Shown here piece by piece: positions 1 through 64,000 of a DNA stretch of 64,000 nt. Position numbers and translations under genes: made by a program. The notes beneath the pieces are model-generated. The model did no database searches. It was not told the DNA's origin and was given only the letters and a program-made list of their open reading frames with translations. Source of the stretch: Rhodoflexus caldus (lineage in GTDB: Bacteria > Bacteroidota > Bacteroidia > Cytophagales > Thermoflexibacteraceae). Location: positions 124,001 through 188,000 of the forward strand of contig NZ_JAJPRF010000004.1 in assembly GCF_021206925.1 (NCBI RefSeq). Direction: 5' to 3'. Every line of letters begins with the position of its first letter. Positions within the stretch are counted from its first letter, which is position 1.

Positions 1-2
1 AA

Positions 3-635
3 GTTTGGGGCGTGGAAGATATGGATTTGAAAAAACGCCTGCGAAAAATCGGACTGACCCGCAAGGTGCTTTCCATAGAAGAAGCGCCGACTTTTCACCA
101 ATGGCATCCGCCTGCCTCTACCGAAGAATTAATGCCTGCGCTTTGGCTCAAAGCCATGGAAAAGTACGAAAAGCGAAAAACCGAAGTCAAAGTCCCGTAT
201 TTGAATCACCCCCCGCAAGAACTGCAACGCCCTGCGCTGGTAGTTTTTGAACAACCGGATGCGGCACTTGCCAATGGGGCGATCGCTTTCACATTTGAGT
301 ACCCTACCTTGCAGTCATACATTGATTTTGCCAAAACCTTCTATGCGCTGCCCTCAGGCGCAACGCTGATAGTGCGGCAAACTTTTGAGCCCATTCAAGC
401 CTCACCCAATGCTAAACTGGCAGGGCTGTTTCGCTTAGTCAATCGTTTGTTGGAACGCCTGTCGGTTTCCTATCGCGTAACGGAATACTTTACCTTTGAA
501 ACTGAGTTAGTTACGTTTATTAACGCACGCGACTTTTTGTTCTACTTTATTGCTGACAATCAGGAAAGCATAGCAGACTATGCCTTTGAAACTGTGTTTG
601 AGCGAAGTATCCAATGCGTACTTATCAAGAAATGA
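3..635 (+). CDS. Glycosyltransferase, C-terminal part (5' end outside window)
   Basis: The reading frame is open to the window edge and the first residues read VWGVEDMDLKKRL, which resembles the G-W-G-x-E-D-x-D-L motif of the GT7C/galactosyltransferase-type C-terminal domain attached to many family 2 glycosyltransferases. The following RKxxLxxKVLS..xFHQWHP stretch also fits that domain. I therefore read this as the tail of a sugar transferase of the surface-polysaccharide cluster, not as a gene starting at the GTG at 12. About 130 residues after the motif (from roughly residue 75) match nothing I recognise; they contain an alternating hydrophobic pattern and no membrane segment. The stop codon overlaps the next start (ATGA at 632-635), so the two genes are probably translationally coupled. 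The true start and the donor-binding half are not visible. Confidence 0.7.
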   Translation, partial: VWGVEDMDLKKRLRKIGLTRKVLSIEEAPTFHQWHPPASTEELMPALWLKAMEKYEKRKTEVKVPYLNHPPQELQRPALVVFEQPDAALANGAIAFTFEYPTLQSYIDFAKTFYALPSGATLIVRQTFEPIQASPNAKLAGLFRLVNRLLERLSVSYRVTEYFTFETELVTFINARDFLFYFIADNQESIADYAFETVFERSIQCVLIKK

Positions 636-1561
636 ACTACGCACCCATAGCTTTATTTTGTTACAAACGTCCTTGGCATTTGCAACGGACACTGGAAGCC
701 CTTGAGCAAAACGAAGGCGCAAAAGAAAGTGTGCTTTACATATTTGCCGACGGGGCAAAACCCAATGCATCCCCCACCGACAGGGAAAATATTGCTGCCG
801 TTCGGCGTTTGATTCGCCAAAATTGGCAATTCAGAGAAATAATCGTTAATGAAAAATCTGAAAATCAAGGACTTGCGGCTTCAATTATTGCAGGCGTAAC
901 GCAAGTGGTCAATCATCACGGGCGCATAATTGTGCTGGAAGATGACATGGTTACATCGCCTTATTTCTTGCGCTTTATGAACGATGCCCTGCAATGTTAC
1001 GCCGATGCGCCCGAAGTTACCGCCGTTACTGCCTACATCTACGACATCCCGAACTTGCCCGAAACCTTCTTCCTCAACGACCCAGGCTGTTGGGGCTGGG
1101 CTACTTGGCAACGCGCTTGGCAGCTTTTTAATCCCGACGGCAAATATTTAATGCAGGAAATTGCTCAAAGAAAGCTCATTGGCGCATTTAATTACGAAAG
1201 CACCTATCCTTACTACCAAATGCTTGTCGACCAAGTCAAAGGCAAAAACGATTCGTGGGCAATTCGCTGGTATGCGTCTCTATTTTTAGAAAATAAGTTG
1301 GCTCTTTATCCGGGCAAACCGCTGGTTGAAAATATTGGCAACGACGAAAGCGGAACACACGCAGGAAGTGAAGAATTTTATCGGGTACGATTAGCCGCGC
1401 ATCCCGTACAGGTATTGCCTCAGCCGCTTGCAGCCAATCAAGATGCGCGGGCTGCCGTTGTAGCATACTTAGCCGCACAAAACTACATGCCGCCACTCTG
1501 GAAAAAATACATCGGGCGCATCAAAAAAATGCTATCTTTGAACGCTAACACAGGCAAATGA
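632..1561 (+). CDS. Family 2-like glycosyltransferase
   Basis: Probable cytoplasmic or membrane-associated sugar transferase. The N-terminus (NYAPIALFCYKRPWHLQRTL) is the first beta strand and helix typical of GT-A glycosyltransferases, followed by an acidic ADGAKP loop near residue 40 and a VLEDDM motif near residues 102-106, which is the DxD-type metal and nucleotide-sugar site. A WGWATWQRAW stretch follows in the acceptor half, a combination seen in the GT2/GNT-I-like proteins of O-antigen clusters. I place the start at the ATG at 632, because it overlaps the preceding stop codon (ATGA) and begins directly at the domain; an in-frame ATG at 614 would add six residues. Its end overlaps the next gene by 4 bp. 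The sugar and linkage cannot be told from sequence. Confidence 0.8.
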   Translation: MNYAPIALFCYKRPWHLQRTLEALEQNEGAKESVLYIFADGAKPNASPTDRENIAAVRRLIRQNWQFREIIVNEKSENQGLAASIIAGVTQVVNHHGRIIVLEDDMVTSPYFLRFMNDALQCYADAPEVTAVTAYIYDIPNLPETFFLNDPGCWGWATWQRAWQLFNPDGKYLMQEIAQRKLIGAFNYESTYPYYQMLVDQVKGKNDSWAIRWYASLFLENKLALYPGKPLVENIGNDESGTHAGSEEFYRVRLAAHPVQVLPQPLAANQDARAAVVAYLAAQNYMPPLWKKYIGRIKKMLSLNANTGK

Positions 1562-2388
1562 TACGGCGCATCATTCATAAAGTCCGCGAAACTTTCTTTT
1601 TTGAGCAAACCTACCCGATTCATTGGAAAGGCAACTTTCCCGATTGGGCATCTGCCATGCAACATGCGCGCGGATATGACGATGCGGCTATTTTAGAGCG
1701 CATCAAGCAATCGGCGCTGGCGGTCAAAGAGGGAAAGGCACTGTTTGAACGCGACGGCAAGCTGTTTTACGAACCCTTCTACGACTATCCGCTGCTTAGT
1801 TTTTTGCTGAAAGCTGCCCTAGAAAACAACAGCAAGTTGCGCGTGCTGGACTTTGGCGGTTCGCTCGGCAGCACTTGGTTTCAGCATCGGGCGCTGTTGC
1901 AAGGGCTTGACGTTCAGTGGTATGTAGTAGAACAGCCGCACTATGTCGCACTGGGGCAAGAACTGTTTCACGGTGATAAAGTGCTGCAATTTTATTATCA
2001 GGCTGCCGATATTCCCGACAAAGAAGCTCTCTTTGTGTTGGCTTCGGGGGTGTTATACTACATAGAAATTTATCATGAATTTATCCGACAATTACAGGCA
2101 CTACAACCGCAGTATTTCTTTGTGCATCGCACCCCCTTCCACGAAGGGGCGGAACATCTGATTACTTTACAATGCGTGCAATCGGAAGAAAACTTTGAGG
2201 GAACGTTCCCGAGCTGGATTTTCAGCCGAGAGCAGTTTTTGGCACAATTTACGCCTGATTATCAATTGCTTGCAGAGGGTAAATCCATAGATAATATTGC
2301 TGCACGGGTGGAAGGACTGCCGCGCCGGTTTCATAACTTTTGCTGGTTTTGTTTCAGAAAAAACGCCCCTCAACGTATTTTGCAGTAA
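1558..2388 (+). CDS. Putative methyltransferase, TIGR04325 type
   Basis: Predicted SAM-dependent methyltransferase of the TIGR04325 kind, a family found mostly inside polysaccharide and LPS gene clusters. Residues about 94-107 carry LRVLDFGGSLGSTWFQ, the glycine-rich motif I of this family, with the characteristic FGGSLGS in place of the usual GxGxG. Upstream, the WKGNFPDWASA and YDDAAILERI segments match the conserved N-terminal part. The length (276 aa) is normal. The ATG overlaps the stop of the previous glycosyltransferase by 4 bp, so it belongs to the same transcript. The target is probably a sugar or lipid-linked glycan, by context only. A 34-bp gap separates it from the next gene. Confidence 0.75.
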   Translation: MIRRIIHKVRETFFFEQTYPIHWKGNFPDWASAMQHARGYDDAAILERIKQSALAVKEGKALFERDGKLFYEPFYDYPLLSFLLKAALENNSKLRVLDFGGSLGSTWFQHRALLQGLDVQWYVVEQPHYVALGQELFHGDKVLQFYYQAADIPDKEALFVLASGVLYYIEIYHEFIRQLQALQPQYFFVHRTPFHEGAEHLITLQCVQSEENFEGTFPSWIFSREQFLAQFTPDYQLLAEGKSIDNIAARVEGLPRRFHNFCWFCFRKNAPQRILQ

Positions 2389-2422
2389 AACCTCAGCGCC
2401 TTTTGCGGTAAAAAATTAAAAC

Positions 2423-3349
2423 ATGAAGAGTCTCATCAAAAAAATAGTACATAAACTGCAAACCGAATTACTAACGCGGTTGGATAACGTAGAGCAAGCA
2501 ACCCTTGCCAATCGCTTTCTGCTGGGCAGCATGGCAGCGCGTCAGTTGCGCGAGCAAATCAAAAACAACCATATCAAAACCTTGCAAGAGGTTGAATTTC
2601 AGGTGTTTTCTCAATTCGGCGATGACGGCATCATCCAATATTTGGTTGAAAAACTCAAACCGCTGCCCGAAATTTTCATAGAATTTGGCGTAGAAAGCTA
2701 CAAGGAAGCCAATACGCGATTTTTGCTTATGCACAACAATTGGCGCGGGCTGATTATAGACGGCGATGCAAACCTGATGGCTGCCGTCCGCCGCAGCGAC
2801 CTCTGCTGGCGCTACGATTTAACCGCCGTAGGTGCATTCATCACCCGTGAAAATATTAACGACATTTTTGTCAAAAATGGCTTTGCGGGCGAAATCGGAC
2901 TGCTTAGCATAGATATAGACGGCAACGACTATTGGGTTTGGCAGGCAATTGAGGCAGTAAACCCCGTGATAGTCATTGCGGAATACAACAGCGTTTTTGG
3001 TGCAGAAAGAGCTATATCCATACCCTATCGCCCTGATTTTCACCGTCATCAGGCGCATTATTCGGGCTTGTACTGGGGCGCGTCGCTGCCTGCATTCTGC
3101 CATTTAGCCGAGCAAAAAGGCTACGATTTTGTAGGTTGCAACAGTGCAGGAAATAATGCTTATTTTATCCGCAAAGACCGCAACCCGTTGCCGCCATTGA
3201 CTGCCCGAGAAGGTTTTGTTGGGTCCCGTTTCCGCGAGTCGCGTGATGCGGCGGGTAACTTGACGTTTCTAAGCGGCGAGACACGACTGGCGGCAATTAG
3301 AGGCTGTGAGGTGGTAGAGGTAAAAAGTAACCAAATTTTTGATTTATGA
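2423..3349 (+). CDS. FkbM-like putative methyltransferase / cluster-associated protein
   Basis: Soluble protein of 308 aa with no signal peptide or membrane segment. The core reads FSQFGDDGIIQYLVE, then IFIEFGVESYKEANTRFLL and WRGLIIDGDANL, followed by LLSIDIDGNDYWVWQAI and PVIVIAEYNS. The order (Gly-rich strand, acidic strand ends, IDxDGxD) is what one sees in FkbM-type Rossmann methyltransferases, but the match is not strong enough to name a reaction. Proteins with the same QxGxDG...IDIDGNDYW pattern are usually found in O-antigen and exopolysaccharide clusters, which agrees with the location. The first 45 residues look helical and possibly coiled. The stop codon overlaps the following start by 4 bp. 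Confidence 0.6.
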   Translation: MKSLIKKIVHKLQTELLTRLDNVEQATLANRFLLGSMAARQLREQIKNNHIKTLQEVEFQVFSQFGDDGIIQYLVEKLKPLPEIFIEFGVESYKEANTRFLLMHNNWRGLIIDGDANLMAAVRRSDLCWRYDLTAVGAFITRENINDIFVKNGFAGEIGLLSIDIDGNDYWVWQAIEAVNPVIVIAEYNSVFGAERAISIPYRPDFHRHQAHYSGLYWGASLPAFCHLAEQKGYDFVGCNSAGNNAYFIRKDRNPLPPLTAREGFVGSRFRESRDAAGNLTFLSGETRLAAIRGCEVVEVKSNQIFDL

Positions 3350-4863
3350 TGACAAATGTTATGATGGTTAAAAGATTAGAATATATACTCATAGCCTTTG
3401 TTATTATTTTATTTGCATTAAAGCTCACTTATCTTGGAGTTGGTGCTTATGCTATTACGGATGAATGGCGCTACGATTTAGTATTTAGTTTAATAGAAGC
3501 CATCAAGCAAGTTAATTATCAAAAGTTTAGTAAGGTATTAGTAGATACTAACGGTCGCCCGGGTGAATTATTTATCAGACTTCCGTTTGCTATTATTCAG
3601 ATTTTATGGTACAAATTGACCGGTGAACCTGTTAGCTATTCTAACTTTATACCACAATTTCATAATTATATTGTAGTCTTTTTAAATACGGTTCTTGTAT
3701 ATAAGATTTGTCATAATTATGGTAAAGGTATCCAATATAATAAAATAACATCTTTAATTTGTGTAATAATTTATTGTGCATTACTAAATCACGGGTTTTA
3801 TATCAGACATTTATTGCCATATGATAATGCATTGTTATTTTTTTTGATTGCCTTATATCATATCACCCAAAAAAACAATCCAAGTTATTGGTTTACAGGC
3901 GTTTTTATAGGATTGGGTTTTTCTATATATCCGGGTTACTTTCTGTTTGTGGGAATATTAATGAGTGCAATTCTTATAAAATCATCTTTAATAAATAATC
4001 TTAAAAACTTTCTTAAAGCCGGTATTGGTGCTTTGTTAGTATTAGCATTTTGGGAAGCAATTACGAATATTGGAGGCTATTCTTATATATCTTCTTTGAA
4101 AACTTTATCAGGTACTATTACACAGGGGAGTTTTGAAGAGGGTTTAATTTATCCTTTCCTGTACCTTTGGCAGGTAGAAAGTATTACAGGTATTGCATTA
4201 GTGATAAATATATTTCTACTTTTTAGCTATAAGAGAAATTGTTTTACCTCAGATTACACTGATACAGTTATTAAATTAGGATTTCTATTTTTAATAGCAT
4301 ATGCTTTGCAATGTTATTTTTTGCAAAAGATGGTTTTTTATGGCAGAATACTTCATATGTTTATGCCGCTATTAATTTTATCGGTTTACCCTGTTATTAT
4401 GTCTTTAACTAACAAGGTAAATAAAGAAAAATTCCTATTAGTTTCATTTTTGATTATTACTTTTATCGTTATTGACTTTATTGTTAAAAGTGTTACTTTT
4501 AAAAAGATATACTATCCAAGAGATATCCTATTATCATATGGTATAAATAAATGGGAGGACACTTCTCTTATTACAGAAAAAAGTAATAATCGCAATTTTT
4601 CTTTTGAAATTGATAATGTAGCCTATCGCCCTGATGTACAGCTATTAGCCGATAAGTATAAGAATCTCTTATTTATCAATTTTGCATATTTCCATCCTGT
4701 ATCTTTAAGTAGATATGAGGAAGTTAACTCTGATAGCTTGATTTTTGCAAGTCCGCATTTTCAATCTCATTACGTATATTCTTATGAGGGATTAAGCTAT
4801 CATGAACGAGAATTTTTACGAAATAAAAGACTACAACTTAAAATATTTTTGTTACGAAAATGA
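3346..4863 (+). CDS. Polytopic membrane protein, GT-C glycosyltransferase-like
   Basis: Integral inner-membrane protein of 505 aa with about ten hydrophobic segments spread over residues 8-400 and a soluble C-terminal tail of about 100 residues. An early acidic pair after the first membrane segment (AITDEWRYDLVFS, near residues 32-44) sits where GT-C lipid-phosphosugar transferases keep their catalytic acidic residues. I call it GT-C-like on topology and this motif; a polymerase (Wzy-like) role is the main alternative. The DNA is conspicuously AT-rich compared with the genes on both sides, with many AAT, ATA and TTA codons, and the next gene shares this, which suggests joint acquisition. Several ATGs occur at the start (3346, 3349, 3361, 3364); the first overlaps the preceding stop. 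Confidence 0.6.
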   Translation: MMTNVMMVKRLEYILIAFVIILFALKLTYLGVGAYAITDEWRYDLVFSLIEAIKQVNYQKFSKVLVDTNGRPGELFIRLPFAIIQILWYKLTGEPVSYSNFIPQFHNYIVVFLNTVLVYKICHNYGKGIQYNKITSLICVIIYCALLNHGFYIRHLLPYDNALLFFLIALYHITQKNNPSYWFTGVFIGLGFSIYPGYFLFVGILMSAILIKSSLINNLKNFLKAGIGALLVLAFWEAITNIGGYSYISSLKTLSGTITQGSFEEGLIYPFLYLWQVESITGIALVINIFLLFSYKRNCFTSDYTDTVIKLGFLFLIAYALQCYFLQKMVFYGRILHMFMPLLILSVYPVIMSLTNKVNKEKFLLVSFLIITFIVIDFIVKSVTFKKIYYPRDILLSYGINKWEDTSLITEKSNNRNFSFEIDNVAYRPDVQLLADKYKNLLFINFAYFHPVSLSRYEEVNSDSLIFASPHFQSHYVYSYEGLSYHEREFLRNKRLQLKIFLLRK

Positions 4864-6194
4864 GTGCCTATTTAGAACTGCTAATAGCATTAATATTGAT
4901 AACTTTATTATTTAGGCTGATAAGAAAACAGTCGGTAAAAGTAGTATTTATTATTACTGTACTGTTAAGTCTTTTATTAAGATGGTGGTTGATATGGTTT
5001 ACGCCAGAGCTTAACACTAACATAGACTTGTTGATGTATATGGATGGCGGGCAATTAACCGCCATGGGTATCAATCCGTATGACTATAATGATTCAAAAG
5101 AAATAAGAAATCAACTAAGAAAAGATGATTATGCATATCAAGAATATACAGCACAAAGTCAAGATATATGGAACTATTGTGCGGCAAGTCATTTACCTCT
5201 AACGCAATTTAATTTAGCATTAGCCTACAAACTATTTTACTATCCCGAAGGATTCAGATATTATTTTGCTTTCTTTGATTCCATTCTATGTGGATTGATA
5301 TGCTTATTTATTATTAGAAATTGGAAATCCAATGATGAAACTAAATTCTTTGCCAATTTGATTTTAGGAATTTGTTCACCTTTTCTTATCAGTTGGAGCA
5401 TTGTCAATCCGGGCGATAAAGGTACCGAAACTCTTCTGATATTGGCATTCCTACTAAGCATATCCTCTAATTCAAAAACTATATTTCTTTATGTAAGTGC
5501 ACTGTTTATGGGATTAGGAATCGCATACAAAGCAGTTGCTGCTTTTTTCATTCCTTTGGCAATTCAAAAATTTTGGGAAGTTAAATCTGATTTACATTCA
5601 TTTTTTAGAATGTTATTCATATTTGGAATAATATCTTTTTTAATAGTTGCTCTTTCATTTTTACCTTTCGTTCCCGAAGTGTTATACCCGATGACGCAGC
5701 GTTTTGAACATGGTTCCGCAGCCATTTATCCTATGCACTCATCTATTTGGAGAGTATTTTATATACTTTTTCCTGAGAATTGGCGCATTATTCAAATTCT
5801 TTCCGTTGCCATGCTTACGATATTTTCTTCTTATAATGCTTTTAAGGATAAAATTGTGGATTTATTGTGCGCTAATCTGCTCTGGATTTTTACGGTTATG
5901 ATACTGATTACAAGTGGCGTTGATAGGATGAATATGGCTTTTATTCCTTCTATTCTTATTGCTTGTAAGTATTGTTCAGAAAGACAATCGTTTATTTTGC
6001 TTTTTATTTATGCTATAACAGGTTTGATAATTTTGTTTTATCCTTTGGTTAAAAACATTTTAGCATTGGAAGGTTTATTAGGGGATGTAAATTTCGCAGA
6101 ATCATTAATGTGTTTACTCTTAACAATCGTATATTTCAGTATTGTTTCTTCCTTAAAATCTTCATATGTCCCACAACCAAGTAGAAATCATTGA
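4860..6194 (+). CDS. Polytopic membrane protein, DUF2029/mannosyltransferase-like GT-C
   Basis: Inner-membrane protein of 444 aa with around ten transmembrane stretches. After the second segment it has TNIDLLMYMDGGQLTAMG and then INPYDY, the D-x-x-Y-Y..G..PY pattern of GT-C transferases of the DUF2029 and PMT-like groups, which use polyprenyl-phosphate sugars. It is probably a partner of the preceding membrane protein: both share the AT-rich composition and the two genes overlap by 4 bp. The 3' end overlaps the cupin gene by 29 bp, so the borders of the AT-rich block coincide with gene borders. The substrate is unknown. A flippase or polymerase role cannot be excluded from topology alone. Confidence 0.6.
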   Translation: MSAYLELLIALILITLLFRLIRKQSVKVVFIITVLLSLLLRWWLIWFTPELNTNIDLLMYMDGGQLTAMGINPYDYNDSKEIRNQLRKDDYAYQEYTAQSQDIWNYCAASHLPLTQFNLALAYKLFYYPEGFRYYFAFFDSILCGLICLFIIRNWKSNDETKFFANLILGICSPFLISWSIVNPGDKGTETLLILAFLLSISSNSKTIFLYVSALFMGLGIAYKAVAAFFIPLAIQKFWEVKSDLHSFFRMLFIFGIISFLIVALSFLPFVPEVLYPMTQRFEHGSAAIYPMHSSIWRVFYILFPENWRIIQILSVAMLTIFSSYNAFKDKIVDLLCANLLWIFTVMILITSGVDRMNMAFIPSILIACKYCSERQSFILLFIYAITGLIILFYPLVKNILALEGLLGDVNFAESLMCLLLTIVYFSIVSSLKSSYVPQPSRNH

Positions 6195-6597
6195 ATACAA
6201 CGGCACTAAGTATGCCGAAATCATTTGGGCGGATATTCGCGTAGAGAAAACGACCTTCTTTTCGCCACCCGAGTCGTCGTTTCAGTTCGGTTTGCTGGCG
6301 CACAAAGCAGGATTTGTTGAGCCGCCGCACTATCACAAGCCCTTTAAACGCGAAATCCACGATTTGCAACAGATGTTCGTCGTACAGCGCGGCGTAGTTG
6401 TGGTGGAACTGTACAGCGATGAGGGCGAACTGCTGCGCGAAGTAACTTTGCGGCAAGGCGACGGCATCGTACTCATCCACGGCGTTCATGCCATCCGCGT
6501 GGTGGAAGATATGCAGTGCATCAGCGTGAAGCAAGGTCCGTTCCTTGGCGATGAAAACGACAAAGTTTTTGTAAATTTTCAAAAGAAAAACACATGA
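6166..6597 (+). CDS. Cupin-fold protein of the polysaccharide cluster
   Basis: Small single-domain cupin (143 aa). The two conserved cupin motifs are visible: PPHYHKPFKREIHDLQQMFVVQRG near residues 50-72 (His and Glu as metal ligands, given here in two overlapping parts: PPHYHKPFKRE and QQMFVVQRG) and GDGIVLIHGVHAIRV near residues 104-118. Cupins placed directly before a DegT-type aminotransferase often act as nucleotide-sugar isomerases or epimerases (FdtA/QdtA and relatives), but the specific FdtA signature is not present here, so the reaction is left open. The gene begins 29 bp inside the end of the upstream membrane protein and its stop overlaps the aminotransferase start by 4 bp, a strong sign of coupled expression. 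Base composition returns to the genome norm at this gene. Confidence 0.7.
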   Translation: MSHNQVEIIEYNGTKYAEIIWADIRVEKTTFFSPPESSFQFGLLAHKAGFVEPPHYHKPFKREIHDLQQMFVVQRGVVVVELYSDEGELLREVTLRQGDGIVLIHGVHAIRVVEDMQCISVKQGPFLGDENDKVFVNFQKKNT

Positions 6598-7703
6598 TTC
6601 CCGTTTTTGAACCCGAAATAGCCGACGAAGAAAAAGCCGCCGTAGCCGATGCGCTCGCTCGCGGCGAAATTTCAGGCTCTTTCGGGCGATATATTCCTGA
6701 TTTTGAGCGGGCTTTCGCCGACTATTGCGGCATGAAGCACGGCGTGGCGGTCAGCAGCGGCACTACCGCGCTGCAACTGGCTGTCCGCGCGGCAGGCATC
6801 GGCAAAGGCGATGAAGTGCTGCTCAGCGCAAGTACCAACATTGCCACCGCTTTGGCGGTTATTTACAACGGCGCAATTCCCGTTCCCGTTGACAGTGAGG
6901 CACTTACGTGGAATTTAGACTTGGATTTGCTGGAATCCAAAATCACGCCGCGCACCAAAGCCGTTATTCCCGTGCACCTCTACGGGCATCCCGTGGATAT
7001 GGACAGGCTCATGGAAATTGCCAATCGCCATAACTTAATTGTGATTGAGGACGCGGCAGAGGCACACGGCGCGGAAGTTCGCGGCAAAAAGGCAGGCAGT
7101 TTCGGGCATATGAACTGTTTCAGCTTTTATGCCAATAAAATCATCACAACGGGCGAAGGCGGCATGGTTCTCACCAACGACGACCGCTTAGCCGACCAAC
7201 TGCGCCTCTTGCGCAACCTTGCCTTTACCAAGCCGCGATTCAGGCACGAAGTAGCGGGCTATAACTTCCGCATGACGGGCATGCAAGCCGCCATGGGGCT
7301 GGCGCAAACCCGCAAATTAGACCGCATCATCAGCCAAAAAATCCAAATGGCGGCATGGTACAACCAATACTTAGCCGATATTCCGGGGCTGACTTTGCCG
7401 CATTGCGAGCCTTGGGCAAAGCACGTCTATTGGATGTACGGCATTCTGATTGATGAAAAAGAATTCGGCATGAATCGCGATACATTTGCCGAAAAATTAT
7501 ACCAAAACGGCATAGAAACGCGCACCTTTTTCTGCCCGATGAATTTACAGCCTTGCCTGCAAGCAACGGAAGGTTTCCGCCAAGAGGCTTGCCCCGTAGC
7601 CGAAAAACTCTGGGAAACAGGGCTTTATCTGCCGTCAAGCCATTCGTTGAGCGAAGAAACCATCGCCCGTATTGCACAAGTTATCCGAAATATTCGCCCA
7701 TGA
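6594..7703 (+). CDS. DegT/DnrJ/EryC1/StrS family sugar aminotransferase
   Basis: PLP-dependent aminotransferase that converts a keto-sugar nucleotide to an amino sugar for surface glycans. Family marks: SSGTTALQLAVRAAGI at residues 54-69 (phosphate-binding), IEDAAEAHGA at 151-160 with the PLP-ring Asp at 153, and FSFYANKIITTGEGG at 176-190 with the Schiff-base lysine at 182. The length of 369 aa is standard. The usual ending, with PSSHSLSEETIARIAQVI, is intact. The ATG overlaps the cupin stop codon; the cupin is probably the preceding step in making the keto-sugar. The exact sugar (for example a dTDP-3- or UDP-4-amino sugar) cannot be deduced. Confidence 0.92.
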   Translation: MIPVFEPEIADEEKAAVADALARGEISGSFGRYIPDFERAFADYCGMKHGVAVSSGTTALQLAVRAAGIGKGDEVLLSASTNIATALAVIYNGAIPVPVDSEALTWNLDLDLLESKITPRTKAVIPVHLYGHPVDMDRLMEIANRHNLIVIEDAAEAHGAEVRGKKAGSFGHMNCFSFYANKIITTGEGGMVLTNDDRLADQLRLLRNLAFTKPRFRHEVAGYNFRMTGMQAAMGLAQTRKLDRIISQKIQMAAWYNQYLADIPGLTLPHCEPWAKHVYWMYGILIDEKEFGMNRDTFAEKLYQNGIETRTFFCPMNLQPCLQATEGFRQEACPVAEKLWETGLYLPSSHSLSEETIARIAQVIRNIRP

Positions 7704-8482
7704 GTGCCTATCAGTCTGTTTTTGCCGAACTGTACGACCTTTTCTACCAGCAAAAACCGTATCAGCAGGAAGTTGATTTTTTGCATGAAAAATTGGCAGC
7801 CTATGGCGTAAAAAACGTCTTGGAACTTGCCTGCGGAACGGGCAATCACGCCTTGCGGCTGGCGGCTTTGGGCTATCGGATAACCGCCACCGACCTTTCG
7901 GCAGACATGATTTTGCAGGCACGCGCCAAACAGCAGGAATGGGAACGCAGCGGCAGGCTGCCCGCAGGTTTGCTGGCGTTCATGCAGGCGGATATGTCCG
8001 AACTGCCGCCGCAAACGGGCAGCAACTTTGATGCGGCACTCTGCCTCTTTGATTCGCTGGGCTACGTGCTGACCAACGCCGCCATTCGCAAAACGCTGCA
8101 CGGCATTTACGACAGGCTCAAATCGGGTGGCATTTTCATCACAGAGTACTGGCACGGTGCAACCATGGCGCGGCACTACGAAGAAGCCCGCATCCGACGC
8201 TGGCAAGTGCCTGACGGTGAGGTAGTTCGCTTTTCGGAAACGCAGTTGGACTACCGTACTCAAATTGCCGACATCCGTTTTACGGTGCATCAGATTTTCA
8301 ACAACGGCAGGGCGCACAGCTACACCGAAACGCACCGCAACCGCTTTTTTTTGGTGCAGGAAATGTGTGCCTTTTTGGAAGAAGCGGGCTTTGAAGTGCG
8401 CGAATCGCTGCGGGGGTACAGCCACAGCACCGCCATTGATGCCGACACATGGCACGTACTCACCATTGCACAAAAACCATGA
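7700..8482 (+). CDS. Class I SAM-dependent methyltransferase
   Basis: Predicted small-molecule methyltransferase of 260 aa. Motif I is NVLELACGTGNHALRLA at residues 39-55, followed by the acidic strand end ITATDLSADMI near residue 62 and FMQADMSELP near residue 93, the normal order in class I enzymes. The C-terminal half (HQIFNNGRAHSYTETHRNRF) resembles the small sugar N-methyltransferases that act on amino sugars, such as those of the TylM1 and DesVI type, which would fit the aminotransferase just upstream; this is inference. I chose the ATG at 7700, which overlaps the preceding stop by 4 bp and begins at the domain. A longer frame from 7553 would only read through the end of the aminotransferase gene. 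Confidence 0.85.
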   Translation: MSAYQSVFAELYDLFYQQKPYQQEVDFLHEKLAAYGVKNVLELACGTGNHALRLAALGYRITATDLSADMILQARAKQQEWERSGRLPAGLLAFMQADMSELPPQTGSNFDAALCLFDSLGYVLTNAAIRKTLHGIYDRLKSGGIFITEYWHGATMARHYEEARIRRWQVPDGEVVRFSETQLDYRTQIADIRFTVHQIFNNGRAHSYTETHRNRFFLVQEMCAFLEEAGFEVRESLRGYSHSTAIDADTWHVLTIAQKP

Positions 8483-9624
8483 GAGTAGGGTTATATTCGG
8501 GCAGTTTGCGCGCCGAAGAGGGCGGCGGCTTTACCATTGAGCGCGAAATGCTGGAAGGCATTCGCCTGCTTGCTGCCGAAGGCGAGCATCAATTTATACT
8601 TTACGCGCATCGGCATCAGTTGAAAATCGGTGAAAGCGCAAATTTCAGCCTTTGCAACATTGATACGCCGCTTTGGCAACGGGCATTGTTCAAAGCGGGT
8701 TTGCGCAAGCGGCATCCTTTGCAGGATGTTGTGCTGGCAAGCCGCCCCGACGTGATTTTTTACCTTTCGCCTTGGGAAAATTTCCGCGTAGATGTGCCGT
8801 ACATCAACATTGTTTGGGATTTGCAGCACCGCCGACAGCCGTTTTTTCCCGAAGTGAGCGCCAACGGCGAGTGGGACAAGCGCGAAGGCTACTACCGACA
8901 ATATTTGCCGAAGGCTTCTTTTGTCATCATCGGCAATCAGGCGGGGGCAGATGAGATTTCGCTGTTCTACGGCGTGCATCCCGAGCGCATTTTCCTGATT
9001 CCGCACCTGACCCCGCAGTTTGCCCTGCAATATGCCGAAAAGCCGCAACCGCGCCCGCAATGGCTGCCCAAGGGCGATTATTTGTTTTACCCCGCACAGT
9101 TTTGGGCGCACAAAAACCACATTACGCTCTTGCACGCATTGGCGCGGGTTCACGCTCAGGGCAAAAAGTTGCACCTGATACTGACCGGTTCGGACAAAGG
9201 CAACAAGGCATATGTTCGGCAAACCGCTGCCGACTTGGGGCTTGCCGAATTTGTTCATTTCCCCGGTTTTGTGGCTGAAAATGAGTTGGTTGCGCTATAT
9301 CAACACGCTGTTGCACTGATTTACCCGACGCATTTCGGTCCCGAGAACCTGCCGCCATTAGAGGCTTTTGCGCTGGGCTGCCCCGTGCTGGCATCTGCCG
9401 TTGCGGGTGCGCACGAGCAAATGGAAGATGCCGCGCTGCTGTTCAGCCCCATATCGGCGGAAGAAATGGCGGCAGCCGTTTTGCAACTGCACGGCAATGA
9501 GCCGCTACGCCGCGAAATGATTGCCAAAGGCAAAAAAATCGCCGCGGCACGTTCCCAAGCCAATTTTATGAACCGATTCAGGGAATTATTGCAACGTTTT
9601 GCACTCTTGCGGCGGTGCTGGTAA
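8479..9624 (+). CDS. Glycosyltransferase family 4 (GT-B fold)
   Basis: Sugar transferase of 381 aa with two Rossmann-like halves. The N-terminal half begins RVGLYSGSLRAEEGGGFT, with a Gly-rich acceptor-side loop, and contains YINIVWDLQHRRQP near residue 115. The C-terminal half holds LFYPAQFWAHKNH, the FPGFVAENELVALYQHA strand and HFGPENLPPLEAFALGCPVLA near residues 287-307, the E-x7-E nucleotide-sugar signature of GT4 enzymes. The ATG at 8479 overlaps the upstream stop (ATGA). It is the last gene of the polysaccharide cluster; a 252-bp gap with a degenerate palindrome follows and the next gene is convergent. Donor and acceptor are unknown. Confidence 0.88.
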   Translation: MRVGLYSGSLRAEEGGGFTIEREMLEGIRLLAAEGEHQFILYAHRHQLKIGESANFSLCNIDTPLWQRALFKAGLRKRHPLQDVVLASRPDVIFYLSPWENFRVDVPYINIVWDLQHRRQPFFPEVSANGEWDKREGYYRQYLPKASFVIIGNQAGADEISLFYGVHPERIFLIPHLTPQFALQYAEKPQPRPQWLPKGDYLFYPAQFWAHKNHITLLHALARVHAQGKKLHLILTGSDKGNKAYVRQTAADLGLAEFVHFPGFVAENELVALYQHAVALIYPTHFGPENLPPLEAFALGCPVLASAVAGAHEQMEDAALLFSPISAEEMAAAVLQLHGNEPLRREMIAKGKKIAAARSQANFMNRFRELLQRFALLRRCW

Positions 9625-9778
9625 TGACAACTTGGCACAGCAAACGCGGATTTTTTTGTTCTAAAACATCTCCATCAGCAGTCATCCGTGAATCTGCCAA
9701 AATCCCCGTGAAATTTATACAAAAGCACAAGATGTTTGCGAAAAATGTTTTATATAAACCACTGAAAAACAAGTATTT

Positions 9779-9811
9779 AAACCTGATAGGTCTTGGATAT
9801 CTGTCAGATTT
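9779..9811. repeat. Degenerate palindrome at end of polysaccharide cluster
   Basis: An imperfect inverted repeat: the left arm begins AAACCTGATAGG and the right arm ends CTGTCAGATTT. It is followed by TGTGTA, the same flank as the perfect palindrome at 54819-54851. It lies between the convergent ends of the GT4 gene and trmB, the position of a bidirectional terminator. The rest of the 9625-9876 gap is AT-rich and shows no gene that I trust. Confidence 0.5.
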
Positions 9812-9876
9812 GTGTACAAAATTCACACTTGCTTAGTTTTCAAAGCCGTTCCATGGCAACTTCGCTATGGAACAAT

Positions 9877-10548
9877 TTACCACAAACGACACTTCAAATA
9901 ATGAATCTTATGCCCTTTGGCAACAAACATTTCCTCATATTTGGTACGGATGGGTTCGCCGTTGATGTCTAAATGGTCGGCTATCAGCGGCGACTCGTAG
10001 AGGTCTTCGGTGTAGGATAAATCCGTGATTTTTTCGTTTTGCAGCACTTCCATTGTGTAGTGGAAAAGCTGGTCGCTGTCGGTGCGGAGGCGCAACCACA
10101 TGCCCGGCTTGCCAATGTTGCGGTAGTGCTGCAAAAATCGCGGATTGGTTAGGCGGCGACGCTCATCGCCGTCTTTGGGGCGCGGGTCGGGGTGGATGAG
10201 CCATATTTCGCTCACTTCGCCCGCGGCAAAGAACATCTCAATATTCTGAATTTGTGTGCGCAGGAATGCGGCATTGTGCAGCCCTTTCTGCAAGCACTGC
10301 TGGCTGCCTTTCCACAGTCGCGCACCTTTGATATCTACACCGATAAAATTTTGTTCGGGAAATTTTTCGGCAAGGGCTACGGTGTATTCGCCGCGTCCGC
10401 AGGCCAATTCCAACGCAATTGGGTTGGTATTATGAAAGTAGGTTTCGTGCCAATTGCCGCAAATGGTTTCGTAGTGCGGCTTGCCGCGTTCAAAAACATT
10501 ACGCGCCACCTGATTGGCAGCAAAACGCGCTAATTTATGTCGTCCCAT
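9877..10548 (-). CDS. trmB: tRNA (guanine(46)-N7)-methyltransferase
   Basis: Makes m7G at position 46 of the tRNA variable loop using SAM. The SAM site reads IALELACGRGEYTVALAEKF, then FIGVDIKGARLWKG, and the family-defining active-site segment is LIHPDPRPKDGDERRRLTN, which corresponds to the DPWPK..H.KRR motif of E. coli TrmB with Arg in place of Trp, a variant I believe is usual in Bacteroidota. The ending (IHYLKCRLW) also fits. The length of 223 aa is standard. It is monocistronic or downstream of dusB on the same strand, separated from it by a 229-bp gap with an inverted repeat. Start at the ATG at 10548, at the domain's N-terminal RHKLARFAAN. Confidence 0.93.
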   Translation of the reverse strand: MGRHKLARFAANQVARNVFERGKPHYETICGNWHETYFHNTNPIALELACGRGEYTVALAEKFPEQNFIGVDIKGARLWKGSQQCLQKGLHNAAFLRTQIQNIEMFFAAGEVSEIWLIHPDPRPKDGDERRRLTNPRFLQHYRNIGKPGMWLRLRTDSDQLFHYTMEVLQNEKITDLSYTEDLYESPLIADHLDINGEPIRTKYEEMFVAKGHKIHYLKCRLW

Positions 10549-10647
10549 AGTGTTTTTTGTATCACCAATTGTGCATAGCCCCGCAAAGTTTTGCTAAGCA
10601 CGCATCAAATTTATGTATGTGCACTAAATCGCCCCTTCAAATTTTCT

Positions 10648-10748
10648 ACCGCCAAGTCCGCAAAGTGCTACGCAAAGAGCACTGAGTGTTTTTATGATAA
10701 ACCTTTTCTTTGTGTACACTGCGGTTAAACCTTTGCGCACTCTGCGGT
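10648..10748. repeat. Intergenic CGCAAAG-type inverted repeat
   Basis: Between dusB and trmB. The left arm ACCGCCAAGTCCGCAAAG (10648-10665) and the reverse complement of 10731-10748 agree at 15 of 18 positions. The interior adds further CGCAAAG units (10671-10677 and, inverted, around 10709). A related single unit lies at 10591. Elements built from (A/C)CGCAAAG are scattered between genes in many Bacteroidota genomes; whether this copy acts as a terminator or an RNA processing site is not known. The rest of the 10549-10777 gap holds nothing else I recognise. Confidence 0.55.
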
Positions 10749-10777
10749 GAAAAGTACGTTCTCATGTGATGAAGTAC

Positions 10778-11782
10778 TTATGCTTCCGTCATATCAAATT
10801 GCACATCAGCGAAGCGTTCTACCACCTCATCCAGCACGGCAGAAACGGCTTCCTGTGTAGTAGCTTCCACCAAACGCGTGCGGTATTCCTTGAAGTGAGG
10901 AATAAATCGGAAATAGTTCGTATAGTGGCGGCGCATTTCAAAAATGCCCATTTTGGGGCCTTTCCAGCGCACGGAAAAATCCAAATGTTGGCGGCAAGTT
11001 TCCACCCGCTCCTGCAAAGTCGGCGGCGGCAATTTTTCGCCTGTCTGCATGTAGTGCTTCACCTCGCGGAAAATCCACGGGTAGCCAATGGATGCCCTGC
11101 CAATCATGATGCCGTCCACGCCGTAGCGGTTGCGATATTCCACCGCTTTTTCGGGGCTGTCAATGTCGCCGTTGCCGAAAATCGGGATATGGATATTGGG
11201 CAGGTTTTTCACCTCGGCAATCAGTCGCCAGTCGGCTTGTCCTTTGTACATCTGCGCACGGGTGCGCCCGTGAATGGTAAGCGCCTGAATACCAACATCT
11301 TGCAGGCGTTGAGCAGCTTCAATAATATTGATGGTGCTATCGTCCCAGCCAAGGCGGGTCTTGACCGTTACGGGGCGCTTACAAATTTTCACAATCGCAT
11401 CGGTGATACGCTGCATTTTGGGTAAATCGCGCAGTAAGCCCGCACCTGCTCCCTTACAGGCCACATTTTTAACGGGACAGCCGTAGTTAATATCCACCAA
11501 ATCGGGATTGACCGAATCGGCGATGGCAGCGGCTTCGCGCATCACATCTTCCTTATCGCCGAAAATTTGGATGCCGATGGGGCGTTCGTACTCAAAAATA
11601 TCCAATTTTTGTACACTCTTGGCGGCATCCCGAATCAACCCTTCGGCAGAGATAAACTCGGTGTACATCAAATCCACGCCGTTTTGCTTGCAAACCGCAC
11701 GGAAAGGCGGGTCGCTTACGTCTTCCATTGGCGCAAGCAACAACGGAAATTCTCCCAGCTCAATATCACCGATTTTTACCAT
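10778..11782 (-). CDS. dusB: tRNA-dihydrouridine synthase DusB
   Basis: FMN-dependent reductase that converts uridine to dihydrouridine in the D-loop of tRNA. The TIM-barrel start is LLLAPMEDVSDPPFRAVC (residues 14-31), the catalytic cysteine is in INYGCPVKNVACKGAGAGLL at Cys109, and KTRLGWDDS, ALTIHGRTRAQMYKG and IFGNGDIDSPEKA supply the FMN and substrate contacts. The length of 334 aa is typical. The start at 11782 gives MVKIGDIELG, the usual N-terminus. A CAAAATTA sequence at 11821-11828 reads TAATTTTG on this strand, matching the TAnnTTTG minus-7 box, but I found no good minus-33 box. The CPBP gene is transcribed divergently from 11839. Confidence 0.93.
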   Translation of the reverse strand: MVKIGDIELGEFPLLLAPMEDVSDPPFRAVCKQNGVDLMYTEFISAEGLIRDAAKSVQKLDIFEYERPIGIQIFGDKEDVMREAAAIADSVNPDLVDINYGCPVKNVACKGAGAGLLRDLPKMQRITDAIVKICKRPVTVKTRLGWDDSTINIIEAAQRLQDVGIQALTIHGRTRAQMYKGQADWRLIAEVKNLPNIHIPIFGNGDIDSPEKAVEYRNRYGVDGIMIGRASIGYPWIFREVKHYMQTGEKLPPPTLQERVETCRQHLDFSVRWKGPKMGIFEMRRHYTNYFRFIPHFKEYRTRLVEATTQEAVSAVLDEVVERFADVQFDMTEA

Positions 11783-11838
11783 GCTATTCCGATTGTGAAA
11801 GGCTTTTTATATTTTGCCTGCAAAATTACGCTGAATAT

Positions 11839-12768
11839 ATGTCTTTCGGAAAAGAGGCTGCCCCGTTGCCACCCAAAAGTGCGCTGTGGACTTCGCTGCT
11901 GTTGTTTATACCTGCTTTTCTGGCGGGGTTGTTCTTTTTTAACTTCATAGGTCTTTTGCTGGCGCTCCCTTTTTTTGAATGGGATATTAACCGCCTGCTG
12001 ATGGCGACGGCCTCACCCTCGGGCAATGACCGTTTAGGATTGCTCGTTATGCAGGGTGTGATTGCGGTGGGTAGCTTCCTGTTAGTGCCTGCTTGGTTTA
12101 TGGCGCGGTTTGATGCAGATAAAAATCTGTATCAGCAAACACTGGCAGGCATTCGCCAACCTACGCCTCCGATATTTTGGCTGATTGCCATAGGAATTGT
12201 GCTATTTGCGCTGCCCATGATTGCTTGGGCGGTCAAATGGAACGAGGGCTGGCAATTCCCCGCTTTTCTGGCAGAATTTGAAAAATGGGCACAGGCAAAA
12301 GAAGCCGACCTCAAACGACTGACCTTATTATTGGTTGATTTTCAATCGGTTGGCGAACTTCTGTTGGGCATTTTTGTTATTGCGGTTATTCCGGGTATTG
12401 GCGAGGAGTGGCTATTTCGCGGATTTCTGCAACAGCGATTTCAGCAACTTTTTGGCAACCCGCATGTGGCAGTATGGGTAGCAGCCATTATTTTCAGTGC
12501 TTTCCATCTACAATTCTACGGTTTTGTGCCGCGCACCATTCTGGGGGCTGTTTTCGGCTATCTTTTTATATTCACGGGCAATCTGGCAGTGCCTATGCTG
12601 GCTCATTTTTTTAACAACGCCTATACCGTATTGCTGATGTATGCCTACAATCAAAAATGGATAGCTTTCAATATTGAAGACAGTCCCGAAATTCCGGTAG
12701 TGATGGCGGCAGCATCGGCACTGTTGGTAGGCGGAACTTTGGCTTGGTTGCGCCAACTCAAAAATTGA
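11839..12768 (+). CDS. CPBP family intramembrane metalloprotease
   Basis: Inner-membrane protein of 309 aa with around seven to eight hydrophobic segments. The three CPBP/Abi motifs are complete: GIGEEWLFRGF with Glu189, Glu190 and Arg194; FSAFHLQF with His223; and LAHFFNN with His256 and Asn260. These residues form the active site of the Rce1-like glutamyl protease group. Natural substrates in Bacteroidota are not known. A frame begins further upstream at 11728, but this overlaps the divergent dusB gene and codes for an unconvincing soluble leader, so I use the ATG at 11839. DUF2007 and cdsA follow on the same strand with 14-bp and overlapping junctions, so they may share a transcript. Confidence 0.88.
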   Translation: MSFGKEAAPLPPKSALWTSLLLFIPAFLAGLFFFNFIGLLLALPFFEWDINRLLMATASPSGNDRLGLLVMQGVIAVGSFLLVPAWFMARFDADKNLYQQTLAGIRQPTPPIFWLIAIGIVLFALPMIAWAVKWNEGWQFPAFLAEFEKWAQAKEADLKRLTLLLVDFQSVGELLLGIFVIAVIPGIGEEWLFRGFLQQRFQQLFGNPHVAVWVAAIIFSAFHLQFYGFVPRTILGAVFGYLFIFTGNLAVPMLAHFFNNAYTVLLMYAYNQKWIAFNIEDSPEIPVVMAAASALLVGGTLAWLRQLKN

Positions 12769-12782
12769 TTTTGTACAAATTC

Positions 12783-12998
12783 ATGAACTGGCAAAAGATA
12801 TACGGTACAACTAATTTACCACAGGCGGAAATCATCAAAAATCTGCTGAAAGAGCATGATATTCAAGCTATTATACTCAACAAGCGCGATAGTGCCTACA
12901 ACATGTTCGGCGAAGTGGAAGTTCTCGTACTGCGCGAAGACGTTATTAAAGCCATACAACTTTTAAAACATGAACTGGAAACTGAACGGTCTGACTGA
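12783..12998 (+). CDS. DUF2007 putative signal-transducing protein
   Basis: Small protein of 71 aa. The sequence WQKIYGTTNLPQAEIIKNLL, followed by DIQAIILNKRDSAYN and EVEVLVLREDVIKAIQLL, matches the compact beta-alpha-beta ferredoxin-like DUF2007 fold, a family related to PII-like ligand-binding proteins but without known function. I start it at the ATG at 12783, right at the conserved WxKIY segment; the longer frame from the GTG at 12744 lies inside the end of the CPBP gene. Its last 29 bp overlap cdsA, so it is probably co-translated with the phospholipid enzyme. Confidence 0.82.
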   Translation: MNWQKIYGTTNLPQAEIIKNLLKEHDIQAIILNKRDSAYNMFGEVEVLVLREDVIKAIQLLKHELETERSD

Positions 12999-13809
12999 AC
13001 TGCAACAGCGCATTATTGCGGCTGCCATCGGTGCATTGATTATTCTGGGAGCGCTGGCATACAATGAGTGGACGTATTTTGTCGTATTCTTTTTTATCAG
13101 CATGTTTACGCTGCTGGAATTTTACAAACTACTGGGGCTTGACGGCAACTTACCTCTGCGCACTTTTGGTACTATTGTAGGTCTCTTTTTGTTCACCCTT
13201 ACCTTTTTCGTGGAAAAGTACAACTTCAATCACGAGTTGTACTACCTTGTTTTCGTGCTGCTCTCAACTGCTTTTGTTATCAAGCTATACTCCAAACGCG
13301 ATGAAAAACCCTTTCGCAACATAGCATTTACCTACTTGGGGATAATGTATGTGGCCGTTCCTTTTGCGCTACTCAATACCGCCGTATTTATGAAAGGCAC
13401 TTACAGCAATCAAGTTATTGTAGGCTCGCTTTTTCTGATTTGGGCAAGCGATACGGGTGCTTATTTTGCAGGACGTGCCTTTGGCAAACACAAATTGTTT
13501 TTTCGCATTTCGCCCAAAAAAACATGGGAAGGCAGCATTGGCGGAACGCTACTGGCGCTCATATTCGCCTATATCATTTCATTTTACTGCACCGATTTGT
13601 TCTTGTGGGAATGGCTCTGTATTGCAGTCATCATAGTTGTTACGGGCACCTACGGCGATTTGGTAGAATCACTCTTTAAACGGAGCATCCACATCAAAGA
13701 CTCCGGCAATACCATCCCCGGGCATGGGGGCTTTTTAGACCGCTTTGACAGCCTGCTGCTCTCTGCCCCGTTCATCATTACCTTTGTCAGGTTAGTGAAG
13801 TTATTTTAG
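12970..13809 (+). CDS. cdsA: Phosphatidate cytidylyltransferase
   Basis: Integral membrane enzyme that forms CDP-diacylglycerol from phosphatidic acid and CTP, the branch point of phospholipid synthesis. It has about eight membrane segments. The catalytic region is unmistakable: ASDTGAYFAGRAFGKHKLF, then SPKKTWEGSIGG, and near the C-terminus the CdsA signature GDLVESLFKRSIHIKDSGN followed by PGHGGFLDRFDS. The length of 279 aa is normal. It overlaps the DUF2007 gene by 29 bp upstream. Its 3' end overlaps the convergent STAS-like gene by 23 bp, leaving no room for a dedicated terminator. Confidence 0.95.
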   Translation: MNWKLNGLTELQQRIIAAAIGALIILGALAYNEWTYFVVFFFISMFTLLEFYKLLGLDGNLPLRTFGTIVGLFLFTLTFFVEKYNFNHELYYLVFVLLSTAFVIKLYSKRDEKPFRNIAFTYLGIMYVAVPFALLNTAVFMKGTYSNQVIVGSLFLIWASDTGAYFAGRAFGKHKLFFRISPKKTWEGSIGGTLLALIFAYIISFYCTDLFLWEWLCIAVIIVVTGTYGDLVESLFKRSIHIKDSGNTIPGHGGFLDRFDSLLLSAPFIITFVRLVKLF

Positions 13810-14260
13810 CTTGCTCTAAAACATACGTTACTGCACTGTCAAAATCAGGCATTGATTTGACGGTAAACGGCGCCATGGAACTAAGCGTTTTTTCCAAATA
13901 GTCGGCAATCCAACGTTTGAATGCCCCTGTGTCGTGTGCTTCGCGCAAGCCGATGAGTATAAAATCGGAGGATACGGCCGCTTTCAGTTGTGAAAACCAA
14001 GAAGTTACTAACCATGCTCTGTCCTGCATGGAGGAGCCTCCGCTTTTTGCCTGACTGGAAATACATGCCCGCACAGGGTACTTCTTTATGAACGCCAACA
14101 GACTCTCGTATAAATACCTGTACTCCTGATGGCTGAATTTGCCGATAATTTCCGTGTAAATTACCCGATAGTCAGGGTAGTATAAAATTTGGCCGTAAGG
14201 CTTTGAAAAAAGTATTTCAGGCGCATTGCCATATAAAGCTGACCCGGGGAATGTGTGCAT
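13787..14260 (-). CDS. STAS/SpoIIAA-like small protein (tandem copy A)
   Basis: Uncharacterised 157-aa soluble protein. It aligns along its full length with the next gene upstream on the same strand: both have PYGQ(I/V)LY(Y/F)P near residues 21-29, a FSHxxY helix start, C(I/V)xSQ(A/S) then G(S)S(M/F)QDR(A/S)WL in the middle, RWIADYLE towards the C-terminus and APF(T/S)VKS(M/A)P(D/S)FD at the end. The alternating strand and helix pattern is that of a SpoIIAA/STAS-like fold, as seen in small Bacteroidota proteins of unknown role. No catalytic motif is evident. The 3' end overlaps cdsA by 23 bp. A tandem duplication gave this pair. Confidence 0.6.
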   Translation of the reverse strand: MHTFPGSALYGNAPEILFSKPYGQILYYPDYRVIYTEIIGKFSHQEYRYLYESLLAFIKKYPVRACISSQAKSGGSSMQDRAWLVTSWFSQLKAAVSSDFILIGLREAHDTGAFKRWIADYLEKTLSSMAPFTVKSMPDFDSAVTYVLEQAKITSLT

Positions 14261-14308
14261 CTGCTTTCAAAAATTTAGACCAACGACTCATGTAATCACA
14301 TTTGTTTG

Positions 14309-14785
14309 TCAATAATTGCGGGGTGTGGGCTGTTGCTGCGTCTCTTTGATAAGCGCGATTGCATCGTCAAAACTTGGAGCAGACTTTACCGAAAAAGGCG
14401 CAATTGACGCAAAACTATGCTCTAAATAGTCAGCAATCCAACGCTTGGTATTATTTTCTGAATCTTTAATTCCTATCATCAAAAATTCTTTCGTAGGGAA
14501 GGTGCGGCTCAACATAGGCACCAAATGCATCAGTAGCCAACTTCTGTCTTGAAATGAAGAACCGAAACTGCGCGATTGGCTAACGACACAGGCTTTCGCC
14601 TGCAAACGCTTCAACGCATCATAAGCCGTCATATACACCTGCTTGTATTGTCCATGAGAAAATGAAGCAATCATCTCCACAAAAACAGTATGCAGACGGG
14701 GGAAGTACAGCACCTGACCATAGGGTTCGTCAAAAACCACTTCAACAGGTTCTTCTGCAAAAAGAACGGAAAACGGACGCTCCAT
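14309..14785 (-). CDS. STAS/SpoIIAA-like small protein (tandem copy B)
   Basis: Paralogue (158 aa) of the gene that follows it at 13787-14260, with 48 bp between them. It shares PYGQVLYFP, SSFQDRSWLL, KRWIADYLEHSF and APFSVKSAPSFDDAI with that copy, while the first 20 and last 10 residues differ. The predicted fold is SpoIIAA/STAS-like, so a regulatory or scaffolding role is more likely than an enzyme, but this is inference from fold alone. Two more distant relatives with the same overall pattern lie at 50224 and 59104. The intergenic space upstream (14786-14868) is short and AT-rich; no consensus promoter was found in it. Confidence 0.6.
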   Translation of the reverse strand: MERPFSVLFAEEPVEVVFDEPYGQVLYFPRLHTVFVEMIASFSHGQYKQVYMTAYDALKRLQAKACVVSQSRSFGSSFQDRSWLLMHLVPMLSRTFPTKEFLMIGIKDSENNTKRWIADYLEHSFASIAPFSVKSAPSFDDAIALIKETQQQPTPRNY

Positions 14786-14868
14786 AATTACCCCCTATCG
14801 CTGCTTGAAGATAGAAAATTGACAAGAAAAATCCTAACAATGTTTTGGCGAAATGAAGGAACAGATTA

Positions 14869-17721
14869 TCAGTAAACAAGCAGTTCTATGCGCTCATTTT
14901 CTGCACGACCGTTTGCATCGTTGGGCGCAAGAGGGGCAAGCGAACCTACGCCGCGTGCCTCTATGCGGCTTTCCGATACATTGAACTTTTCAATCAGTCG
15001 CCGCGCAACGGCTTTGGCACGTTGGTCGGAAAGCAGCAAGTCGGCTTCTATACTTTTGCCTTTGGCAGTATGCGCCACAATTACCAACTTCAACGAAGGC
15101 TGCTCGGCAAGCAGGCGGGCAATGAGCGCCAAGGCGGCATCGCTTTCTGCCTTCAATGCGGCACTGTTTTCGTTCTCAAACAGAATGTTTTGCATCACAA
15201 CTTTTCCCTGTGCGGTCAAATTGCGGAACATGCGCTTGGCTACCGTTTCCGCATCGGCGGATTTGCTGCCTGCGGTGCCTTTTTCTACCACAATCAGCTC
15301 GTAGCTGTTGCCAAATGAACCGACTTGCACCCAATAGTAGTTTGCCCCGTCAAAAAATTCCAGCGTAGCGGTTGCCCCATCGTCGCGGATGGCTCTGCCG
15401 CCGTAGGACTTGGCAAGGCTGACATAATGGCGCACAACTTGCTCATCGGGCACGGGCGAAGCGTTGGCATCTGCCCATGTGTAAACCATTTGGTATTTGT
15501 AGCCCATTTGCCCGGGTGTGAGCGGGTAGTCGCCTTCGCTGTAAGCGGTAATTAGGTAGCCGGGCAGGCGCTTCATCAGGCGGAAATCGGCACTGCCCTC
15601 CGCATCGGCTGTGGGATAGATGCGCGGCGCAACGGCATCGGGCGCAATGCCCAACTCGCTGATTTGCTCGGCTGCCGAAGGGGAAATAACGCCTGCACTT
15701 GCCGATGCCCCCTGCACCAACTGACCGCCGCCGCGTACTTGCTCAACGGTGTAGGGTTTGTTTTGGGCAACGGGTTGTGAATAGTCGCGGTTGGGGTCTT
15801 TTTCTACAACCACCAACTCGTAACTTCTGCCAAACGAACCTACCTGCACCCATCGGTACACGTTGTCGCGGGTATATTCCAGCGTGGCAGTCGGTCCGTC
15901 ATCGCGGATGATTCGCCCCTTGTATTGCTTGACAAGATTTTTGTAGTAGCCTATGACGTCTTCATCGGCAGGCGGGGCACTTGCCGCATCGCTCCAAATG
16001 TAATTGATTTGGTACTTAATGCCGCTGCGCTTATAGCCCATGTAGAAATCCTCTTCGCGGTAGCTGTTGATAACGTAGCCGCTGCGGCGAGGCAAACCTT
16101 CGTAGTCGCGGGCATTTTCGGCATCTGCCTGCGGAACGGGCACGGGGCGTGCGGTTGCAAGCATTTCGCGCTGCTCGCGGGAAAGCGTCGGGGCGCTTGA
16201 AATGGTTTGTTCGTCGGCTGCCCTCGTTGCCGTGCGGATTTGTACGCCCGACCGCTCCTCCCCTACTTCGTAGGGCTTATTTTGGGCAATGGATTGGGTG
16301 TAATCGCGGTTGAGGTCTTTTTCTACGACAATGAGCTCGTAGTTAAACCCGAATGACCCGACTTGTACCCATCGGTAGATGTTGTTTTCGGTGAACTCTA
16401 TGGTAGCGGTTGCTCCGTCGTTGCGGATGACCCTGCCGCCCAGTGCTTTGACTTTCCCGATGTAATAGGCTACCACCTCCTCGTCGGCGGGCGGTTTGAT
16501 GCGCGGATTTTCCCACAAGTAGTTGATTTGATACTTCAAGCCGCTCAACTTGTAGCCCATGTAAAAATCTTCGGTTTTGTAGTTACTGATGACATAGCCT
16601 TTGAATCGCCCCAGCGGGTCGTAGTCTTTTGCACCTGCCAAATCTTGCGCAATGTCGGGTTGCGATTGAGCCGTGATAACCTTTTCGGGTTGTTGCTTGG
16701 GCGTTTTTTCTTCGGCGACGGTCGGTTGCGGCTCAACGGCAGGGGCTTCCTTTTTCGGCTGTTCTTTGGGGACTGCCGAAATTGCGGTTTCCTGTTTCTT
16801 GGGCTGCTCGCGGGGCTGCGTTTTTTGCTCGGCGGGCTTGTTTGCTGCTACTTCGGTTTTGGCAGGTGCATTTTCTACAATGCGCTGCTTTTCGGCGGGC
16901 ACAGGCTGTACTACTTCGTAGGGCTTGGACTTTTGCGCATACTGCGTGCGACCTGTCAGGTCTTTTTCCACGACAATTAATTCGTAGCTTGTGCCAAAAC
17001 TGCCTACCTGTACCCAGCGGTACACTTGGTCTTTGGTGAAGTCCATAGTAGCGGTTGCCCCGTCGTTGCGGATGATTTTGCCGCCATAGCTGCGCACTTT
17101 GGCGATGTAGTGCTGTACGACGCGCTCATCTTTCATCGGGGTTTCGCCCGATTCTACGTCAAACTTGTAGTTGATTCGGTATTGATAGCCCGAAATCTGC
17201 CCGTTGGAAAAGAAATTTTCTTCGCCGTAAGAGCCGATATAGTAGTTGGGCAGGCGCGGCAAGAGGGGATAATCTTTGCTGCCGGGCGCATCTTGGGGTA
17301 CATCGTCGGCAAGGACATCGGTTTTCGGGGTATCCTTCTCAATGCCAATCAGTTCGTATGAACCCAAGCGCGATTCGGTAATCTGTATCCAAAAGTCTTT
17401 GCCGTTTTGAGTGTATTCAAAAATCTGTTGGTTGGGTTGTCGCTTTTGCGCTTTGCCGCCTTTGGCTTGGGTGAGTTGCAGGTAATAGTCCAACACGGCA
17501 ACAAAGGCAGGCGGATTGCTGCCTTTGAAGTTGTATTTGATATGGATTTTTTCGCCGCGCTTATTGCCCTGCACCATAAACGGCGTTTGCTGGGCATAGA
17601 CTGCCTCAAAGCCCTCAAAGGGCGGGAATGGCTCTATGTCTTTTGCACCTTGCGCCCGTGCGGTGATAACGGCAAAAAATGCCCCGATGATGCCTGCCAA
17701 TAGTTGTATTTGTCTGTTCAT
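14869..17721 (-). CDS. OmpA-family protein with five internal repeats
   Basis: Periplasmic protein of 950 aa. Residues 1-24 are a signal peptide ending ITARAQ. Then come five units of about 105-110 residues at roughly 25-132, 148-257, 364-473, 537-646 and 710-815. Each contains a GY...Y strand, (I/V)(R/K)(N/D)DG(A/P)TAT(L/M/I)(D/E)(F/Y), (Y/W)RWVQVGSFG and SYEL(I/V)VVEK; the first unit is the most diverged. The repeat resembles the DUF4892 type found next to OmpA domains in other bacteria, but I hold that loosely. The linker at 258-363 is rich in Pro, Lys, Glu and Gln. Residues about 840-950 form an OmpA C-terminal peptidoglycan-binding domain (LVIVAHTAKGKS, LSDQRAKAVARRLIE). The start at 17721 is chosen because it opens the signal peptide. 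Confidence 0.85.
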   Translation of the reverse strand: MNRQIQLLAGIIGAFFAVITARAQGAKDIEPFPPFEGFEAVYAQQTPFMVQGNKRGEKIHIKYNFKGSNPPAFVAVLDYYLQLTQAKGGKAQKRQPNQQIFEYTQNGKDFWIQITESRLGSYELIGIEKDTPKTDVLADDVPQDAPGSKDYPLLPRLPNYYIGSYGEENFFSNGQISGYQYRINYKFDVESGETPMKDERVVQHYIAKVRSYGGKIIRNDGATATMDFTKDQVYRWVQVGSFGTSYELIVVEKDLTGRTQYAQKSKPYEVVQPVPAEKQRIVENAPAKTEVAANKPAEQKTQPREQPKKQETAISAVPKEQPKKEAPAVEPQPTVAEEKTPKQQPEKVITAQSQPDIAQDLAGAKDYDPLGRFKGYVISNYKTEDFYMGYKLSGLKYQINYLWENPRIKPPADEEVVAYYIGKVKALGGRVIRNDGATATIEFTENNIYRWVQVGSFGFNYELIVVEKDLNRDYTQSIAQNKPYEVGEERSGVQIRTATRAADEQTISSAPTLSREQREMLATARPVPVPQADAENARDYEGLPRRSGYVINSYREEDFYMGYKRSGIKYQINYIWSDAASAPPADEDVIGYYKNLVKQYKGRIIRDDGPTATLEYTRDNVYRWVQVGSFGRSYELVVVEKDPNRDYSQPVAQNKPYTVEQVRGGGQLVQGASASAGVISPSAAEQISELGIAPDAVAPRIYPTADAEGSADFRLMKRLPGYLITAYSEGDYPLTPGQMGYKYQMVYTWADANASPVPDEQVVRHYVSLAKSYGGRAIRDDGATATLEFFDGANYYWVQVGSFGNSYELIVVEKGTAGSKSADAETVAKRMFRNLTAQGKVVMQNILFENENSAALKAESDAALALIARLLAEQPSLKLVIVAHTAKGKSIEADLLLSDQRAKAVARRLIEKFNVSESRIEARGVGSLAPLAPNDANGRAENERIELLVY

Positions 17722-17784
17722 AGACAGCTTTCGGTTAATCGCTTTTACAATCTGTTTCCCCAAACGCCATTTTTTTGTTGAAAG

Positions 17785-17989
17785 CACGCGAATTTTGCGG
17801 TAGAATCTTGGAAAAATTAAATTTGATGCGATATTGCAATTGTAGGGACAACGCATGCGTTGTCCCTACGTCGCATAACCGCATCGGAAAAATACAATTC
17901 ACGAAATCTCATTTTCGTGCAAGCGGTATCATTTTGATTTTTTGCGCAAAACACACTGATTTTCAATTAAATAGCAAATAATTTGCATT
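17785..17989 (+). repeat. 205-bp dispersed intergenic repeat, copy 1
   Basis: Aligns over its whole length with the reverse complement of 54590-54796. Nearly identical blocks are AGAATCTTGGAAAAATT, TGTAGGGACA, GCATCGGAAAAATACAATT, CATTTTCGTGCAAGCGGT and AAAACACACTGATT. The middle holds a perfect 28-bp palindrome at 17842-17869 (half-site GTAGGGACAACGCA). No reading frame spans it. It sits upstream of the five-repeat OmpA gene. Confidence 0.8.
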
Positions 17990-18232
17990 AAAAGCACTGT
18001 TAGGGTCTGCGACGTGCAACGGCCGACCGCTAACAGGCTTTTACAATCTCCCCGCCTGCCAGCGGATTTACCCGAAAAACCGCCGGCGGGGACTTCATCC
18101 GCTGACGGGGTTTTTACTGCATCCCTGCCAGCGGCTGCAAGCGCGCCTACAAGCCCTGTCAGCGGATTTGGCAACGTGCGATTTTGTCTGCCCAAATGCT
18201 TCATCAAACCCAAAATCCCCGCGTGCTAACTG
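17990..18232. repeat. REP-like cluster of short alternating repeats
   Basis: A GC-rich 243-bp gap between two OmpA genes. Units based on CCTG(C/T)CAGCGGaTTT occur in one orientation at 18055, 18124 and 18154 and in the other (CCGCTGACGGGGTTTT, or CCGCTAACAGGCTTTT) at 18027 and 18099. GTGCAACGGCC (18014) and GCAACGTGCG (18171) are further related pieces. This arrangement resembles REP/BIME-type intergenic repeats. A 94-codon frame on the minus strand here looks accidental. Confidence 0.55.
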
Positions 18233-20233
18233 CTAATACGACAAGATAATAATTTCCGTCCGACGGTTCAATTGGTGCTCTTCTTCGCTGCAATCGGAAA
18301 AGTCGGGGCAATCTACTACCAATTTGTTTTCGCCGAAAGAGTTCACAATCAGTCGGGCAGGGTCTATGCCGCGCATAACCAAGTAGTTGTATGCCGAACG
18401 CGAACGGCGCTGCGCCAAACGGATGTTGTACAGGTTGTCGGCGCGGGTGTCGGTGTGCGAAGAAAGTTCCACTTTCAGCGACGGGTACTCGTTCATCAAA
18501 GCAATCAGTTTGTCTAACTCGCGTGCCGCATCGGGGCGGATGTTGAACTTGTCAAAATCGTAATAGATGTTTTTCACCTCAATTACTTTCACGTTCGGGT
18601 CGCCTTTGTAGCGATAGCGCGGGCGACCGGTAGATTCGGAAACGGGCGGTTTGCCCTCGCCGCCTTTGGCTACCACAGGCTCGGCAGGCTCTAAGGGGAT
18701 AAAAATTGTATCGCTAACATCTAAGCCTTTCAGCAAACAGGTTGCCAGCACCGAATCGGGGATGACGGCGTAGCCATCGGCGAAACCTTCTTTGACCGCG
18801 TGCAGCTTGTAGTTGGACTGAAACAAGGGCTTGAAGGTAAACAGCGTATCGTTCAAAGCCTGTATGCGGGTATTTGCGCCCGTTTCTTCTTCTATTGCCT
18901 CTACTTTTGCCTTTGTGATGATTTCTTTGGTGCGGGCATTGACGGCTGCGATGATGAATTTGCAACGCTTTACGGTGAAGCGGTAAATATCGTCGTCGCC
19001 TTTGCCGCCTTCGCGGTTGGAAGTGAAATAGCCCTCGTCTAAGTCTTCGCTGTAAATCAGAGCAAAATCGTCTTGACTGCTGTTGATGGGCGCACCCATG
19101 TTGCGCGGGGCGGTAAATTTACCGTTTTTGCTGCGCGCCACAAAAATATCCAATCCGCCCAGCCCGGGATGTCCGTTAGAGGCAAAATACAAATCACCGT
19201 TTTCGTCAATAAACGGAAACATTTCGTTGCCTTTGGTATTGATTTCAGGTCCTAAGTTCTGCGGCTTGCTCCAACGCCCGTTGCGGAATACGGACATGTA
19301 AATATCCGTGCCACCGTAGCCGCCGGGCATATCGGAAACGAAATAGAGCGTTTGCCCGTCGGTGCTCAGTGCAGGATGCCCCGTAGAATATTCGTTGCTG
19401 TTGTAGGGAAACTCAGTAATGTTCGTCCAATCGTCGGAAGCGTCCGTTTTGGTATTGGCAAAGTACAATTTCAGCTTGTTAGTCTTGTCTTTGGATGTTT
19501 GATACTTGCCGTTAAGGTAGTTGTTGCGCGTAAAGATGATGGAATCGTAAGAACGGTAGAACGTTACGGGACCTTCGTGGTAGCGCGAATTGATGCTTTT
19601 GCGCAGGCGGTCGGCACTGTTGCCGCCGCTTTGGGCAAAGTACAAGTCCAAATACGGTGTTTTGTTCCATTGGAAAGTGTGCTTAATCGGCGTTGTTTGG
19701 CTCGGGGTGCGGTTGGAAGCAAACACAATTCCGCCACGAAAAAACATGGGGCTGAAATCTGCCTGCGGCGAATTAAAGCCGACCGTGTCTATCACATAGC
19801 GGGCGGAATCCTGAAAGAATCGGCGCATCACCGAATCGGCATAAGCGCGGGCAAAACGGTCGCCGCGGGGGTCGTTTTTCACTGCCGCCGAATAAGCGGC
19901 AAACCATTTGCGCGACTCGGCATATTTGCCGTTCATTGCCAATGCCTGCGCATAGTAGAGCATGTTGATAGGCTGCGACTTGGCGTTCTGCACTACTTTG
20001 GCATACCACTCTTCGGCTTTTTTGCTGTCGTTGATTTTGCGGTAGCTGTGCGCCAACTTTTCGGTTGCCTCAAAATTATTCGGATTAGATGCCACGATGT
20101 CTTCAAACATCATAATGGCATCGGCATAATGGAACTGCTCGTATTTGCTGTTGGCTAATTTCATGCGCACCTTTTGCGCATGGGCAAAGGCGGGCAGCGT
20201 GAGCAACAGGAATATGGTAAAAACGTAACGCAT
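18233..20233 (-). CDS. PorE-like OmpA-family protein (TPR, PD40 propeller, OmpA)
   Basis: Exported periplasmic protein of 666 aa. The signal peptide covers residues 1-20 (ends FAHAQ, with no lipobox Cys). A short TPR region follows (YADAIMMFEDIVASNP, LAHSYRKINDSKKAEEWYAK), then a beta-propeller with PD40 repeats such as GYGGTDIYMSVFRNGRW and SNGHPGLGGLDIFVARSKNG, a carboxypeptidase-regulatory-like domain (IIAAVNARTKEIITKAKVEA) and a C-terminal OmpA domain with IYYDFDKFNIRPDA and SSHTDTRADNLYN. The same order is known for PorE, the peptidoglycan-binding T9SS component, and for partners of PorP/SprF. The gene starts 37 bp downstream of porP/sprF and is surely in one operon with it. Start at 20233, where the signal peptide begins; an upstream frame from 20314 runs into porP/sprF. 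Confidence 0.88.
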   Translation of the reverse strand: MRYVFTIFLLLTLPAFAHAQKVRMKLANSKYEQFHYADAIMMFEDIVASNPNNFEATEKLAHSYRKINDSKKAEEWYAKVVQNAKSQPINMLYYAQALAMNGKYAESRKWFAAYSAAVKNDPRGDRFARAYADSVMRRFFQDSARYVIDTVGFNSPQADFSPMFFRGGIVFASNRTPSQTTPIKHTFQWNKTPYLDLYFAQSGGNSADRLRKSINSRYHEGPVTFYRSYDSIIFTRNNYLNGKYQTSKDKTNKLKLYFANTKTDASDDWTNITEFPYNSNEYSTGHPALSTDGQTLYFVSDMPGGYGGTDIYMSVFRNGRWSKPQNLGPEINTKGNEMFPFIDENGDLYFASNGHPGLGGLDIFVARSKNGKFTAPRNMGAPINSSQDDFALIYSEDLDEGYFTSNREGGKGDDDIYRFTVKRCKFIIAAVNARTKEIITKAKVEAIEEETGANTRIQALNDTLFTFKPLFQSNYKLHAVKEGFADGYAVIPDSVLATCLLKGLDVSDTIFIPLEPAEPVVAKGGEGKPPVSESTGRPRYRYKGDPNVKVIEVKNIYYDFDKFNIRPDAARELDKLIALMNEYPSLKVELSSHTDTRADNLYNIRLAQRRSRSAYNYLVMRGIDPARLIVNSFGENKLVVDCPDFSDCSEEEHQLNRRTEIIILSY

Positions 20234-20270
20234 AAGATTTGCGATTGAGGATTGACGATTGGGGATTGGT

Positions 20271-21203
20271 TTAAAAATAGCGCGGCGTAATAATGCGCGA
20301 TTTGCCAAAACCAAACTCGTAGCGAATCATGATTTCATGCGTGCCGGACGTGTATTTCCCCAGCGGCGTAAGCGTATAGTCATAGGCATAGCCTAAGGAA
20401 AGTTGTGGTGTTACCTGAAATTCAAACAGGGCATCAATGGAATCAAACGAACGGTAGGAAAGCCCCACGGCAAACATATCGTAGAGCCACAAGTTGGCAT
20501 TCAAATCAAGTTCCAACGGTGCGCCGTCCACGTATTTCAACAGGAACGAAGGGCGCAGTTTCAAGCCTTTGGTGATGTCAAATACATAGCCCGAAGTCAG
20601 GAAGGCATGGCGATACTGTCGGGCGCGGTTGTTGCCGATGAACGCCACGTTAGTTTCCCCGTTGAGGTTGTTGGTCAGAATATTGGGCACGGACAAACCT
20701 ACGTAGAAACGGTCGGTGCGGTAATAAGCCCCCGTTCCGAAGTTGGGCAGCCAGCGATTGACCACCGAAGCAAACGAAGGGTCAAAAACATCAGGGGAAA
20801 AGTTGTGCACCACCGAAGCAAAATCGGCGCGGTATTGCATCACCGAAGCCTGCAAACCCAGTGACAACACGCCTTTGCGCATTTTGAGCATGTAGGCATA
20901 ATTAAAGCCGATGTTATTAGTTTCCGTAACGCCGATGCGGTCGTTGACGAAAATCAGCCCCAGCCCGATGTTGTCTTTTTTGACAGGGGCATGAGCCGAA
21001 AAGGTGGTCGTAGTCGGTGCGCCGGGGATGCCTACCCACTGCGTGCGATGCAGCGCGGTAATGTTGATAGCCTCGCGGCTGCCCGCATAGGCAGGGTTCA
21101 GCACCAAGCCGTTGAACATATACTGTGAGTACATGGGGTCTTGCTGCGCCCAGAGCGGCAGACTCGCAACAAGAAGAAGGGAAAAGAGTAGCGTTTTTTT
21201 CAT
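20271..21203 (-). CDS. PorP/SprF family type IX secretion membrane protein
   Basis: Outer-membrane beta-barrel of 310 aa. The signal peptide ends PLWAQ and is followed by QDPMYSQYMFNGLVLNPAYAGSR, the hallmark N-terminus of the PorP/SprF family (DPxYSQYMFN and NPAYAG are given here as the key blocks). Later blocks AHAPVKKDNIGLGLIFVNDR and LGLQASVMQYRADF, and the final RYEFGFGKSRIITPRYF, are also typical. In Flavobacterium, SprF-type proteins are needed to export and attach the giant adhesin SprB to the cell surface. Here the gene follows the giant T9SS type B protein by 90 bp and precedes a PorE-like gene, so the same partnership is very likely. Confidence 0.94.
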   Translation of the reverse strand: MKKTLLFSLLLVASLPLWAQQDPMYSQYMFNGLVLNPAYAGSREAINITALHRTQWVGIPGAPTTTTFSAHAPVKKDNIGLGLIFVNDRIGVTETNNIGFNYAYMLKMRKGVLSLGLQASVMQYRADFASVVHNFSPDVFDPSFASVVNRWLPNFGTGAYYRTDRFYVGLSVPNILTNNLNGETNVAFIGNNRARQYRHAFLTSGYVFDITKGLKLRPSFLLKYVDGAPLELDLNANLWLYDMFAVGLSYRSFDSIDALFEFQVTPQLSLGYAYDYTLTPLGKYTSGTHEIMIRYEFGFGKSRIITPRYF

Positions 21204-21241
21204 GGCTTGCCCTTGGGTTTTATGGATTTGCCCTCTTTGCG

Positions 21242-21274
21242 AAACCTGACGGGCTTTGAAAACCCGTCAGGTTT
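21242..21274. terminator. Perfect-stem hairpin after the giant gene
   Basis: Inverted repeat with arms AAACCTGACGGG (21242-21253) and CCCGTCAGGTTT (21263-21274). On the minus strand it begins 20 bp after the stop codon of the giant gene and ends about 40 bp before porP/sprF. It may attenuate read-through so that the giant gene and porP/sprF are expressed at different levels. It lacks a long U-tract, so a dispersed palindrome without terminator function remains possible. Confidence 0.6.
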
Positions 21275-21293
21275 GCCGAAAGGCATGTTTGAA

Positions 21294-24200
21294 TTATCGC
21301 TGAATGGTTAAGAAGTCCACTATCGGTTTGCTGCCGTCGCGCAGGTCTACGATGAAGTAGTACGTGCCGTCGGGTACTTTTTCGCCGATGACAATGCCTA
21401 TGCCTTGCGCCGTGCCGTCCCATGTGTTTTTGTAATGTTCGTCTTCAAACACAAGGTTGCCCCAGCGGTTGTACACGCGCAAGTGGATGTCGTAGCGGTC
21501 AGCCCCCAGAATCTCAAACTTATCGTTCACGCCGTCGCCGTTGGGTGAGAAACCGCGCGGGATGAACACCTGACGACATTGCAACACATCTACCGTTACT
21601 TTACCTTCCGTACACTTGCTCAACGGGTTGCCGTTGTCGCAAACGGTGTAGGTAAACTCATCCTGTCCGGTGAATCCTTGCGGCGGCGTATAGATAAAGC
21701 TACCGTCGGGGTTGATAGAGAATACACCACCGTTTTTAGAACGTGCCCCCGTTACGGCACGTACCGATACGCGGTCGCCGTTCGGGTCGGTTACGTTTTG
21801 CAACACGCTGCCCCTGATTTCGGTACAGTTGTCGGTATTTTCGCGGCGCGGCGTTGCCACAGGCGGCTGGTTGGTGCAGAGGAACACGTTAATGAAAATT
21901 GTTCCCGTAGCACACAGCGCAGGGTTGCGGTTGTCGCATACTTGATACGTAATGCGTTCCTGTCCTTCTGCATTCAATGCCGGGCGGTACGTCAGTCTGC
22001 CCGTAGCAGAGAGGTTCAAGATGCCGCGCAGCGGCGTTACCAAATCAGAGATAACGGTTACGCGCACAGGGTCGCCGTCTGCATCTACCAACGGAATTTC
22101 CAGCACTTGGTCAATGTTGGTGCAGTTGTCGGTGGTCAGGGTAATATCCGGTGCACGCGGCAGACGATTCGGACAAGCCGTTACGTTGAAAGTAATCGTC
22201 GCACGTGAGCAGAGCGGCGGGGTTACGCGGTCGCAAACTTCGTAGGTGAACTCATCCGTTCCCGTAAATCCGAAAGCAGGTGTGTAGCTAATCGTACCGT
22301 CGGCTGCAATACTGATGCGTCCGCCGCGGCGGGTTGTTGCATTGGTTACAACCGTTACGGTCAGTTCGTCTTCATCGGGGTCGCGGTCGTTGGCTAAGAT
22401 ATTGCCGCCGTTGTTTTCGCTGCAACCCTGCACGGTGAACAGGTCATCTACGGCAATCGGTGCACGATTGACAGGCTGTGGCACTTGGATAATGGTCGGG
22501 CTTGTTTCACGCGGGTCGCCGTCAAAGTTCGGGTCAGGGTTTTGTCCGTCCACCGAAATATCGCGCACGCGGGTGGCGTTGTGCGAACCTTCCGCAATAG
22601 CGGTATTGAAGAACGGTCCTGTGGCGCGGTTCGGAATCAGGCTTACCACAAAAGTTACCGTTTGCGATTCGCCCGGCTCTAATCTGCCGCCCGTTACCAA
22701 ATTCGGCTGTGCAGCCGTTCCGTCAAATTGTGGATTGGCTACCAACGAACCCGTTGCAGTCGGCTGACGCACAATGCTGTAACGTGCAGGTGCAGGGAAT
22801 ACGTTGGTCATATCGTCCGATACCACAATATTGGTCAGCGGTACGTTGCCGTAGTTGCGCACCGTAATCACAATCGGGATGTGGAATGCACCGTTTACTT
22901 GACGCACGGCAGGCAGTGCCTGTTTGGCTACGCCAATTACAGGGCGGTCGGTTACAGGCGGCGGCGGACAAGGACGCGCCGTAATTACTGCACGGTCGGT
23001 CAGTTCTACCTCTGGGCAAGTTATGCCGTTGGCAGAAGCAATGGCTACTACGGTCAGTTCGCGGCTTTGTGCAGGTGCAGGGATGGTAAAGCGCACCGCG
23101 CCGTCGTTGCCCATAGCACTTGCCAACACGGTTGAGCCGTTGCGCAGTTCGTAGCGAACGCCCGCACGGGTCGGCGATACGGTAATAGTTACGTTGCTTG
23201 GAATTTCATTGGGGCAGGTGCTGTATTCTGCATCGCTTACGTTTGCCTGACGCTCTGCCGCCGTGATGCCTACCACGGTAATTGCGACCTCATCGCTGCT
23301 GCCCGGGTTGCAATCGCCGCCCGTGATTGTCCAGCGGAAGCGGTAGTTGCCCGGTGCAAGGTTGCTCAATGTGGCATTAGGCGAAGTGGGGTTATTAATC
23401 GTAACGGCAGGACCTTCCACTTGCGTCCAGCGACCCGTGCCTACTGCCACAGGTTCGGCGGCAAGGCGTACATCGCTGCCTACGCAAACAGTCTGCGCAG
23501 GACCTGCCACCGCAGGCGAACTAACAGTAACGACTACATCATCCGAACTTTCAGGACAGCCGTTGCCCGTGATTGTCCAGCGGAAAGTATATGTACCCGG
23601 ACGCAAGCCCGCAATGACAGTTCGCGGATTAGTCGGCTCTTCAATGCGCGCCGCATTAGGTCCGCTGATTTGCTGCCACAAACCGCGCCCGTTGACGGGG
23701 CTGTTAGCCGCCATTGTTACGCTTGTTGCCTGACAAAGTGCCTTATCGGGTCCCGCATTGGCAGGTTCTGCCACGTTTACGGTTACATCGTCAAACGAAT
23801 CGGGACAAGAACCGCCCGTGATAGACCAGCGGAACACATAAGTACCCGGTACAAGTCCCGTAATCGGCGTATTTGCCTGCAAAGGATTGGCGATAGATGC
23901 CGTGTTCGGTCCTGAAACCTGCGTCCAGCGACCCGTTCCGCCTACGGCAGGGATGGCGCTCAACGTTCCCGTTGTGGTGTTGCAGAGGTTTTGGTCTGCA
24001 CCCGCGCCCGCAGGTGAGGCAGAATTTGCCACTGTAATGGTTACGCGGGCTGCCGCAGGGGCGCAAGGGCTGCCCGTAATGCTGTATTCAAAAATATGTG
24101 TACCCGCACCCATGCCCGTAATAGAAACCTGACTATTGCCCGGACCTGAAACGTTCAGCACGGGGCTGCCTGAACCCGTACCGCCTACGCGCAGCCAGTT

Positions 24201-27200
24201 GCCCGTTCCTACAATCGGTACGGTGCCTGTCAGGATAACATCGGTGGTGTTTGCACCTGTCGGCAGGCAAAGGGTTTGGTCTGAACCCGCTGAAATAGTG
24301 CTTGGCACTACGGTCAGGATTACTTCATCCTGAATTGTTCCGCAAGGGCTGCCCGTGATGGTGTAGCGGATGATGTGCGTACCCGGTCCCATGCCCGTTA
24401 CGGTGGCTACGCTGCCCGATACGCCCGAAGTGCTGATGATAACCGAACCGCTGCCCGTGCCACCTACGCGCTGCCATGAGGTAGTCCCTAATACAGGAAC
24501 GGGACCTGTCAGCGTGAAATCAGCCGTTCCCGAAGGATTGGTACAAATCGTTTGGTCAGGTCCGATGTCCACAATCGGGCTGGCTACGGTAATGGTGATG
24601 GTGGCAGCACTTGTGCCGCAAATGCCGTTGTCTAATGTCCATTGGAAAATGTGCGTACCTACGCCCAAACCCGAAACGGTTGCTTGGCTGTTGCCCGTGC
24701 CGCCCAAGGTAATGTTCATGGCTGCCGCGCTGCCTGTGCCGCCCGTGCGCGTCCATGTGCCCGTACCCGATACGGGAACTGTTCCGTTCAGGGTTACAGT
24801 GCCCAAGTTGGTTGCCACATCGGCGCAAACGGTTGTTTGCGTTGCCGTAATGGCAGCAGGCGGATTCGGTGCGGTAATGGTTACGGTAATATCCGCACTT
24901 GTTGTGCCGCATACGCCGTTATCCAGCGTCCAGCGGAAAATGTGCGTGCCTGCACCCAAACCGCTTACGTCGGTGTTCGGGCTGTTCGGGGAAGCGATGC
25001 TCATGGCTGCCGCGCTGCCCGTGCCGCCTGTGCGTGTCCACGTGCCCGTGCCCGATACAGGGGCGTTGCCTTGCAGGCTCACCGTACCCAGGCCCGTGGC
25101 AGGGTTGGCGCATACTACTGTGGCTACTGCCGCCGCCGTTGCCGCAGGGTTCGGACGAACTACCGTTACCGTTACGTCGGCAAAACTGCTGCCGCAAGCA
25201 CCGTTATTAACCGTCCAACGGAAAGTATGGTTGCCCGGTGCCAAGCCGTTTACGTCGGTGGTCGGGTTGTTCGGGTTGGCAATGCTGAATGTGCCGCTGC
25301 CGCTTACCCGCGTCCATGTACCCGTACCGCTGATAACATTGCTGCCTTGCAGCGTTACCGTTCCGACTTCCGAAACAGCATCCGCACATACCGTTGCAGC
25401 TACTGCCGCCGCCGTTACGGGCGGGTTGGTTTCCGTTACCGAAATGGTAACATCTGCCTGTGTGCTGCCGCATACGCCGTTGGTCAGTGTCCAGCGGAAT
25501 ATGTGCGTGCCCGCCATCAGTCCGCTGACGGTCGTAGAAGGCGATGCCGCATCGGCGATGCTCACCATGCCCGGACCCGATACCCTTGTCCACAAGCCCG
25601 TGCCCGACACAGGGGCGTTACCCACCAACGAAGCCGTAGCACTGCCGCCCGTTGCACAAATGACAGGCGTTGGCGATGAAGCCGTCGCCGCAGGGTTCGG
25701 ACGAACAACTGTTACCGTTACATCGGCAAAGCCGCTGCCGCAAGCACCGTTATTGACTGTCCAACGGAAAGTATGGTCGCCTACGGAAAGACCGCTGACC
25801 GCAGTGTTCGGGTCGTTGACGTTGGCTATGTTGAAGCTGCCCGTGCCCGCAATGCGCGACCATGAGCCGCTACCGCTCACTACGGGGCTGCCTTGCAGCG
25901 ATACGCTGCCTGTGTTGGTGGCAATGTCCGCACATACTACGCTTGCCACGGCAGAAGCCGTTACCGCACCGTTCGGACGAACAACCGTAACGGTTACGCT
26001 TGCCTGCGTTGTGCCGCAAACGCCGTTTGCCAATACCCAGCGGAACGTATGAGTACCTACGCCCAAGCCCGTTACGTCAGTGGTCGGGCTGTTGGGGTCT
26101 AAAATGGTCATGCCGCCAAAAGCACCCGTACCGCCCGTGCGTTCCCACGTACCCGTTCCCGATACAGGGGCGTTTCCTACCAAGCTCACCGTGCCTAAGT
26201 CCGTAGCGGGGTCAGCGCAAACGGAAGCCTGCACGGCATTGGCAGTAGCCACAGGGTTCGGGCGAACAACCGTTACCGTTACGGTAGCACTTGTAGAAGC
26301 GCATGAGCCGTTGGTCAGTGTCCACTGGAAGGTGTGCGTACCCACTGCCAAGCCTGTTACGTCGGTGTTGGGGCTGTTCGGGTTGGTGATGGTGAACGTT
26401 CCCGCGCCTGCGGTGCGTGTCCACGTGCCGATGCCTGAAAGCGGCGCATTGCCTATCAGGTTCACCGTTCCTTGCAAGGTTGCCGCATCGGCGCATACTT
26501 GCGTAGCGGCTGCCGTTGCCGTTGCAGGCGGATTCTGACGGATGATATTCACGGTGTAAGTGGCTGCCGAACTGCCGCAAGGGCTTGTAAATCGCCACTC
26601 AAAAGTATGCGTACCCACGCCTAAGCCCGTAGCGTTCAGCGTTGTTCCCGTTACGCTAAGGCTCATGGATGAGGTGCTGCCCGTACCGCCTATTCGTGTC
26701 CATGTGCCGCTGCCGCTGTTCGGGGTGTTGCCTGTCAGTGTAACGCTGCCCAAGTTGGAAATCGGGTCGGCGCAAATGTCGGGCGAAGGCGGCGTTGTGG
26801 TAATGGCTGCATTCGGGTTGGACTCATTGACAAACACCGTAACAAGGCTGCTTGTGCTGCCGCAACTTGGGCTTGTCAGTGTCCACTCAAAAATATGCGT
26901 ACCGGGCAGCATATTGCTCACGTTCAGCACATTACCCGATTGGTTCAAGATGATGCCCGCAGGGTTGCCCGTGCCGCCTACACGCGCCCACGTACCCGTG
27001 CCGACTGTCGGGGCGTTGCCCGTCAGTGTTGCCGAAGCTCTGCCCGTTGCCAAATCGGTACAAACTGCCTGATTCGGTCCTGCATTGGCAGGCGGATTGG
27101 TCGGCAATACGGTTACAACCATTACGTCGGAACTTGTGCCGCAACCGTTGGTCAGTGTCCATGTGAACTCATGCGTACCAACGCCCATGCCCGTTACGTC

Positions 27201-30200
27201 GGCAGAAGTTGCCCCCGTTGGGGTGATGATTACGCCCGTTGGTGAGCCTGTTCCGCCCGTGCGCGTCCATGTACCGGTTCCCGAAATAGGCGCATTGCCG
27301 TTCAGGGTGATGGAAGCACCGCCCGGGGCATCGCAGCGGGTAGCATCTGCGCCCGCATTTGCCACAGGGTTAGACGGATTCACCGTTACGGTTACCGAAG
27401 CACTGCTTGTGCCGCAACTGTTGGCAAGCGTCCATGTAAATTGGTACGTACCGACTTGCAAGCCCGTAATGTTGGCGGTCGGGTTGTTAGGCGTGCTGAT
27501 GACCATGTCCGCCGTACTGCCCGTTCCGCCCGTGTATGACCACGTACCCGAACCCGCCGTAATTGGTGTATTGCCTTGCAGGGTTATGTTTGCCCGCTGC
27601 GTGGCAGGGTCGGTACATACGGTATTGACCGTTGAAATAATGGCAGCCGCAGGGTTAGACTGTTCCACATTCACCGTAAAGGTGGCGGAACTTGTGCCGC
27701 AACTGTTCGCCAATTGCCATTGGAAAATATGTTCGCCCGGCAGCAAACCCGTGATGGTGGCTACTCTGCCGAAAGTGCCTGATGTATTGATGGCATGACC
27801 TGTCGGGTCGCCTGCGCCGCCTACGCGCGTCCATGTGCCCGTTCCCGTGCGCGGTTCATTGCCTACCAATGTGAGCGTAGCTCTGCCCGTTGCGGGGTCG
27901 GTACAAACCGTACCCGGTGCAGTGGCAATGGCAGCCGCAGGGTTAGACGGATTCACCGTTACGGTGATTTCGTCAAAGGTAGTGCCGCAACCGCTGTTGA
28001 GCGTATAGCGGAAAATGTGCGTACCCGGTTGCATACCCGTAATGTTGGCAATGGCATTGCCCGTGCCTGTGGTAGAAGCCGCGATGGCAACACCCGTACC
28101 GTCGGCAGTGCCGCCCGTGCGTGTCCATGTGCCTGTACCTACAACGGGTTCATTAGCCGTCAGGGTGATTTGCGCCAAGTTGGTTACGGGGTCGGTGCAA
28201 ATGGTCGGGTTCGCGCCCGCAATGTCTGCCTGCGGATTGTTGCGATTCACCGTTACGGTTACTTGTGCCGATGTGGGCGGACATACGCCGTTGGTCATTT
28301 CCCATTGGAACACGTGCGTACCCACGCCCATGCCCGTAATGGTTGCTACGTTATTGTTTGTGCCGCCGATAGTAATTGCCAAGGCGGTGGCATCGCCCGT
28401 GCCGCCTATGCGCGTCCATGTGCCCGTTCCTACGTAGCTGTTATTACCCGCCAATATAGTAGAACCCAGCGTACCCGTCGGGTCGTCGGCGCAAACGTTC
28501 AGGTTGCCCGTGATGGTTGCCACAGGGGTAGGTTGTTGTACCGTAACGCTCACTTCGGCAAAGGTGCTGCCGCAAGCTGCGTTGTTGATAGTCCAACGGA
28601 ACACGTGCGTGCCTACCTGCAAGTCGCTGAAAGTGGCTTGTCTGCCACCCGTGCCTGCCGTTACCAGCGTGAACGTGCCCGGACCGCTTTGGCGCGTCCA
28701 AGTGCCCGTGCCGCTTATCGGAACATTGCCGTTGAGCGTTACCGCCCCGCGATTAGTGGCAGGGTCGGCGCAGACGTTGGCAGGTGCAGGGTCAATGGCT
28801 GCTACGGGGTCGCGCTCTACGATGCGCACCGTAACTTGTGCCGATGTAGTCGTACCGCAAACGGCATTGCTGATTGTCCATTGGAACGTATGCAAGCCCG
28901 GTTGCAGGTTAGAGAAAGTAGCGTTTTCGCCTGCCGCGCCGCTGGTTGCCAGCGTTGCCGTGCCCGGTCCCGAAACCCGCGACCATGTGCCCGTTCCCGA
29001 TGCAGGCAAATTGCCCGTCAGGTTCACGCTGCCCAGCCCCGTTGTGCCTGTGGTGCAGACATCGGAAGTAGGTGCGGTAACAATCGCTGCCACGGGGTCA
29101 GCGGCAATAACGGTAATATCAATGGTTGCCGTGCTGTTGTTGGCAGGGCAAGCGGGATTTGTCAATGCCCATTGGAAGCGGTGCGTACCAACTGCCAAGC
29201 CGCTGATGCTCACACTTGCACTGTTGGCGTTCGGTGCGAAAGCAGGTGCCGCACCCGGACCCGAAACGCGCGTCCATGTACCTGTCGTTCCCGCAACGGG
29301 GGCATTAGCCGTCAGGTTAATTGTGCCCGTCGGTGAGCCGCAAATGGTAGTAGCAGGCGGCGCGGTGATGGATGCCGGCGCATTGGTCGGATTGACCGTT
29401 ACGGTTGCCGATGCCGTAGAAGTGCCGCAGCTGTTGGTGATAGTCCATGTGAAAGTATGCGTACCGACGGCAAGATTGCTCACGTTGAGCGTGCTGCCGC
29501 CCGTGCCGCTTGGCGAAAGTGTCGGTGTGCCCGGTCCGCTGTGCGACCATGCGCCCGTATTGCCTGCCGCAGGTACACTGCCTGTCAGCGTTGCGCTGCC
29601 AAAGCCCGATGCAGGGTCGGCGCATACGCTTTGCGTAGCAGGCGAAACGGTTGCAAGCGTCGGTTGCGGCTGTACAACAACCGTAACTTGTGCAGGCGTG
29701 AAGGTACAAGGCGCTGTTCCGCTGAATGCCCATTGCAATACGTGCGTACCTACTTCCAAGCCGCTGAATGTTGCTGTACTTACCCCGCCGCTTGATGAAA
29801 CGGAAATGGTCGGTGCAGCCCCCGGACCCGATACCCGCGACCATGTACCCGTTCCTATGACAGGCACGTTGCCGCTTACGGTTACGGTGGCAGTTGTTCC
29901 CGTTGCACAAATCGGCGAAACAGGCGGCGTAATGATGCGCGGCGGTTCAGCTACCGTAACGGTTACGGTAGGCGCGCTGCCGGGGCAGGTTGCGCCCGTT
30001 ACTGCCCATTGGAATACGTAAATGCCCGCGCCCAAATTGCTCACGCTTGTATTCGGGCTGTTCGGGTTGGCGATGCTGCCCGCAGGCAAAGTCGGACCGC
30101 CTACTTGCGACCATGTGCCCGTTCCCGTTACGGGTGCAGTACCCGACAGGTTAGCGGTAGTAGTCGTTCCTGCGGAAGTCAAACAGAGCGTTTGGTTTGC

Positions 30201-33200
30201 CCCCGCCGAAATTGTGGAAGGCGAAACGGTTACGGTTACGAAGTCTTCGCTGTCGGGGCAGGCAGAACCCGTTACGCGCCAGCGCAACACATATGTGCCT
30301 ACCTGCAAAGTGCCACCCGTACCGAATTGCGCATTGGCAGCCGTCGCGCTTGAAAAAGTCGGCGTATTCGGACCTGAAACAACCGTCCATGTGCCCGTAC
30401 CGGGACCTACCACAGGCGTAGCGCCCAGCGTTACGGGGTTAGTCGTACCGCAAACGCTGATATCTGCCCCCGCATTGGCAGGTGCTGCCACGCGAATCAC
30501 CAAATCGTCAAATACGGTCGCACAAGGCGTACCTGTTACCGTCCAGCGGATGGTATAAGTGCCCGATTGCGTCAAGCCGCTGACGGTGGCGTTTCTGTCC
30601 AAATCGTTAGAGAATGTTACCGCGTTCGGACCTGAAACAAACGACCATCTGCCCGTTCCTACCACAGGCGGTTGAGCGTTCAGGGTAACGGTGTTGCCCG
30701 TTCCGCAAATGTTTATGTCGGGTCCCGCATCCACAATGGCGCGGCGAATGGTTACGGTGCTTTCGGAAACACAAGCACCGTTGCTCAAACGCCAGCGGAA
30801 CACATATTCGCCCGCTGCGTTCATGCCCGTAATGCCCGTAGTGGGTGAACTTGGCGTAGTGATAACGGGCGTAACGGGTCCGGATACAAATATCCATTGC
30901 CCCGTAGCCCCTGCGGGAACGGCATTGGCAGCCATAGTATAGGTAGCCGCGCAGATGTTGGCATCAGCGCCCGCATTGGCAGCCACAGGCAATTGCACGA
31001 CGATATTTACGTCGGCACTGTTATCGGGGCAACCCGCATTGCTTACCGTCCAGCGGAAAGTGTACGTGCCGATGACGTTCAGGTTATTGACTGCCGTAGT
31101 GGGCGAAGAAGGATTCACAATCACGGGCGTAGCCCCTGCCGGTGCGCTTACCAGCGTCCACAAGCCCGTGCCGAATACGGGCGGCGTGGCATCCATTACG
31201 GCGGTGTTAGTAGTGCAAAGCACTTTGTTCGTACCTGCTACGGCAGGCGAAGGCGGCTGCGAAACGGTTACGCGCACATCGTCCTCTGTCTGCGGACAGG
31301 CAGAGCCGCCGCTGATTGTCCAGCGGAAATCGTACACGTTGCCGGGGATGAGGTTGTTAACAAAGGTGTTTGCCGCATTCGGATTAACAAAGCTGCCCGC
31401 AGGCAAGGCAGGTCCGCCCACCTGTGTCCACGTACCGATTGTGCCGCTTACGGCAGGCACGGCGTTGAGTTGTACCGAAGTCGGGTTCACCGTGCCGCAA
31501 AGAGCTATATCCGCGCCCGCATTGGCAGGTGCATCGTTGAAAATCTGAATTTCATCAAAGGTATTGCCGCCCGTGCCGCATGGCGAACCTGTTACTGTCC
31601 AGCGGAACACATAAAGACCTCTGCCCAAACCGTTGGCGGTGAGCGTAGTGCCGCCTGTTCCCGATGTTGCCAGCGTCGGTACGGGACCATCGGTGAATAC
31701 CAGCGACCAGTTGCCTGCACCCACAACAGGTACTTCGGCAGTCATTACAAAGCTGTTCACGTTGCAAAGCCTTGTGTCAGCCGTGATGATATTGGCAGGT
31801 GCAGCAATGAATACGTCCACAAAGTCTTCGCTTGGCGGACAAGCCCCGCCGCTGATGGCATAGCGGAAGCGATACACACCCGCCGCAGTCATGCCCGTAA
31901 CCGTTGCGCTGTACGGACTTGATACACCCGCGGCAATTTCGGCAGGGGTAAGCGGTACGGGGGTCAGCACGGGCGTAACGCCGCTTGGACCTGATACGAA
32001 CGACCAAACCGCTGTTCCCGTATAAGGCAAGTTGCCCGCTAAGGTTGTACTTGTTGTCGGCAAACAGAATTGTTGGTCTGCGCCTGCATTGGCAGAGTTG
32101 GTAATAGTGAAGTTCACCAAGTCTTCCGAATCGGGGCAAGTGCTGTTGGTAATGCGCCAGCGGAAAGTGTAACGCCCTGCCTGTAAGTTGGTAAGCGTCA
32201 GTACGTTATTATCAGGTCCGCTAATGGTGCGATTGGCAGGCGGCACGGGCGGTCCGCTCACTTGCGACCATGCACCCGCACCCGTGATAATCGGGATATT
32301 GCCCGTCAGGGTAACGGTTGTAACATTACAGGCATCAAAATCCGCATCGGCAACTGCCTGATTAACAGGCGTAACAGTGATAACCGCTTGGTCGGGCAAT
32401 ACAACTACGCAACTGCCCGCCCCTGTTACGGGTGCAGTAACTTCTACGCTGTATGAAGTTGTCGCGGTCGGCATGTTTGCACCCGACAGCGTAAAGGTAA
32501 TATCGCCATTTGCGGCAGGTGTTTGTGTGCCGTAGGTAGTGCCGCCGCGGAAAAGTCGGTAGGTATGATTGGCTTTTGCATTGCGCACAATGATATTCAC
32601 CGAAGTTTCATTGGCGCAAATGCTGGCATCGGTAACTTCGTTGTTTTGCTCATCGGCTACGGTCAGGGTTGCGGCTGCTGAATAGTTAAAGCAACCCGTA
32701 GTAGTATTCGTTCCTCTGATACGGAACAAAGAGCCGTTCAAAGCAGCCGGAACATTGGCAATTGTCAGCGTATTGGTTGTAGCCCCGCTGAAGGTTGCGC
32801 CGAAGAATGTTCCGTTCAACACAGGGTTGAAATTTGTCGGGTCGGACGGGGTTGCAATTTCCCACTGAATGCTCAGGCTTGGGTCTACCAAGGCAGCCAG
32901 ATTTACGGTGCTGTTGGCACAAGCCGTTAAATCGGTGGGGTTAGCAACTATCGGCAGCGGATGTACGGTGATGACCATGTCGTCTTGCGTATTGCCGCAG
33001 CCCGGTGCACCCGCAATGCTCCAGCGCAGGGTATAGTTGCCCGGGCGCAAGTCAGTAATGACTGCATTATGCGCATTTGCATTGGGTATGAAGGTAGGCA
33101 CAGGCGAACCCGAAGGGCGATTGACAACCGTCCATGTGCCTGTTCCGCCACCGCCTAAGGCAGGGTTGTTGCCTGCCAGCGTTACCTCTACGCGGGTAGT

Positions 33201-36200
33201 AGTGCCGCTGATGAACTCACAAACAGCTTGGTCGGGTCCTGCATTGGCAGAGCGTCCGCTGTTTACGGTCAGCACAGGCGACTGCGATACGCAGTTTACG
33301 CCGTTGGCAGTGGTGCTAATTTCCCAACGGAAGGTGTAAACCCCGTTGCTGACGGGAATGGTTGCCGTCGGGTTGCTGATTTGCGCCCCAAAGTTGATGG
33401 TCGTAGGGCCGCTCAACTGCACCCAGCGCCCTGTGCCGCGCCCTGCCGCGGGGGCATTGCCCGTCAGGGTAACGGTTGTGGCATTACAAATATCAATCGG
33501 AGAAACCACTGTTGCCGTTGTCGGCGTAGGAATCACGGTCAGGGTAGCAGGCGCGCTGAAAGCCTCGCACTGAATATTGTTCGTGTTCTGAATGCGCACT
33601 CTGAAACGCCAGCCGTTCATAAACTCGGGGACGTTGGTCAAGTTCAGCGTTGCCGTTCCGACACCGCTATACACGCCACCGTCCGTTAAGTCGCCAAAGC
33701 CTGCACCTGAATCCACTTGCCAGCGGTATTGTACCGTACCCGGAATGGCAGGGTCTGCCTGTGCGGTAAATGAAGCACTGTTTACCCCTCCGTTATGGCA
33801 AATGGTAACATCTGATGGGTTCAAGGCCGCGCGTGGCAGCGGGTTTACGGTAATAATGGCCGTTTTGGTTACACCCGAAGCACACAGCAAGGCATCGCGC
33901 ACCGTCAAGCGAACGGTTACGTCATACGGCTGGCTCGGGTTAGATGCATTGACAGGGAAAGTGAACGTAGGACGCTGCCCCGTAGCCGTTCCCAGAATGG
34001 TGGCTCCTACGGAAAACTCCCACTCATACAATAAAGCCAAAGGCGTTCCGCCGCTGAAACTCCATGAGAAAGGCGGACGCAACACGTTAGGCGCATTACA
34101 AGCACCGGGAGCGGGTTGCGGAACTACGGGCGTTCCGCCGGGTGTGAAGCAGCGCGTGGCGGGGTCGTTAGAATTACCTGCGTTGAAGTTAGCAGGGCTA
34201 CCTACGCATATATAAGCATCGTTTTCAAAATCGGCATAGATAACCGGTGCAACTAATTGAATCGTCTTAACCTCTTCGTCTTCGCAACCAAAAGCGGTAC
34301 GCACACGCAGGCGAATCCAATAGTTACCCGCCGGAAGATTGTTGGCAAAGGTATAATTACCGGGTGCGGAAGTGATTACTTGTGTACGCACAGGCACGGC
34401 AGCCGGATTGCCCACAGGATTCACGTCAAATACATCCCACTGCCAGCGCGTAATTTGCGGAGAAAGTGTCGGCGGCGTATCAGGGTCTGGCGTACTTTCA
34501 TCGGTAACAACAAAGCTGCTGTTTTCGCAGATATTGCCGCTATTATTAGGCCAACTGAAAGCGGCGGTAGGTTTGCCGCTTACGCGAACGCGAACACCGC
34601 CATCAGGACGAATGAAAATACGACACGCAGGCGAGTTGCTGTCCTGTAAAATCAATGCCGGCTGGAATGTACCGGGGCGCAAATAGGTATGCGAAATTTG
34701 CAACTGATTACCTGCCGCCGCATATGCTGCCGCGTTGAATGCAACAGGGGCAGTAGCAGGTGTACCATCGCCAAAGTCCCACTGATAAAATGCTACATTC
34801 TGCAAGTTAGTAGCCGTGAAAGTAACAGGGTCGCCTGCACAGATATCGGTTGGTGTAAAAATGAATTGCCCGCTGGGGCCATCCACCCGAATAAAATTGG
34901 TCAGTTCGCGGACAACGGTACAACCTGCACGGCTGCGCATCGTCAAGCGAACGGTATATACGCCCGGATTGATGTAGGTATTTTCAGGGTTTTGGTCGAA
35001 GGAACGGTTGCCGTCGCCAAATTCCCAGAAATATTCCTCAATGTCTGCATCAGGGAATGGCGTGGCACGGAAACGCACTGCTGCCGGCGGACAACTCACC
35101 ACTAACTGCGTAGGCGCAAACACCGGAGGCCCTGTGGCTGCCTGTGCAGAAATAGTAGCATCAGGCGCAATCACATTAATCACGCGGCTGAATGTTACCG
35201 AACAGGTATTGCCTGCCGTAACGGTTTGTGTAATGGTATAGCTGCCCGCATTATTGTAGCGAATGACAGGGTTGGCGGGATTGCTCAAATCGGCGGTATA
35301 GTTTGCCGGAGCCGTACCAAAATTCCATGTATAAGTCAAGCCTGAACCGCCGGGGACATCAATTGCATTGCTGGTAATCTGCATATTGCTGCCCGCACAG
35401 AACGTGGTAGCAGACACATTAAAGCCGGGCGTAGGACGCGGCAACACAGTAACCTGACGGGTAACGGTTGCCGTACAAGGGCCGATGCCGTTATTATCGG
35501 CAACGGTCAGCGTTACGTTCCATGTGCCGGGGCGCAAAAAGGTATAGGTTGGATTCTGTACGGCCTGATTTTGGAACGGATTGGCAATGCCATCCTGAAA
35601 GAACCAGTTCCAAGACGTAATGGCATTGCTGTTAGGGAATACCGTAGAGGCATCCGTAAAATTCACGGGCTGCCCTACGCACACTACCGAAGGATTGCTA
35701 AAATTGGCAATGGCTCCCTGAATCGTAATATTGACCGGCGCACTCACCGACTCGGCACAACCGTTAGACTCGGTAATGGTCAGTGTTGCCTGATAGGGCG
35801 CTACGCGCGGTGCATACGTATGCGTTACCGAAGCTCCCGCGGGGCCGTTAATGGTTGTAATCGTACCGTCGCCAAAATCCCAACGATAGCTGGTAATTGT
35901 ACCGCTGGTAGTTGAGGTGCTGGTAAACCGAACAGGGGTATTGCTGCAAATCGGCCCTGAGGGGTTTGGCGTTACCGTAAACGATGGCGAAGAAACAGAA
36001 ATATTTACTGTTGCCGTTCTTTCATTTACACAACCGTTAGAACCAATGGCACGCAGACGAACCGTGTAAACACCGGGGTTGGCATAGGTATGCGACACGG
36101 GATTCCCTCGCGGGATAATTTGCACAGCCGTACCGTCGCCAAAGTCCCATTCGTAGGTAGTGGTTGCAGGCGCTGCCGCATCCACGCTGGTATTCAGGAA

Positions 36201-38309
36201 GTTAAAGGTGCTGCCGCTTACGCAGGCTACCCCTCCGCCAACCACATTGAACAATGCGATGGGGCCGTCCACATTCACCGTAGCCGTAATCGGGCTAACC
36301 GTGGGGCATCCGTTGCAATAAAAAATGGCATTAACCGTAATGGTGCCAATGGTGCGGAACTCATGCGTTACAGGGCCTACATTACCCACACCGCGTGCGG
36401 CAGTACCATCCCCGAAATCATACACTACGCTATCCGCACAAATACCCGGCGGAATATTGGGCGTAAACGTAATACCCACGCCGCCAATTGTCGCACAGCC
36501 GTTGCGGCTTGGAGTCAGCGTAATGGTATTAGGCGGAGGCGTGCCAACTTTAATTTGCTGATTGAAATTGCCCGTGCGCGTACAACCACTGGCGGTCGTA
36601 ATGGTTACACGCGGCGTGTAAACACCGGGTGTAGTATATGTATGCGAAACATCAGGGAAACCCGTAGGCGTAAACGGAGGTGCGATGCTCACTACGGGTG
36701 AACCATCGCCAAAATCAAAATCGTAGCGGATAATACCTTCTACCGAAATGCTGTTGCGTGCCGTAAAGTTAAAAGTAACGGGTGCACAGGTAGTGGTAGG
36801 CTGCGCCCCAATAAATTCCAAACGCGGAATAGCTTCTGCCAAAACCAAATTGCGCGTCAGCGTATTGGAACAGCCTGTTGTACGGTCGGTAATGGTCAAG
36901 CGAATCGGGTAAGTGCGGAACGCCGTAAAGTTGTGCGTAGGCGTTGCGGTTGTATAAATGGCTTCGCCGAATGCAAAGGCAGGGTCTGTAACGCGCCACT
37001 CATAAAGGTAGTCGGCAGGATTATTCAGTGCAGGAATTAACTGGCGCGGCCCGATGTTGCAAAGGTTATCAGGCGGATTAACCGTAAAGTTGGCATCGGG
37101 TAATGGGCGCACGGTTACATTCTGCGTTACGGTCGCCGTACAACCGTCAATAAAGGTAGTGGTTAGCGTTACGGGATAAGTGCCCGGTGTCGCATAGCTT
37201 TTGTTCGGATTTTGTGCCGTAGAGGTAGTACCGTCTCCAAAGTTCCACGCCCAGCCCACAGCACCTGCCGATGAACGGTCAAAAAACTGCTGAGAACTGT
37301 TGGCACAGTAAACAGGCGGTATATCAAAAGCAGCGATATTGTTTCTGATAACAATGGCATCGGGAACATCGCGCACCGAAGAACAACCGTCGGCAGTGGT
37401 AGCGGTCAGGCGCACGCGATAAACACCGAAGGTGTTGTATACGAACGTAGGATTTACGTCGGTACTTGTACCTGCGGGATTGCCGTTTTCGTCAAAAAAC
37501 TCCCATAAGTAACTGGCAATTACCCCCGGTGGCGGCGGGCTGGTGCGCACCGTAGAAAGGTTCTCGAAACGCGCTATGAACGGTGGCGAACAAGCAGGCC
37601 CGTTCTGCAAACGAAAAGCAGCCTGCGGCGACCAGCGCACACGGACTGCATTGGGACGAATGATAGATGCCTGACAAGTTTCACGACCGCCGGCAAAGGT
37701 TTCAACCGTCAGCGTTACCTGATAGTCGCCGGGGAAGTTATAAGTGTGTGTAGGTGTCCGAAAGGACGGGTCGGTGCCTGTAATGGTTGTTCCGTCTCCA
37801 AAATTCCACGTCCAGCGGACAATATCGCCAACCAAACCACCCGTTGCAACTGTTCCCGCTACGGTTATGTCGCTAAATGTTACCGTATAGGGTGTACACC
37901 CAATGCCGGGAGGCGCAGTGAAGTTGGGTGTAGCCCTATCATAAACAATCACCTCGCGCGTGCGTTCGCTGATAGTAACCGTACCGGCGGCATTGGTAAT
38001 GCGCAACCTGACGATATATCGCCCCGGGGCACCGTAGGCACGCTCCGGCTCGGTAATGCTCGGGTCATTGGGAATCCCTATTACAGGGCTGCCCGTACCA
38101 AAATCCCAATTGTAGCGAATAGTGGTTAAGTCAGCCGGAAGTCCTGAACTCTGGTCAAAAAACTTGTAGGTAGCTATGCCGCAACCGCCTGTCAGCGGCT
38201 CTCCTGCCGTACCTACTCGAAAATCAGCCGTTTGCGACCACAGCGGGTACCACGCACCCCACAATAAAAAGGTCAGCAAAAAAGAGAATCGGGTAACAAC
38301 TTGTATCAT
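21294..38309 (-). CDS. Giant T9SS type B surface protein, 5671 aa
   Basis: One uninterrupted 17-kb frame. Residues 1-25 are a signal peptide (ends PLWSQ). Residues about 26-1400 carry some 15 PKD-like domains, recognised by W(D/N)FGDGT and TYxxPGxYxVxLT motifs. From about residue 1590 to 5010 there are about 35 tandem units of 80-95 residues with VCADPAT, GTGTWTR and GTHTFRWT blocks; an Ig-like insert separates the second and third units. Residues about 5120-5280 resemble a DUF11-type repeat, about 5285-5577 contain three cadherin/VCBS-like units (ILANDRDPDEDELTVTVV), and the last 90 residues (FIPRGFSPNGDGVNDKFEI, YNRWGNLVFE, DGTYYFIVDL) are the T9SS type B sorting domain (CHU_C). It is probably a surface adhesin or filament similar in logic to SprB. 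Very long, Thr/Gly/Ser-rich and Cys-paired; no enzyme domain seen. Confidence 0.93.
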   Translation of the reverse strand: MIQVVTRFSFLLTFLLWGAWYPLWSQTADFRVGTAGEPLTGGCGIATYKFFDQSSGLPADLTTIRYNWDFGTGSPVIGIPNDPSITEPERAYGAPGRYIVRLRITNAAGTVTISERTREVIVYDRATPNFTAPPGIGCTPYTVTFSDITVAGTVATGGLVGDIVRWTWNFGDGTTITGTDPSFRTPTHTYNFPGDYQVTLTVETFAGGRETCQASIIRPNAVRVRWSPQAAFRLQNGPACSPPFIARFENLSTVRTSPPPPGVIASYLWEFFDENGNPAGTSTDVNPTFVYNTFGVYRVRLTATTADGCSSVRDVPDAIVIRNNIAAFDIPPVYCANSSQQFFDRSSAGAVGWAWNFGDGTTSTAQNPNKSYATPGTYPVTLTTTFIDGCTATVTQNVTVRPLPDANFTVNPPDNLCNIGPRQLIPALNNPADYLYEWRVTDPAFAFGEAIYTTATPTHNFTAFRTYPIRLTITDRTTGCSNTLTRNLVLAEAIPRLEFIGAQPTTTCAPVTFNFTARNSISVEGIIRYDFDFGDGSPVVSIAPPFTPTGFPDVSHTYTTPGVYTPRVTITTASGCTRTGNFNQQIKVGTPPPNTITLTPSRNGCATIGGVGITFTPNIPPGICADSVVYDFGDGTAARGVGNVGPVTHEFRTIGTITVNAIFYCNGCPTVSPITATVNVDGPIALFNVVGGGVACVSGSTFNFLNTSVDAAAPATTTYEWDFGDGTAVQIIPRGNPVSHTYANPGVYTVRLRAIGSNGCVNERTATVNISVSSPSFTVTPNPSGPICSNTPVRFTSTSTTSGTITSYRWDFGDGTITTINGPAGASVTHTYAPRVAPYQATLTITESNGCAESVSAPVNITIQGAIANFSNPSVVCVGQPVNFTDASTVFPNSNAITSWNWFFQDGIANPFQNQAVQNPTYTFLRPGTWNVTLTVADNNGIGPCTATVTRQVTVLPRPTPGFNVSATTFCAGSNMQITSNAIDVPGGSGLTYTWNFGTAPANYTADLSNPANPVIRYNNAGSYTITQTVTAGNTCSVTFSRVINVIAPDATISAQAATGPPVFAPTQLVVSCPPAAVRFRATPFPDADIEEYFWEFGDGNRSFDQNPENTYINPGVYTVRLTMRSRAGCTVVRELTNFIRVDGPSGQFIFTPTDICAGDPVTFTATNLQNVAFYQWDFGDGTPATAPVAFNAAAYAAAGNQLQISHTYLRPGTFQPALILQDSNSPACRIFIRPDGGVRVRVSGKPTAAFSWPNNSGNICENSSFVVTDESTPDPDTPPTLSPQITRWQWDVFDVNPVGNPAAVPVRTQVITSAPGNYTFANNLPAGNYWIRLRVRTAFGCEDEEVKTIQLVAPVIYADFENDAYICVGSPANFNAGNSNDPATRCFTPGGTPVVPQPAPGACNAPNVLRPPFSWSFSGGTPLALLYEWEFSVGATILGTATGQRPTFTFPVNASNPSQPYDVTVRLTVRDALLCASGVTKTAIITVNPLPRAALNPSDVTICHNGGVNSASFTAQADPAIPGTVQYRWQVDSGAGFGDLTDGGVYSGVGTATLNLTNVPEFMNGWRFRVRIQNTNNIQCEAFSAPATLTVIPTPTTATVVSPIDICNATTVTLTGNAPAAGRGTGRWVQLSGPTTINFGAQISNPTATIPVSNGVYTFRWEISTTANGVNCVSQSPVLTVNSGRSANAGPDQAVCEFISGTTTRVEVTLAGNNPALGGGGTGTWTVVNRPSGSPVPTFIPNANAHNAVITDLRPGNYTLRWSIAGAPGCGNTQDDMVITVHPLPIVANPTDLTACANSTVNLAALVDPSLSIQWEIATPSDPTNFNPVLNGTFFGATFSGATTNTLTIANVPAALNGSLFRIRGTNTTTGCFNYSAAATLTVADEQNNEVTDASICANETSVNIIVRNAKANHTYRLFRGGTTYGTQTPAANGDITFTLSGANMPTATTSYSVEVTAPVTGAGSCVVVLPDQAVITVTPVNQAVADADFDACNVTTVTLTGNIPIITGAGAWSQVSGPPVPPANRTISGPDNNVLTLTNLQAGRYTFRWRITNSTCPDSEDLVNFTITNSANAGADQQFCLPTTSTTLAGNLPYTGTAVWSFVSGPSGVTPVLTPVPLTPAEIAAGVSSPYSATVTGMTAAGVYRFRYAISGGACPPSEDFVDVFIAAPANIITADTRLCNVNSFVMTAEVPVVGAGNWSLVFTDGPVPTLATSGTGGTTLTANGLGRGLYVFRWTVTGSPCGTGGNTFDEIQIFNDAPANAGADIALCGTVNPTSVQLNAVPAVSGTIGTWTQVGGPALPAGSFVNPNAANTFVNNLIPGNVYDFRWTISGGSACPQTEDDVRVTVSQPPSPAVAGTNKVLCTTNTAVMDATPPVFGTGLWTLVSAPAGATPVIVNPSSPTTAVNNLNVIGTYTFRWTVSNAGCPDNSADVNIVVQLPVAANAGADANICAATYTMAANAVPAGATGQWIFVSGPVTPVITTPSSPTTGITGMNAAGEYVFRWRLSNGACVSESTVTIRRAIVDAGPDINICGTGNTVTLNAQPPVVGTGRWSFVSGPNAVTFSNDLDRNATVSGLTQSGTYTIRWTVTGTPCATVFDDLVIRVAAPANAGADISVCGTTNPVTLGATPVVGPGTGTWTVVSGPNTPTFSSATAANAQFGTGGTLQVGTYVLRWRVTGSACPDSEDFVTVTVSPSTISAGANQTLCLTSAGTTTTANLSGTAPVTGTGTWSQVGGPTLPAGSIANPNSPNTSVSNLGAGIYVFQWAVTGATCPGSAPTVTVTVAEPPRIITPPVSPICATGTTATVTVSGNVPVIGTGTWSRVSGPGAAPTISVSSSGGVSTATFSGLEVGTHVLQWAFSGTAPCTFTPAQVTVVVQPQPTLATVSPATQSVCADPASGFGSATLTGSVPAAGNTGAWSHSGPGTPTLSPSGTGGSTLNVSNLAVGTHTFTWTITNSCGTSTASATVTVNPTNAPASITAPPATTICGSPTGTINLTANAPVAGTTGTWTRVSGPGAAPAFAPNANSASVSISGLAVGTHRFQWALTNPACPANNSTATIDITVIAADPVAAIVTAPTSDVCTTGTTGLGSVNLTGNLPASGTGTWSRVSGPGTATLATSGAAGENATFSNLQPGLHTFQWTISNAVCGTTTSAQVTVRIVERDPVAAIDPAPANVCADPATNRGAVTLNGNVPISGTGTWTRQSGPGTFTLVTAGTGGRQATFSDLQVGTHVFRWTINNAACGSTFAEVSVTVQQPTPVATITGNLNVCADDPTGTLGSTILAGNNSYVGTGTWTRIGGTGDATALAITIGGTNNNVATITGMGVGTHVFQWEMTNGVCPPTSAQVTVTVNRNNPQADIAGANPTICTDPVTNLAQITLTANEPVVGTGTWTRTGGTADGTGVAIAASTTGTGNAIANITGMQPGTHIFRYTLNSGCGTTFDEITVTVNPSNPAAAIATAPGTVCTDPATGRATLTLVGNEPRTGTGTWTRVGGAGDPTGHAINTSGTFGRVATITGLLPGEHIFQWQLANSCGTSSATFTVNVEQSNPAAAIISTVNTVCTDPATQRANITLQGNTPITAGSGTWSYTGGTGSTADMVISTPNNPTANITGLQVGTYQFTWTLANSCGTSSASVTVTVNPSNPVANAGADATRCDAPGGASITLNGNAPISGTGTWTRTGGTGSPTGVIITPTGATSADVTGMGVGTHEFTWTLTNGCGTSSDVMVVTVLPTNPPANAGPNQAVCTDLATGRASATLTGNAPTVGTGTWARVGGTGNPAGIILNQSGNVLNVSNMLPGTHIFEWTLTSPSCGSTSSLVTVFVNESNPNAAITTTPPSPDICADPISNLGSVTLTGNTPNSGSGTWTRIGGTGSTSSMSLSVTGTTLNATGLGVGTHTFEWRFTSPCGSSAATYTVNIIRQNPPATATAAATQVCADAATLQGTVNLIGNAPLSGIGTWTRTAGAGTFTITNPNSPNTDVTGLAVGTHTFQWTLTNGSCASTSATVTVTVVRPNPVATANAVQASVCADPATDLGTVSLVGNAPVSGTGTWERTGGTGAFGGMTILDPNSPTTDVTGLGVGTHTFRWVLANGVCGTTQASVTVTVVRPNGAVTASAVASVVCADIATNTGSVSLQGSPVVSGSGSWSRIAGTGSFNIANVNDPNTAVSGLSVGDHTFRWTVNNGACGSGFADVTVTVVRPNPAATASSPTPVICATGGSATASLVGNAPVSGTGLWTRVSGPGMVSIADAASPSTTVSGLMAGTHIFRWTLTNGVCGSTQADVTISVTETNPPVTAAAVAATVCADAVSEVGTVTLQGSNVISGTGTWTRVSGSGTFSIANPNNPTTDVNGLAPGNHTFRWTVNNGACGSSFADVTVTVVRPNPAATAAAVATVVCANPATGLGTVSLQGNAPVSGTGTWTRTGGTGSAAAMSIASPNSPNTDVSGLGAGTHIFRWTLDNGVCGTTSADITVTITAPNPPAAITATQTTVCADVATNLGTVTLNGTVPVSGTGTWTRTGGTGSAAAMNITLGGTGNSQATVSGLGVGTHIFQWTLDNGICGTSAATITITVASPIVDIGPDQTICTNPSGTADFTLTGPVPVLGTTSWQRVGGTGSGSVIISTSGVSGSVATVTGMGPGTHIIRYTITGSPCGTIQDEVILTVVPSTISAGSDQTLCLPTGANTTDVILTGTVPIVGTGNWLRVGGTGSGSPVLNVSGPGNSQVSITGMGAGTHIFEYSITGSPCAPAAARVTITVANSASPAGAGADQNLCNTTTGTLSAIPAVGGTGRWTQVSGPNTASIANPLQANTPITGLVPGTYVFRWSITGGSCPDSFDDVTVNVAEPANAGPDKALCQATSVTMAANSPVNGRGLWQQISGPNAARIEEPTNPRTVIAGLRPGTYTFRWTITGNGCPESSDDVVVTVSSPAVAGPAQTVCVGSDVRLAAEPVAVGTGRWTQVEGPAVTINNPTSPNATLSNLAPGNYRFRWTITGGDCNPGSSDEVAITVVGITAAERQANVSDAEYSTCPNEIPSNVTITVSPTRAGVRYELRNGSTVLASAMGNDGAVRFTIPAPAQSRELTVVAIASANGITCPEVELTDRAVITARPCPPPPVTDRPVIGVAKQALPAVRQVNGAFHIPIVITVRNYGNVPLTNIVVSDDMTNVFPAPARYSIVRQPTATGSLVANPQFDGTAAQPNLVTGGRLEPGESQTVTFVVSLIPNRATGPFFNTAIAEGSHNATRVRDISVDGQNPDPNFDGDPRETSPTIIQVPQPVNRAPIAVDDLFTVQGCSENNGGNILANDRDPDEDELTVTVVTNATTRRGGRISIAADGTISYTPAFGFTGTDEFTYEVCDRVTPPLCSRATITFNVTACPNRLPRAPDITLTTDNCTNIDQVLEIPLVDADGDPVRVTVISDLVTPLRGILNLSATGRLTYRPALNAEGQERITYQVCDNRNPALCATGTIFINVFLCTNQPPVATPRRENTDNCTEIRGSVLQNVTDPNGDRVSVRAVTGARSKNGGVFSINPDGSFIYTPPQGFTGQDEFTYTVCDNGNPLSKCTEGKVTVDVLQCRQVFIPRGFSPNGDGVNDKFEILGADRYDIHLRVYNRWGNLVFEDEHYKNTWDGTAQGIGIVIGEKVPDGTYYFIVDLRDGSKPIVDFLTIQR
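23280..33530 (-). repeat. Array of about 35 PKD-like coding repeats
   Basis: Within the giant gene. Counting the (V/I)C(A/T)(D/T)P...G(T/S)GTW(T/S)RxxG pattern by eye gives about 35 units averaging roughly 275-290 bp, with a non-repeat Ig-like stretch at about 32.35-32.96 kb. Each full unit has a Cys in the first 15 residues and a second Cys about 60 residues later. Units between about 24.6 and 26.5 kb are the most alike. The boundaries given are approximate. Confidence 0.85.
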
Positions 38310-38325
38310 AAAAACTCGCTTAATC

Positions 38326-38333
38326 CAAAGGTA
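38326..38333 (-). promoter_or_regulatory. Possible minus-7 box of the giant gene
   Basis: On the minus strand this reads TACCTTTG, an exact TAnnTTTG box of the Bacteroidota primary sigma factor, 17 bp before the ATG. No TTG or TTTG is found at the expected 19-bp distance upstream, so support is partial and the leader would be very short. Confidence 0.35.
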
Positions 38334-38890
38334 ATGGCGCTGAAAATTATTTTATCCCAACATATATTGATGCACGTAAGAAAAATAAGTTTACACGCTT
38401 CAATTCTGATAACAAAACTAATGAAACACGCCCAAGCCAACTAATCCATTCCAAAAGTATTCGATGAAACCAGCGTAAAATCCGACGAGTCAGGCAGGTT
38501 ATCGGACAAAATAAGCAAAAAACCCGATAAAGGCTTAAAAACAGTTAAAAGTAATGTTCAAGCAATAAAAACCATCTTTTCGCTTGTACATTGTTAGGAC
38601 ATGTTTTACTCTTGCGCAGAAGATATACTACCCCATCTTTGATAAATACCATTTATAAACTGCCTAAATAACAGACACTGTATGCTCATGCCTGTTGTAA
38701 TGCTCGGCATCCTATGTGCTTGCTGTCCATTTTTGCAATCATGCTGTCCGTTTTCGGACATTATTGAACTGTTTTACCTGCCTATCTGTTAAAAAACTGT
38801 CTGATTAACAATCACTTAATACTTGTGGTATTGTATTAGATACTTGTTGTAACATTCAATTATCGGAAGCAAAAAATCGTCTCAGCACTA
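38334..38890. other. Long divergent intergenic region
   Basis: About 560 bp between the divergent giant gene and the outer-membrane receptor gene. It is AT-rich, and I see no reading frame, tRNA or full consensus promoter. There is a small hairpin at 38745-38760 (TGTCCG, four T, CGGACA) preceded by a near-copy of its left arm (GCTGTCC at about 38722). Its length suggests that regulatory sites for both large surface genes lie here. Confidence 0.5.
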
Positions 38891-41527
38891 ATGTATCGTT
38901 CATTTTTACTCACCCTTGGCAGCTTGTTTGTCTGTACCCAGTTTTTATTTGCACAAGTGCCTCAACAAGGGCAAGGCGCACAATGGCGCGAAAAAATCCA
39001 GTTGTTGCCTCCTCAACAACAAGAACAAATTCGCCAGTGGTTTTCGCAAGGCACTCGCCCGACCCCTGAGCAACTGCAACAAATCCAGCAGTGGATAGAA
39101 GCAGCGGAAAAAGCAGTCGCTACACAGGAGCCGCAGCAGCAAAAAGGCAACGGCAAAATCACAGGTACTGTATTGGATTCTGCCACCAAACAACCCGTAG
39201 AGTTTGCAACCGTTGCCCTTTTAGACAAAACAACCGGCAAACCTATTGACGGCACCATTACCAACGACAAAGGTCAATTCACCATTGCTAAGGTAGGTGC
39301 GGGCACTTACAAATTAGCTGTTAGTTTCGTAGGTTATCAGACCATCACGCTGGATAACGTAACGCTAGCCAATGACCGTGCAACGGTCAATTTAGCCAAT
39401 ATCATCCTTCCTGCCGAAGTCAAACTGCTGAACGAAATAGAAATAGTTGACCAAAAAGATTTGGTAGAAGATAAAATTGACCGCATCACCTACAACGCCG
39501 AGAAAGACGTAACCAATGCAGGCAGCGATGCTACCGAAGTGCTTCGGAAAGTTCCCTTGCTTTCCGTTGATTTGGATGGCAACGTACAATTGCGCGGCAG
39601 CGGCAACGTTCAGGTGTTAATCAATAACAAGCCCAGCACTATTATGGCGGCAAGCGTAGCAGATGCCTTGCGTCAGATTCCCGCCGAGATGATTAAGAGT
39701 GTAGAAGTGATTACCAGCCCCTCTGCCCGCTACGATGCCGAAGGAACATCGGGTATTATCAATATCATCACCAAGAAAAATACTATTCAAGGCATGAGCG
39801 GCAATGTCAATGTTTCTGCCGGCACCCGCAGCAGCAATATGGACGGAGGTCTGAACTTCCGCACCGGCAAACTGGGGCTTTCGCTCAATGGCGGCGGTCG
39901 TGCCGTGTACGTATGGAACGACGGCTATAACAACCGCACCAACTTTTTGCCCAACGGCCAAACCAGCTTTGTCAATCGGAATGACGACGGCTTCGGCTAC
40001 CGCGTTTTCGGCCGTATGCAACTCAATGCCGACTATGAACTCAGCCCCAAGAGCAACCTTTCGGCAGGTATGCGCTTCGGCAAACGCGGCTTTTGGGACG
40101 ACCAAAATCAAGCTACTGTTTTTGGGCAGAACAACGCCATTGTACGCCAATTTACACGCGATATCAACTCAACTGAGGTAAGCAATAACTATACATTCAA
40201 TTTAGACTATAACCGCACTTTCAGCAAACCGCAACAGGAACTGGCAGTGCTTGCGCTCTACACGCTGAACAAAGGAACCGACCGCTATCAGTTAGACCAG
40301 TTCAACACGCTCAATCTGGTAGATTACCGTGAACGCAACGACAACCGCAACAGCAACCGCGAAATCACCCTGCAAGCGGACTATGTGCACCCCGTTACGG
40401 AAAGAAGCACTTTTGAAACAGGCAGCAAAGCCATCCTGCGCAAAGTAACCAGCAGCAACGACTTTGCTACCTTTAACTTTGAGCAAAATCAGTTTGTCAT
40501 CAATCCCGCGCGAAACAATGCACTGGACTATGACCAAAACGTGATAGCTGCATATGCCAGCTACGGCTACACTACCAAATCCAAATTCGGCATCAAAGCG
40601 GGTGTTCGCTACGAATACACCGATATTGTCGGTGTACTGCCCTTAGACAACAGCCGTTTCACGCAAAACTTCGGCAACCTGATACCTAACATCGCCCTTT
40701 CAAAAACACTGAAAAAAGGGAACACTATCAAAGCCTCCTATAACCGCCGCATCCAGCGCCCGGGCATTGGCGTACTGAATCCGTTCGTAAACCTTTCCGA
40801 CCCGAACAACATCCGCTTTGGCAACCCGCAACTGCTGCCTGAACTGACTCACAACACAGAGTTGAGTTATAGTGCTTTCATCAACCGCAGCTCGCTGACG
40901 GTCAGCACTTTCTGGCGGCAAACCAATAACGCTATCAGCACCGTTATTTCGGTGAATGAGTCGGGCATAGCCAGCTCTACTTTTGATAACGTAGCTCAGA
41001 ACCGCGTACTGGGTGCAAGTGCCTTCGGTTCGGTGCAAGTTACTTCTGCATGGCGTGTAAGCGGTACGTTCAACGCTCTGTACGTACAGTTTGAAAGCCC
41101 TGCACTTGGCAGCAGCAACAGCGGCTGGCAGTACAGCGCTAACTTCAACACACAATACAGCTTTGGCAAAGGATGGAGTGCACAAGGTTTTGGCTTCGTC
41201 AATTCGCCGACCGTACAACTGCAAGGCACACAAGGTGTGTTCAGTTTCTACTCATTCGGTATCAAGAAAGACATCCTCAACAAAAAAGGTGGCATTACCT
41301 TAGGGGCAGACAACATTTTCCGTCAGGCACTGCGCATCGAGTCGCAATTTGCCACCGATACTTTCCGTCAGGATATTCTGCGCAATGTATATAACCGCGC
41401 CGTTCGCATCACGTTTAACTACAACTTCGGCAAAATGGGCTTTGGCGACCAGCAACGCTCTTCACGCCGCAAAAAAATCAATAACGACGATGTGAAACAG
41501 GGAGAGCAAAACGACCAGCAACAATAA
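38891..41527 (+). CDS. Outer-membrane beta-barrel / TonB-dependent receptor-like protein
   Basis: Protein of 878 aa with a signal peptide (residues 1-22, ends FLFAQ). Residues about 23-85 are Gln- and Pro-rich and contain an unusual amphipathic EQIRQWFSQG..PEQLQQIQQWIE stretch. Residues about 88-175 are a carboxypeptidase-regulatory-like domain (GKITGTVLDSATKQPVEFAT, AVSFVGYQTI). The TonB plug follows (EVLRKVPLLSVDLDGNVQLRG, VLINNKPSTI, IKSVEVITSPSARYDAEGTS). The rest is a beta-barrel of the OMP_b-brl_3 type ending in FNYNFGKMGFGDQQ plus a charged tail. It probably transports or binds a ligand at the outer membrane, but it lacks a SusD partner and no clear TonB box was seen. It has no close neighbours in an operon; an inverted-repeat element follows at 41560. 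Confidence 0.88.
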   Translation: MYRSFLLTLGSLFVCTQFLFAQVPQQGQGAQWREKIQLLPPQQQEQIRQWFSQGTRPTPEQLQQIQQWIEAAEKAVATQEPQQQKGNGKITGTVLDSATKQPVEFATVALLDKTTGKPIDGTITNDKGQFTIAKVGAGTYKLAVSFVGYQTITLDNVTLANDRATVNLANIILPAEVKLLNEIEIVDQKDLVEDKIDRITYNAEKDVTNAGSDATEVLRKVPLLSVDLDGNVQLRGSGNVQVLINNKPSTIMAASVADALRQIPAEMIKSVEVITSPSARYDAEGTSGIINIITKKNTIQGMSGNVNVSAGTRSSNMDGGLNFRTGKLGLSLNGGGRAVYVWNDGYNNRTNFLPNGQTSFVNRNDDGFGYRVFGRMQLNADYELSPKSNLSAGMRFGKRGFWDDQNQATVFGQNNAIVRQFTRDINSTEVSNNYTFNLDYNRTFSKPQQELAVLALYTLNKGTDRYQLDQFNTLNLVDYRERNDNRNSNREITLQADYVHPVTERSTFETGSKAILRKVTSSNDFATFNFEQNQFVINPARNNALDYDQNVIAAYASYGYTTKSKFGIKAGVRYEYTDIVGVLPLDNSRFTQNFGNLIPNIALSKTLKKGNTIKASYNRRIQRPGIGVLNPFVNLSDPNNIRFGNPQLLPELTHNTELSYSAFINRSSLTVSTFWRQTNNAISTVISVNESGIASSTFDNVAQNRVLGASAFGSVQVTSAWRVSGTFNALYVQFESPALGSSNSGWQYSANFNTQYSFGKGWSAQGFGFVNSPTVQLQGTQGVFSFYSFGIKKDILNKKGGITLGADNIFRQALRIESQFATDTFRQDILRNVYNRAVRITFNYNFGKMGFGDQQRSSRRKKINNDDVKQGEQNDQQQ

Positions 41528-41559
41528 ATCACACACCACAAACACCACACATGCAAACA

Positions 41560-41697
41560 TGAGTCATCTTTGATTGTAGAAGTGCACGTCGCTATTGTTA
41601 CGGATTGCGCCGGTCATTGGACTGAAAAGGTGTCTTTCCCATGCGAAATAAACCGACAACCTGTATTTTTCACATAGCGGCGTGCACCGATGACTCA
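41560..41697. repeat. 138-bp element with long inverted ends
   Basis: The left end is TGAGTCATC (41560-41568), a 13-bp insert, then GTGCACGTCGCTAT (41582-41595). The right end is ATAGCGGCGTGCAC (41674-41687), one base, then GATGACTCA (41689-41697). The arms match at all but one position apart from the insert and one extra base. The interior of about 78 bp is not coding. It lies between the receptor gene and a convergent unknown gene. It could be a small non-autonomous mobile element or a structured RNA. Confidence 0.6.
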
Positions 41698-41719
41698 CTA
41701 ATAACTCCGTAAGCAACTA

Positions 41720-42253
41720 TCAGTTCATCTGCGGAAAAACCGTTACGCGGATTTGCGGCTTTTCGCCACGCGGAACAATCACAATAAAACTGTTCTCACG
41801 AGTACGGTTGCGTTGCAGCATGTAGCCTACAATGATGTTGTCGGAACGGGTTTCGGTTTTGCCGTCGGGCAACTTTACATCATAGCGATGGGTAAAATAC
41901 ACGGGGTCGTTGCGCAGGCTGATGTCCATACTTCTGGAAGTGAGGCGCGCCCCGGTGGCATTGAGGCAGTCAAAGGCTGCTAAACGGAGCATTTGGTCAT
42001 TGATAAAACCCGGGCGCTCGTTGCCCGTCAGGCGGAGGCCGATTTCACAGGCACTGAAATTAGTTACAAACGCCGTAATTGTATACCGGTCAAATACTTC
42101 TTTGCCTACTTCGCGGGTAGAAACATTCGTAATCCGATAGCCTACGCGCAGGCCGTTGTATTCCATGGTTTCGCCGTCTTCCATCAATTTTGATTCTTGG
42201 GCAAACGCCATTGCAGGCAACACGCATACAAGGAACAGATAGAGGTATTTCAT
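41720..42253 (-). CDS. Exported protein of unknown function
   Basis: Secreted protein of 177 aa with a signal peptide ending AMAFAQ. The mature part has long beta-rich stretches (YRITNVSTREVGKEVFDRYT, TAFVTNFSACEIGLRLTG, YFTHRYDVKLPDGKTETR) consistent with a single beta-sandwich or lipocalin-size domain. It has two Cys residues (SACEI and FDCLN), which could form a disulfide. I recognise no family. It is preceded by a good promoter (42267-42297) and appears to be a single-gene unit. The DUF1684 gene upstream ends 53 bp away on the same strand. Confidence 0.7.
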   Translation of the reverse strand: MKYLYLFLVCVLPAMAFAQESKLMEDGETMEYNGLRVGYRITNVSTREVGKEVFDRYTITAFVTNFSACEIGLRLTGNERPGFINDQMLRLAAFDCLNATGARLTSRSMDISLRNDPVYFTHRYDVKLPDGKTETRSDNIIVGYMLQRNRTRENSFIVIVPRGEKPQIRVTVFPQMN

Positions 42254-42266
42254 AGTTGTATGAAGT

Positions 42267-42297
42267 AAAATTTAATGACAAGTTGTTGCTCAACAAA
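42267..42297 (-). promoter_or_regulatory. Bacteroidota-type promoter of the exported protein gene
   Basis: On the minus strand, TTTG (42297-42294), a 19-bp spacer and TAAATTTT (42274-42267). This differs from TTTG-N19-TAnnTTTG only in the last base. The predicted transcription start is just before the ATG at 42253, giving a leader of under 10 bases. Confidence 0.5.
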
Positions 42298-42305
42298 AAT
42301 GAAGC

Positions 42306-42932
42306 CTATTTACCCTTATAGACCATTTCGCCTGCCCGAATAGGTACTTTCAGGCGATTTTCCGGTGGCGGAATAGGACAACTGTAATTATCGTTGTAGG
42401 CGCAATAAGGGTTATACGCTGTGTTAAAGTCCAGCACAATCTGGTCGCGGCGACCTTTGGGCAAGGGGATATCCATGTAACGACCCGTTTCATAAGTTTC
42501 TTCGCCATTGGTGGGGTCATTAAACGGCACAAACAGAATTTGCGGCGATTCGCTGCTGACAAAAAGGGTGAGCGCGTGCTGTTCGCCGTTGAGTCGGAAG
42601 CGGGCAATGCCGTAGCGCCGCATCAGGCGATCTTCGCCGGTGGTGGTTTGCAGGCGGAGTGTGGCTGTATCGGTTTCGGGAATAAGCGTCAGGTCGGCAG
42701 TCAGGCGATAAGACGCATCTATGGGGAAATAGCTAAGTCCCTTGAACTTTTTGCGCAGCGCCGGTTCTATGGGCGACTCTTCGTCTTCCCTGAAAAACTC
42801 TTCTTTTTCTTTGCGTTCCTCCTGAATACCTTCTACGTAGCGGTCATTCATTTGCAGGTCGCTGAATGAGTAAAAAATAACAAACAGCAACACCACGGCA
42901 ATGGCAGAAAAAAGCAAATAGTTGGTTCTCAC
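42306..42932 (-). CDS. DUF1684 protein with N-terminal membrane anchor
   Basis: Protein of 208 aa. The GTG at 42932 gives VRTNYLLFSAIAVVLLFVIF, an uncleaved N-terminal anchor; upstream frame from 43073 would run into the divergent flavin reductase gene, so I reject it. The rest matches DUF1684: FPIDASYRLTADLTLI, RYGIARFRLNGEQHALTLF, FVPFNDPTNGEETYETGRYM and the C-terminal DFNTAYNPYCAYNDNYSCP followed by IPPPENRLKVPIRAGEM. The function of the family is not known. An acidic coiled segment (EERKEKEEFFREDEE) follows the anchor. A second DUF1684 gene lies at 43938 with the flavin reductase between them. Confidence 0.78.
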   Translation of the reverse strand: MRTNYLLFSAIAVVLLFVIFYSFSDLQMNDRYVEGIQEERKEKEEFFREDEESPIEPALRKKFKGLSYFPIDASYRLTADLTLIPETDTATLRLQTTTGEDRLMRRYGIARFRLNGEQHALTLFVSSESPQILFVPFNDPTNGEETYETGRYMDIPLPKGRRDQIVLDFNTAYNPYCAYNDNYSCPIPPPENRLKVPIRAGEMVYKGK

Positions 42933-42989
42933 GTGTTGGTAAGGGTTATTGTTTGAACAAATGTAAGCAGAATATCGGATACCATCCGT

Positions 42990-42997
42990 TAAATTTG
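42990..42997 (+). promoter_or_regulatory. Possible minus-7 box of the flavin reductase gene
   Basis: TAAATTTG matches TAnnTTTG exactly and stands 31 bp before the ATG at 43029, leaving a leader of about 25 bases. The minus-33 TTTG is not present at 19 bp, so this is a half-supported site. Confidence 0.35.
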
Positions 42998-43028
42998 CCT
43001 GTAACAAAACCGTAACCAATCGCAGTTT

Positions 43029-43880
43029 ATGAAAACCATTCGCCCTGCCGATATCCCCACCGTACAGATGCACGCCCTGATGTTAAGCAGCATAGGGCCG
43101 CGCCCCATAGCATTTGCAAGCACCGTCAGCCGCGACGGACAGGTGAACCTCAGCCCTTTCAGTTTTTTTAATTGCGTCGGCTCCAATCCGCCGATATTGG
43201 TATTTTCGCCTGCCCGCCGTGTGCGCGACAACACCATTAAACACACACTGGAAAACGTATATGAAGTGCCCGAAGTGGTTATCAATATTGTTAACCACGA
43301 CATCGTGGAGCAAATGTCGCTGGCAAGCACCGAATACGAAAAAGGGGTGAATGAGTTCGTCAAATCGGGGCTGACCGAGTTGGCCTCCGAAATGGTGCGC
43401 CCGCCGCGTGTAAAAGAGTCGCCCGTGCAGTATGAGTGCAAAGTCCGCCGCATCATCCCGCTGGGCAATCAAGGCGGTGCCGGCAACCTGATTATATGCG
43501 AAATAGTGCTGGCTCACTTCCGAGAAGATATTTTTGACAGCAAAGGACAGATAGACCCGTTTAAATTGGACTTGGTATCGCGCATGGGCGGCGACTGGTA
43601 TTGCCGCGCCAACGGGAATGCGCTTTTTGAAGTTGCCAAACCTGTTGCACGCCTTGGCATAGGCGTGGACAACCTGCCCGAGGCTATACGCCTCAGCCCT
43701 GTACTGACAGGCAATCACTTAGGCAAGCTCGGCAATACGGAGTCCCTACCCGACCCTTACTCACTTGCGGCTGTATCCATCCCTGCCGGTTTTGAACATC
43801 TCAGCGGGCATCATCTGGCAGCGGCACTGCTGGATGCCAACCTGATAGATGCTGCTTGGAAAGTTTTATTAGCCTCCTGA
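43029..43880 (+). CDS. Flavin reductase family protein (FMN-binding split barrel)
   Basis: Soluble protein of 283 aa. IGPRPIAFASTVSRDGQVN followed by LSPFSFFNCVGSNPPILVFSP is the conserved FMN-binding region of the DIM6/NTAB flavin reductase family, and the KHTLENVYEVPEVVINIV and LICEIVLAHFREDIF segments continue the split-barrel fold. Residues beyond about 200 form an extra C-terminal part of about 80 aa that includes AVARLG-type and LGNTESLPDPYSLAAV stretches, which is usual in the longer members of this family. It may reduce flavin for a partner oxygenase, or act directly; no partner gene is adjacent. It is transcribed divergently from one DUF1684 gene and just upstream of the other. Confidence 0.85.
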   Translation: MKTIRPADIPTVQMHALMLSSIGPRPIAFASTVSRDGQVNLSPFSFFNCVGSNPPILVFSPARRVRDNTIKHTLENVYEVPEVVINIVNHDIVEQMSLASTEYEKGVNEFVKSGLTELASEMVRPPRVKESPVQYECKVRRIIPLGNQGGAGNLIICEIVLAHFREDIFDSKGQIDPFKLDLVSRMGGDWYCRANGNALFEVAKPVARLGIGVDNLPEAIRLSPVLTGNHLGKLGNTESLPDPYSLAAVSIPAGFEHLSGHHLAAALLDANLIDAAWKVLLAS

Positions 43881-43937
43881 AATGCGAAAATGGTTAAGGG
43901 TTCGTTATACTGTTGTTAAATTTAAGTTAGCCCCCTT

Positions 43938-44843
43938 ATGAAATCACACATCTACACCGCCCTTACCACTGCGCTGCTGCTGAGTGCCGCCTGTTCGTCT
44001 TCGCGGCAAGAGAGCAGCACCACTAATTACGCCGATGAAATCCATCAATGGCACAGCGAGCGGATTGAGTCGCTCAAAAAAGAAGACGGTTGGCTCAACT
44101 TGGCAGGGCTTTTCTGGCTGCGCGAAGGCAAAAACAGCATAGGAGCCGATGAGCGCAACCAGATTGTTTTTCCAAAAGGGAAAGCGGCAGACCGCCTCGG
44201 TATTTTAGTACTGGAAAACGGGAGAGTGCGTTTTACGGCTGACCCTACGGCCACTGTTACCGCAGACGGTGTACGCATTACCGATTCGCTTATTTTCAGC
44301 GAAGAGCAGAAAAAGCCCGTTGTACTTGCGCACGGTTCGCTGCGATGGTTCATTATCAAGCGGGGCAATAAATATGGCGTGCGCCTTCGCGACTTGGAAC
44401 ATCCGGCTGTCAAAAGTTTTACGGGCGTTGCTCGGTACGACATAGACCCGCGCTGGCGGCTCCGTGCACGCGTGGAGCCTGTTTCAGACACGCATAAAAT
44501 AGCCATTACCGACGTATTGGGGCAAGTAAGTTATCAGCCTTCCCCCGGCACATTGGTGTTTGACTGGCAAGGAAAAAACTATCGCTTAGATGCGGTGGAA
44601 AGCGGCGATAAGTTGTTCATTCTTTTTGCCGACGAAACCAATAAAAAGCAAACCTATGCTGCCGGCCGATTCTTGTATGCAGACAAACCCGACAGCACCG
44701 GCCATACTATTCTGGATTTTAACAAGGCAATCAATCCGCCCTGTGCCTTTACCGAATTTGCCACCTGCCCGTTGCCGCCGCCGCAAAACCGCTTGGCAAT
44801 TGCCATCAAGGCAGGCGAAAAACGCTACGGCAAAGGGCACTAA
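43938..44843 (+). CDS. DUF1684 lipoprotein
   Basis: Lipoprotein of 301 aa: the signal ends LLLSAACSSS, with the lipobox Cys at about residue 19. It contains the complete DUF1684 domain, starting HQWHSERIESLKKEDGWLNL and AGLFWLREGKNSIGADE, and ending with ILDFNKAINPPCAFTEFATC then PLPPPQNRLAIAIKAGEK. The last segment corresponds closely to that of the shorter paralogue at 42306, with two Cys in the same spacing. A role in outer-membrane or periplasmic binding is possible, but the domain's function is unknown. It follows the flavin reductase gene by 57 bp on the same strand. Its last 4 bp overlap the convergent protease gene. Confidence 0.87.
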   Translation: MKSHIYTALTTALLLSAACSSSRQESSTTNYADEIHQWHSERIESLKKEDGWLNLAGLFWLREGKNSIGADERNQIVFPKGKAADRLGILVLENGRVRFTADPTATVTADGVRITDSLIFSEEQKKPVVLAHGSLRWFIIKRGNKYGVRLRDLEHPAVKSFTGVARYDIDPRWRLRARVEPVSDTHKIAITDVLGQVSYQPSPGTLVFDWQGKNYRLDAVESGDKLFILFADETNKKQTYAAGRFLYADKPDSTGHTILDFNKAINPPCAFTEFATCPLPPPQNRLAIAIKAGEKRYGKGH

Positions 44844-46114
44844 ATCGGCTTGCGCAGTATCAGTTGTGTGGTGATGGTTTGATTCCCGCGCCGCACACTG
44901 ATGCTGATTTTGCGCCCGGGTTTGCTTTGGAAAAGTGCCATAATCTCCGTCAATCGCAACGAGAAGGCATTGCGCTTATTAATGTTCAGAATTTCATCGC
45001 CCGGCAGCAGACCGGCTTCAGCGGCAGGCGAGCGCGGGCTTACTTCCGAAATCGTAAACAGTGGCAACCCCGGGATAGGCGTAATAATCTCCATGCCGCT
45101 AAGGTTGTAGTTGAACGGTTCTTTAAAAAATGAGTTGGGTTTCAGATAAATTTTACCGCCTTCGTAGTCCATAAATACCCGAAACCGTTTCAAAACATCT
45201 GACCCCAATTGGCCGTTTCTTTGGCTGCTGCCCGCAAACATGCCAAGCGATGCCGAATCAGGATAAGCCGCCGTTACGTCTTTCAGTATGTACTTGCCTA
45301 CTTCCAAGGCCTCAATGCGCCCAAGTTTGCCGTGAATATCGCCGCTTAACCCCTGCCCCAAATAGGCCTCAATGTATTGGGGCGGATGAGTAATGTCGGG
45401 ATGGGAGAGCACATCCAGCGAAACGGCACTGCTGGCACCTGTATCAATCAACAAGCGTACTTTTACTCGTTTGCCGTTAGCCTGACGCACATAACATTCC
45501 ACATAGGGTTTGCCATCCTCTACCGAAATGGGGAGCGCATGTCCCCGCAACTTTTTGCGATAGTGCTTGGGGTCGTACAAAGTAAGCCGACGAGTTTCAT
45601 AGTCTATCTCTACGATAAAATCTTTGAAAAAATCGTAGCCGATAATGCCGTTTACATACATGCCCAACTTTTTGGAAAGCATAAAAACATCCTGCATCAG
45701 AATCAGCAGGTCGTGGTTGCGTGCCATCAGGTGAGGGGTAAAAGCAAACAGGTTGCCGTAGGAAAGCAGCGCCTCCAAGTCATCTCCTGCACCCAAGCCG
45801 CGGATTTTGATTTTTCGGGCGTTGGCAAATTGTAGAGAATCCCCAACATTGAGCGAGGTAATCAAAGGCGTTTTAACGCCTGTATCTACAATAAACCTGA
45901 GGCTGTCTGACCCGTTGATGGAAACAGGAATGATTATCAGGTTATTGGCAAGCCTGAAAGGTATCGTAACCGATTTTACTTTGGGATTCATCAGGTAGAG
46001 GTTGCGCATAAAAAGCGGCTGCCCTTCTGCCGTTGATTTTGAAACCGAACGACATCCTGCAAGCAGTGCTATCAACAACATAACAGCGCCTATACGCAGT
46101 AAAGATTTCACCAT
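44840..46114 (-). CDS. Lipoprotein with two retropepsin-like DTG motifs and a PDZ domain
   Basis: Lipoprotein of 424 aa with lipobox LLAGC (Cys21). It has two aspartic-protease motifs in one chain: RFIVDTGVKTPLITS with Asp77-Thr-Gly and VRLLIDTGASSAVSLD with Asp224-Thr-Gly. Each is followed by a GIIGYDFFKDF or GQLGSDVLKRFRVFMDY segment, the hydrophobic G(x)LGxDxL motif of clan AA proteases. Retroviral proteases need two subunits to supply two DTG motifs; here both are in one polypeptide. A PDZ domain occupies about residues 345-424 (SEVSPRSPAAEAGLLPGDEI). It could be an envelope protease that recognises C-termini of substrates. Similar fusions are known in Bacteroidota; their substrates are not. 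It overlaps the convergent DUF1684 gene by 4 bp. Confidence 0.85.
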   Translation of the reverse strand: MVKSLLRIGAVMLLIALLAGCRSVSKSTAEGQPLFMRNLYLMNPKVKSVTIPFRLANNLIIIPVSINGSDSLRFIVDTGVKTPLITSLNVGDSLQFANARKIKIRGLGAGDDLEALLSYGNLFAFTPHLMARNHDLLILMQDVFMLSKKLGMYVNGIIGYDFFKDFIVEIDYETRRLTLYDPKHYRKKLRGHALPISVEDGKPYVECYVRQANGKRVKVRLLIDTGASSAVSLDVLSHPDITHPPQYIEAYLGQGLSGDIHGKLGRIEALEVGKYILKDVTAAYPDSASLGMFAGSSQRNGQLGSDVLKRFRVFMDYEGGKIYLKPNSFFKEPFNYNLSGMEIITPIPGLPLFTISEVSPRSPAAEAGLLPGDEILNINKRNAFSLRLTEIMALFQSKPGRKISISVRRGNQTITTQLILRKPI

Positions 46115-46352
46115 ACCCTATTTGGTTTATTTAAGCCTATAACAAAATTTTGCTATGGGCAGTTTTGTACTTTTTGTTGCGGCAGCGGCAAAGCCCTCAT
46201 TCCGATAACATTTGAAAGAACGGAAGTTTACCAAAGCAATGCTTGCTTGCGGTACAACTTGACGCATGCAATTTGGCTACTGTCAAATTACAACAAAAAA
46301 TAGAAACAGCCTTTGCAAAAAACTTGTAATGGCTTATCGGGGGCAGGTTTTC

Positions 46353-48623
46353 CTAAAAATCATTCAGCGGATTACCCGAAGGCGGCACATAAGAGGCCGA
46401 ATCCAGCCGAAGGGCTTTTGCCTTGGAACAGTCCAGTTCTACGGTAAGTTTTTCGGGCTTGGGAAACTCGCCTTTAGTATTGTAAGGTTCTAAACGAGGG
46501 TCGGCAAAAATCTTGTCCATATAGATACCGAATGCAGGCATGGCCATGCGCGAACCCTGCCCGTAGTCGCCTGTGCGGAAGTGAATACTGCGCTCATCGC
46601 CGCCTACCCATATGCCGGTAACCAAGTCTTTGGTCATGCCCATAAACCAACCGTCGGAGTAGTTTTGGGTAGTACCGGTTTTGCAGGCCACTTGCGTCCC
46701 CTGACGGAACTTGTAGCGATACAGTCCCAAACCGGTTCCGTTACGCTCTTCGGTAGCGCCGCGCAGCATGTAGGTCATAATGTACGCCTTTTCTTCGTCA
46801 AAAACTTCGCGCTTTTGCGGGATGAACCGATAGAGCACTTTGCCGTTTTTATCGGTGATGTGGGTGATGTAGGTAGGCTGAATCCAAACACCTTTATTGA
46901 CAAAGGTGGCGTATGCGCCTGTCAAATCATACACGGAAACATCGCCACCTGCCCCCAAAGCAAGCGAAGGCACTTCGTCTAAGGGGGTGGTAATACCCAT
47001 TTTACGGGCATATTCAATTACTCTGCGCGGTTGAATGCGTCGCATCAGAAAAGCGGCAGTGGTGTTGATAGACTGTGCCAATGCCTGCCGCAGCGTGTAA
47101 GTATTGCCGGTGTATGCGCCGAAGTTTTTGGCAGTCCACGTTTCGCCGCTTTCCAAGACAAAGGTTTGCGGCGCATCCACTACTTCGGTGCAGGGAGAAT
47201 AGGCCTGCTCGCTGATGGCAGTAGCATACACAATCGGCTTGAATGCCGAGCCGGGCTGACGTGCCCCCTGCTTCACATGGTCATAGTTGAAAAACTTCTG
47301 ATTTACGCCGCCTACCCATGCTTTTACATAGCCGGTGTGGGGGTCCATGCTCATCATACCGGCATGAAGAAACTTTTTGAAATATTTTACGGAGTCAATC
47401 GGACTCATTACCGTATCTATTTCGTTGTTTTTGGCCGTCCAACTGAAAACTTTCATGCGAACGGGCTTATTCAGTTCGCGGTAGATGGATATGGAATCGT
47501 CTCCGTAGATGCTTTTTAGTACGCGGTAGTGTTCTGTTCGTTTAACAGCCCTGTCAATAAAGTTGGGTAGTTCGCGAAAATTTTCATCTACCCACGGATT
47601 ACGGCCTTTCCAATGTGCAAAAAACTTGCCCTGCAATTCTTTCATGTGCTCGGCAATGGCTTCCTCGGCATAGCGCTGCATACGTGAGTCAATGGTGGTG
47701 TAGATTTTCAACCCGTCGGCAAAAAGGTCGTAGCCGTTTTTGGCACACCACGCAAGCAAGTCTTTGCGCACTTCCATGCGGAAGTAGGTGGCAATACCGC
47801 TGGTGTGGTCATCGGACTGTACGGCATCTACTTTGATAGAAGCACGCTTGTAGCGCTCGGCCTCCGCTTCGCTGATAAATCCGTATTTTTCCATTTGTTC
47901 AATAACCGTATTGCGGCGCATCAATGCCAATTCAGGGTTGCGTATGGGGTTGTATCGTGTGGGCGCTTTCAGCATACCTACCAGCACGGCTGCCTGCGGC
48001 ACGGTAAGGCTGTCGGGGGTTGTGTTGAAATAGGTACGTGCCGCTACTTTCACGCCAAAAGCATTGTTGCCAAGTTCTACCTCGTTGAGGTACATGGTAA
48101 CAATTTCGCGTTTGGTGTAGGAGCGCTCCAACTGAATGGCAAGAATCCACTCTTTGGTTTTGGCAATGACCGTTCCGAGCAGCGGCAGGTCGCTCAACGA
48201 ACCTTTCAGATTTTGGCGGGTACTGAACAGGTTTTTTGCCAACTGCTGGGTGATGGTACTACCGCCGCGACGCTTGCCGCGCAGCAAGTCAAAAAATATG
48301 GAAAACGTACCGCGAAAGTCTATCCCCGAATGGTCTTCAAACCGAATGTCTTCGGTGGCATACAAAGCATTGAGCAAGTTGGGCGAAATTTCTTCGTAGC
48401 GGACGGGCGTGCGATTCTGACGGAAATATTTACCCAGCAATACACCATCGGCAGACCACAGCTCTGAGGCTACTTCCGACTTGGGGTTTTCTAACTTGGT
48501 GAGGTCGGGCATGCCGCCAAACAAGCCCCCCCAATCGTTACTGACTGCCAGCACCCAAACTCCCAGAAACAAAAAACCGGCGACAACCAGCGTCCAGCCT
48601 AAACGTATGATTCGCAGATACAT
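46353..48623 (-). CDS. Bifunctional penicillin-binding protein 1A/1B-type (copy 1)
   Basis: Class A PBP of 756 aa that polymerises and crosslinks peptidoglycan. One N-terminal membrane segment (residues about 9-30) precedes the GT51 glycosyltransferase domain: ATEDIRFEDHSGID has the catalytic Glu91, and RGGSTITQQLAKNLF is the second GT51 motif. In the transpeptidase domain the active serine is Ser459 in QPGSAFKPIV (SxxK), Ser518-Ile-Asn is the SxN motif, and ACKTGTTQNYSDGWF is the KTG motif. The C-terminal tail is short. A second class A PBP with the same domain order is at 56621. The gene appears to be monocistronic, with TACTTTTG 27 bp upstream as a possible minus-7 box. Confidence 0.94.
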   Translation of the reverse strand: MYLRIIRLGWTLVVAGFLFLGVWVLAVSNDWGGLFGGMPDLTKLENPKSEVASELWSADGVLLGKYFRQNRTPVRYEEISPNLLNALYATEDIRFEDHSGIDFRGTFSIFFDLLRGKRRGGSTITQQLAKNLFSTRQNLKGSLSDLPLLGTVIAKTKEWILAIQLERSYTKREIVTMYLNEVELGNNAFGVKVAARTYFNTTPDSLTVPQAAVLVGMLKAPTRYNPIRNPELALMRRNTVIEQMEKYGFISEAEAERYKRASIKVDAVQSDDHTSGIATYFRMEVRKDLLAWCAKNGYDLFADGLKIYTTIDSRMQRYAEEAIAEHMKELQGKFFAHWKGRNPWVDENFRELPNFIDRAVKRTEHYRVLKSIYGDDSISIYRELNKPVRMKVFSWTAKNNEIDTVMSPIDSVKYFKKFLHAGMMSMDPHTGYVKAWVGGVNQKFFNYDHVKQGARQPGSAFKPIVYATAISEQAYSPCTEVVDAPQTFVLESGETWTAKNFGAYTGNTYTLRQALAQSINTTAAFLMRRIQPRRVIEYARKMGITTPLDEVPSLALGAGGDVSVYDLTGAYATFVNKGVWIQPTYITHITDKNGKVLYRFIPQKREVFDEEKAYIMTYMLRGATEERNGTGLGLYRYKFRQGTQVACKTGTTQNYSDGWFMGMTKDLVTGIWVGGDERSIHFRTGDYGQGSRMAMPAFGIYMDKIFADPRLEPYNTKGEFPKPEKLTVELDCSKAKALRLDSASYVPPSGNPLNDF

Positions 48624-48649
48624 CCTATCCTAATGCTTACGATAAAGCA

Positions 48650-48657
48650 CAAAAGTA
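48650..48657 (-). promoter_or_regulatory. Possible minus-7 box of the PBP gene
   Basis: On the minus strand, TACTTTTG fits TAnnTTTG exactly and lies 27 bp before the start codon at 48623. The expected minus-33 TTTG is only TTT-like at the right distance. The site is in the 50-bp gap after the metallohydrolase gene. Confidence 0.35.
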
Positions 48658-48673
48658 ACAAAAAGGCACTCAA

Positions 48674-50071
48674 CTAAATTCCGTCAAAAAGTATAAAACT
48701 TTCCATGTACTCCGGTATAATCACATTGTGCCAGTGCAGTTGGGTTTCAATGGCATTTTTCAGCGCTTCGGCCGATTCTTTTTCCCCGTGTGTAATAAAA
48801 GTCATCTTAGGTGCGCTCCGAAATGCCCCTAACCAATGCATCAGCCCGTCATGGTCGGCATGTGCAGAGAAATAGGGCAGCTCGCGGATGCGGCACTTGA
48901 CAGGCACATATTCGCCAAACATTTTGATTTCTGTTTCACCTGCGAGCAGGCGCTTGCCTCGCGTGCCTTCTGCCTGATAGCCTACAAACAGCACCGTGTC
49001 CTGCGGACGATACAAGCGGTTGTACAAATGGTGAACAATGCGCCCGCCTGTGGCCATGCCGCTTGCCGAAATGATTACAGCACCCGAGCGAATGTCATTA
49101 ATCCGCTTAGATTCGGCCACTTCCAAGCAATAATGAAGCGAGGGGAAATGGAACAACTCATCGGCATCGTAGTGCTTAGACTGCTCGTCAAGTGCTAAGT
49201 GCTTGGCATACAAACGTGTGGCTTCTATCGCCATAGGGCTGTCCACATACACGGGGAAAGGTTTCAGGCGACGGGTTTCAAAAATCTTTTTGAGGTAATA
49301 CAGCATATTTTGCGTGCGCCCCAAGGCAAAGGCCGGAATCAGTAAACAGCCGTCTTCGGCAAAGGCGCTTTCTATCTCTTGCGCCAGTGCTTCCAACACA
49401 TCTACCTGCGGCACCACACGGCCGCCATAGGTAGATTCCACAATCAGGCAATCGGCCTCCTCCAATAAGGTTGGAGAGTTCAGCAAGGGGTCGTGGCTGC
49501 TGCCCAAATCGCCTGAAAATACAATTTTTTTCTGCTGATATTCTCCCTGAACGGTCAATATGAGCGATGCCGCACCCACAATGTGCCCGGCATCTTCATA
49601 GCGAAGGCTGATGTTATCCCGCAAGTCAAAGTCGGTGCGAATGGGCACGCCGGCTATCAGCGGCAATACATCCTCCACATCTTTAACCGTGTACAGCGGC
49701 AACGGCGTACTGTGTTTGGAATAGCCTTTTTTGGCAGCATAGGCGGCTTCTTCTTCCTGCAATTTGGCAGAATCTTTCAGCATCATCGGGATGAGGTCTG
49801 CCGTTGCTTCTGTGCAATAGACAGTGCCGCGGAAACCCTGTTTGTAAAGGCGCGGCAAATAACCGATGTGGTCTATATGGGCGTGGGTCAGCACAATGGC
49901 ATCTATGGTATCAGGCTCTACGGGAAACAACTCCCAATTGCGCAAACGCAACTCTTTCAGCCCCTGAAACAGGCCACAGTCCACCATCAGCCGAAAGTTA
50001 TCAATGTCTAAAATGTATTTGGAACCCGTAACGGTTTGGGCAGCCCCAAGGCACTTAAAAAGTATTTGCAT
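48674..50071 (-). CDS. MBL-fold beta-CASP RNA-processing-like hydrolase
   Basis: Soluble metallohydrolase of 465 aa. The metallo-beta-lactamase core begins ILFKCLGAAQTVTGSKYIL and has the zinc motif LTHAHIDHIGYLP (HxHxDH at residues 63-68), a further Asp/His site in EDAGHIVGAAS and FSGDLGSS. The beta-CASP part holds FALGRTQNMLYYLKKIF, VYVDSPMAIEAT and SASGMATGGRIVHHL, and the late histidine motif is ELPYFSAHADHDGL. This is the layout of bacterial RNase-like CPSF-type enzymes. I use the ATG at 50071, at the conserved start; the upstream frame from 50152 adds an implausible leader. No operon partner: it is 50 bp before a PBP gene on the same strand. Confidence 0.9.
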   Translation of the reverse strand: MQILFKCLGAAQTVTGSKYILDIDNFRLMVDCGLFQGLKELRLRNWELFPVEPDTIDAIVLTHAHIDHIGYLPRLYKQGFRGTVYCTEATADLIPMMLKDSAKLQEEEAAYAAKKGYSKHSTPLPLYTVKDVEDVLPLIAGVPIRTDFDLRDNISLRYEDAGHIVGAASLILTVQGEYQQKKIVFSGDLGSSHDPLLNSPTLLEEADCLIVESTYGGRVVPQVDVLEALAQEIESAFAEDGCLLIPAFALGRTQNMLYYLKKIFETRRLKPFPVYVDSPMAIEATRLYAKHLALDEQSKHYDADELFHFPSLHYCLEVAESKRINDIRSGAVIISASGMATGGRIVHHLYNRLYRPQDTVLFVGYQAEGTRGKRLLAGETEIKMFGEYVPVKCRIRELPYFSAHADHDGLMHWLGAFRSAPKMTFITHGEKESAEALKNAIETQLHWHNVIIPEYMESFILFDGI

Positions 50072-50223
50072 GGTTTGGTTGTCGGTTAGGTTTAATGGTA
50101 GCAAGTTACACGGTAAATGTTGTTTATACGCAAATATGTCGGACATTTGCAACTTCTTGCCGAAAAATCGGTTGTTAAGAAGCCGTTCATTCTACTTTCC
50201 CGAAAAATTAACTTTTTGTTCTT

Positions 50224-50622
50224 ATGCTTGATGAAACTCTGTACTGGCAAATTGTGCACAACGCCGATGCTAATCTGCTGCACATCACATGGAAGGGAAC
50301 TGCTGCGGATATGCCGGAGAACGAATTTAAAACCCATCTGCTTCGTTTTGTAGAGTTACTTCGCGCAACGGAAGCCAAAAAATTTCTGGTAGATGCCTCT
50401 GCGGGACATTTTATTATGCTGCCTCACATACAGGAGTGGCACGACCGAACAATCGTACCCCAATATAAAGCAATGGGTATCAGGCGCATTGCCTTTGTTT
50501 ACCCCGATGATATCGCGCAGGCCATGTCGTTAGACCAAGCATTTGACGAAAAGCAAGCCCAGCAACTGCTGACTCGTTTCTTCAGCTCGATGGATGAAGC
50601 ACAGGCTTGGGTGAAGGTCTAA
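50224..50622 (+). CDS. STAS/SpoIIAA-like small protein (copy C)
   Basis: Soluble protein of 132 aa. It is related in pattern to the gene at 59104: a first strand with hydrophobic residues then W(K/H) near residue 20, MPENEFKTHLLRFVELLRAT helix, AKKFLVDASAGHFIM (compare RLSLVDSRYAMYVI), a WxxxxxxPxxxAMGI(R/Y) block with YKAMGIRRIAFV, and a final RFFSSMDEAQAWV. The last block, RFF(S/D)(S/D)xDxAxAWL, is a hallmark shared with the copy at 59104. The fold is SpoIIAA/STAS-like and no catalytic residues stand out. The gene ends shortly before a convergent-type terminator and faces the GLPGLI gene. Confidence 0.65.
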   Translation: MLDETLYWQIVHNADANLLHITWKGTAADMPENEFKTHLLRFVELLRATEAKKFLVDASAGHFIMLPHIQEWHDRTIVPQYKAMGIRRIAFVYPDDIAQAMSLDQAFDEKQAQQLLTRFFSSMDEAQAWVKV

Positions 50623-50647
50623 ATCTGTTACTTCCATCAATCATAAG

Positions 50648-50677
50648 AAAAGCCATCCCCGTTTAGAGATGGCTTTT
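50648..50677. terminator. Bidirectional rho-independent terminator
   Basis: Perfect 10-bp inverted repeat AAAAGCCATC (50648-50657) and GATGGCTTTT (50668-50677) with a 10-base loop. It is flanked by A and T runs on each side and lies between the convergent STAS-like gene (ends 50622) and GLPGLI gene (ends 50702), so it can serve both. Confidence 0.8.
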
Positions 50678-50701
50678 CAGTTTTACTTAGGATGTTCTGA
50701 A

Positions 50702-51454
50702 TTAGTTACCGCCGCGGCGCATCATCATTCCGCCACCTTGTGCACCCATTTCTTTCATGCGTTCTTCCACAATTTTCTGGAACTCCGCACGGGTTACTTT
50801 CTTGCCTTCCGAAGGTGCTTTCAAATCGGCTTTGGCAGGCGTCTTTGTGCTGATGCTGACAGGGCGAAATACTACAAAATCATCGTTTACGTTCACTTCC
50901 AACACGGTTCCGGGCAGGGAGTGAAACCTGTCAGGGCCTACCGGAGCAAGCAGTTGGTCAGCATACCAAGCCACTACTTGCACTTTGCGGTTCATAAATT
51001 CGTCTTCCATCGTGGCTTTTTTGCAGGCGTAACCGTTGATGGTTTTTTCCTCATCTTCAAATTTCCATGACCGCACTTTCAGCGTGTCCTCAATCAGGAA
51101 TTTTTTACCCATGAACTCGCGCAGTTCCAGCCATTGCTGGGTTTGGAAGTTCAAATAAGTAGAACCCATGTTGCGCATCCAACGCATCATGCCGCCGCGT
51201 CCACCGCTGCCGGACTGCATATCGTCATCGTCTTCTTCCACGGGCTTATATACCGACTCGTTGGCGTTGAAAGCCAACTGCATCCGCTGTGTCATAAATT
51301 CGGGAATCATGCTTTTCATTGACTCGCGCTCGGGCGGCAGGTTCCGATGCAGATTGACCTTCATTTCATACACAATAGTTCCTTCTGAGGTTTGAGCCTG
51401 TGCGGCAATGGTCAGCAAAGAAAAAAAGGCTAAAGCAATCCAGTTTCTTTTCAT
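50702..51454 (-). CDS. GLPGLI family secreted protein
   Basis: Exported protein of 250 aa with a signal peptide ending AAQAQ. It belongs to the GLPGLI family by its TSEGTIVYEMKVNL opening, the KFEDEEKTINGYACKKATME segment, and AWYADQLLAPVGPDRFHSLP followed by GTVLEVN (the family motif GP..F..LPGLIL). Two parts are unusual: an acidic and glycine-rich loop (EEDDDDMQSGSGGRGGMM) and a Gly/Met-rich C-terminus (GGGMMMRRGG), which could be flexible or metal-binding. GLPGLI genes often stand beside outer-membrane beta-barrel receptors in Bacteroidota, but here none is adjacent. Start at 51454, where the signal peptide begins. Confidence 0.83.
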   Translation of the reverse strand: MKRNWIALAFFSLLTIAAQAQTSEGTIVYEMKVNLHRNLPPERESMKSMIPEFMTQRMQLAFNANESVYKPVEEDDDDMQSGSGGRGGMMRWMRNMGSTYLNFQTQQWLELREFMGKKFLIEDTLKVRSWKFEDEEKTINGYACKKATMEDEFMNRKVQVVAWYADQLLAPVGPDRFHSLPGTVLEVNVNDDFVVFRPVSISTKTPAKADLKAPSEGKKVTRAEFQKIVEERMKEMGAQGGGMMMRRGGN

Positions 51455-51605
51455 GCGATTGTACAAATTAACTATGGGCAAATGTACGCCAAACATGTTG
51501 TAATGCAGTGTTAATCAGACTGAAAGTAATGTTAATCAAGGTTAATAAAAGCGTGCAATGCGGCAAAAGTTTTTTTCCTTTGATTGAAAAATTAGCGAAT
51601 TTATT

Positions 51606-53111
51606 ATGCGTCCAACTACCGGCAAACCACTTTTACCTGTTCTGTTGATGACGGCAAGCCTTGTGTTGCTGTTGATATTGCAGTTTTTGTGGTTAAGCAA
51701 ATCGTTCAACGATGCCCGCCAAGGTGTGCGCCGCGAATTAGGGAACATCTTTGAGCACAGCGTGCGGCATATTCAGGATTCGCTGGCCATGCGCCTGATG
51801 GATTCGCTGGGTATTAACAGCGACTCCATCGTGCGCCTCATGATACCGCCGCGTCCGGCCGATATGCACAAAGCAATTGTCCGTGAAGGCAAACCGCTGC
51901 CCGCCAATACCGATTCGGCCAAAAGTAAGACCTTTATCGTATCACTCAGCGCCAAAAGCGACTCGCTCAGCAAAAGTTACCTGAGGTTCTCTCCCCGACG
52001 GATGCGCTTTGTTAATTCCATGGGCTTGCTGGCTGCCGGCATCCGCATAGACAGCACCCTGATTATCCGCCGATGTATGGCAGAAATAGCCGAGAGGCAG
52101 TTGGTTGTCCGCCAAGTGGCCATATCTTCGCTGCAACTGAGCGCACCGCCCACCGAAGATGAATGGCGAGCCATGCGCGACAGGGAATCCGCCGAACCTC
52201 ACATCCTCCGCGAGCGTGTATTCATCCTGCCCGGCATAGGCTACGAAGCCCGCATAGAAGGTTTTTCGTGGAATGTGTGGCAGCAGATTATGCCCCTCAT
52301 ACTTTTCTCTGTTTTTCTTACCTCTATCACCATCGCCGCGTTTGCGCTGATGTATCGCGCACTGCGGCAACAACAGCGGCTTGCCGAGCTTAAAAACGAC
52401 TTCATCGGCAATGTAACCCACGAACTCAAAACTCCCGTTGCCACCGTAAGCGTGGCCATTGAAGCACTCAACAGTTTTAATGTGCTGCAAAATCGGGAAA
52501 TTACCGCCGAGTACCTCGCCATCTGCAAAACAGAACTCAAACGCCTCTCGCTGATGATAGACCAGATTATGAAAATTGCCATTTTTGAAGAAAAAGGCAT
52601 CCATCTGGAAAAAAATAATGTGGATTTGCAGGAAATTATCCAAAGCGTTATCAGTTCCATGCGTCCGCAATTGCAGCATTTTGATGCATGGGTAAATTTC
52701 CACAGCGAGGGCGAAACATGGAAAGTCCGCGGCGACAAGACGCACCTGACCAACATTGTATTCAATTTGCTGGAAAATGCCTTAAAATACAGCCCCGAAA
52801 ACCCGCAGATAGATGTAAAACTGGTAGAAAAAGAAAACGAGTTGCTCATTGCAGTAAGTGACAACGGCATAGGTATTCCGGCAGAGTATCACAAGAAAAT
52901 TTTTGACAAATTTTTTCGCGTACCAACGGGCAACGTGCACAACGTAAAAGGTTACGGGTTGGGGCTAAGTTATGTGGCAAATGTTGTGAAAAGTCATGGA
53001 GGAGATATTACTTTGCAAAGCACTCCCGGGCAGGGCAGCACCTTCATTGTGCGACTGCCTAAACTGAAAGTAACTGCTCGCCAATGGCAATATGAACCCT
53101 TCATCTTTTAA
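51606..53111 (+). CDS. Sensor histidine kinase
   Basis: Membrane-bound kinase of 501 aa, partner of the response regulator that overlaps it by 20 bp. Membrane segments lie at about residues 10-29 and 228-250, flanking a periplasmic domain of about 200 residues with no family I recognise. The HisKA box is DFIGNVTHELKTPVATVS with the phospho-accepting His272. The HATPase domain follows, with NIVFNLLENALKYSPE (N box), AVSDNGIGIPAE (G1) and GYGLGLSYVANVVKSHGG (G2). The stop lies in the coding start of the regulator, so translation is coupled. The signal is unknown. Confidence 0.93.
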   Translation: MRPTTGKPLLPVLLMTASLVLLLILQFLWLSKSFNDARQGVRRELGNIFEHSVRHIQDSLAMRLMDSLGINSDSIVRLMIPPRPADMHKAIVREGKPLPANTDSAKSKTFIVSLSAKSDSLSKSYLRFSPRRMRFVNSMGLLAAGIRIDSTLIIRRCMAEIAERQLVVRQVAISSLQLSAPPTEDEWRAMRDRESAEPHILRERVFILPGIGYEARIEGFSWNVWQQIMPLILFSVFLTSITIAAFALMYRALRQQQRLAELKNDFIGNVTHELKTPVATVSVAIEALNSFNVLQNREITAEYLAICKTELKRLSLMIDQIMKIAIFEEKGIHLEKNNVDLQEIIQSVISSMRPQLQHFDAWVNFHSEGETWKVRGDKTHLTNIVFNLLENALKYSPENPQIDVKLVEKENELLIAVSDNGIGIPAEYHKKIFDKFFRVPTGNVHNVKGYGLGLSYVANVVKSHGGDITLQSTPGQGSTFIVRLPKLKVTARQWQYEPFIF

Positions 53112-53787
53112 AATTCTTTATGTAGAAGATGAGCAGTTTTTGGGGCGAATCGTGAAAGACAGCCTCGAAAGCCGCGGTTTTCAGGTTTTAATGCTGCCCG
53201 ATGGCAGACAAGTCATTGAACAGTTCAAACGCTTTCAGCCGCATATTTGCGTGCTGGATGTTATGCTTCCCTATAAAGACGGCTTTACCATTGCACAGGA
53301 AATCAGACAGTTAGAACCCAAAATACCTATCCTCTTCCTAACCGCCAAAACACAGGCGGAAGATGCCGTGCAAGGCTTTCAGTCAGGCGGTAATGACTAT
53401 ATCCGCAAGCCTTTCAGTTTGGAAGAGTTGATTGTACGCATCCAAAACCTGCTGCAACTTACACAAGGGCAAACAACAGCGCGCAGCGATGGCACTATCA
53501 CCATCGGGCGCTATCATTTCCTGCCGCAGCGCTACGAGCTCCGCCTCGGCGATGAGGTGCGCAAACTCTCCCACCGCGAGTCGGAACTACTTTCCATTTT
53601 TGCAGAAAACCAAAACAAAATCATCAACAGGCAAGACATCCTGATGCGCGTATGGCGCGACGATTCTTTTTTCAACTCCCGCAATCTGGATGTGTACATT
53701 ACCAAACTGCGCGGACTGCTGAAAGACGACCCTTCCATTCAGATTTTGTCTATCAAAAACGTAGGCTACCATTTTCTGGTAGGGTAG
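53092..53787 (+). CDS. OmpR-type response regulator
   Basis: Two-domain regulator of 231 aa. The receiver has acidic residues in LYVEDEQFL, the phospho-accepting Asp56 in ICVLDVMLPYKDGF, and the conserved Lys106 in DYIRKPFSL. The C-terminal winged helix (residues about 135-230) has HRESELLSIFAENQNKIINRQ, VWRDDSFFNSRNLDVYITKL and IKNVGYHFLV, typical for the OmpR/PhoB group, so it binds DNA. The start overlaps the kinase gene by 20 bp. The DNA target is unknown; no matching direct repeat was identified in the window. Confidence 0.94.
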   Translation: MNPSSFKILYVEDEQFLGRIVKDSLESRGFQVLMLPDGRQVIEQFKRFQPHICVLDVMLPYKDGFTIAQEIRQLEPKIPILFLTAKTQAEDAVQGFQSGGNDYIRKPFSLEELIVRIQNLLQLTQGQTTARSDGTITIGRYHFLPQRYELRLGDEVRKLSHRESELLSIFAENQNKIINRQDILMRVWRDDSFFNSRNLDVYITKLRGLLKDDPSIQILSIKNVGYHFLVG

Positions 53788-53943
53788 CCCCCTCTCCTTC
53801 CGACAAACTACACCGGAGCAAAATAAATATTGCCCCAGAGTGGGTATATCCGCAAAACAGATGTAACTTTATTGTAACGTTTGCGCGTGTTTTCGATACA
53901 AGTTATTCACTTGTTTGCTCACCTATTAACCTGTTAATCAGCT

Positions 53944-54537
53944 ATGGAATTCCTTGACCATTCATCTACCTTTTATCACATCATCACCGATTTGGAAGGT
54001 CGGTATGTGTATGTAAATGATTATTTCCTGAAAAAATTCGGCTTTGTAGCATCGGAACTCATCGGCAGCAATTTCAGCAACTCAGTGCACCCCGACGATG
54101 TGGAGCGCTGCAATCAGGTCGCTTATCAACTGATAATGAATCACGAAAAAACTATCCCCATTGATGTTCGCAAACCCGATAAACTCGGCAGTTATTTCTG
54201 GACAACATGGGAGTTTTCCATGGCAAAAGATGCAGAAGACCAACCTATAGGTATTCGTTGCATAGGTTTTGATATTACATCGGCACAAAAAGCCCGCAAA
54301 GATTTGGAAACCTACACCCAACGGCTGGAAAACCTGATGCAATTAGAGCAACACAAAAAAAACAGCGTTAAGAATGTATTGGCTACACTCCCCGATGAAG
54401 TTAAAGATTCGCTGATAGGCATTTTCGGCCTGATTCAGGTATTTAACTTTGATGATTATCAGGACGATTTCAACAAAGTGGTGATTGAACGCTTGGCCGA
54501 ATACAGCGAAATTCTCGACAGACTCATTTTTGAGTAA
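53944..54537 (+). CDS. PAS-domain protein without output domain
   Basis: Soluble protein of 197 aa. Residues about 8-115 form a PAS domain: YHIITDLEGRYVYVNDYFLK, FGFVASELIGSNFSNSVHPD and FDITSAQKARKDLE at the end (PAS-PAC junction). What follows (residues 120-197) is a helical tail with LMQLEQHKKNSVKNVLATLP, which may be a coiled coil, but it lacks a HisKA, GGDEF or DNA-binding domain. It may sense a ligand and act by protein contact, perhaps with the two-component pair 156 bp upstream; this is inference. The upstream gap has GTAACTTTATTG, a weak promoter-like element. Confidence 0.78.
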   Translation: MEFLDHSSTFYHIITDLEGRYVYVNDYFLKKFGFVASELIGSNFSNSVHPDDVERCNQVAYQLIMNHEKTIPIDVRKPDKLGSYFWTTWEFSMAKDAEDQPIGIRCIGFDITSAQKARKDLETYTQRLENLMQLEQHKKNSVKNVLATLPDEVKDSLIGIFGLIQVFNFDDYQDDFNKVVIERLAEYSEILDRLIFE

Positions 54538-54589
54538 GCAATTGAGTAATTTACAGCGTTCTTTTCGTTGGAATGCGGATTTTTAAATC

Positions 54590-54796
54590 ATGCAAGTTAT
54601 TTACTATTCACTTGATAATCAGTGTGTTTTACGTAAGAAAAATCAAAACAACACCGCTTGCACGAAAATGTGATTCCGTAAATTGTATTTTTCCGATGCG
54701 GGTAAATTTGTGTGCAACAGGCATGCCCTGTCCCTACATGTGCAACACAATACCGAATTAAATTTTTCCAAGATTCTGTAGAAAAATTCGCGTTAA
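54590..54796 (-). repeat. 205-bp dispersed intergenic repeat, copy 2
   Basis: The reverse complement of this stretch matches 17785-17989 along its full length. Shared blocks include AGAATCTTGGAAAAATTT, TGTAGGGACA, GCATCGGAAAAATACAATT, CATTTTCGTGCAAGCGGT and AAAACACACTGATT. The central palindrome of copy 1 has decayed here (only the right half, GCATGCCCTGTCCCTAC on the plus strand, is intact). The copy lies in the 400-bp gap between the PAS gene and the D-aminoacylase gene, both ending here. Confidence 0.8.
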
Positions 54797-54818
54797 ATTA
54801 TTGAAAAACAGTTGTTTA

Positions 54819-54851
54819 AAACCCGACAGGTTTCTAAAACCTGTCGGGTTT
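54819..54851. terminator. Perfect 15-bp palindrome between convergent genes
   Basis: Arms AAACCCGACAGGTTT (54819-54833) and AAACCTGTCGGGTTT (54837-54851) with a CTA loop. It lies between the convergent ends of the PAS gene (54537) and the D-aminoacylase gene (54939). It is related to the palindromes at 21242 and 9779. It can fold as a bidirectional terminator, with T runs at the right end. The rest of the gap (54538-54938) holds only the dispersed repeat and AT-rich sequence. Confidence 0.65.
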
Positions 54852-54938
54852 GTGTATAAATCCGAAATCTGCCCCCAGCCTGCCCGTTTTTCGCCAATCG
54901 CTCATTGGTAGGTGCGGTGTGGCAGTCTGCTGTTGGCC

Positions 54939-56540
54939 TTATTGCGGGCGGTATCCCCTACCGCGGATTACCATACCCGAACGTTTGCCGGTGTGCTTCC
55001 CGTCTGCCACAACAACACCGCCGTTTACTATCACGTAGCCAATACCTTGCGCATAGGCATGAGGTTTTTCAAAAGTAGCGCGGTCGCTGATGGTAGCAGG
55101 GTCAAAAATGACTACATCGGCCTGATAGCCCTCTCGCAGCAGCCCACGGTCAGTCAGCCCGAAGCGTTGGGCAGGCATGGAGGTCATTTTCCGAATAGCT
55201 TCTTCAACGGTGATAATTTTTTTGTCGCGCACATAAACGCCCAGCACCCGCGCATTGCTGCCATAGCCGCGGGGATGGGGTACATCTTTTCCAAAGCGAT
55301 AAATTCCTGCATCGGAAGCAATCATTGTTAAGGGACTTGCCATAATTCTGCCGACATCTTCCTCGCTCATGCTGTGGTAAATCATTTGTGCGCCGCCTTT
55401 GAGCAGCATTTCCATAATGGTCTCAATTTCATCTTTGAGTTTTGTTTTGGTTTTGCCGAGCCGTTTGGCGGTAATTTGGGTGATGTTCAGCCCTTGGTAG
55501 GTGCTGTCGGGGCTGTAACGGGCTACGTAGGCATAGTCCATTCGTCCGGAATTGCTGCGCCAAGCCATGTTTTTGGCAATTTCATTGGCAATTTGCGCAC
55601 GTATTTTAGGGTCAGTAAGGCGTGCCTGAACGGCGGAGTCGCCATCGGCGAGCGCCCAAGCAGGAAACAGCACGCCCAAATTGGTACTACTGGCAGGATA
55701 AGGGTACTGGTCTAAGTTTACATCAAGTCCCTCTGCACGGGCGCGTTCAATCACCGTCAGCATTTCGCGGCTGCGCCCCCAGTTGTTGTGCCCCGATGCC
55801 TTGAAGTGCGAAATTTGCATAGGGATGCCGCTTTGCCTGCCTATTTCCAACGTTTCGCGGATGGCCGCAATCACCGAGTCGGCCTCGTTGCGCATGTGGG
55901 TAGCGTAAACACCGCCGTATCGGGCTGCCACTTTTGCCAGCCCGACGATTTCTTCGGTTTTGGAATACGCGCCGGGGATGTAAATCAGCCCCGAAGAAAG
56001 CCCCAGTGCACCATCCAACATCATTTGCTCCATTATGGCTTCCATTTTTGCCTGTTCTTCAGGCGTAGGATCGCGGCGCGAAAGGCGCATCACCGCGCGG
56101 CGGATGGTATTATGCCCCGCCAGCGTCCCTACATTTGGCGAAATCCCGATGCTGTCCAACTCGCGAAAGAACTTCTTTAAGTCGGCAAATGAGCCGCCGC
56201 AATTGCCTGTAATAAGGGTAGTAACGCCGTCATAGATGAAATTTTCTGCCTGTGGTAATTCCTGAATGCTGCCCTCTATATGCGTATGTACGTCAATAAA
56301 CCCCGGTGCAACTATCTGCCGACGGGCATCAATCACCTGCGCAGCCTGCACATCCGCCAGCCGCCCGATAGCGGCAATTTTACCGTCCTTAATGGCCAAA
56401 TCGGCCTCATACCACGGATTCCCCGTTCCGTCCACAATGCGCCCGTTGCGTATGAGCAGGTCGTACTGTTGGGCTGTTGCGGAGGTTAGCGTAAACAAAA
56501 AAACTAAGAGCGTACCCAAAAACCGATATATCATTTTCAT
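54939..56540 (-). CDS. N-acyl-D-amino-acid deacylase (D-aminoacylase) family amidohydrolase
   Basis: Exported amidohydrolase of 533 aa; a signal peptide ends TSATAQ. The start motif IVAPGFIDVHTHIEGS carries two metal-binding histidines, and MRNEADSVIAAIRETLEIGR, MQISHFKASGHNNWG, ASDAGIYRFGKDVPHPRGYG and VVIFDPATI are standard in the D-aminoacylase/AmdA group. The predicted job is hydrolysis of N-acylated D-amino acids, which would suit turnover of peptidoglycan or peptide material outside the cytoplasm. Neighbouring penicillin-binding protein genes may share this theme, but the gene is divergently oriented relative to the PBP at 56621. The length is normal. Confidence 0.9.
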   Translation of the reverse strand: MKMIYRFLGTLLVFLFTLTSATAQQYDLLIRNGRIVDGTGNPWYEADLAIKDGKIAAIGRLADVQAAQVIDARRQIVAPGFIDVHTHIEGSIQELPQAENFIYDGVTTLITGNCGGSFADLKKFFRELDSIGISPNVGTLAGHNTIRRAVMRLSRRDPTPEEQAKMEAIMEQMMLDGALGLSSGLIYIPGAYSKTEEIVGLAKVAARYGGVYATHMRNEADSVIAAIRETLEIGRQSGIPMQISHFKASGHNNWGRSREMLTVIERARAEGLDVNLDQYPYPASSTNLGVLFPAWALADGDSAVQARLTDPKIRAQIANEIAKNMAWRSNSGRMDYAYVARYSPDSTYQGLNITQITAKRLGKTKTKLKDEIETIMEMLLKGGAQMIYHSMSEEDVGRIMASPLTMIASDAGIYRFGKDVPHPRGYGSNARVLGVYVRDKKIITVEEAIRKMTSMPAQRFGLTDRGLLREGYQADVVIFDPATISDRATFEKPHAYAQGIGYVIVNGGVVVADGKHTGKRSGMVIRGRGYRPQ

Positions 56541-56620
56541 AAGCGCAGAATCGTTAATGCCTGTTAAGATAACAATTTTGGCTGTCGGAAAGTAGCGCCT
56601 GCGGTAATTGTTGCATACTT

Positions 56621-59086
56621 TTGATTAAAATTGCACGGAAGTTAGCCCCTATTTGGAACGTGAAGACACGCCGGTTAGAGCCTTACATAACAGCCTATCG
56701 TCATGCGCGGGAGAAATTCACTCGCACAAAATTCTATGCATGGTTCAATCGTTGGCCTTTCCGGGGGCAACCCAATGAGGGTACACTGCAAAAATGGTCG
56801 CGGCGCTGCTGGAAAGGGCTTATCTACTTCTTTATTGCTTTTTTTCTGTATTTCAAGGCAGTGGAATACAACTTTCTGTTTTTGTTTGGCGAAATGCCGA
56901 GCATCGCACAGTTAGAAAACCCTAAAATTCCTACCGCCTCCGAACTCTACACCGAAGACGGCGTATTGCTGGGGCGCTATTATTTGGAAAACCGCTCGCC
57001 TGTTAAATACGAAGAGATTTCACCTTACCTCATAAATGCGCTGATTGCTACGGAAGATATCCGCTTCTACGAACATTCGGGTATTGATTTAACAGCCTTG
57101 TCGTCGGTGATGGTCAATACTATTCTCGACATGGGCAAATCGTCGCGCGGTGGCGGCAGCACCATTACCCAGCAATTAGCCAAAAACCTGTTTAAAACCC
57201 GCGAGGGCGGTTCGCAAGGGCTGTTGGGCAGGGTTCCGCTGATTAAAACACTTGTTATCAAAACCAAAGAGTGGATAACGGCATTGAATCTGGAAAAGGC
57301 GTATTCCAAAGAGGAAATACTGACGATGTACCTCAATACCGTAGATTTCGGGAGCAATGCCTATGGCATCAAAACAGCCGCCAAAACTTTTTTTGCTACC
57401 ACCCCTAAGCAGATAAACGTTCAACAGGCTGCCACACTGATTGGCCTGCTGAAAGCACCTACCTATTACAGCCCTATTTTGCGGCCTGAAAACAGCCTCC
57501 GCCGTCGCAATGTTGTGCTTGCACAAATGGAAAAATACGGATTTTTGGATAGCATCACGTTCGCCAAAGCGCAAAAAGCTCCGTTGGGCGTTCGTTTTAC
57601 TACCGAAAATGCCGAAGATGGCGCAGGGACGTATTTCCGCGGGGTAATGAACAATTACCTGTTGAAGTGGTGTGAAGAAAACGGCTATGACCTCTACGCC
57701 GACGGGCTGAAAATTTATACTACGATTGATTCACACATCCAGAAATATGCCGAAGAAGCCGTGGAAGAGCGCATGAAGGAGATGCAGGAAAAGTTTTATG
57801 AGCACTGGCGCGGCATGAACCCTTGGCGCGACCGCAGCGGTAAAGAAATTCCCAATTACATTGAAAACGCCGTAAGAGCAACCAAATGGTACAAAGCGCT
57901 GGCAATCAAGCTAAAAGGTGATACTGCGGCTATCAACAAAATCATCAATACACCGCGCAGAATGACCGTTTTTTCTTGGCGCGGAGAGATTGACACGCTG
58001 ATGAGCCCGGTGGATTCCATCAAATACTACAAACATTTTTTGCATAGCGGGCTAATGGCCATGGATCCCTACTCAGGCTACATCCGTGCATGGGTCGGGG
58101 GCATTAACTACAAGTATTTCAAATTTGACCACGTCAAGCAGTCGCGGAGGCAGCCCGGTTCTACCTTCAAGCCGTTTGTTTATGCTGCAGCCATTGATTC
58201 GTTCGGTTTTTCGCCCTGTTCCAAAATGATTGACAGCCCCATCACGATTAATTATGTGGAAAACGGCGAGAAAAAATTCTGGGCGCCTCATAATGCCGAC
58301 TGGACTTACAGCTATGACACCGTTTCGTTGAGATATGGCATCGGGCGTTCGCTCAATACCATTGCAGCCAAGCTCATCAAAGAAATCGGCTGGCACTCGG
58401 TCATCAACTACGCCCGTAAAATGGGCATCACCAGCCCGTTGGATACCGTTCCTGCCGTAGGGCTTGGCACAAGCGATGTTTCCTTGTACGAAATGGTTGG
58501 CGCTTACGGCACATTCCTGAACGGCGGCGTTTGGACAGAACCCATGTTCATCACACGCATAGAAGACAAAAACGGGCGTATCATCCAACGATTTAACCCC
58601 AAAAGAAGGCGAGCATTATCGCCTGAAAGTGCTTTCCTGATGGTTTACATGCTGCGCGGCAGTATGCAGGAACCCGGCGGTACATCGGGGCGGCTGTACT
58701 CCTACCGCGGGCTTTGGGGCAACAATGAAATCGGCGGCAAAACAGGCACTTCCACCAGCCACGCCGACGGCTGGTACATCGGCATCACCAAAGATTTGGT
58801 GGCAGGCGTATGGGTAGGCGGAGAAGACAGAAGTATCCATTTCCGCACTTCCGACCTTGGCGAAGGGGCTAAAACAGCACTTCCCATTTTCGGTACTTTT
58901 TTGGAAAAAGTATATGCCGATACCACAGATTTAGGGGTTTCCAAAGGCAGATTCCCTACGGAAAAAGAACTCAAACTGCGCATTACCAAGCCGTATTTCT
59001 GCCCGACACCTATTAAACCCAAACCCGACAGCCTGCGAATAGCCGATTCACTGCGGCAGATACAGCAACTCCTCAATGTGAATTGA
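56621..59086 (+). CDS. Bifunctional penicillin-binding protein 1A/1B-type (copy 2)
   Basis: Class A PBP of 821 aa, paralogous to the gene at 46353. A basic cytoplasmic extension of about 65 residues (rich in Arg, Lys and Trp: FNRWPFRGQ, KWSRRCWKG) precedes one membrane segment (about 66-83). The GT51 domain has ATEDIRFYEHSGID (Glu145) and GGGSTITQQLAKNLF; the transpeptidase has RQPGSTFKPFVYA (SxxK), GRSLNT (SxN) and GGKTGTSTSHADGWY (KTG). No ATG is available near the start: the frame opens at a TTG at 56621, with a GTG at 56660 as alternative. Only 18 bp separate its stop from the convergent STAS-like gene. Confidence 0.92.
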   Translation: MIKIARKLAPIWNVKTRRLEPYITAYRHAREKFTRTKFYAWFNRWPFRGQPNEGTLQKWSRRCWKGLIYFFIAFFLYFKAVEYNFLFLFGEMPSIAQLENPKIPTASELYTEDGVLLGRYYLENRSPVKYEEISPYLINALIATEDIRFYEHSGIDLTALSSVMVNTILDMGKSSRGGGSTITQQLAKNLFKTREGGSQGLLGRVPLIKTLVIKTKEWITALNLEKAYSKEEILTMYLNTVDFGSNAYGIKTAAKTFFATTPKQINVQQAATLIGLLKAPTYYSPILRPENSLRRRNVVLAQMEKYGFLDSITFAKAQKAPLGVRFTTENAEDGAGTYFRGVMNNYLLKWCEENGYDLYADGLKIYTTIDSHIQKYAEEAVEERMKEMQEKFYEHWRGMNPWRDRSGKEIPNYIENAVRATKWYKALAIKLKGDTAAINKIINTPRRMTVFSWRGEIDTLMSPVDSIKYYKHFLHSGLMAMDPYSGYIRAWVGGINYKYFKFDHVKQSRRQPGSTFKPFVYAAAIDSFGFSPCSKMIDSPITINYVENGEKKFWAPHNADWTYSYDTVSLRYGIGRSLNTIAAKLIKEIGWHSVINYARKMGITSPLDTVPAVGLGTSDVSLYEMVGAYGTFLNGGVWTEPMFITRIEDKNGRIIQRFNPKRRRALSPESAFLMVYMLRGSMQEPGGTSGRLYSYRGLWGNNEIGGKTGTSTSHADGWYIGITKDLVAGVWVGGEDRSIHFRTSDLGEGAKTALPIFGTFLEKVYADTTDLGVSKGRFPTEKELKLRITKPYFCPTPIKPKPDSLRIADSLRQIQQLLNVN

Positions 59087-59103
59087 GCAAGGCAGGGTAT
59101 TGT

Positions 59104-59511
59104 TTATTGCAATAACCAAGCTTTGGCAGTGTCAAAATCATCAAAGAAACGTTGATGAACGCTCACGGGCTTATTTGATTCTTCGGCTTCGGACAAAGTC
59201 AGTTCTAAGCTAAGTTGTGTGTAAAAGTCCTTGATGACCAAATACGCCACCTTATAAATGCCGGTGGCCATGCATTTAGGATACAGGTATTGGCTGAGCC
59301 AATCCTGTGTTTCCGGAGGAATGACATACATAGCATATCGGCTATCTACCAACGATAATCGGGGGCGGTATTTTTCACATGCCCGAAGGTATTGGAGCGC
59401 TACTTGACGACATTCTTCATCGGTCATATCGGGTGTGGTGTGCCATTCGCTGATGAGTAATTGATTGGCCGCATCATATTGAAAGCGAATGTATCTTTCA
59501 AGAAAAGACAT
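59104..59511 (-). CDS. STAS/SpoIIAA-like small protein (copy D)
   Basis: Soluble protein of 135 aa related to the gene at 50224: QLLISEWHTTPDMTDEECR corresponds to LLHITWKGTAADMPENEF, PRLSLVDSRYAMYVIPPETQ to AKKFLVDASAGHFIMLPHIQ, CMATGIYKVAYLVI to YKAMGIRRIAFVY, and the ending RFFDDFDTAKAWLLQ to RFFSSMDEAQAWVKV. The strand/helix order suggests a SpoIIAA/STAS-like fold; the function is unknown. It faces the second PBP gene at 18 bp. Whether it forms a unit with the ABC permease gene 59 bp upstream on the same strand is unclear. Confidence 0.65.
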   Translation of the reverse strand: MSFLERYIRFQYDAANQLLISEWHTTPDMTDEECRQVALQYLRACEKYRPRLSLVDSRYAMYVIPPETQDWLSQYLYPKCMATGIYKVAYLVIKDFYTQLSLELTLSEAEESNKPVSVHQRFFDDFDTAKAWLLQ

Positions 59512-59570
59512 AACAGAGACGAAATATTTTTGACAAAACCAATGTTACACCATGGAAATCATCGTGGGTT

Positions 59571-60827
59571 TTATTTGGAGCGAATCGCTGCCACAGGATC
59601 CATGCGGGCAGCCATCACCGCCGGCACAATACCCGAAATAATGCCGATGACCGAAGCCAGCACAAGCCCCAGCGCTATCCGCCCCATGCTCAGGCTGATT
59701 TCAAAACTTTCGGTAGAAAGCAAACTCAGCAACGACACGAGCAGCAGTCCCGCCACTCCGCCAATGATACACAGCAGAATAGCTTCGTAAAGAAACTGGA
59801 ACAGAATAAAGAAATTTTTAGCACCCAATGATTTTTGTATGCCGATTAGGTTGGTTCGCTCTTTGACCGATACAAACATGATATTGGCGATGCCAAACCC
59901 GCCTACGAGCATAGAGAAAATACTGATAAACCAGCCGGCAGAAGTCATTACGGCAATGATACTGTCTAACAAGGCTGCAAACGCTTCGGGGCGATTCAGC
60001 GCAAAGTTGTCTTCCTCTCGGGGCTTCAATCCGCGATAGGCACGCAGCAGACCGCGGGCTTCATTTTCCAACAGCACCAACCCTTCATCGTTGTCATAGC
60101 CTTTCAGCATGATTTGCGGGCGCACCCCTCTGCGACGCCCTGCACTGAATAGTTTGGTCATGGCTGTGTAGGGAATCATGCAGACGTTGTCTGTACTGGG
60201 TGTGTTTAACAGTGTGCTGCCTTGCCGTTTCAGCACACCTATCACGCTGAACTTGTTGCCTCGGAGCGTTACCTGCTGCCCAACGGGGTCAGCATCGCCA
60301 AATAACTCCTTGGCAACGGTATAACCTAAAATCACGACATTGCGCCCCCGCTCATTTTCTTGCACATTGAAATATCTGCCGCGTTCTACATCTACCTTGC
60401 TGGCCAGATTGTACTGCTGCGAAACCCCCAACATATTAACGCCGCTCAGGCTGCTGTTCCTGAATTTGACCGTATTGTTACCTCTTACGGCAAAAACTGC
60501 CACGGCACTTGCCTCCGAAAGGTTGCGCTCCAAAAACTTAAATTCGTTGTAAGTCGGATTGGGACGCTGAAAATACTTCCACCAAGGATAGTCGCGGTCG
60601 GTAAAGTTCCATGGGAACACATCCACATAAATCACCTTGTCGCCCATGAACGCCAGACTTTGCCGAATGCCTTTTTCAATGGCATCAACCATTGTCAATA
60701 CGCCAATGATGGCAAAAATACCGATAGTTACGCCCAGCAACGACAGCACCGTGCGCAGCAGATTCTCGCGCAGTGCACCCAAGGCAAAAAGGAAACTTTC
60801 AAAAATGAGTTTAATAGTCAGCCACAT
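59571..60827 (-). CDS. ABC transporter permease, MacB/FtsX type
   Basis: Inner-membrane permease of 418 aa with one N-terminal and three C-terminal membrane segments, the standard MacB/LolC layout. The N-terminal part has LRENLLRTVLSLLGVTIGIF and IIGVLTMVDAIEKGIRQS, the large periplasmic MacB_PCD domain lies at about residues 45-290, and VSVKERTNLIGIQKSLGAKN precedes the second membrane segment. It would export peptides, lipoproteins or macrolide-type compounds together with an ATPase, but no ATPase or membrane-fusion gene lies nearby. It starts 9 bp after moaC on the same strand, in one operon with moaC and the isomerase. Confidence 0.9.
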   Translation of the reverse strand: MWLTIKLIFESFLFALGALRENLLRTVLSLLGVTIGIFAIIGVLTMVDAIEKGIRQSLAFMGDKVIYVDVFPWNFTDRDYPWWKYFQRPNPTYNEFKFLERNLSEASAVAVFAVRGNNTVKFRNSSLSGVNMLGVSQQYNLASKVDVERGRYFNVQENERGRNVVILGYTVAKELFGDADPVGQQVTLRGNKFSVIGVLKRQGSTLLNTPSTDNVCMIPYTAMTKLFSAGRRRGVRPQIMLKGYDNDEGLVLLENEARGLLRAYRGLKPREEDNFALNRPEAFAALLDSIIAVMTSAGWFISIFSMLVGGFGIANIMFVSVKERTNLIGIQKSLGAKNFFILFQFLYEAILLCIIGGVAGLLLVSLLSLLSTESFEISLSMGRIALGLVLASVIGIISGIVPAVMAARMDPVAAIRSK

Positions 60828-60836
60828 ACAACAAAG

Positions 60837-61325
60837 CTACGAATTAACAGGCGTTTCCTCTCGCGTGAAATCACTTTTCCCGCCGCGTTTTTCCATCAAT
60901 TTAATTTCCCGAATGATGATGTTGTGCGAAATGGCTTTGCACATATCGTAAATCGTCAGTGCGGCAATGGTTGCGCCCGTCAGTGCTTCCATCTCAACGC
61001 CTGTTTTGCCTGTTACACGCGCGGTGCAATTGATAACGATTTGGTCGGGCAAATGGGCGGTGATGTCTATGTCGCAACCATCCATGCCCAACGAGTGGCA
61101 AAGCGGAATAAGTTTATCGGTGCGTTTAGCGGCCATGATGCCCGCAATAATGGCTGTTTGGAAAACTGCGCCTTTGGGCGTGCGGATATCGCCGTTTTCC
61201 AAAAGCGCAAGAATATCGCTGCCTACGGAAACAAGAGCCTGCGCACGTGCCATGCGTATGGTAGCCGCCTTTTGGCTGATATCAACCATGCGCGGCTCTT
61301 GCGATTCGTTCAAATGAGTGAGCAT
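60837..61325 (-). CDS. moaC: Cyclic pyranopterin monophosphate synthase MoaC
   Basis: Second enzyme of molybdenum cofactor synthesis; with MoaA it converts GTP via 3',8-cH2GTP to cyclic pyranopterin monophosphate. Visible marks are MVDISQKAATIRMARAQALV, then KGAVFQTAIIAGIMAAKRTD and IPLCHSLGM, TGVEMEALTGATIAALTIYD, and the active-site YDMCKA (Asp and Lys). Length (162 aa) is normal. I start at the ATG at 61325, although an internal ATG at residue 13 is the point where many homologues begin. The neighbours are not cofactor genes: a TAT-exported isomerase lies 3 bp upstream and a MacB-like permease 9 bp downstream. Confidence 0.95.
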   Translation of the reverse strand: MLTHLNESQEPRMVDISQKAATIRMARAQALVSVGSDILALLENGDIRTPKGAVFQTAIIAGIMAAKRTDKLIPLCHSLGMDGCDIDITAHLPDQIVINCTARVTGKTGVEMEALTGATIAALTIYDMCKAISHNIIIREIKLMEKRGGKSDFTREETPVNS

Positions 61326-61328
61326 GTA

Positions 61329-62225
61329 TTACAGTTTAAAATGGTTTTGAAGCCGGTCTAAGTTGATGGCGGCACACTCCAATGGAGTACGGCTGCCGTA
61401 GGCTTCCTGTTCTATAATCCAGTATTTAATCGGACAGTTCTTTTTGGCATAGTCCAGAATCCGTTGCATTTCCAACCTGCCGTCGCCTAAGGTAGTGCTT
61501 TCGTTGGAGTCTTTTGCAAGGTCTTTTACGTGAATGGACTCAAAATATTTGGCATACTTGGTAATCCATTCCATGGGGTCTACTTTGGCAACCGACATAT
61601 TGCAAATATCCAATTGCTGACAAACATATTTCAGGTCGCCTTCGCGCAGCATGATTTCATAGAGAGTTTCACCGTCAAATTTTTCTTCAAATTCTTGGTG
61701 ATGGTTGTGAAACCCGAAGCGCAGCCCCATTTTATTGGCTTCCATGCCTGCATAATTCCAGCCTTCAATACCTGTTTTTACTTCGTTCAGGTTTTTCTTG
61801 TCCCACGGAAACCAAGGGCTGATGATGTGCTTTTGGCCTACCGTAGCGGCATCTTCTAATGTGGTTTTCCACAGGTCGGTTACTTTTTTGGCAGAAGCAT
61901 CCCAGTGTTCTTTGCCGAAAAGCGTATGTCCGCTGGTCATTTTCATGCCCAAATCGGAAAGTATTTTCTTAAACTCCTTTGGTGCGTAGCCGTAAAACTT
62001 GCGGTCGCGGTAGTTGGCATGTTCTACCTGCCGATAACCCATTTTAGCAAGTGCCTGCAAGGTTTCCAGCGGCTTGTTTTTCATGTCCTCCCGAACGGAG
62101 TACAACTGAATGCTGATGTTCTTTTTGCTTGCAGGAGAGGCTAAACTTGTGCCCGTGGCAAGTACTGCCGTTCCGGCAATAGCACTGGTTTGCAGGAAGC
62201 GGCGGCGCGAAATAGTCGTTTTCAT
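61329..62225 (-). CDS. TAT-exported sugar phosphate isomerase/epimerase-like protein
   Basis: Protein of 298 aa with a twin-arginine signal: ISRRRFLQTSAIAGTAVLAT at residues 5-24. The remainder is a xylose-isomerase-like TIM barrel: IQLYSVREDMKNKPLETLQA, MGYRQVEHANYRDRKF, RFGFHNHHQEFEE with probable metal histidines, CQQLDICNMSVAKVD and HVKDLAKDSNESTTLGDGR. It acts in the periplasm or outer membrane, probably on sugars; the exact substrate is unknown. It leads an operon with moaC (3-bp gap) and the ABC permease. The TAT signal shows that it is folded, perhaps with a metal, before export. Confidence 0.88.
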   Translation of the reverse strand: MKTTISRRRFLQTSAIAGTAVLATGTSLASPASKKNISIQLYSVREDMKNKPLETLQALAKMGYRQVEHANYRDRKFYGYAPKEFKKILSDLGMKMTSGHTLFGKEHWDASAKKVTDLWKTTLEDAATVGQKHIISPWFPWDKKNLNEVKTGIEGWNYAGMEANKMGLRFGFHNHHQEFEEKFDGETLYEIMLREGDLKYVCQQLDICNMSVAKVDPMEWITKYAKYFESIHVKDLAKDSNESTTLGDGRLEMQRILDYAKKNCPIKYWIIEQEAYGSRTPLECAAINLDRLQNHFKL

Positions 62226-62321
62226 TTTCAGAAAAATTCACAATAAGAAAAGTAAAAGGTAATGTAGCGGGCGGTTGATATTTTCGTAGCTAATATAACT
62301 TTTTTGCCTGTAAACACTGCT

Positions 62322-63353
62322 TCATCTCGCATCTGCCCACATGATTTCTTCGGTACAGCAGCCCTTGGGGTTAAACTTACGCCAACCGAAAGTCATGCCT
62401 TCGTGCGGGCGCACGGGCAGCGGGTCGCCTTCGGGCGCTTCGGCTTCGGAAGGCTCTAAGTAGCTTTGCCTGCCGAGTTCGTTCAGGTCGGGCTGCCCGG
62501 CATCCACCCAGCAGGTAAACCAAAAATCGGCAATCATTTTAATGGAAGCTCTCATGCGGCGCTCTACCTGCCCTGCCAGCATATCGTGGTAAGCCGCAGA
62601 AAAATCTTTGGAATAAACGCGCGTATTAATGCCTCCGCGGGTTTCGTAACTGTATTTGCGGTCGTCGCCAAAACGCAGCGTAAGCTCGCGTTCAAAGCCT
62701 AATACACTGTCTAAGGCAAAATGCGCTTCGCCTACTGCCTGCCATGCACGCATGAGGGGGCGCGGTTCATAGGCGGCGCGTCCGATAAAAAAATCGTAGC
62801 CGTCTGCAAAAAGCTCCGGCAGGCGCGACTCCCAAAAACCGTGGATACCGTTTTGCCCCGTTTTGTGCCCGTTGTAGTTTTCGGTGGTATGCAACGGAAC
62901 GTTAGCATCGCCTATATAGTGCCCCAAATCGGCAGAAAGACGCAGAATTTCGGCCGCATCGCGCCGCTTAAAGGCATCGGTGAGTTGGTATTTCATGCGG
63001 TTAATTTGCCAAGGCACAATACCATAGGCACGCAGTGTGTCTTCCGTGTAGCGTGCAACGGCATCTTCCCAACGGCGCGGCATTTTGTAAAACGCACTAT
63101 CGCCGTAAACATCCAAATCTATGTAATGGCGTTCGGCTTCTCCGACCACTGCATAGCGGCGCTTATCGGGGTTCACGGCTTTTTCCGTAATAAATTGAAT
63201 GTGCTTTTTGTAAAAGCCTACCATTTCGGGCGGCAACAGGAATACGGCATAGCGATTGATGCGCTGATGGGCATAAAAGCCCCAAGCATGGGCGTTGTCG
63301 GGGAAAAAGCTGCACAGCAAAAAGGCCGAAACAAAGAGAAAGTGTTTTTTCAT
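62322..63353 (-). CDS. Zinc-dependent phospholipase C family protein
   Basis: Exported protein of 343 aa. The signal peptide ends DNAHA and the mature protein starts WGFYAHQRINRYAVF. An N-terminal Trp followed by His is the zinc-ligand arrangement of the phospholipase C/P1 nuclease fold. The key zinc motif is LSADLGHYIGDANVPLHTTE with two His and an Asp, and GHKTGQNGIHGFWESRLPEL provides another His. The C-terminal region ends FGWRKFNPKGCC. It could hydrolyse phospholipids or phosphodiesters outside the cell; the substrate is not evident. The gene is divergent from rplC; a TATTTTTG box lies 27 bp upstream. Confidence 0.85.
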   Translation of the reverse strand: MKKHFLFVSAFLLCSFFPDNAHAWGFYAHQRINRYAVFLLPPEMVGFYKKHIQFITEKAVNPDKRRYAVVGEAERHYIDLDVYGDSAFYKMPRRWEDAVARYTEDTLRAYGIVPWQINRMKYQLTDAFKRRDAAEILRLSADLGHYIGDANVPLHTTENYNGHKTGQNGIHGFWESRLPELFADGYDFFIGRAAYEPRPLMRAWQAVGEAHFALDSVLGFERELTLRFGDDRKYSYETRGGINTRVYSKDFSAAYHDMLAGQVERRMRASIKMIADFWFTCWVDAGQPDLNELGRQSYLEPSEAEAPEGDPLPVRPHEGMTFGWRKFNPKGCCTEEIMWADAR

Positions 63354-63379
63354 GCGTGGCGGGTTTCTTATCTTCTCTA

Positions 63380-63387
63380 CAAAAATA
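63380..63387 (-). promoter_or_regulatory. Possible minus-7 box of the phospholipase C-like gene
   Basis: Read on the minus strand, TATTTTTG fits TAnnTTTG and stands 27 bp before the start codon at 63353. No matching minus-33 box was found. It lies next to the divergent rplC promoter. Confidence 0.35.
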
Positions 63388-63399
63388 GTTGAAAGAAGG

Positions 63400-63430
63400 T
63401 TTGTTTAGAGCGAAACAATTTCTAACTTTG
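63400..63430 (+). promoter_or_regulatory. Consensus promoter of the rplC-led ribosomal operon
   Basis: TTTG (63400-63403), exactly 19 bp, then TAACTTTG (63423-63430): a full match to the TTTG-N19-TAnnTTTG promoter of the Bacteroidota primary sigma factor. Transcription would start at about 63437, with a leader of about 38 bases before the rplC ATG. Confidence 0.8.
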
Positions 63431-63474
63431 CGCTCCCAATTTTGGGCGTAAGCTGTTCAAACTATTTAACAACA

Positions 63475-64000
63475 ATGTCTGGTATCATAGGAAAAAAAAT
63501 CGGAATGACTAGCGTTGTAGGTGCCGATGGACAAATGGTCGCATGCACAGTAATACAAGCTGGTCCTTGCGTAGTAACGCAAGTGAAAACGAAGGAAACA
63601 GACGGCTACGATGCAGTACAGTTGGGCTTTGGTGAAAAGAAAGAAAAAAACACCACCAAGCCATTGCTGGGGCATTTCAAAAAAGCCAACACTACACCTA
63701 AGCGCAAGCTGGTAGAGTTCCGCGAATTTGCCACACAGGTAAATTTGGGCGACACACTGGCTGTTGGCGATGTGTTCGGTGAAGGCGATTTCGTGGACGT
63801 GGTAGGTACTTCAAAAGGTAAAGGCTTCCAAGGTGTAGTAAAGCGCCACGGCTTTAGCGGTGTGGGCGAATCTACCCACGGTCAGCACAACCGTCAGCGC
63901 CACCCGGGTTCTGTGGGTGCGTGTTCTTTCCCTGCACGTGTATTCAAAGGTTTGCGCATGGCAGGCCGCACCGGTGGTCGCCGCGTAAAAGTACAGAACG
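63475..64000 (+). CDS. rplC: 50S ribosomal protein L3, 3' end outside window
   Basis: The frame from the ATG at 63475 translates to [20 protein letters not shown] and [20 protein letters not shown], then [31 protein letters not shown] and [17 protein letters not shown], which is L3 without doubt (it assembles early on 23S rRNA near the peptidyl-transferase centre). The window ends after 175 codons, about 30 short of the usual length. It follows a strong promoter, and no rpsJ gene lies before it, so the operon begins at rplC here. Confidence 0.97.

Follow-up and report, generated by a model that had tools for sequence, protein, structure and literature searches.

Why a locus that encodes a giant T9SS type B surface protein, its outer membrane carrier and a peptidoglycan-binding partner should also carry a fourth gene, for a repeat-rich OmpA-like protein, is the question addressed here. 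The four genes lie on the minus strand of the window, the 64,000-nucleotide stretch of Rhodoflexus caldus DNA that was analysed, and all four open reading frames are present in the order in which an earlier note on this DNA had placed them. First in transcription order is the giant (21294..38309; 5671 aa, ~0.6 MDa), recognised from its open reading frame and profile matches. Its C-terminus is a type B sorting domain (21294..21560; TIGR04131/PF13585), which scores 45.8 bits against TIGR04131 in the protein scan and 50.8 bits in the genome search, with a cut-off of 35, and E=2e-23 against CHU_C. The PorP/SprF carrier (20271..21203; 310 aa) follows 90 bp later, as the note had it, and matches PF11751 at 294.4 bits (cut-off 22.3) and TIGR03519 at 293.6 bits (cut-off 90.55). 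The proposed 37-bp spacing to the third gene, which encodes a TPR-PD40-OmpA protein (18233..20233), holds with ATG 20233 as the start; this codon precedes the signal peptide, and the TTG at 20314 that had been listed lies too far upstream. The fourth gene (14869..17721) encodes a signal peptide, five repeats and a C-terminal OmpA-like domain. The start at 17856 is replaced by a likely ATG at 17721, ahead of the signal peptide, which leaves a 511-bp gap behind porE (17722..18232) that the earlier note did not have.

The first three genes form a trio of an already described kind. Six porP-like genes adjoin porE-like genes in F. johnsoniae (PMC9143113), and five operons in that species combine a type B cargo with an SprF-like and a PorE-like protein, for example Fjoh_3952-3951-3950 (PMC12618676); many more such trios were found here in Cytophagales. 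The order of cargo, PorP/SprF carrier and PorE-like OmpA protein in one operon is shared with the window, which differs in the 5671-aa size of its cargo and in the fourth repeat-OmpA gene, of which the parts consulted of that source (PMC12618676) make no mention. The P. gingivalis PG1035-PorP-PorE system is similarly a type B protein on PorP on a peptidoglycan-binding PorE, but there PorE is a lipoprotein and the whole complex forms part of the T9SS core (PMC9143113), whereas the window encodes a dedicated extra set with a PorE-like protein that lacks a lipobox. The F. johnsoniae gliding operon sprC-sprD-sprB-sprF also places a giant type B adhesin before its carrier. In the window, however, the two same-direction genes upstream of the giant are missing, the gene beyond it (38891-41527) being divergent and encoding a TonB-type outer-membrane protein, and the carrier has no C-tail cysteine and is followed by a PorE-like gene. 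The proposal that export, docking and anchoring are encoded together is therefore sound as regards a cargo, its cognate carrier and a peptidoglycan anchor, but not new as a combination (PMC9143113, PMC12618676), and to call the locus self-contained is an overstatement, as the T9SS translocon and motor lie outside these four genes. The genome as a whole encodes 11 type B proteins and six PorP/SprF proteins. At least one further type B cargo-PorP-OmpA cluster within it (C3:28453-31920; L004, L133 and L165) comes without a fourth gene.

The giant itself comprises a signal peptide, PKD, approximately 30 K319L-type PKD-like repeats, DUF11 and cadherin/Big_9 domains ahead of the sorting domain, and the carrier gives an indication of how such a protein is held. 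In SprF, a Cys-X-Cys motif in the periplasmic C-tail hooks the protein to the moving GldK track (PMC12635249). The window carrier has no such motif and no cysteine anywhere in the protein, and its C-tail ends KSRIITPRYF; the C-tails of its five orthologues are equally devoid of cysteine, with ITPRYF ending all six. Because the carrier lacks the cysteines through which the SprF C-tail is connected to GldK, the giant is predicted to be statically displayed and should sit off the gliding track. The sorting domain of F. johnsoniae Fjoh_3952 gave static display (PMC12618676). PorE partners have been proposed to mark non-mobile cargo (PMC9143113), and our survey of 108 PorP/SprF proteins of the order agrees with this proposal. 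Of the 66 carriers whose tail lacks cysteine, 19 have a PorE-like gene within 300 bp downstream; of the 42 with a tail cysteine, none does (Fisher p=4e-5, ignoring relatedness). Correction for relatedness leaves too few independent pairs for this exclusion to count as significant. The window carrier falls in a supported set of 30 carriers, none with a tail cysteine. Many PorP/SprF tails are of a CPxF type with one cysteine, as in two carriers of the same genome, L002 and L005, and 42 of the 108 surveyed carriers have a tail cysteine. Type B surface proteins would then have two predicted holds, a C-tail cysteine that connects to the moving track or a PorE-like tie to the wall, and the class of a carrier, track or wall, would be readable from its sequence.

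The wall tie in the window would be provided by the third protein. PorE grips meso-DAP via the side chains of Asp576, Asn584 and Arg591 (PMC7192894), and the third protein has TPR, PD40 propeller and OmpA domains all present and an intact triad, with D, N and R at the aligned columns. Its signal peptide has no lipobox cysteine and its score of 340.8 bits lies below the NCBIfam T9SS_PorE cut-off of 600; like the F. johnsoniae homologues, it is best called PorE-like. Compared with the copy in G002, a genome of the same genus (C85, L040), porE has a dS of 0.29, against 0.89 for PorP, 0.85 for the giant and 1.35 for the fourth gene, a difference that points to porE alone having recently recombined or been transferred.

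Membership of the fourth gene in this set is a matter of linkage. Strong matches to the repeat profile occur in six of 13 genomes of the family and six of 391 of the order, and are always the fourth-gene protein. The same six genomes hold the orthologous carrier, the other five copies being 69–97% identical to that of the window and the next best carrier 51%. The order giant-PorP-PorE-fourth gene, which the earlier note proposed to seek in other Cytophagales, is complete in the window and kept in four other genomes, well beyond chance. These are G002 and G003, of the same genus as the window, and G008 (Thermoflexibacter ruber) and G012, of a second genus, where at least one small ORF separates PorP from PorE. 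A scan of named genomes returned Thermoflexibacter ruber and uncultured Cytophagales, one of which bears the label Bernardetiaceae. Every complete locus has a cargo of >5000 aa, with lengths among loci of 5206–5689 aa; between the two genera the cargo body is 33–37% identical, PorP and PorE 65–72%. The sixth genome, G011, has retained PorP, PorE and the fourth gene, but each on a contig of its own and among different neighbours. Near its displaced fourth gene is a probable IS200/REP-type transposase gene, identified by eye from the start of its protein (C328:24865-25985, L041).

The displacement in G011, where the fourth gene is not beside porE, would suit an independent envelope protein that is a neighbour of the giant by chance and unrelated to it in function, as would the stand-alone character of the wider family and the gap in the window. 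This gap measures 511 bp compared with 81–212 bp in relatives, so that co-transcription of the fourth gene with porE is unsure in the window. Two kinds of short dispersed repeat, of about 90 bp and 40–120 bp, occupy positions 17900-18230, with >20 copies across the genome. The Rfam search gave no match. In five genomes the sequence ahead of the fourth gene showed no Bacteroidota-type promoter pattern, a result of little weight in either direction, and a sigma-70-type promoter scan was uninformative. A chance arrangement is nevertheless difficult to reconcile with adjacency in five genomes of two genera in which the genes flanking the locus differ, with the shorter gaps elsewhere, or with the joint absence of fourth gene and carrier from G001, of the same genus, and six other family genomes, and we consider it improbable. 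Five of the six close homologues directly follow porE, the opposite of the scattering away from such loci that the earlier note named as a refutation. The fourth gene is a new part of the locus, a linkage that rests on few independent events as the gene is found in two genera only. No description of it was found in the accessible literature, in which a single paper mentions DUF4892. After the fourth gene, at window positions 13787-14785, comes a pair of small ORFs (157 and 158 aa) that are related to each other and have no Pfam match; they adjoin the gene in G003 too and were not seen in G002, G008 or G012.

The five internal repeats attributed to the fourth protein are evident both from sequence and from structure prediction, at ~108 aa each. 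There are five copies in one genus and three in the other, a number that does not follow giant length, and the canonical repeats are 44–81% alike. The repeat has no Pfam match, and the cut-off for DUF4892 (PF16234) is reached neither by the repeats nor anywhere in the genome. Elsewhere in the phylum the matches are weaker and for the most part belong to stand-alone proteins of about 275–300 aa with a signal peptide, one repeat-type domain (two in the 414-aa L163) and an OmpA domain. A chain of hhalign profile comparisons connects the repeat to these stand-alone relatives (E=5e-10) and the relatives to DUF4892-OmpA proteins (E=1e-8); the direct match between repeat and DUF4892 is weak (59% probability), and the link runs via the stand-alone relatives. 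The OmpA tree groups the six fourth-gene proteins within the stand-alone/DUF4892 clade (support 100/99), separate from PorE, which rules out an origin by porE duplication. On the evidence of profiles and tree, the fourth gene derives from the stand-alone DUF4892-like/OmpA family, with its N-terminal domain amplified to three to five copies.

Structure prediction gives the repeat a beta-beta-alpha-beta-beta-beta-beta fold (pLDDT 95) and depicts the whole protein, with low overall confidence, as five beads on disordered linkers followed by the OmpA-like domain. DcrB, PsbP and TiME are among the best PDB structure resemblances of the repeat, all of them weak; no PDB structure matched at E<=0.001 and a PDB sequence search with the repeat yielded nothing convincing. 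The predicted fold of the repeat domain is DcrB/PsbP-like. In the crystal structure of the P. aeruginosa DUF4892 protein PA1624, the N-terminal domain is DcrB-like and the C-terminal domain OmpA-like (PMC7716261), and peptidoglycan motifs are missing from PA1624 too (PMC7716261). DUF4892-OmpA proteins share with the fourth protein this pairing of a DcrB/PsbP-like N-terminal part with an OmpA-like C-terminal domain. They differ in having a single N-terminal domain (the relative L163 has two), in showing no T9SS link and in belonging to a Pfam family whose cut-off the window repeats do not attain.

The fourth gene had been put forward in the earlier note as a possible new anchor component. While the gene is indeed a member of the locus, the claim of anchoring is weakened by the loss of two of the three side-chain ligands in all six proteins, where the triad reads ADR (D to A, N to D, arginine kept). 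The DNR triad is present in 18 of 19 PorE-like proteins as well as that of the window, in 15 of 15 complete rows of stand-alone relatives and in seven of seven DUF4892 proteins. Triad loss is not unique to the fourth gene, as L133, the OmpA protein of the C3 cluster, has a degenerate GVR. Decay of the fourth gene is ruled out by dN/dS values well below 1, indicative of purifying selection: 0.17 between the window genome (G000) and G003, 0.11 between G000 and G002, and 0.17 for the OmpA domain (G000–G003). Given triad loss in all six proteins and purifying selection on the gene, the fourth protein has most likely, to judge by its residues, given up peptidoglycan binding and retained its OmpA domain for other use, with weak or altered binding possible through the kept arginine. 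A second peptidoglycan anchor acting in parallel with PorE through an altered binding pocket would account for that arginine in six of six, for an OmpA-like domain above the Pfam cut-off (52.7 bits) and for the low dN/dS over this domain. However, all six have Ala in place of the DAP-contacting Asp and Asp in place of the Asn, substitutions absent from every complete stand-alone relative, and we regard a second anchor as unlikely.

Our preferred model is one statically displayed giant with a PorE-like wall tether, in which the fourth protein acts as a periplasmic accessory or scaffold of that anchor, and we give it about an even chance of being correct. By homology, the giant would pass Sec and then the T9SS translocon. 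Its own PorP/SprF carrier would receive it via the type B sorting domain and stay bound, as for SprB-SprF and PG1035-PorP. From the periplasm, the PorE-like protein would bind the carrier and hold meso-DAP via its intact OmpA triad, so that the giant, on a carrier without C-tail cysteines, would be fixed to the wall instead of travelling along the gliding track. The fourth protein is probably a periplasmic accessory or scaffold of PorP-PorE and not a second wall anchor. It would be soluble, with an OmpA domain under selection that may serve in something other than canonical peptidoglycan binding. Alongside the observed position, descent, residue loss and selection of the gene, a scaffold role is what we infer. 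As a multivalent scaffold or spacer, the protein might cluster or brace a very large load by engaging either a number of PorP-PorE complexes or the outer membrane from its periplasmic side. More specific, and tentative, is a lineage-specific multivalent periplasmic scaffold by which several PorP-PorE complexes are gathered or braced, holding very long adhesins in a patch. A dedicated periplasmic chaperone or holding factor, whose repeats bind the extended giant before export, is least probable and quite doubtful: it would fit the periplasmic signal peptide, the multiple beads joined by long disordered linkers and the constant presence of a >5000-aa cargo wherever the locus is complete, but other type B cargos manage without the protein, and a co-evolving binder might have diverged as strongly as the cargo body (33–37% identical between genera), whereas the repeats are 44–81% alike.

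Should the scaffold model be true, a former OmpA-type wall protein has turned into a new component of T9SS type B display. The locus provides a specific example, within an adhesin gene set, of repeat expansion and loss of wall-binding residues in an OmpA-type wall protein, and Thermoflexibacter ruber is a cultured host that carries it. A different association of carrier and OmpA domain occurs elsewhere in the window genome, where a 480-aa PorP/SprF barrel is fused to an OmpA domain (L006, G000 C11:19259-20569), possibly combining carrier and wall anchor in a single chain.
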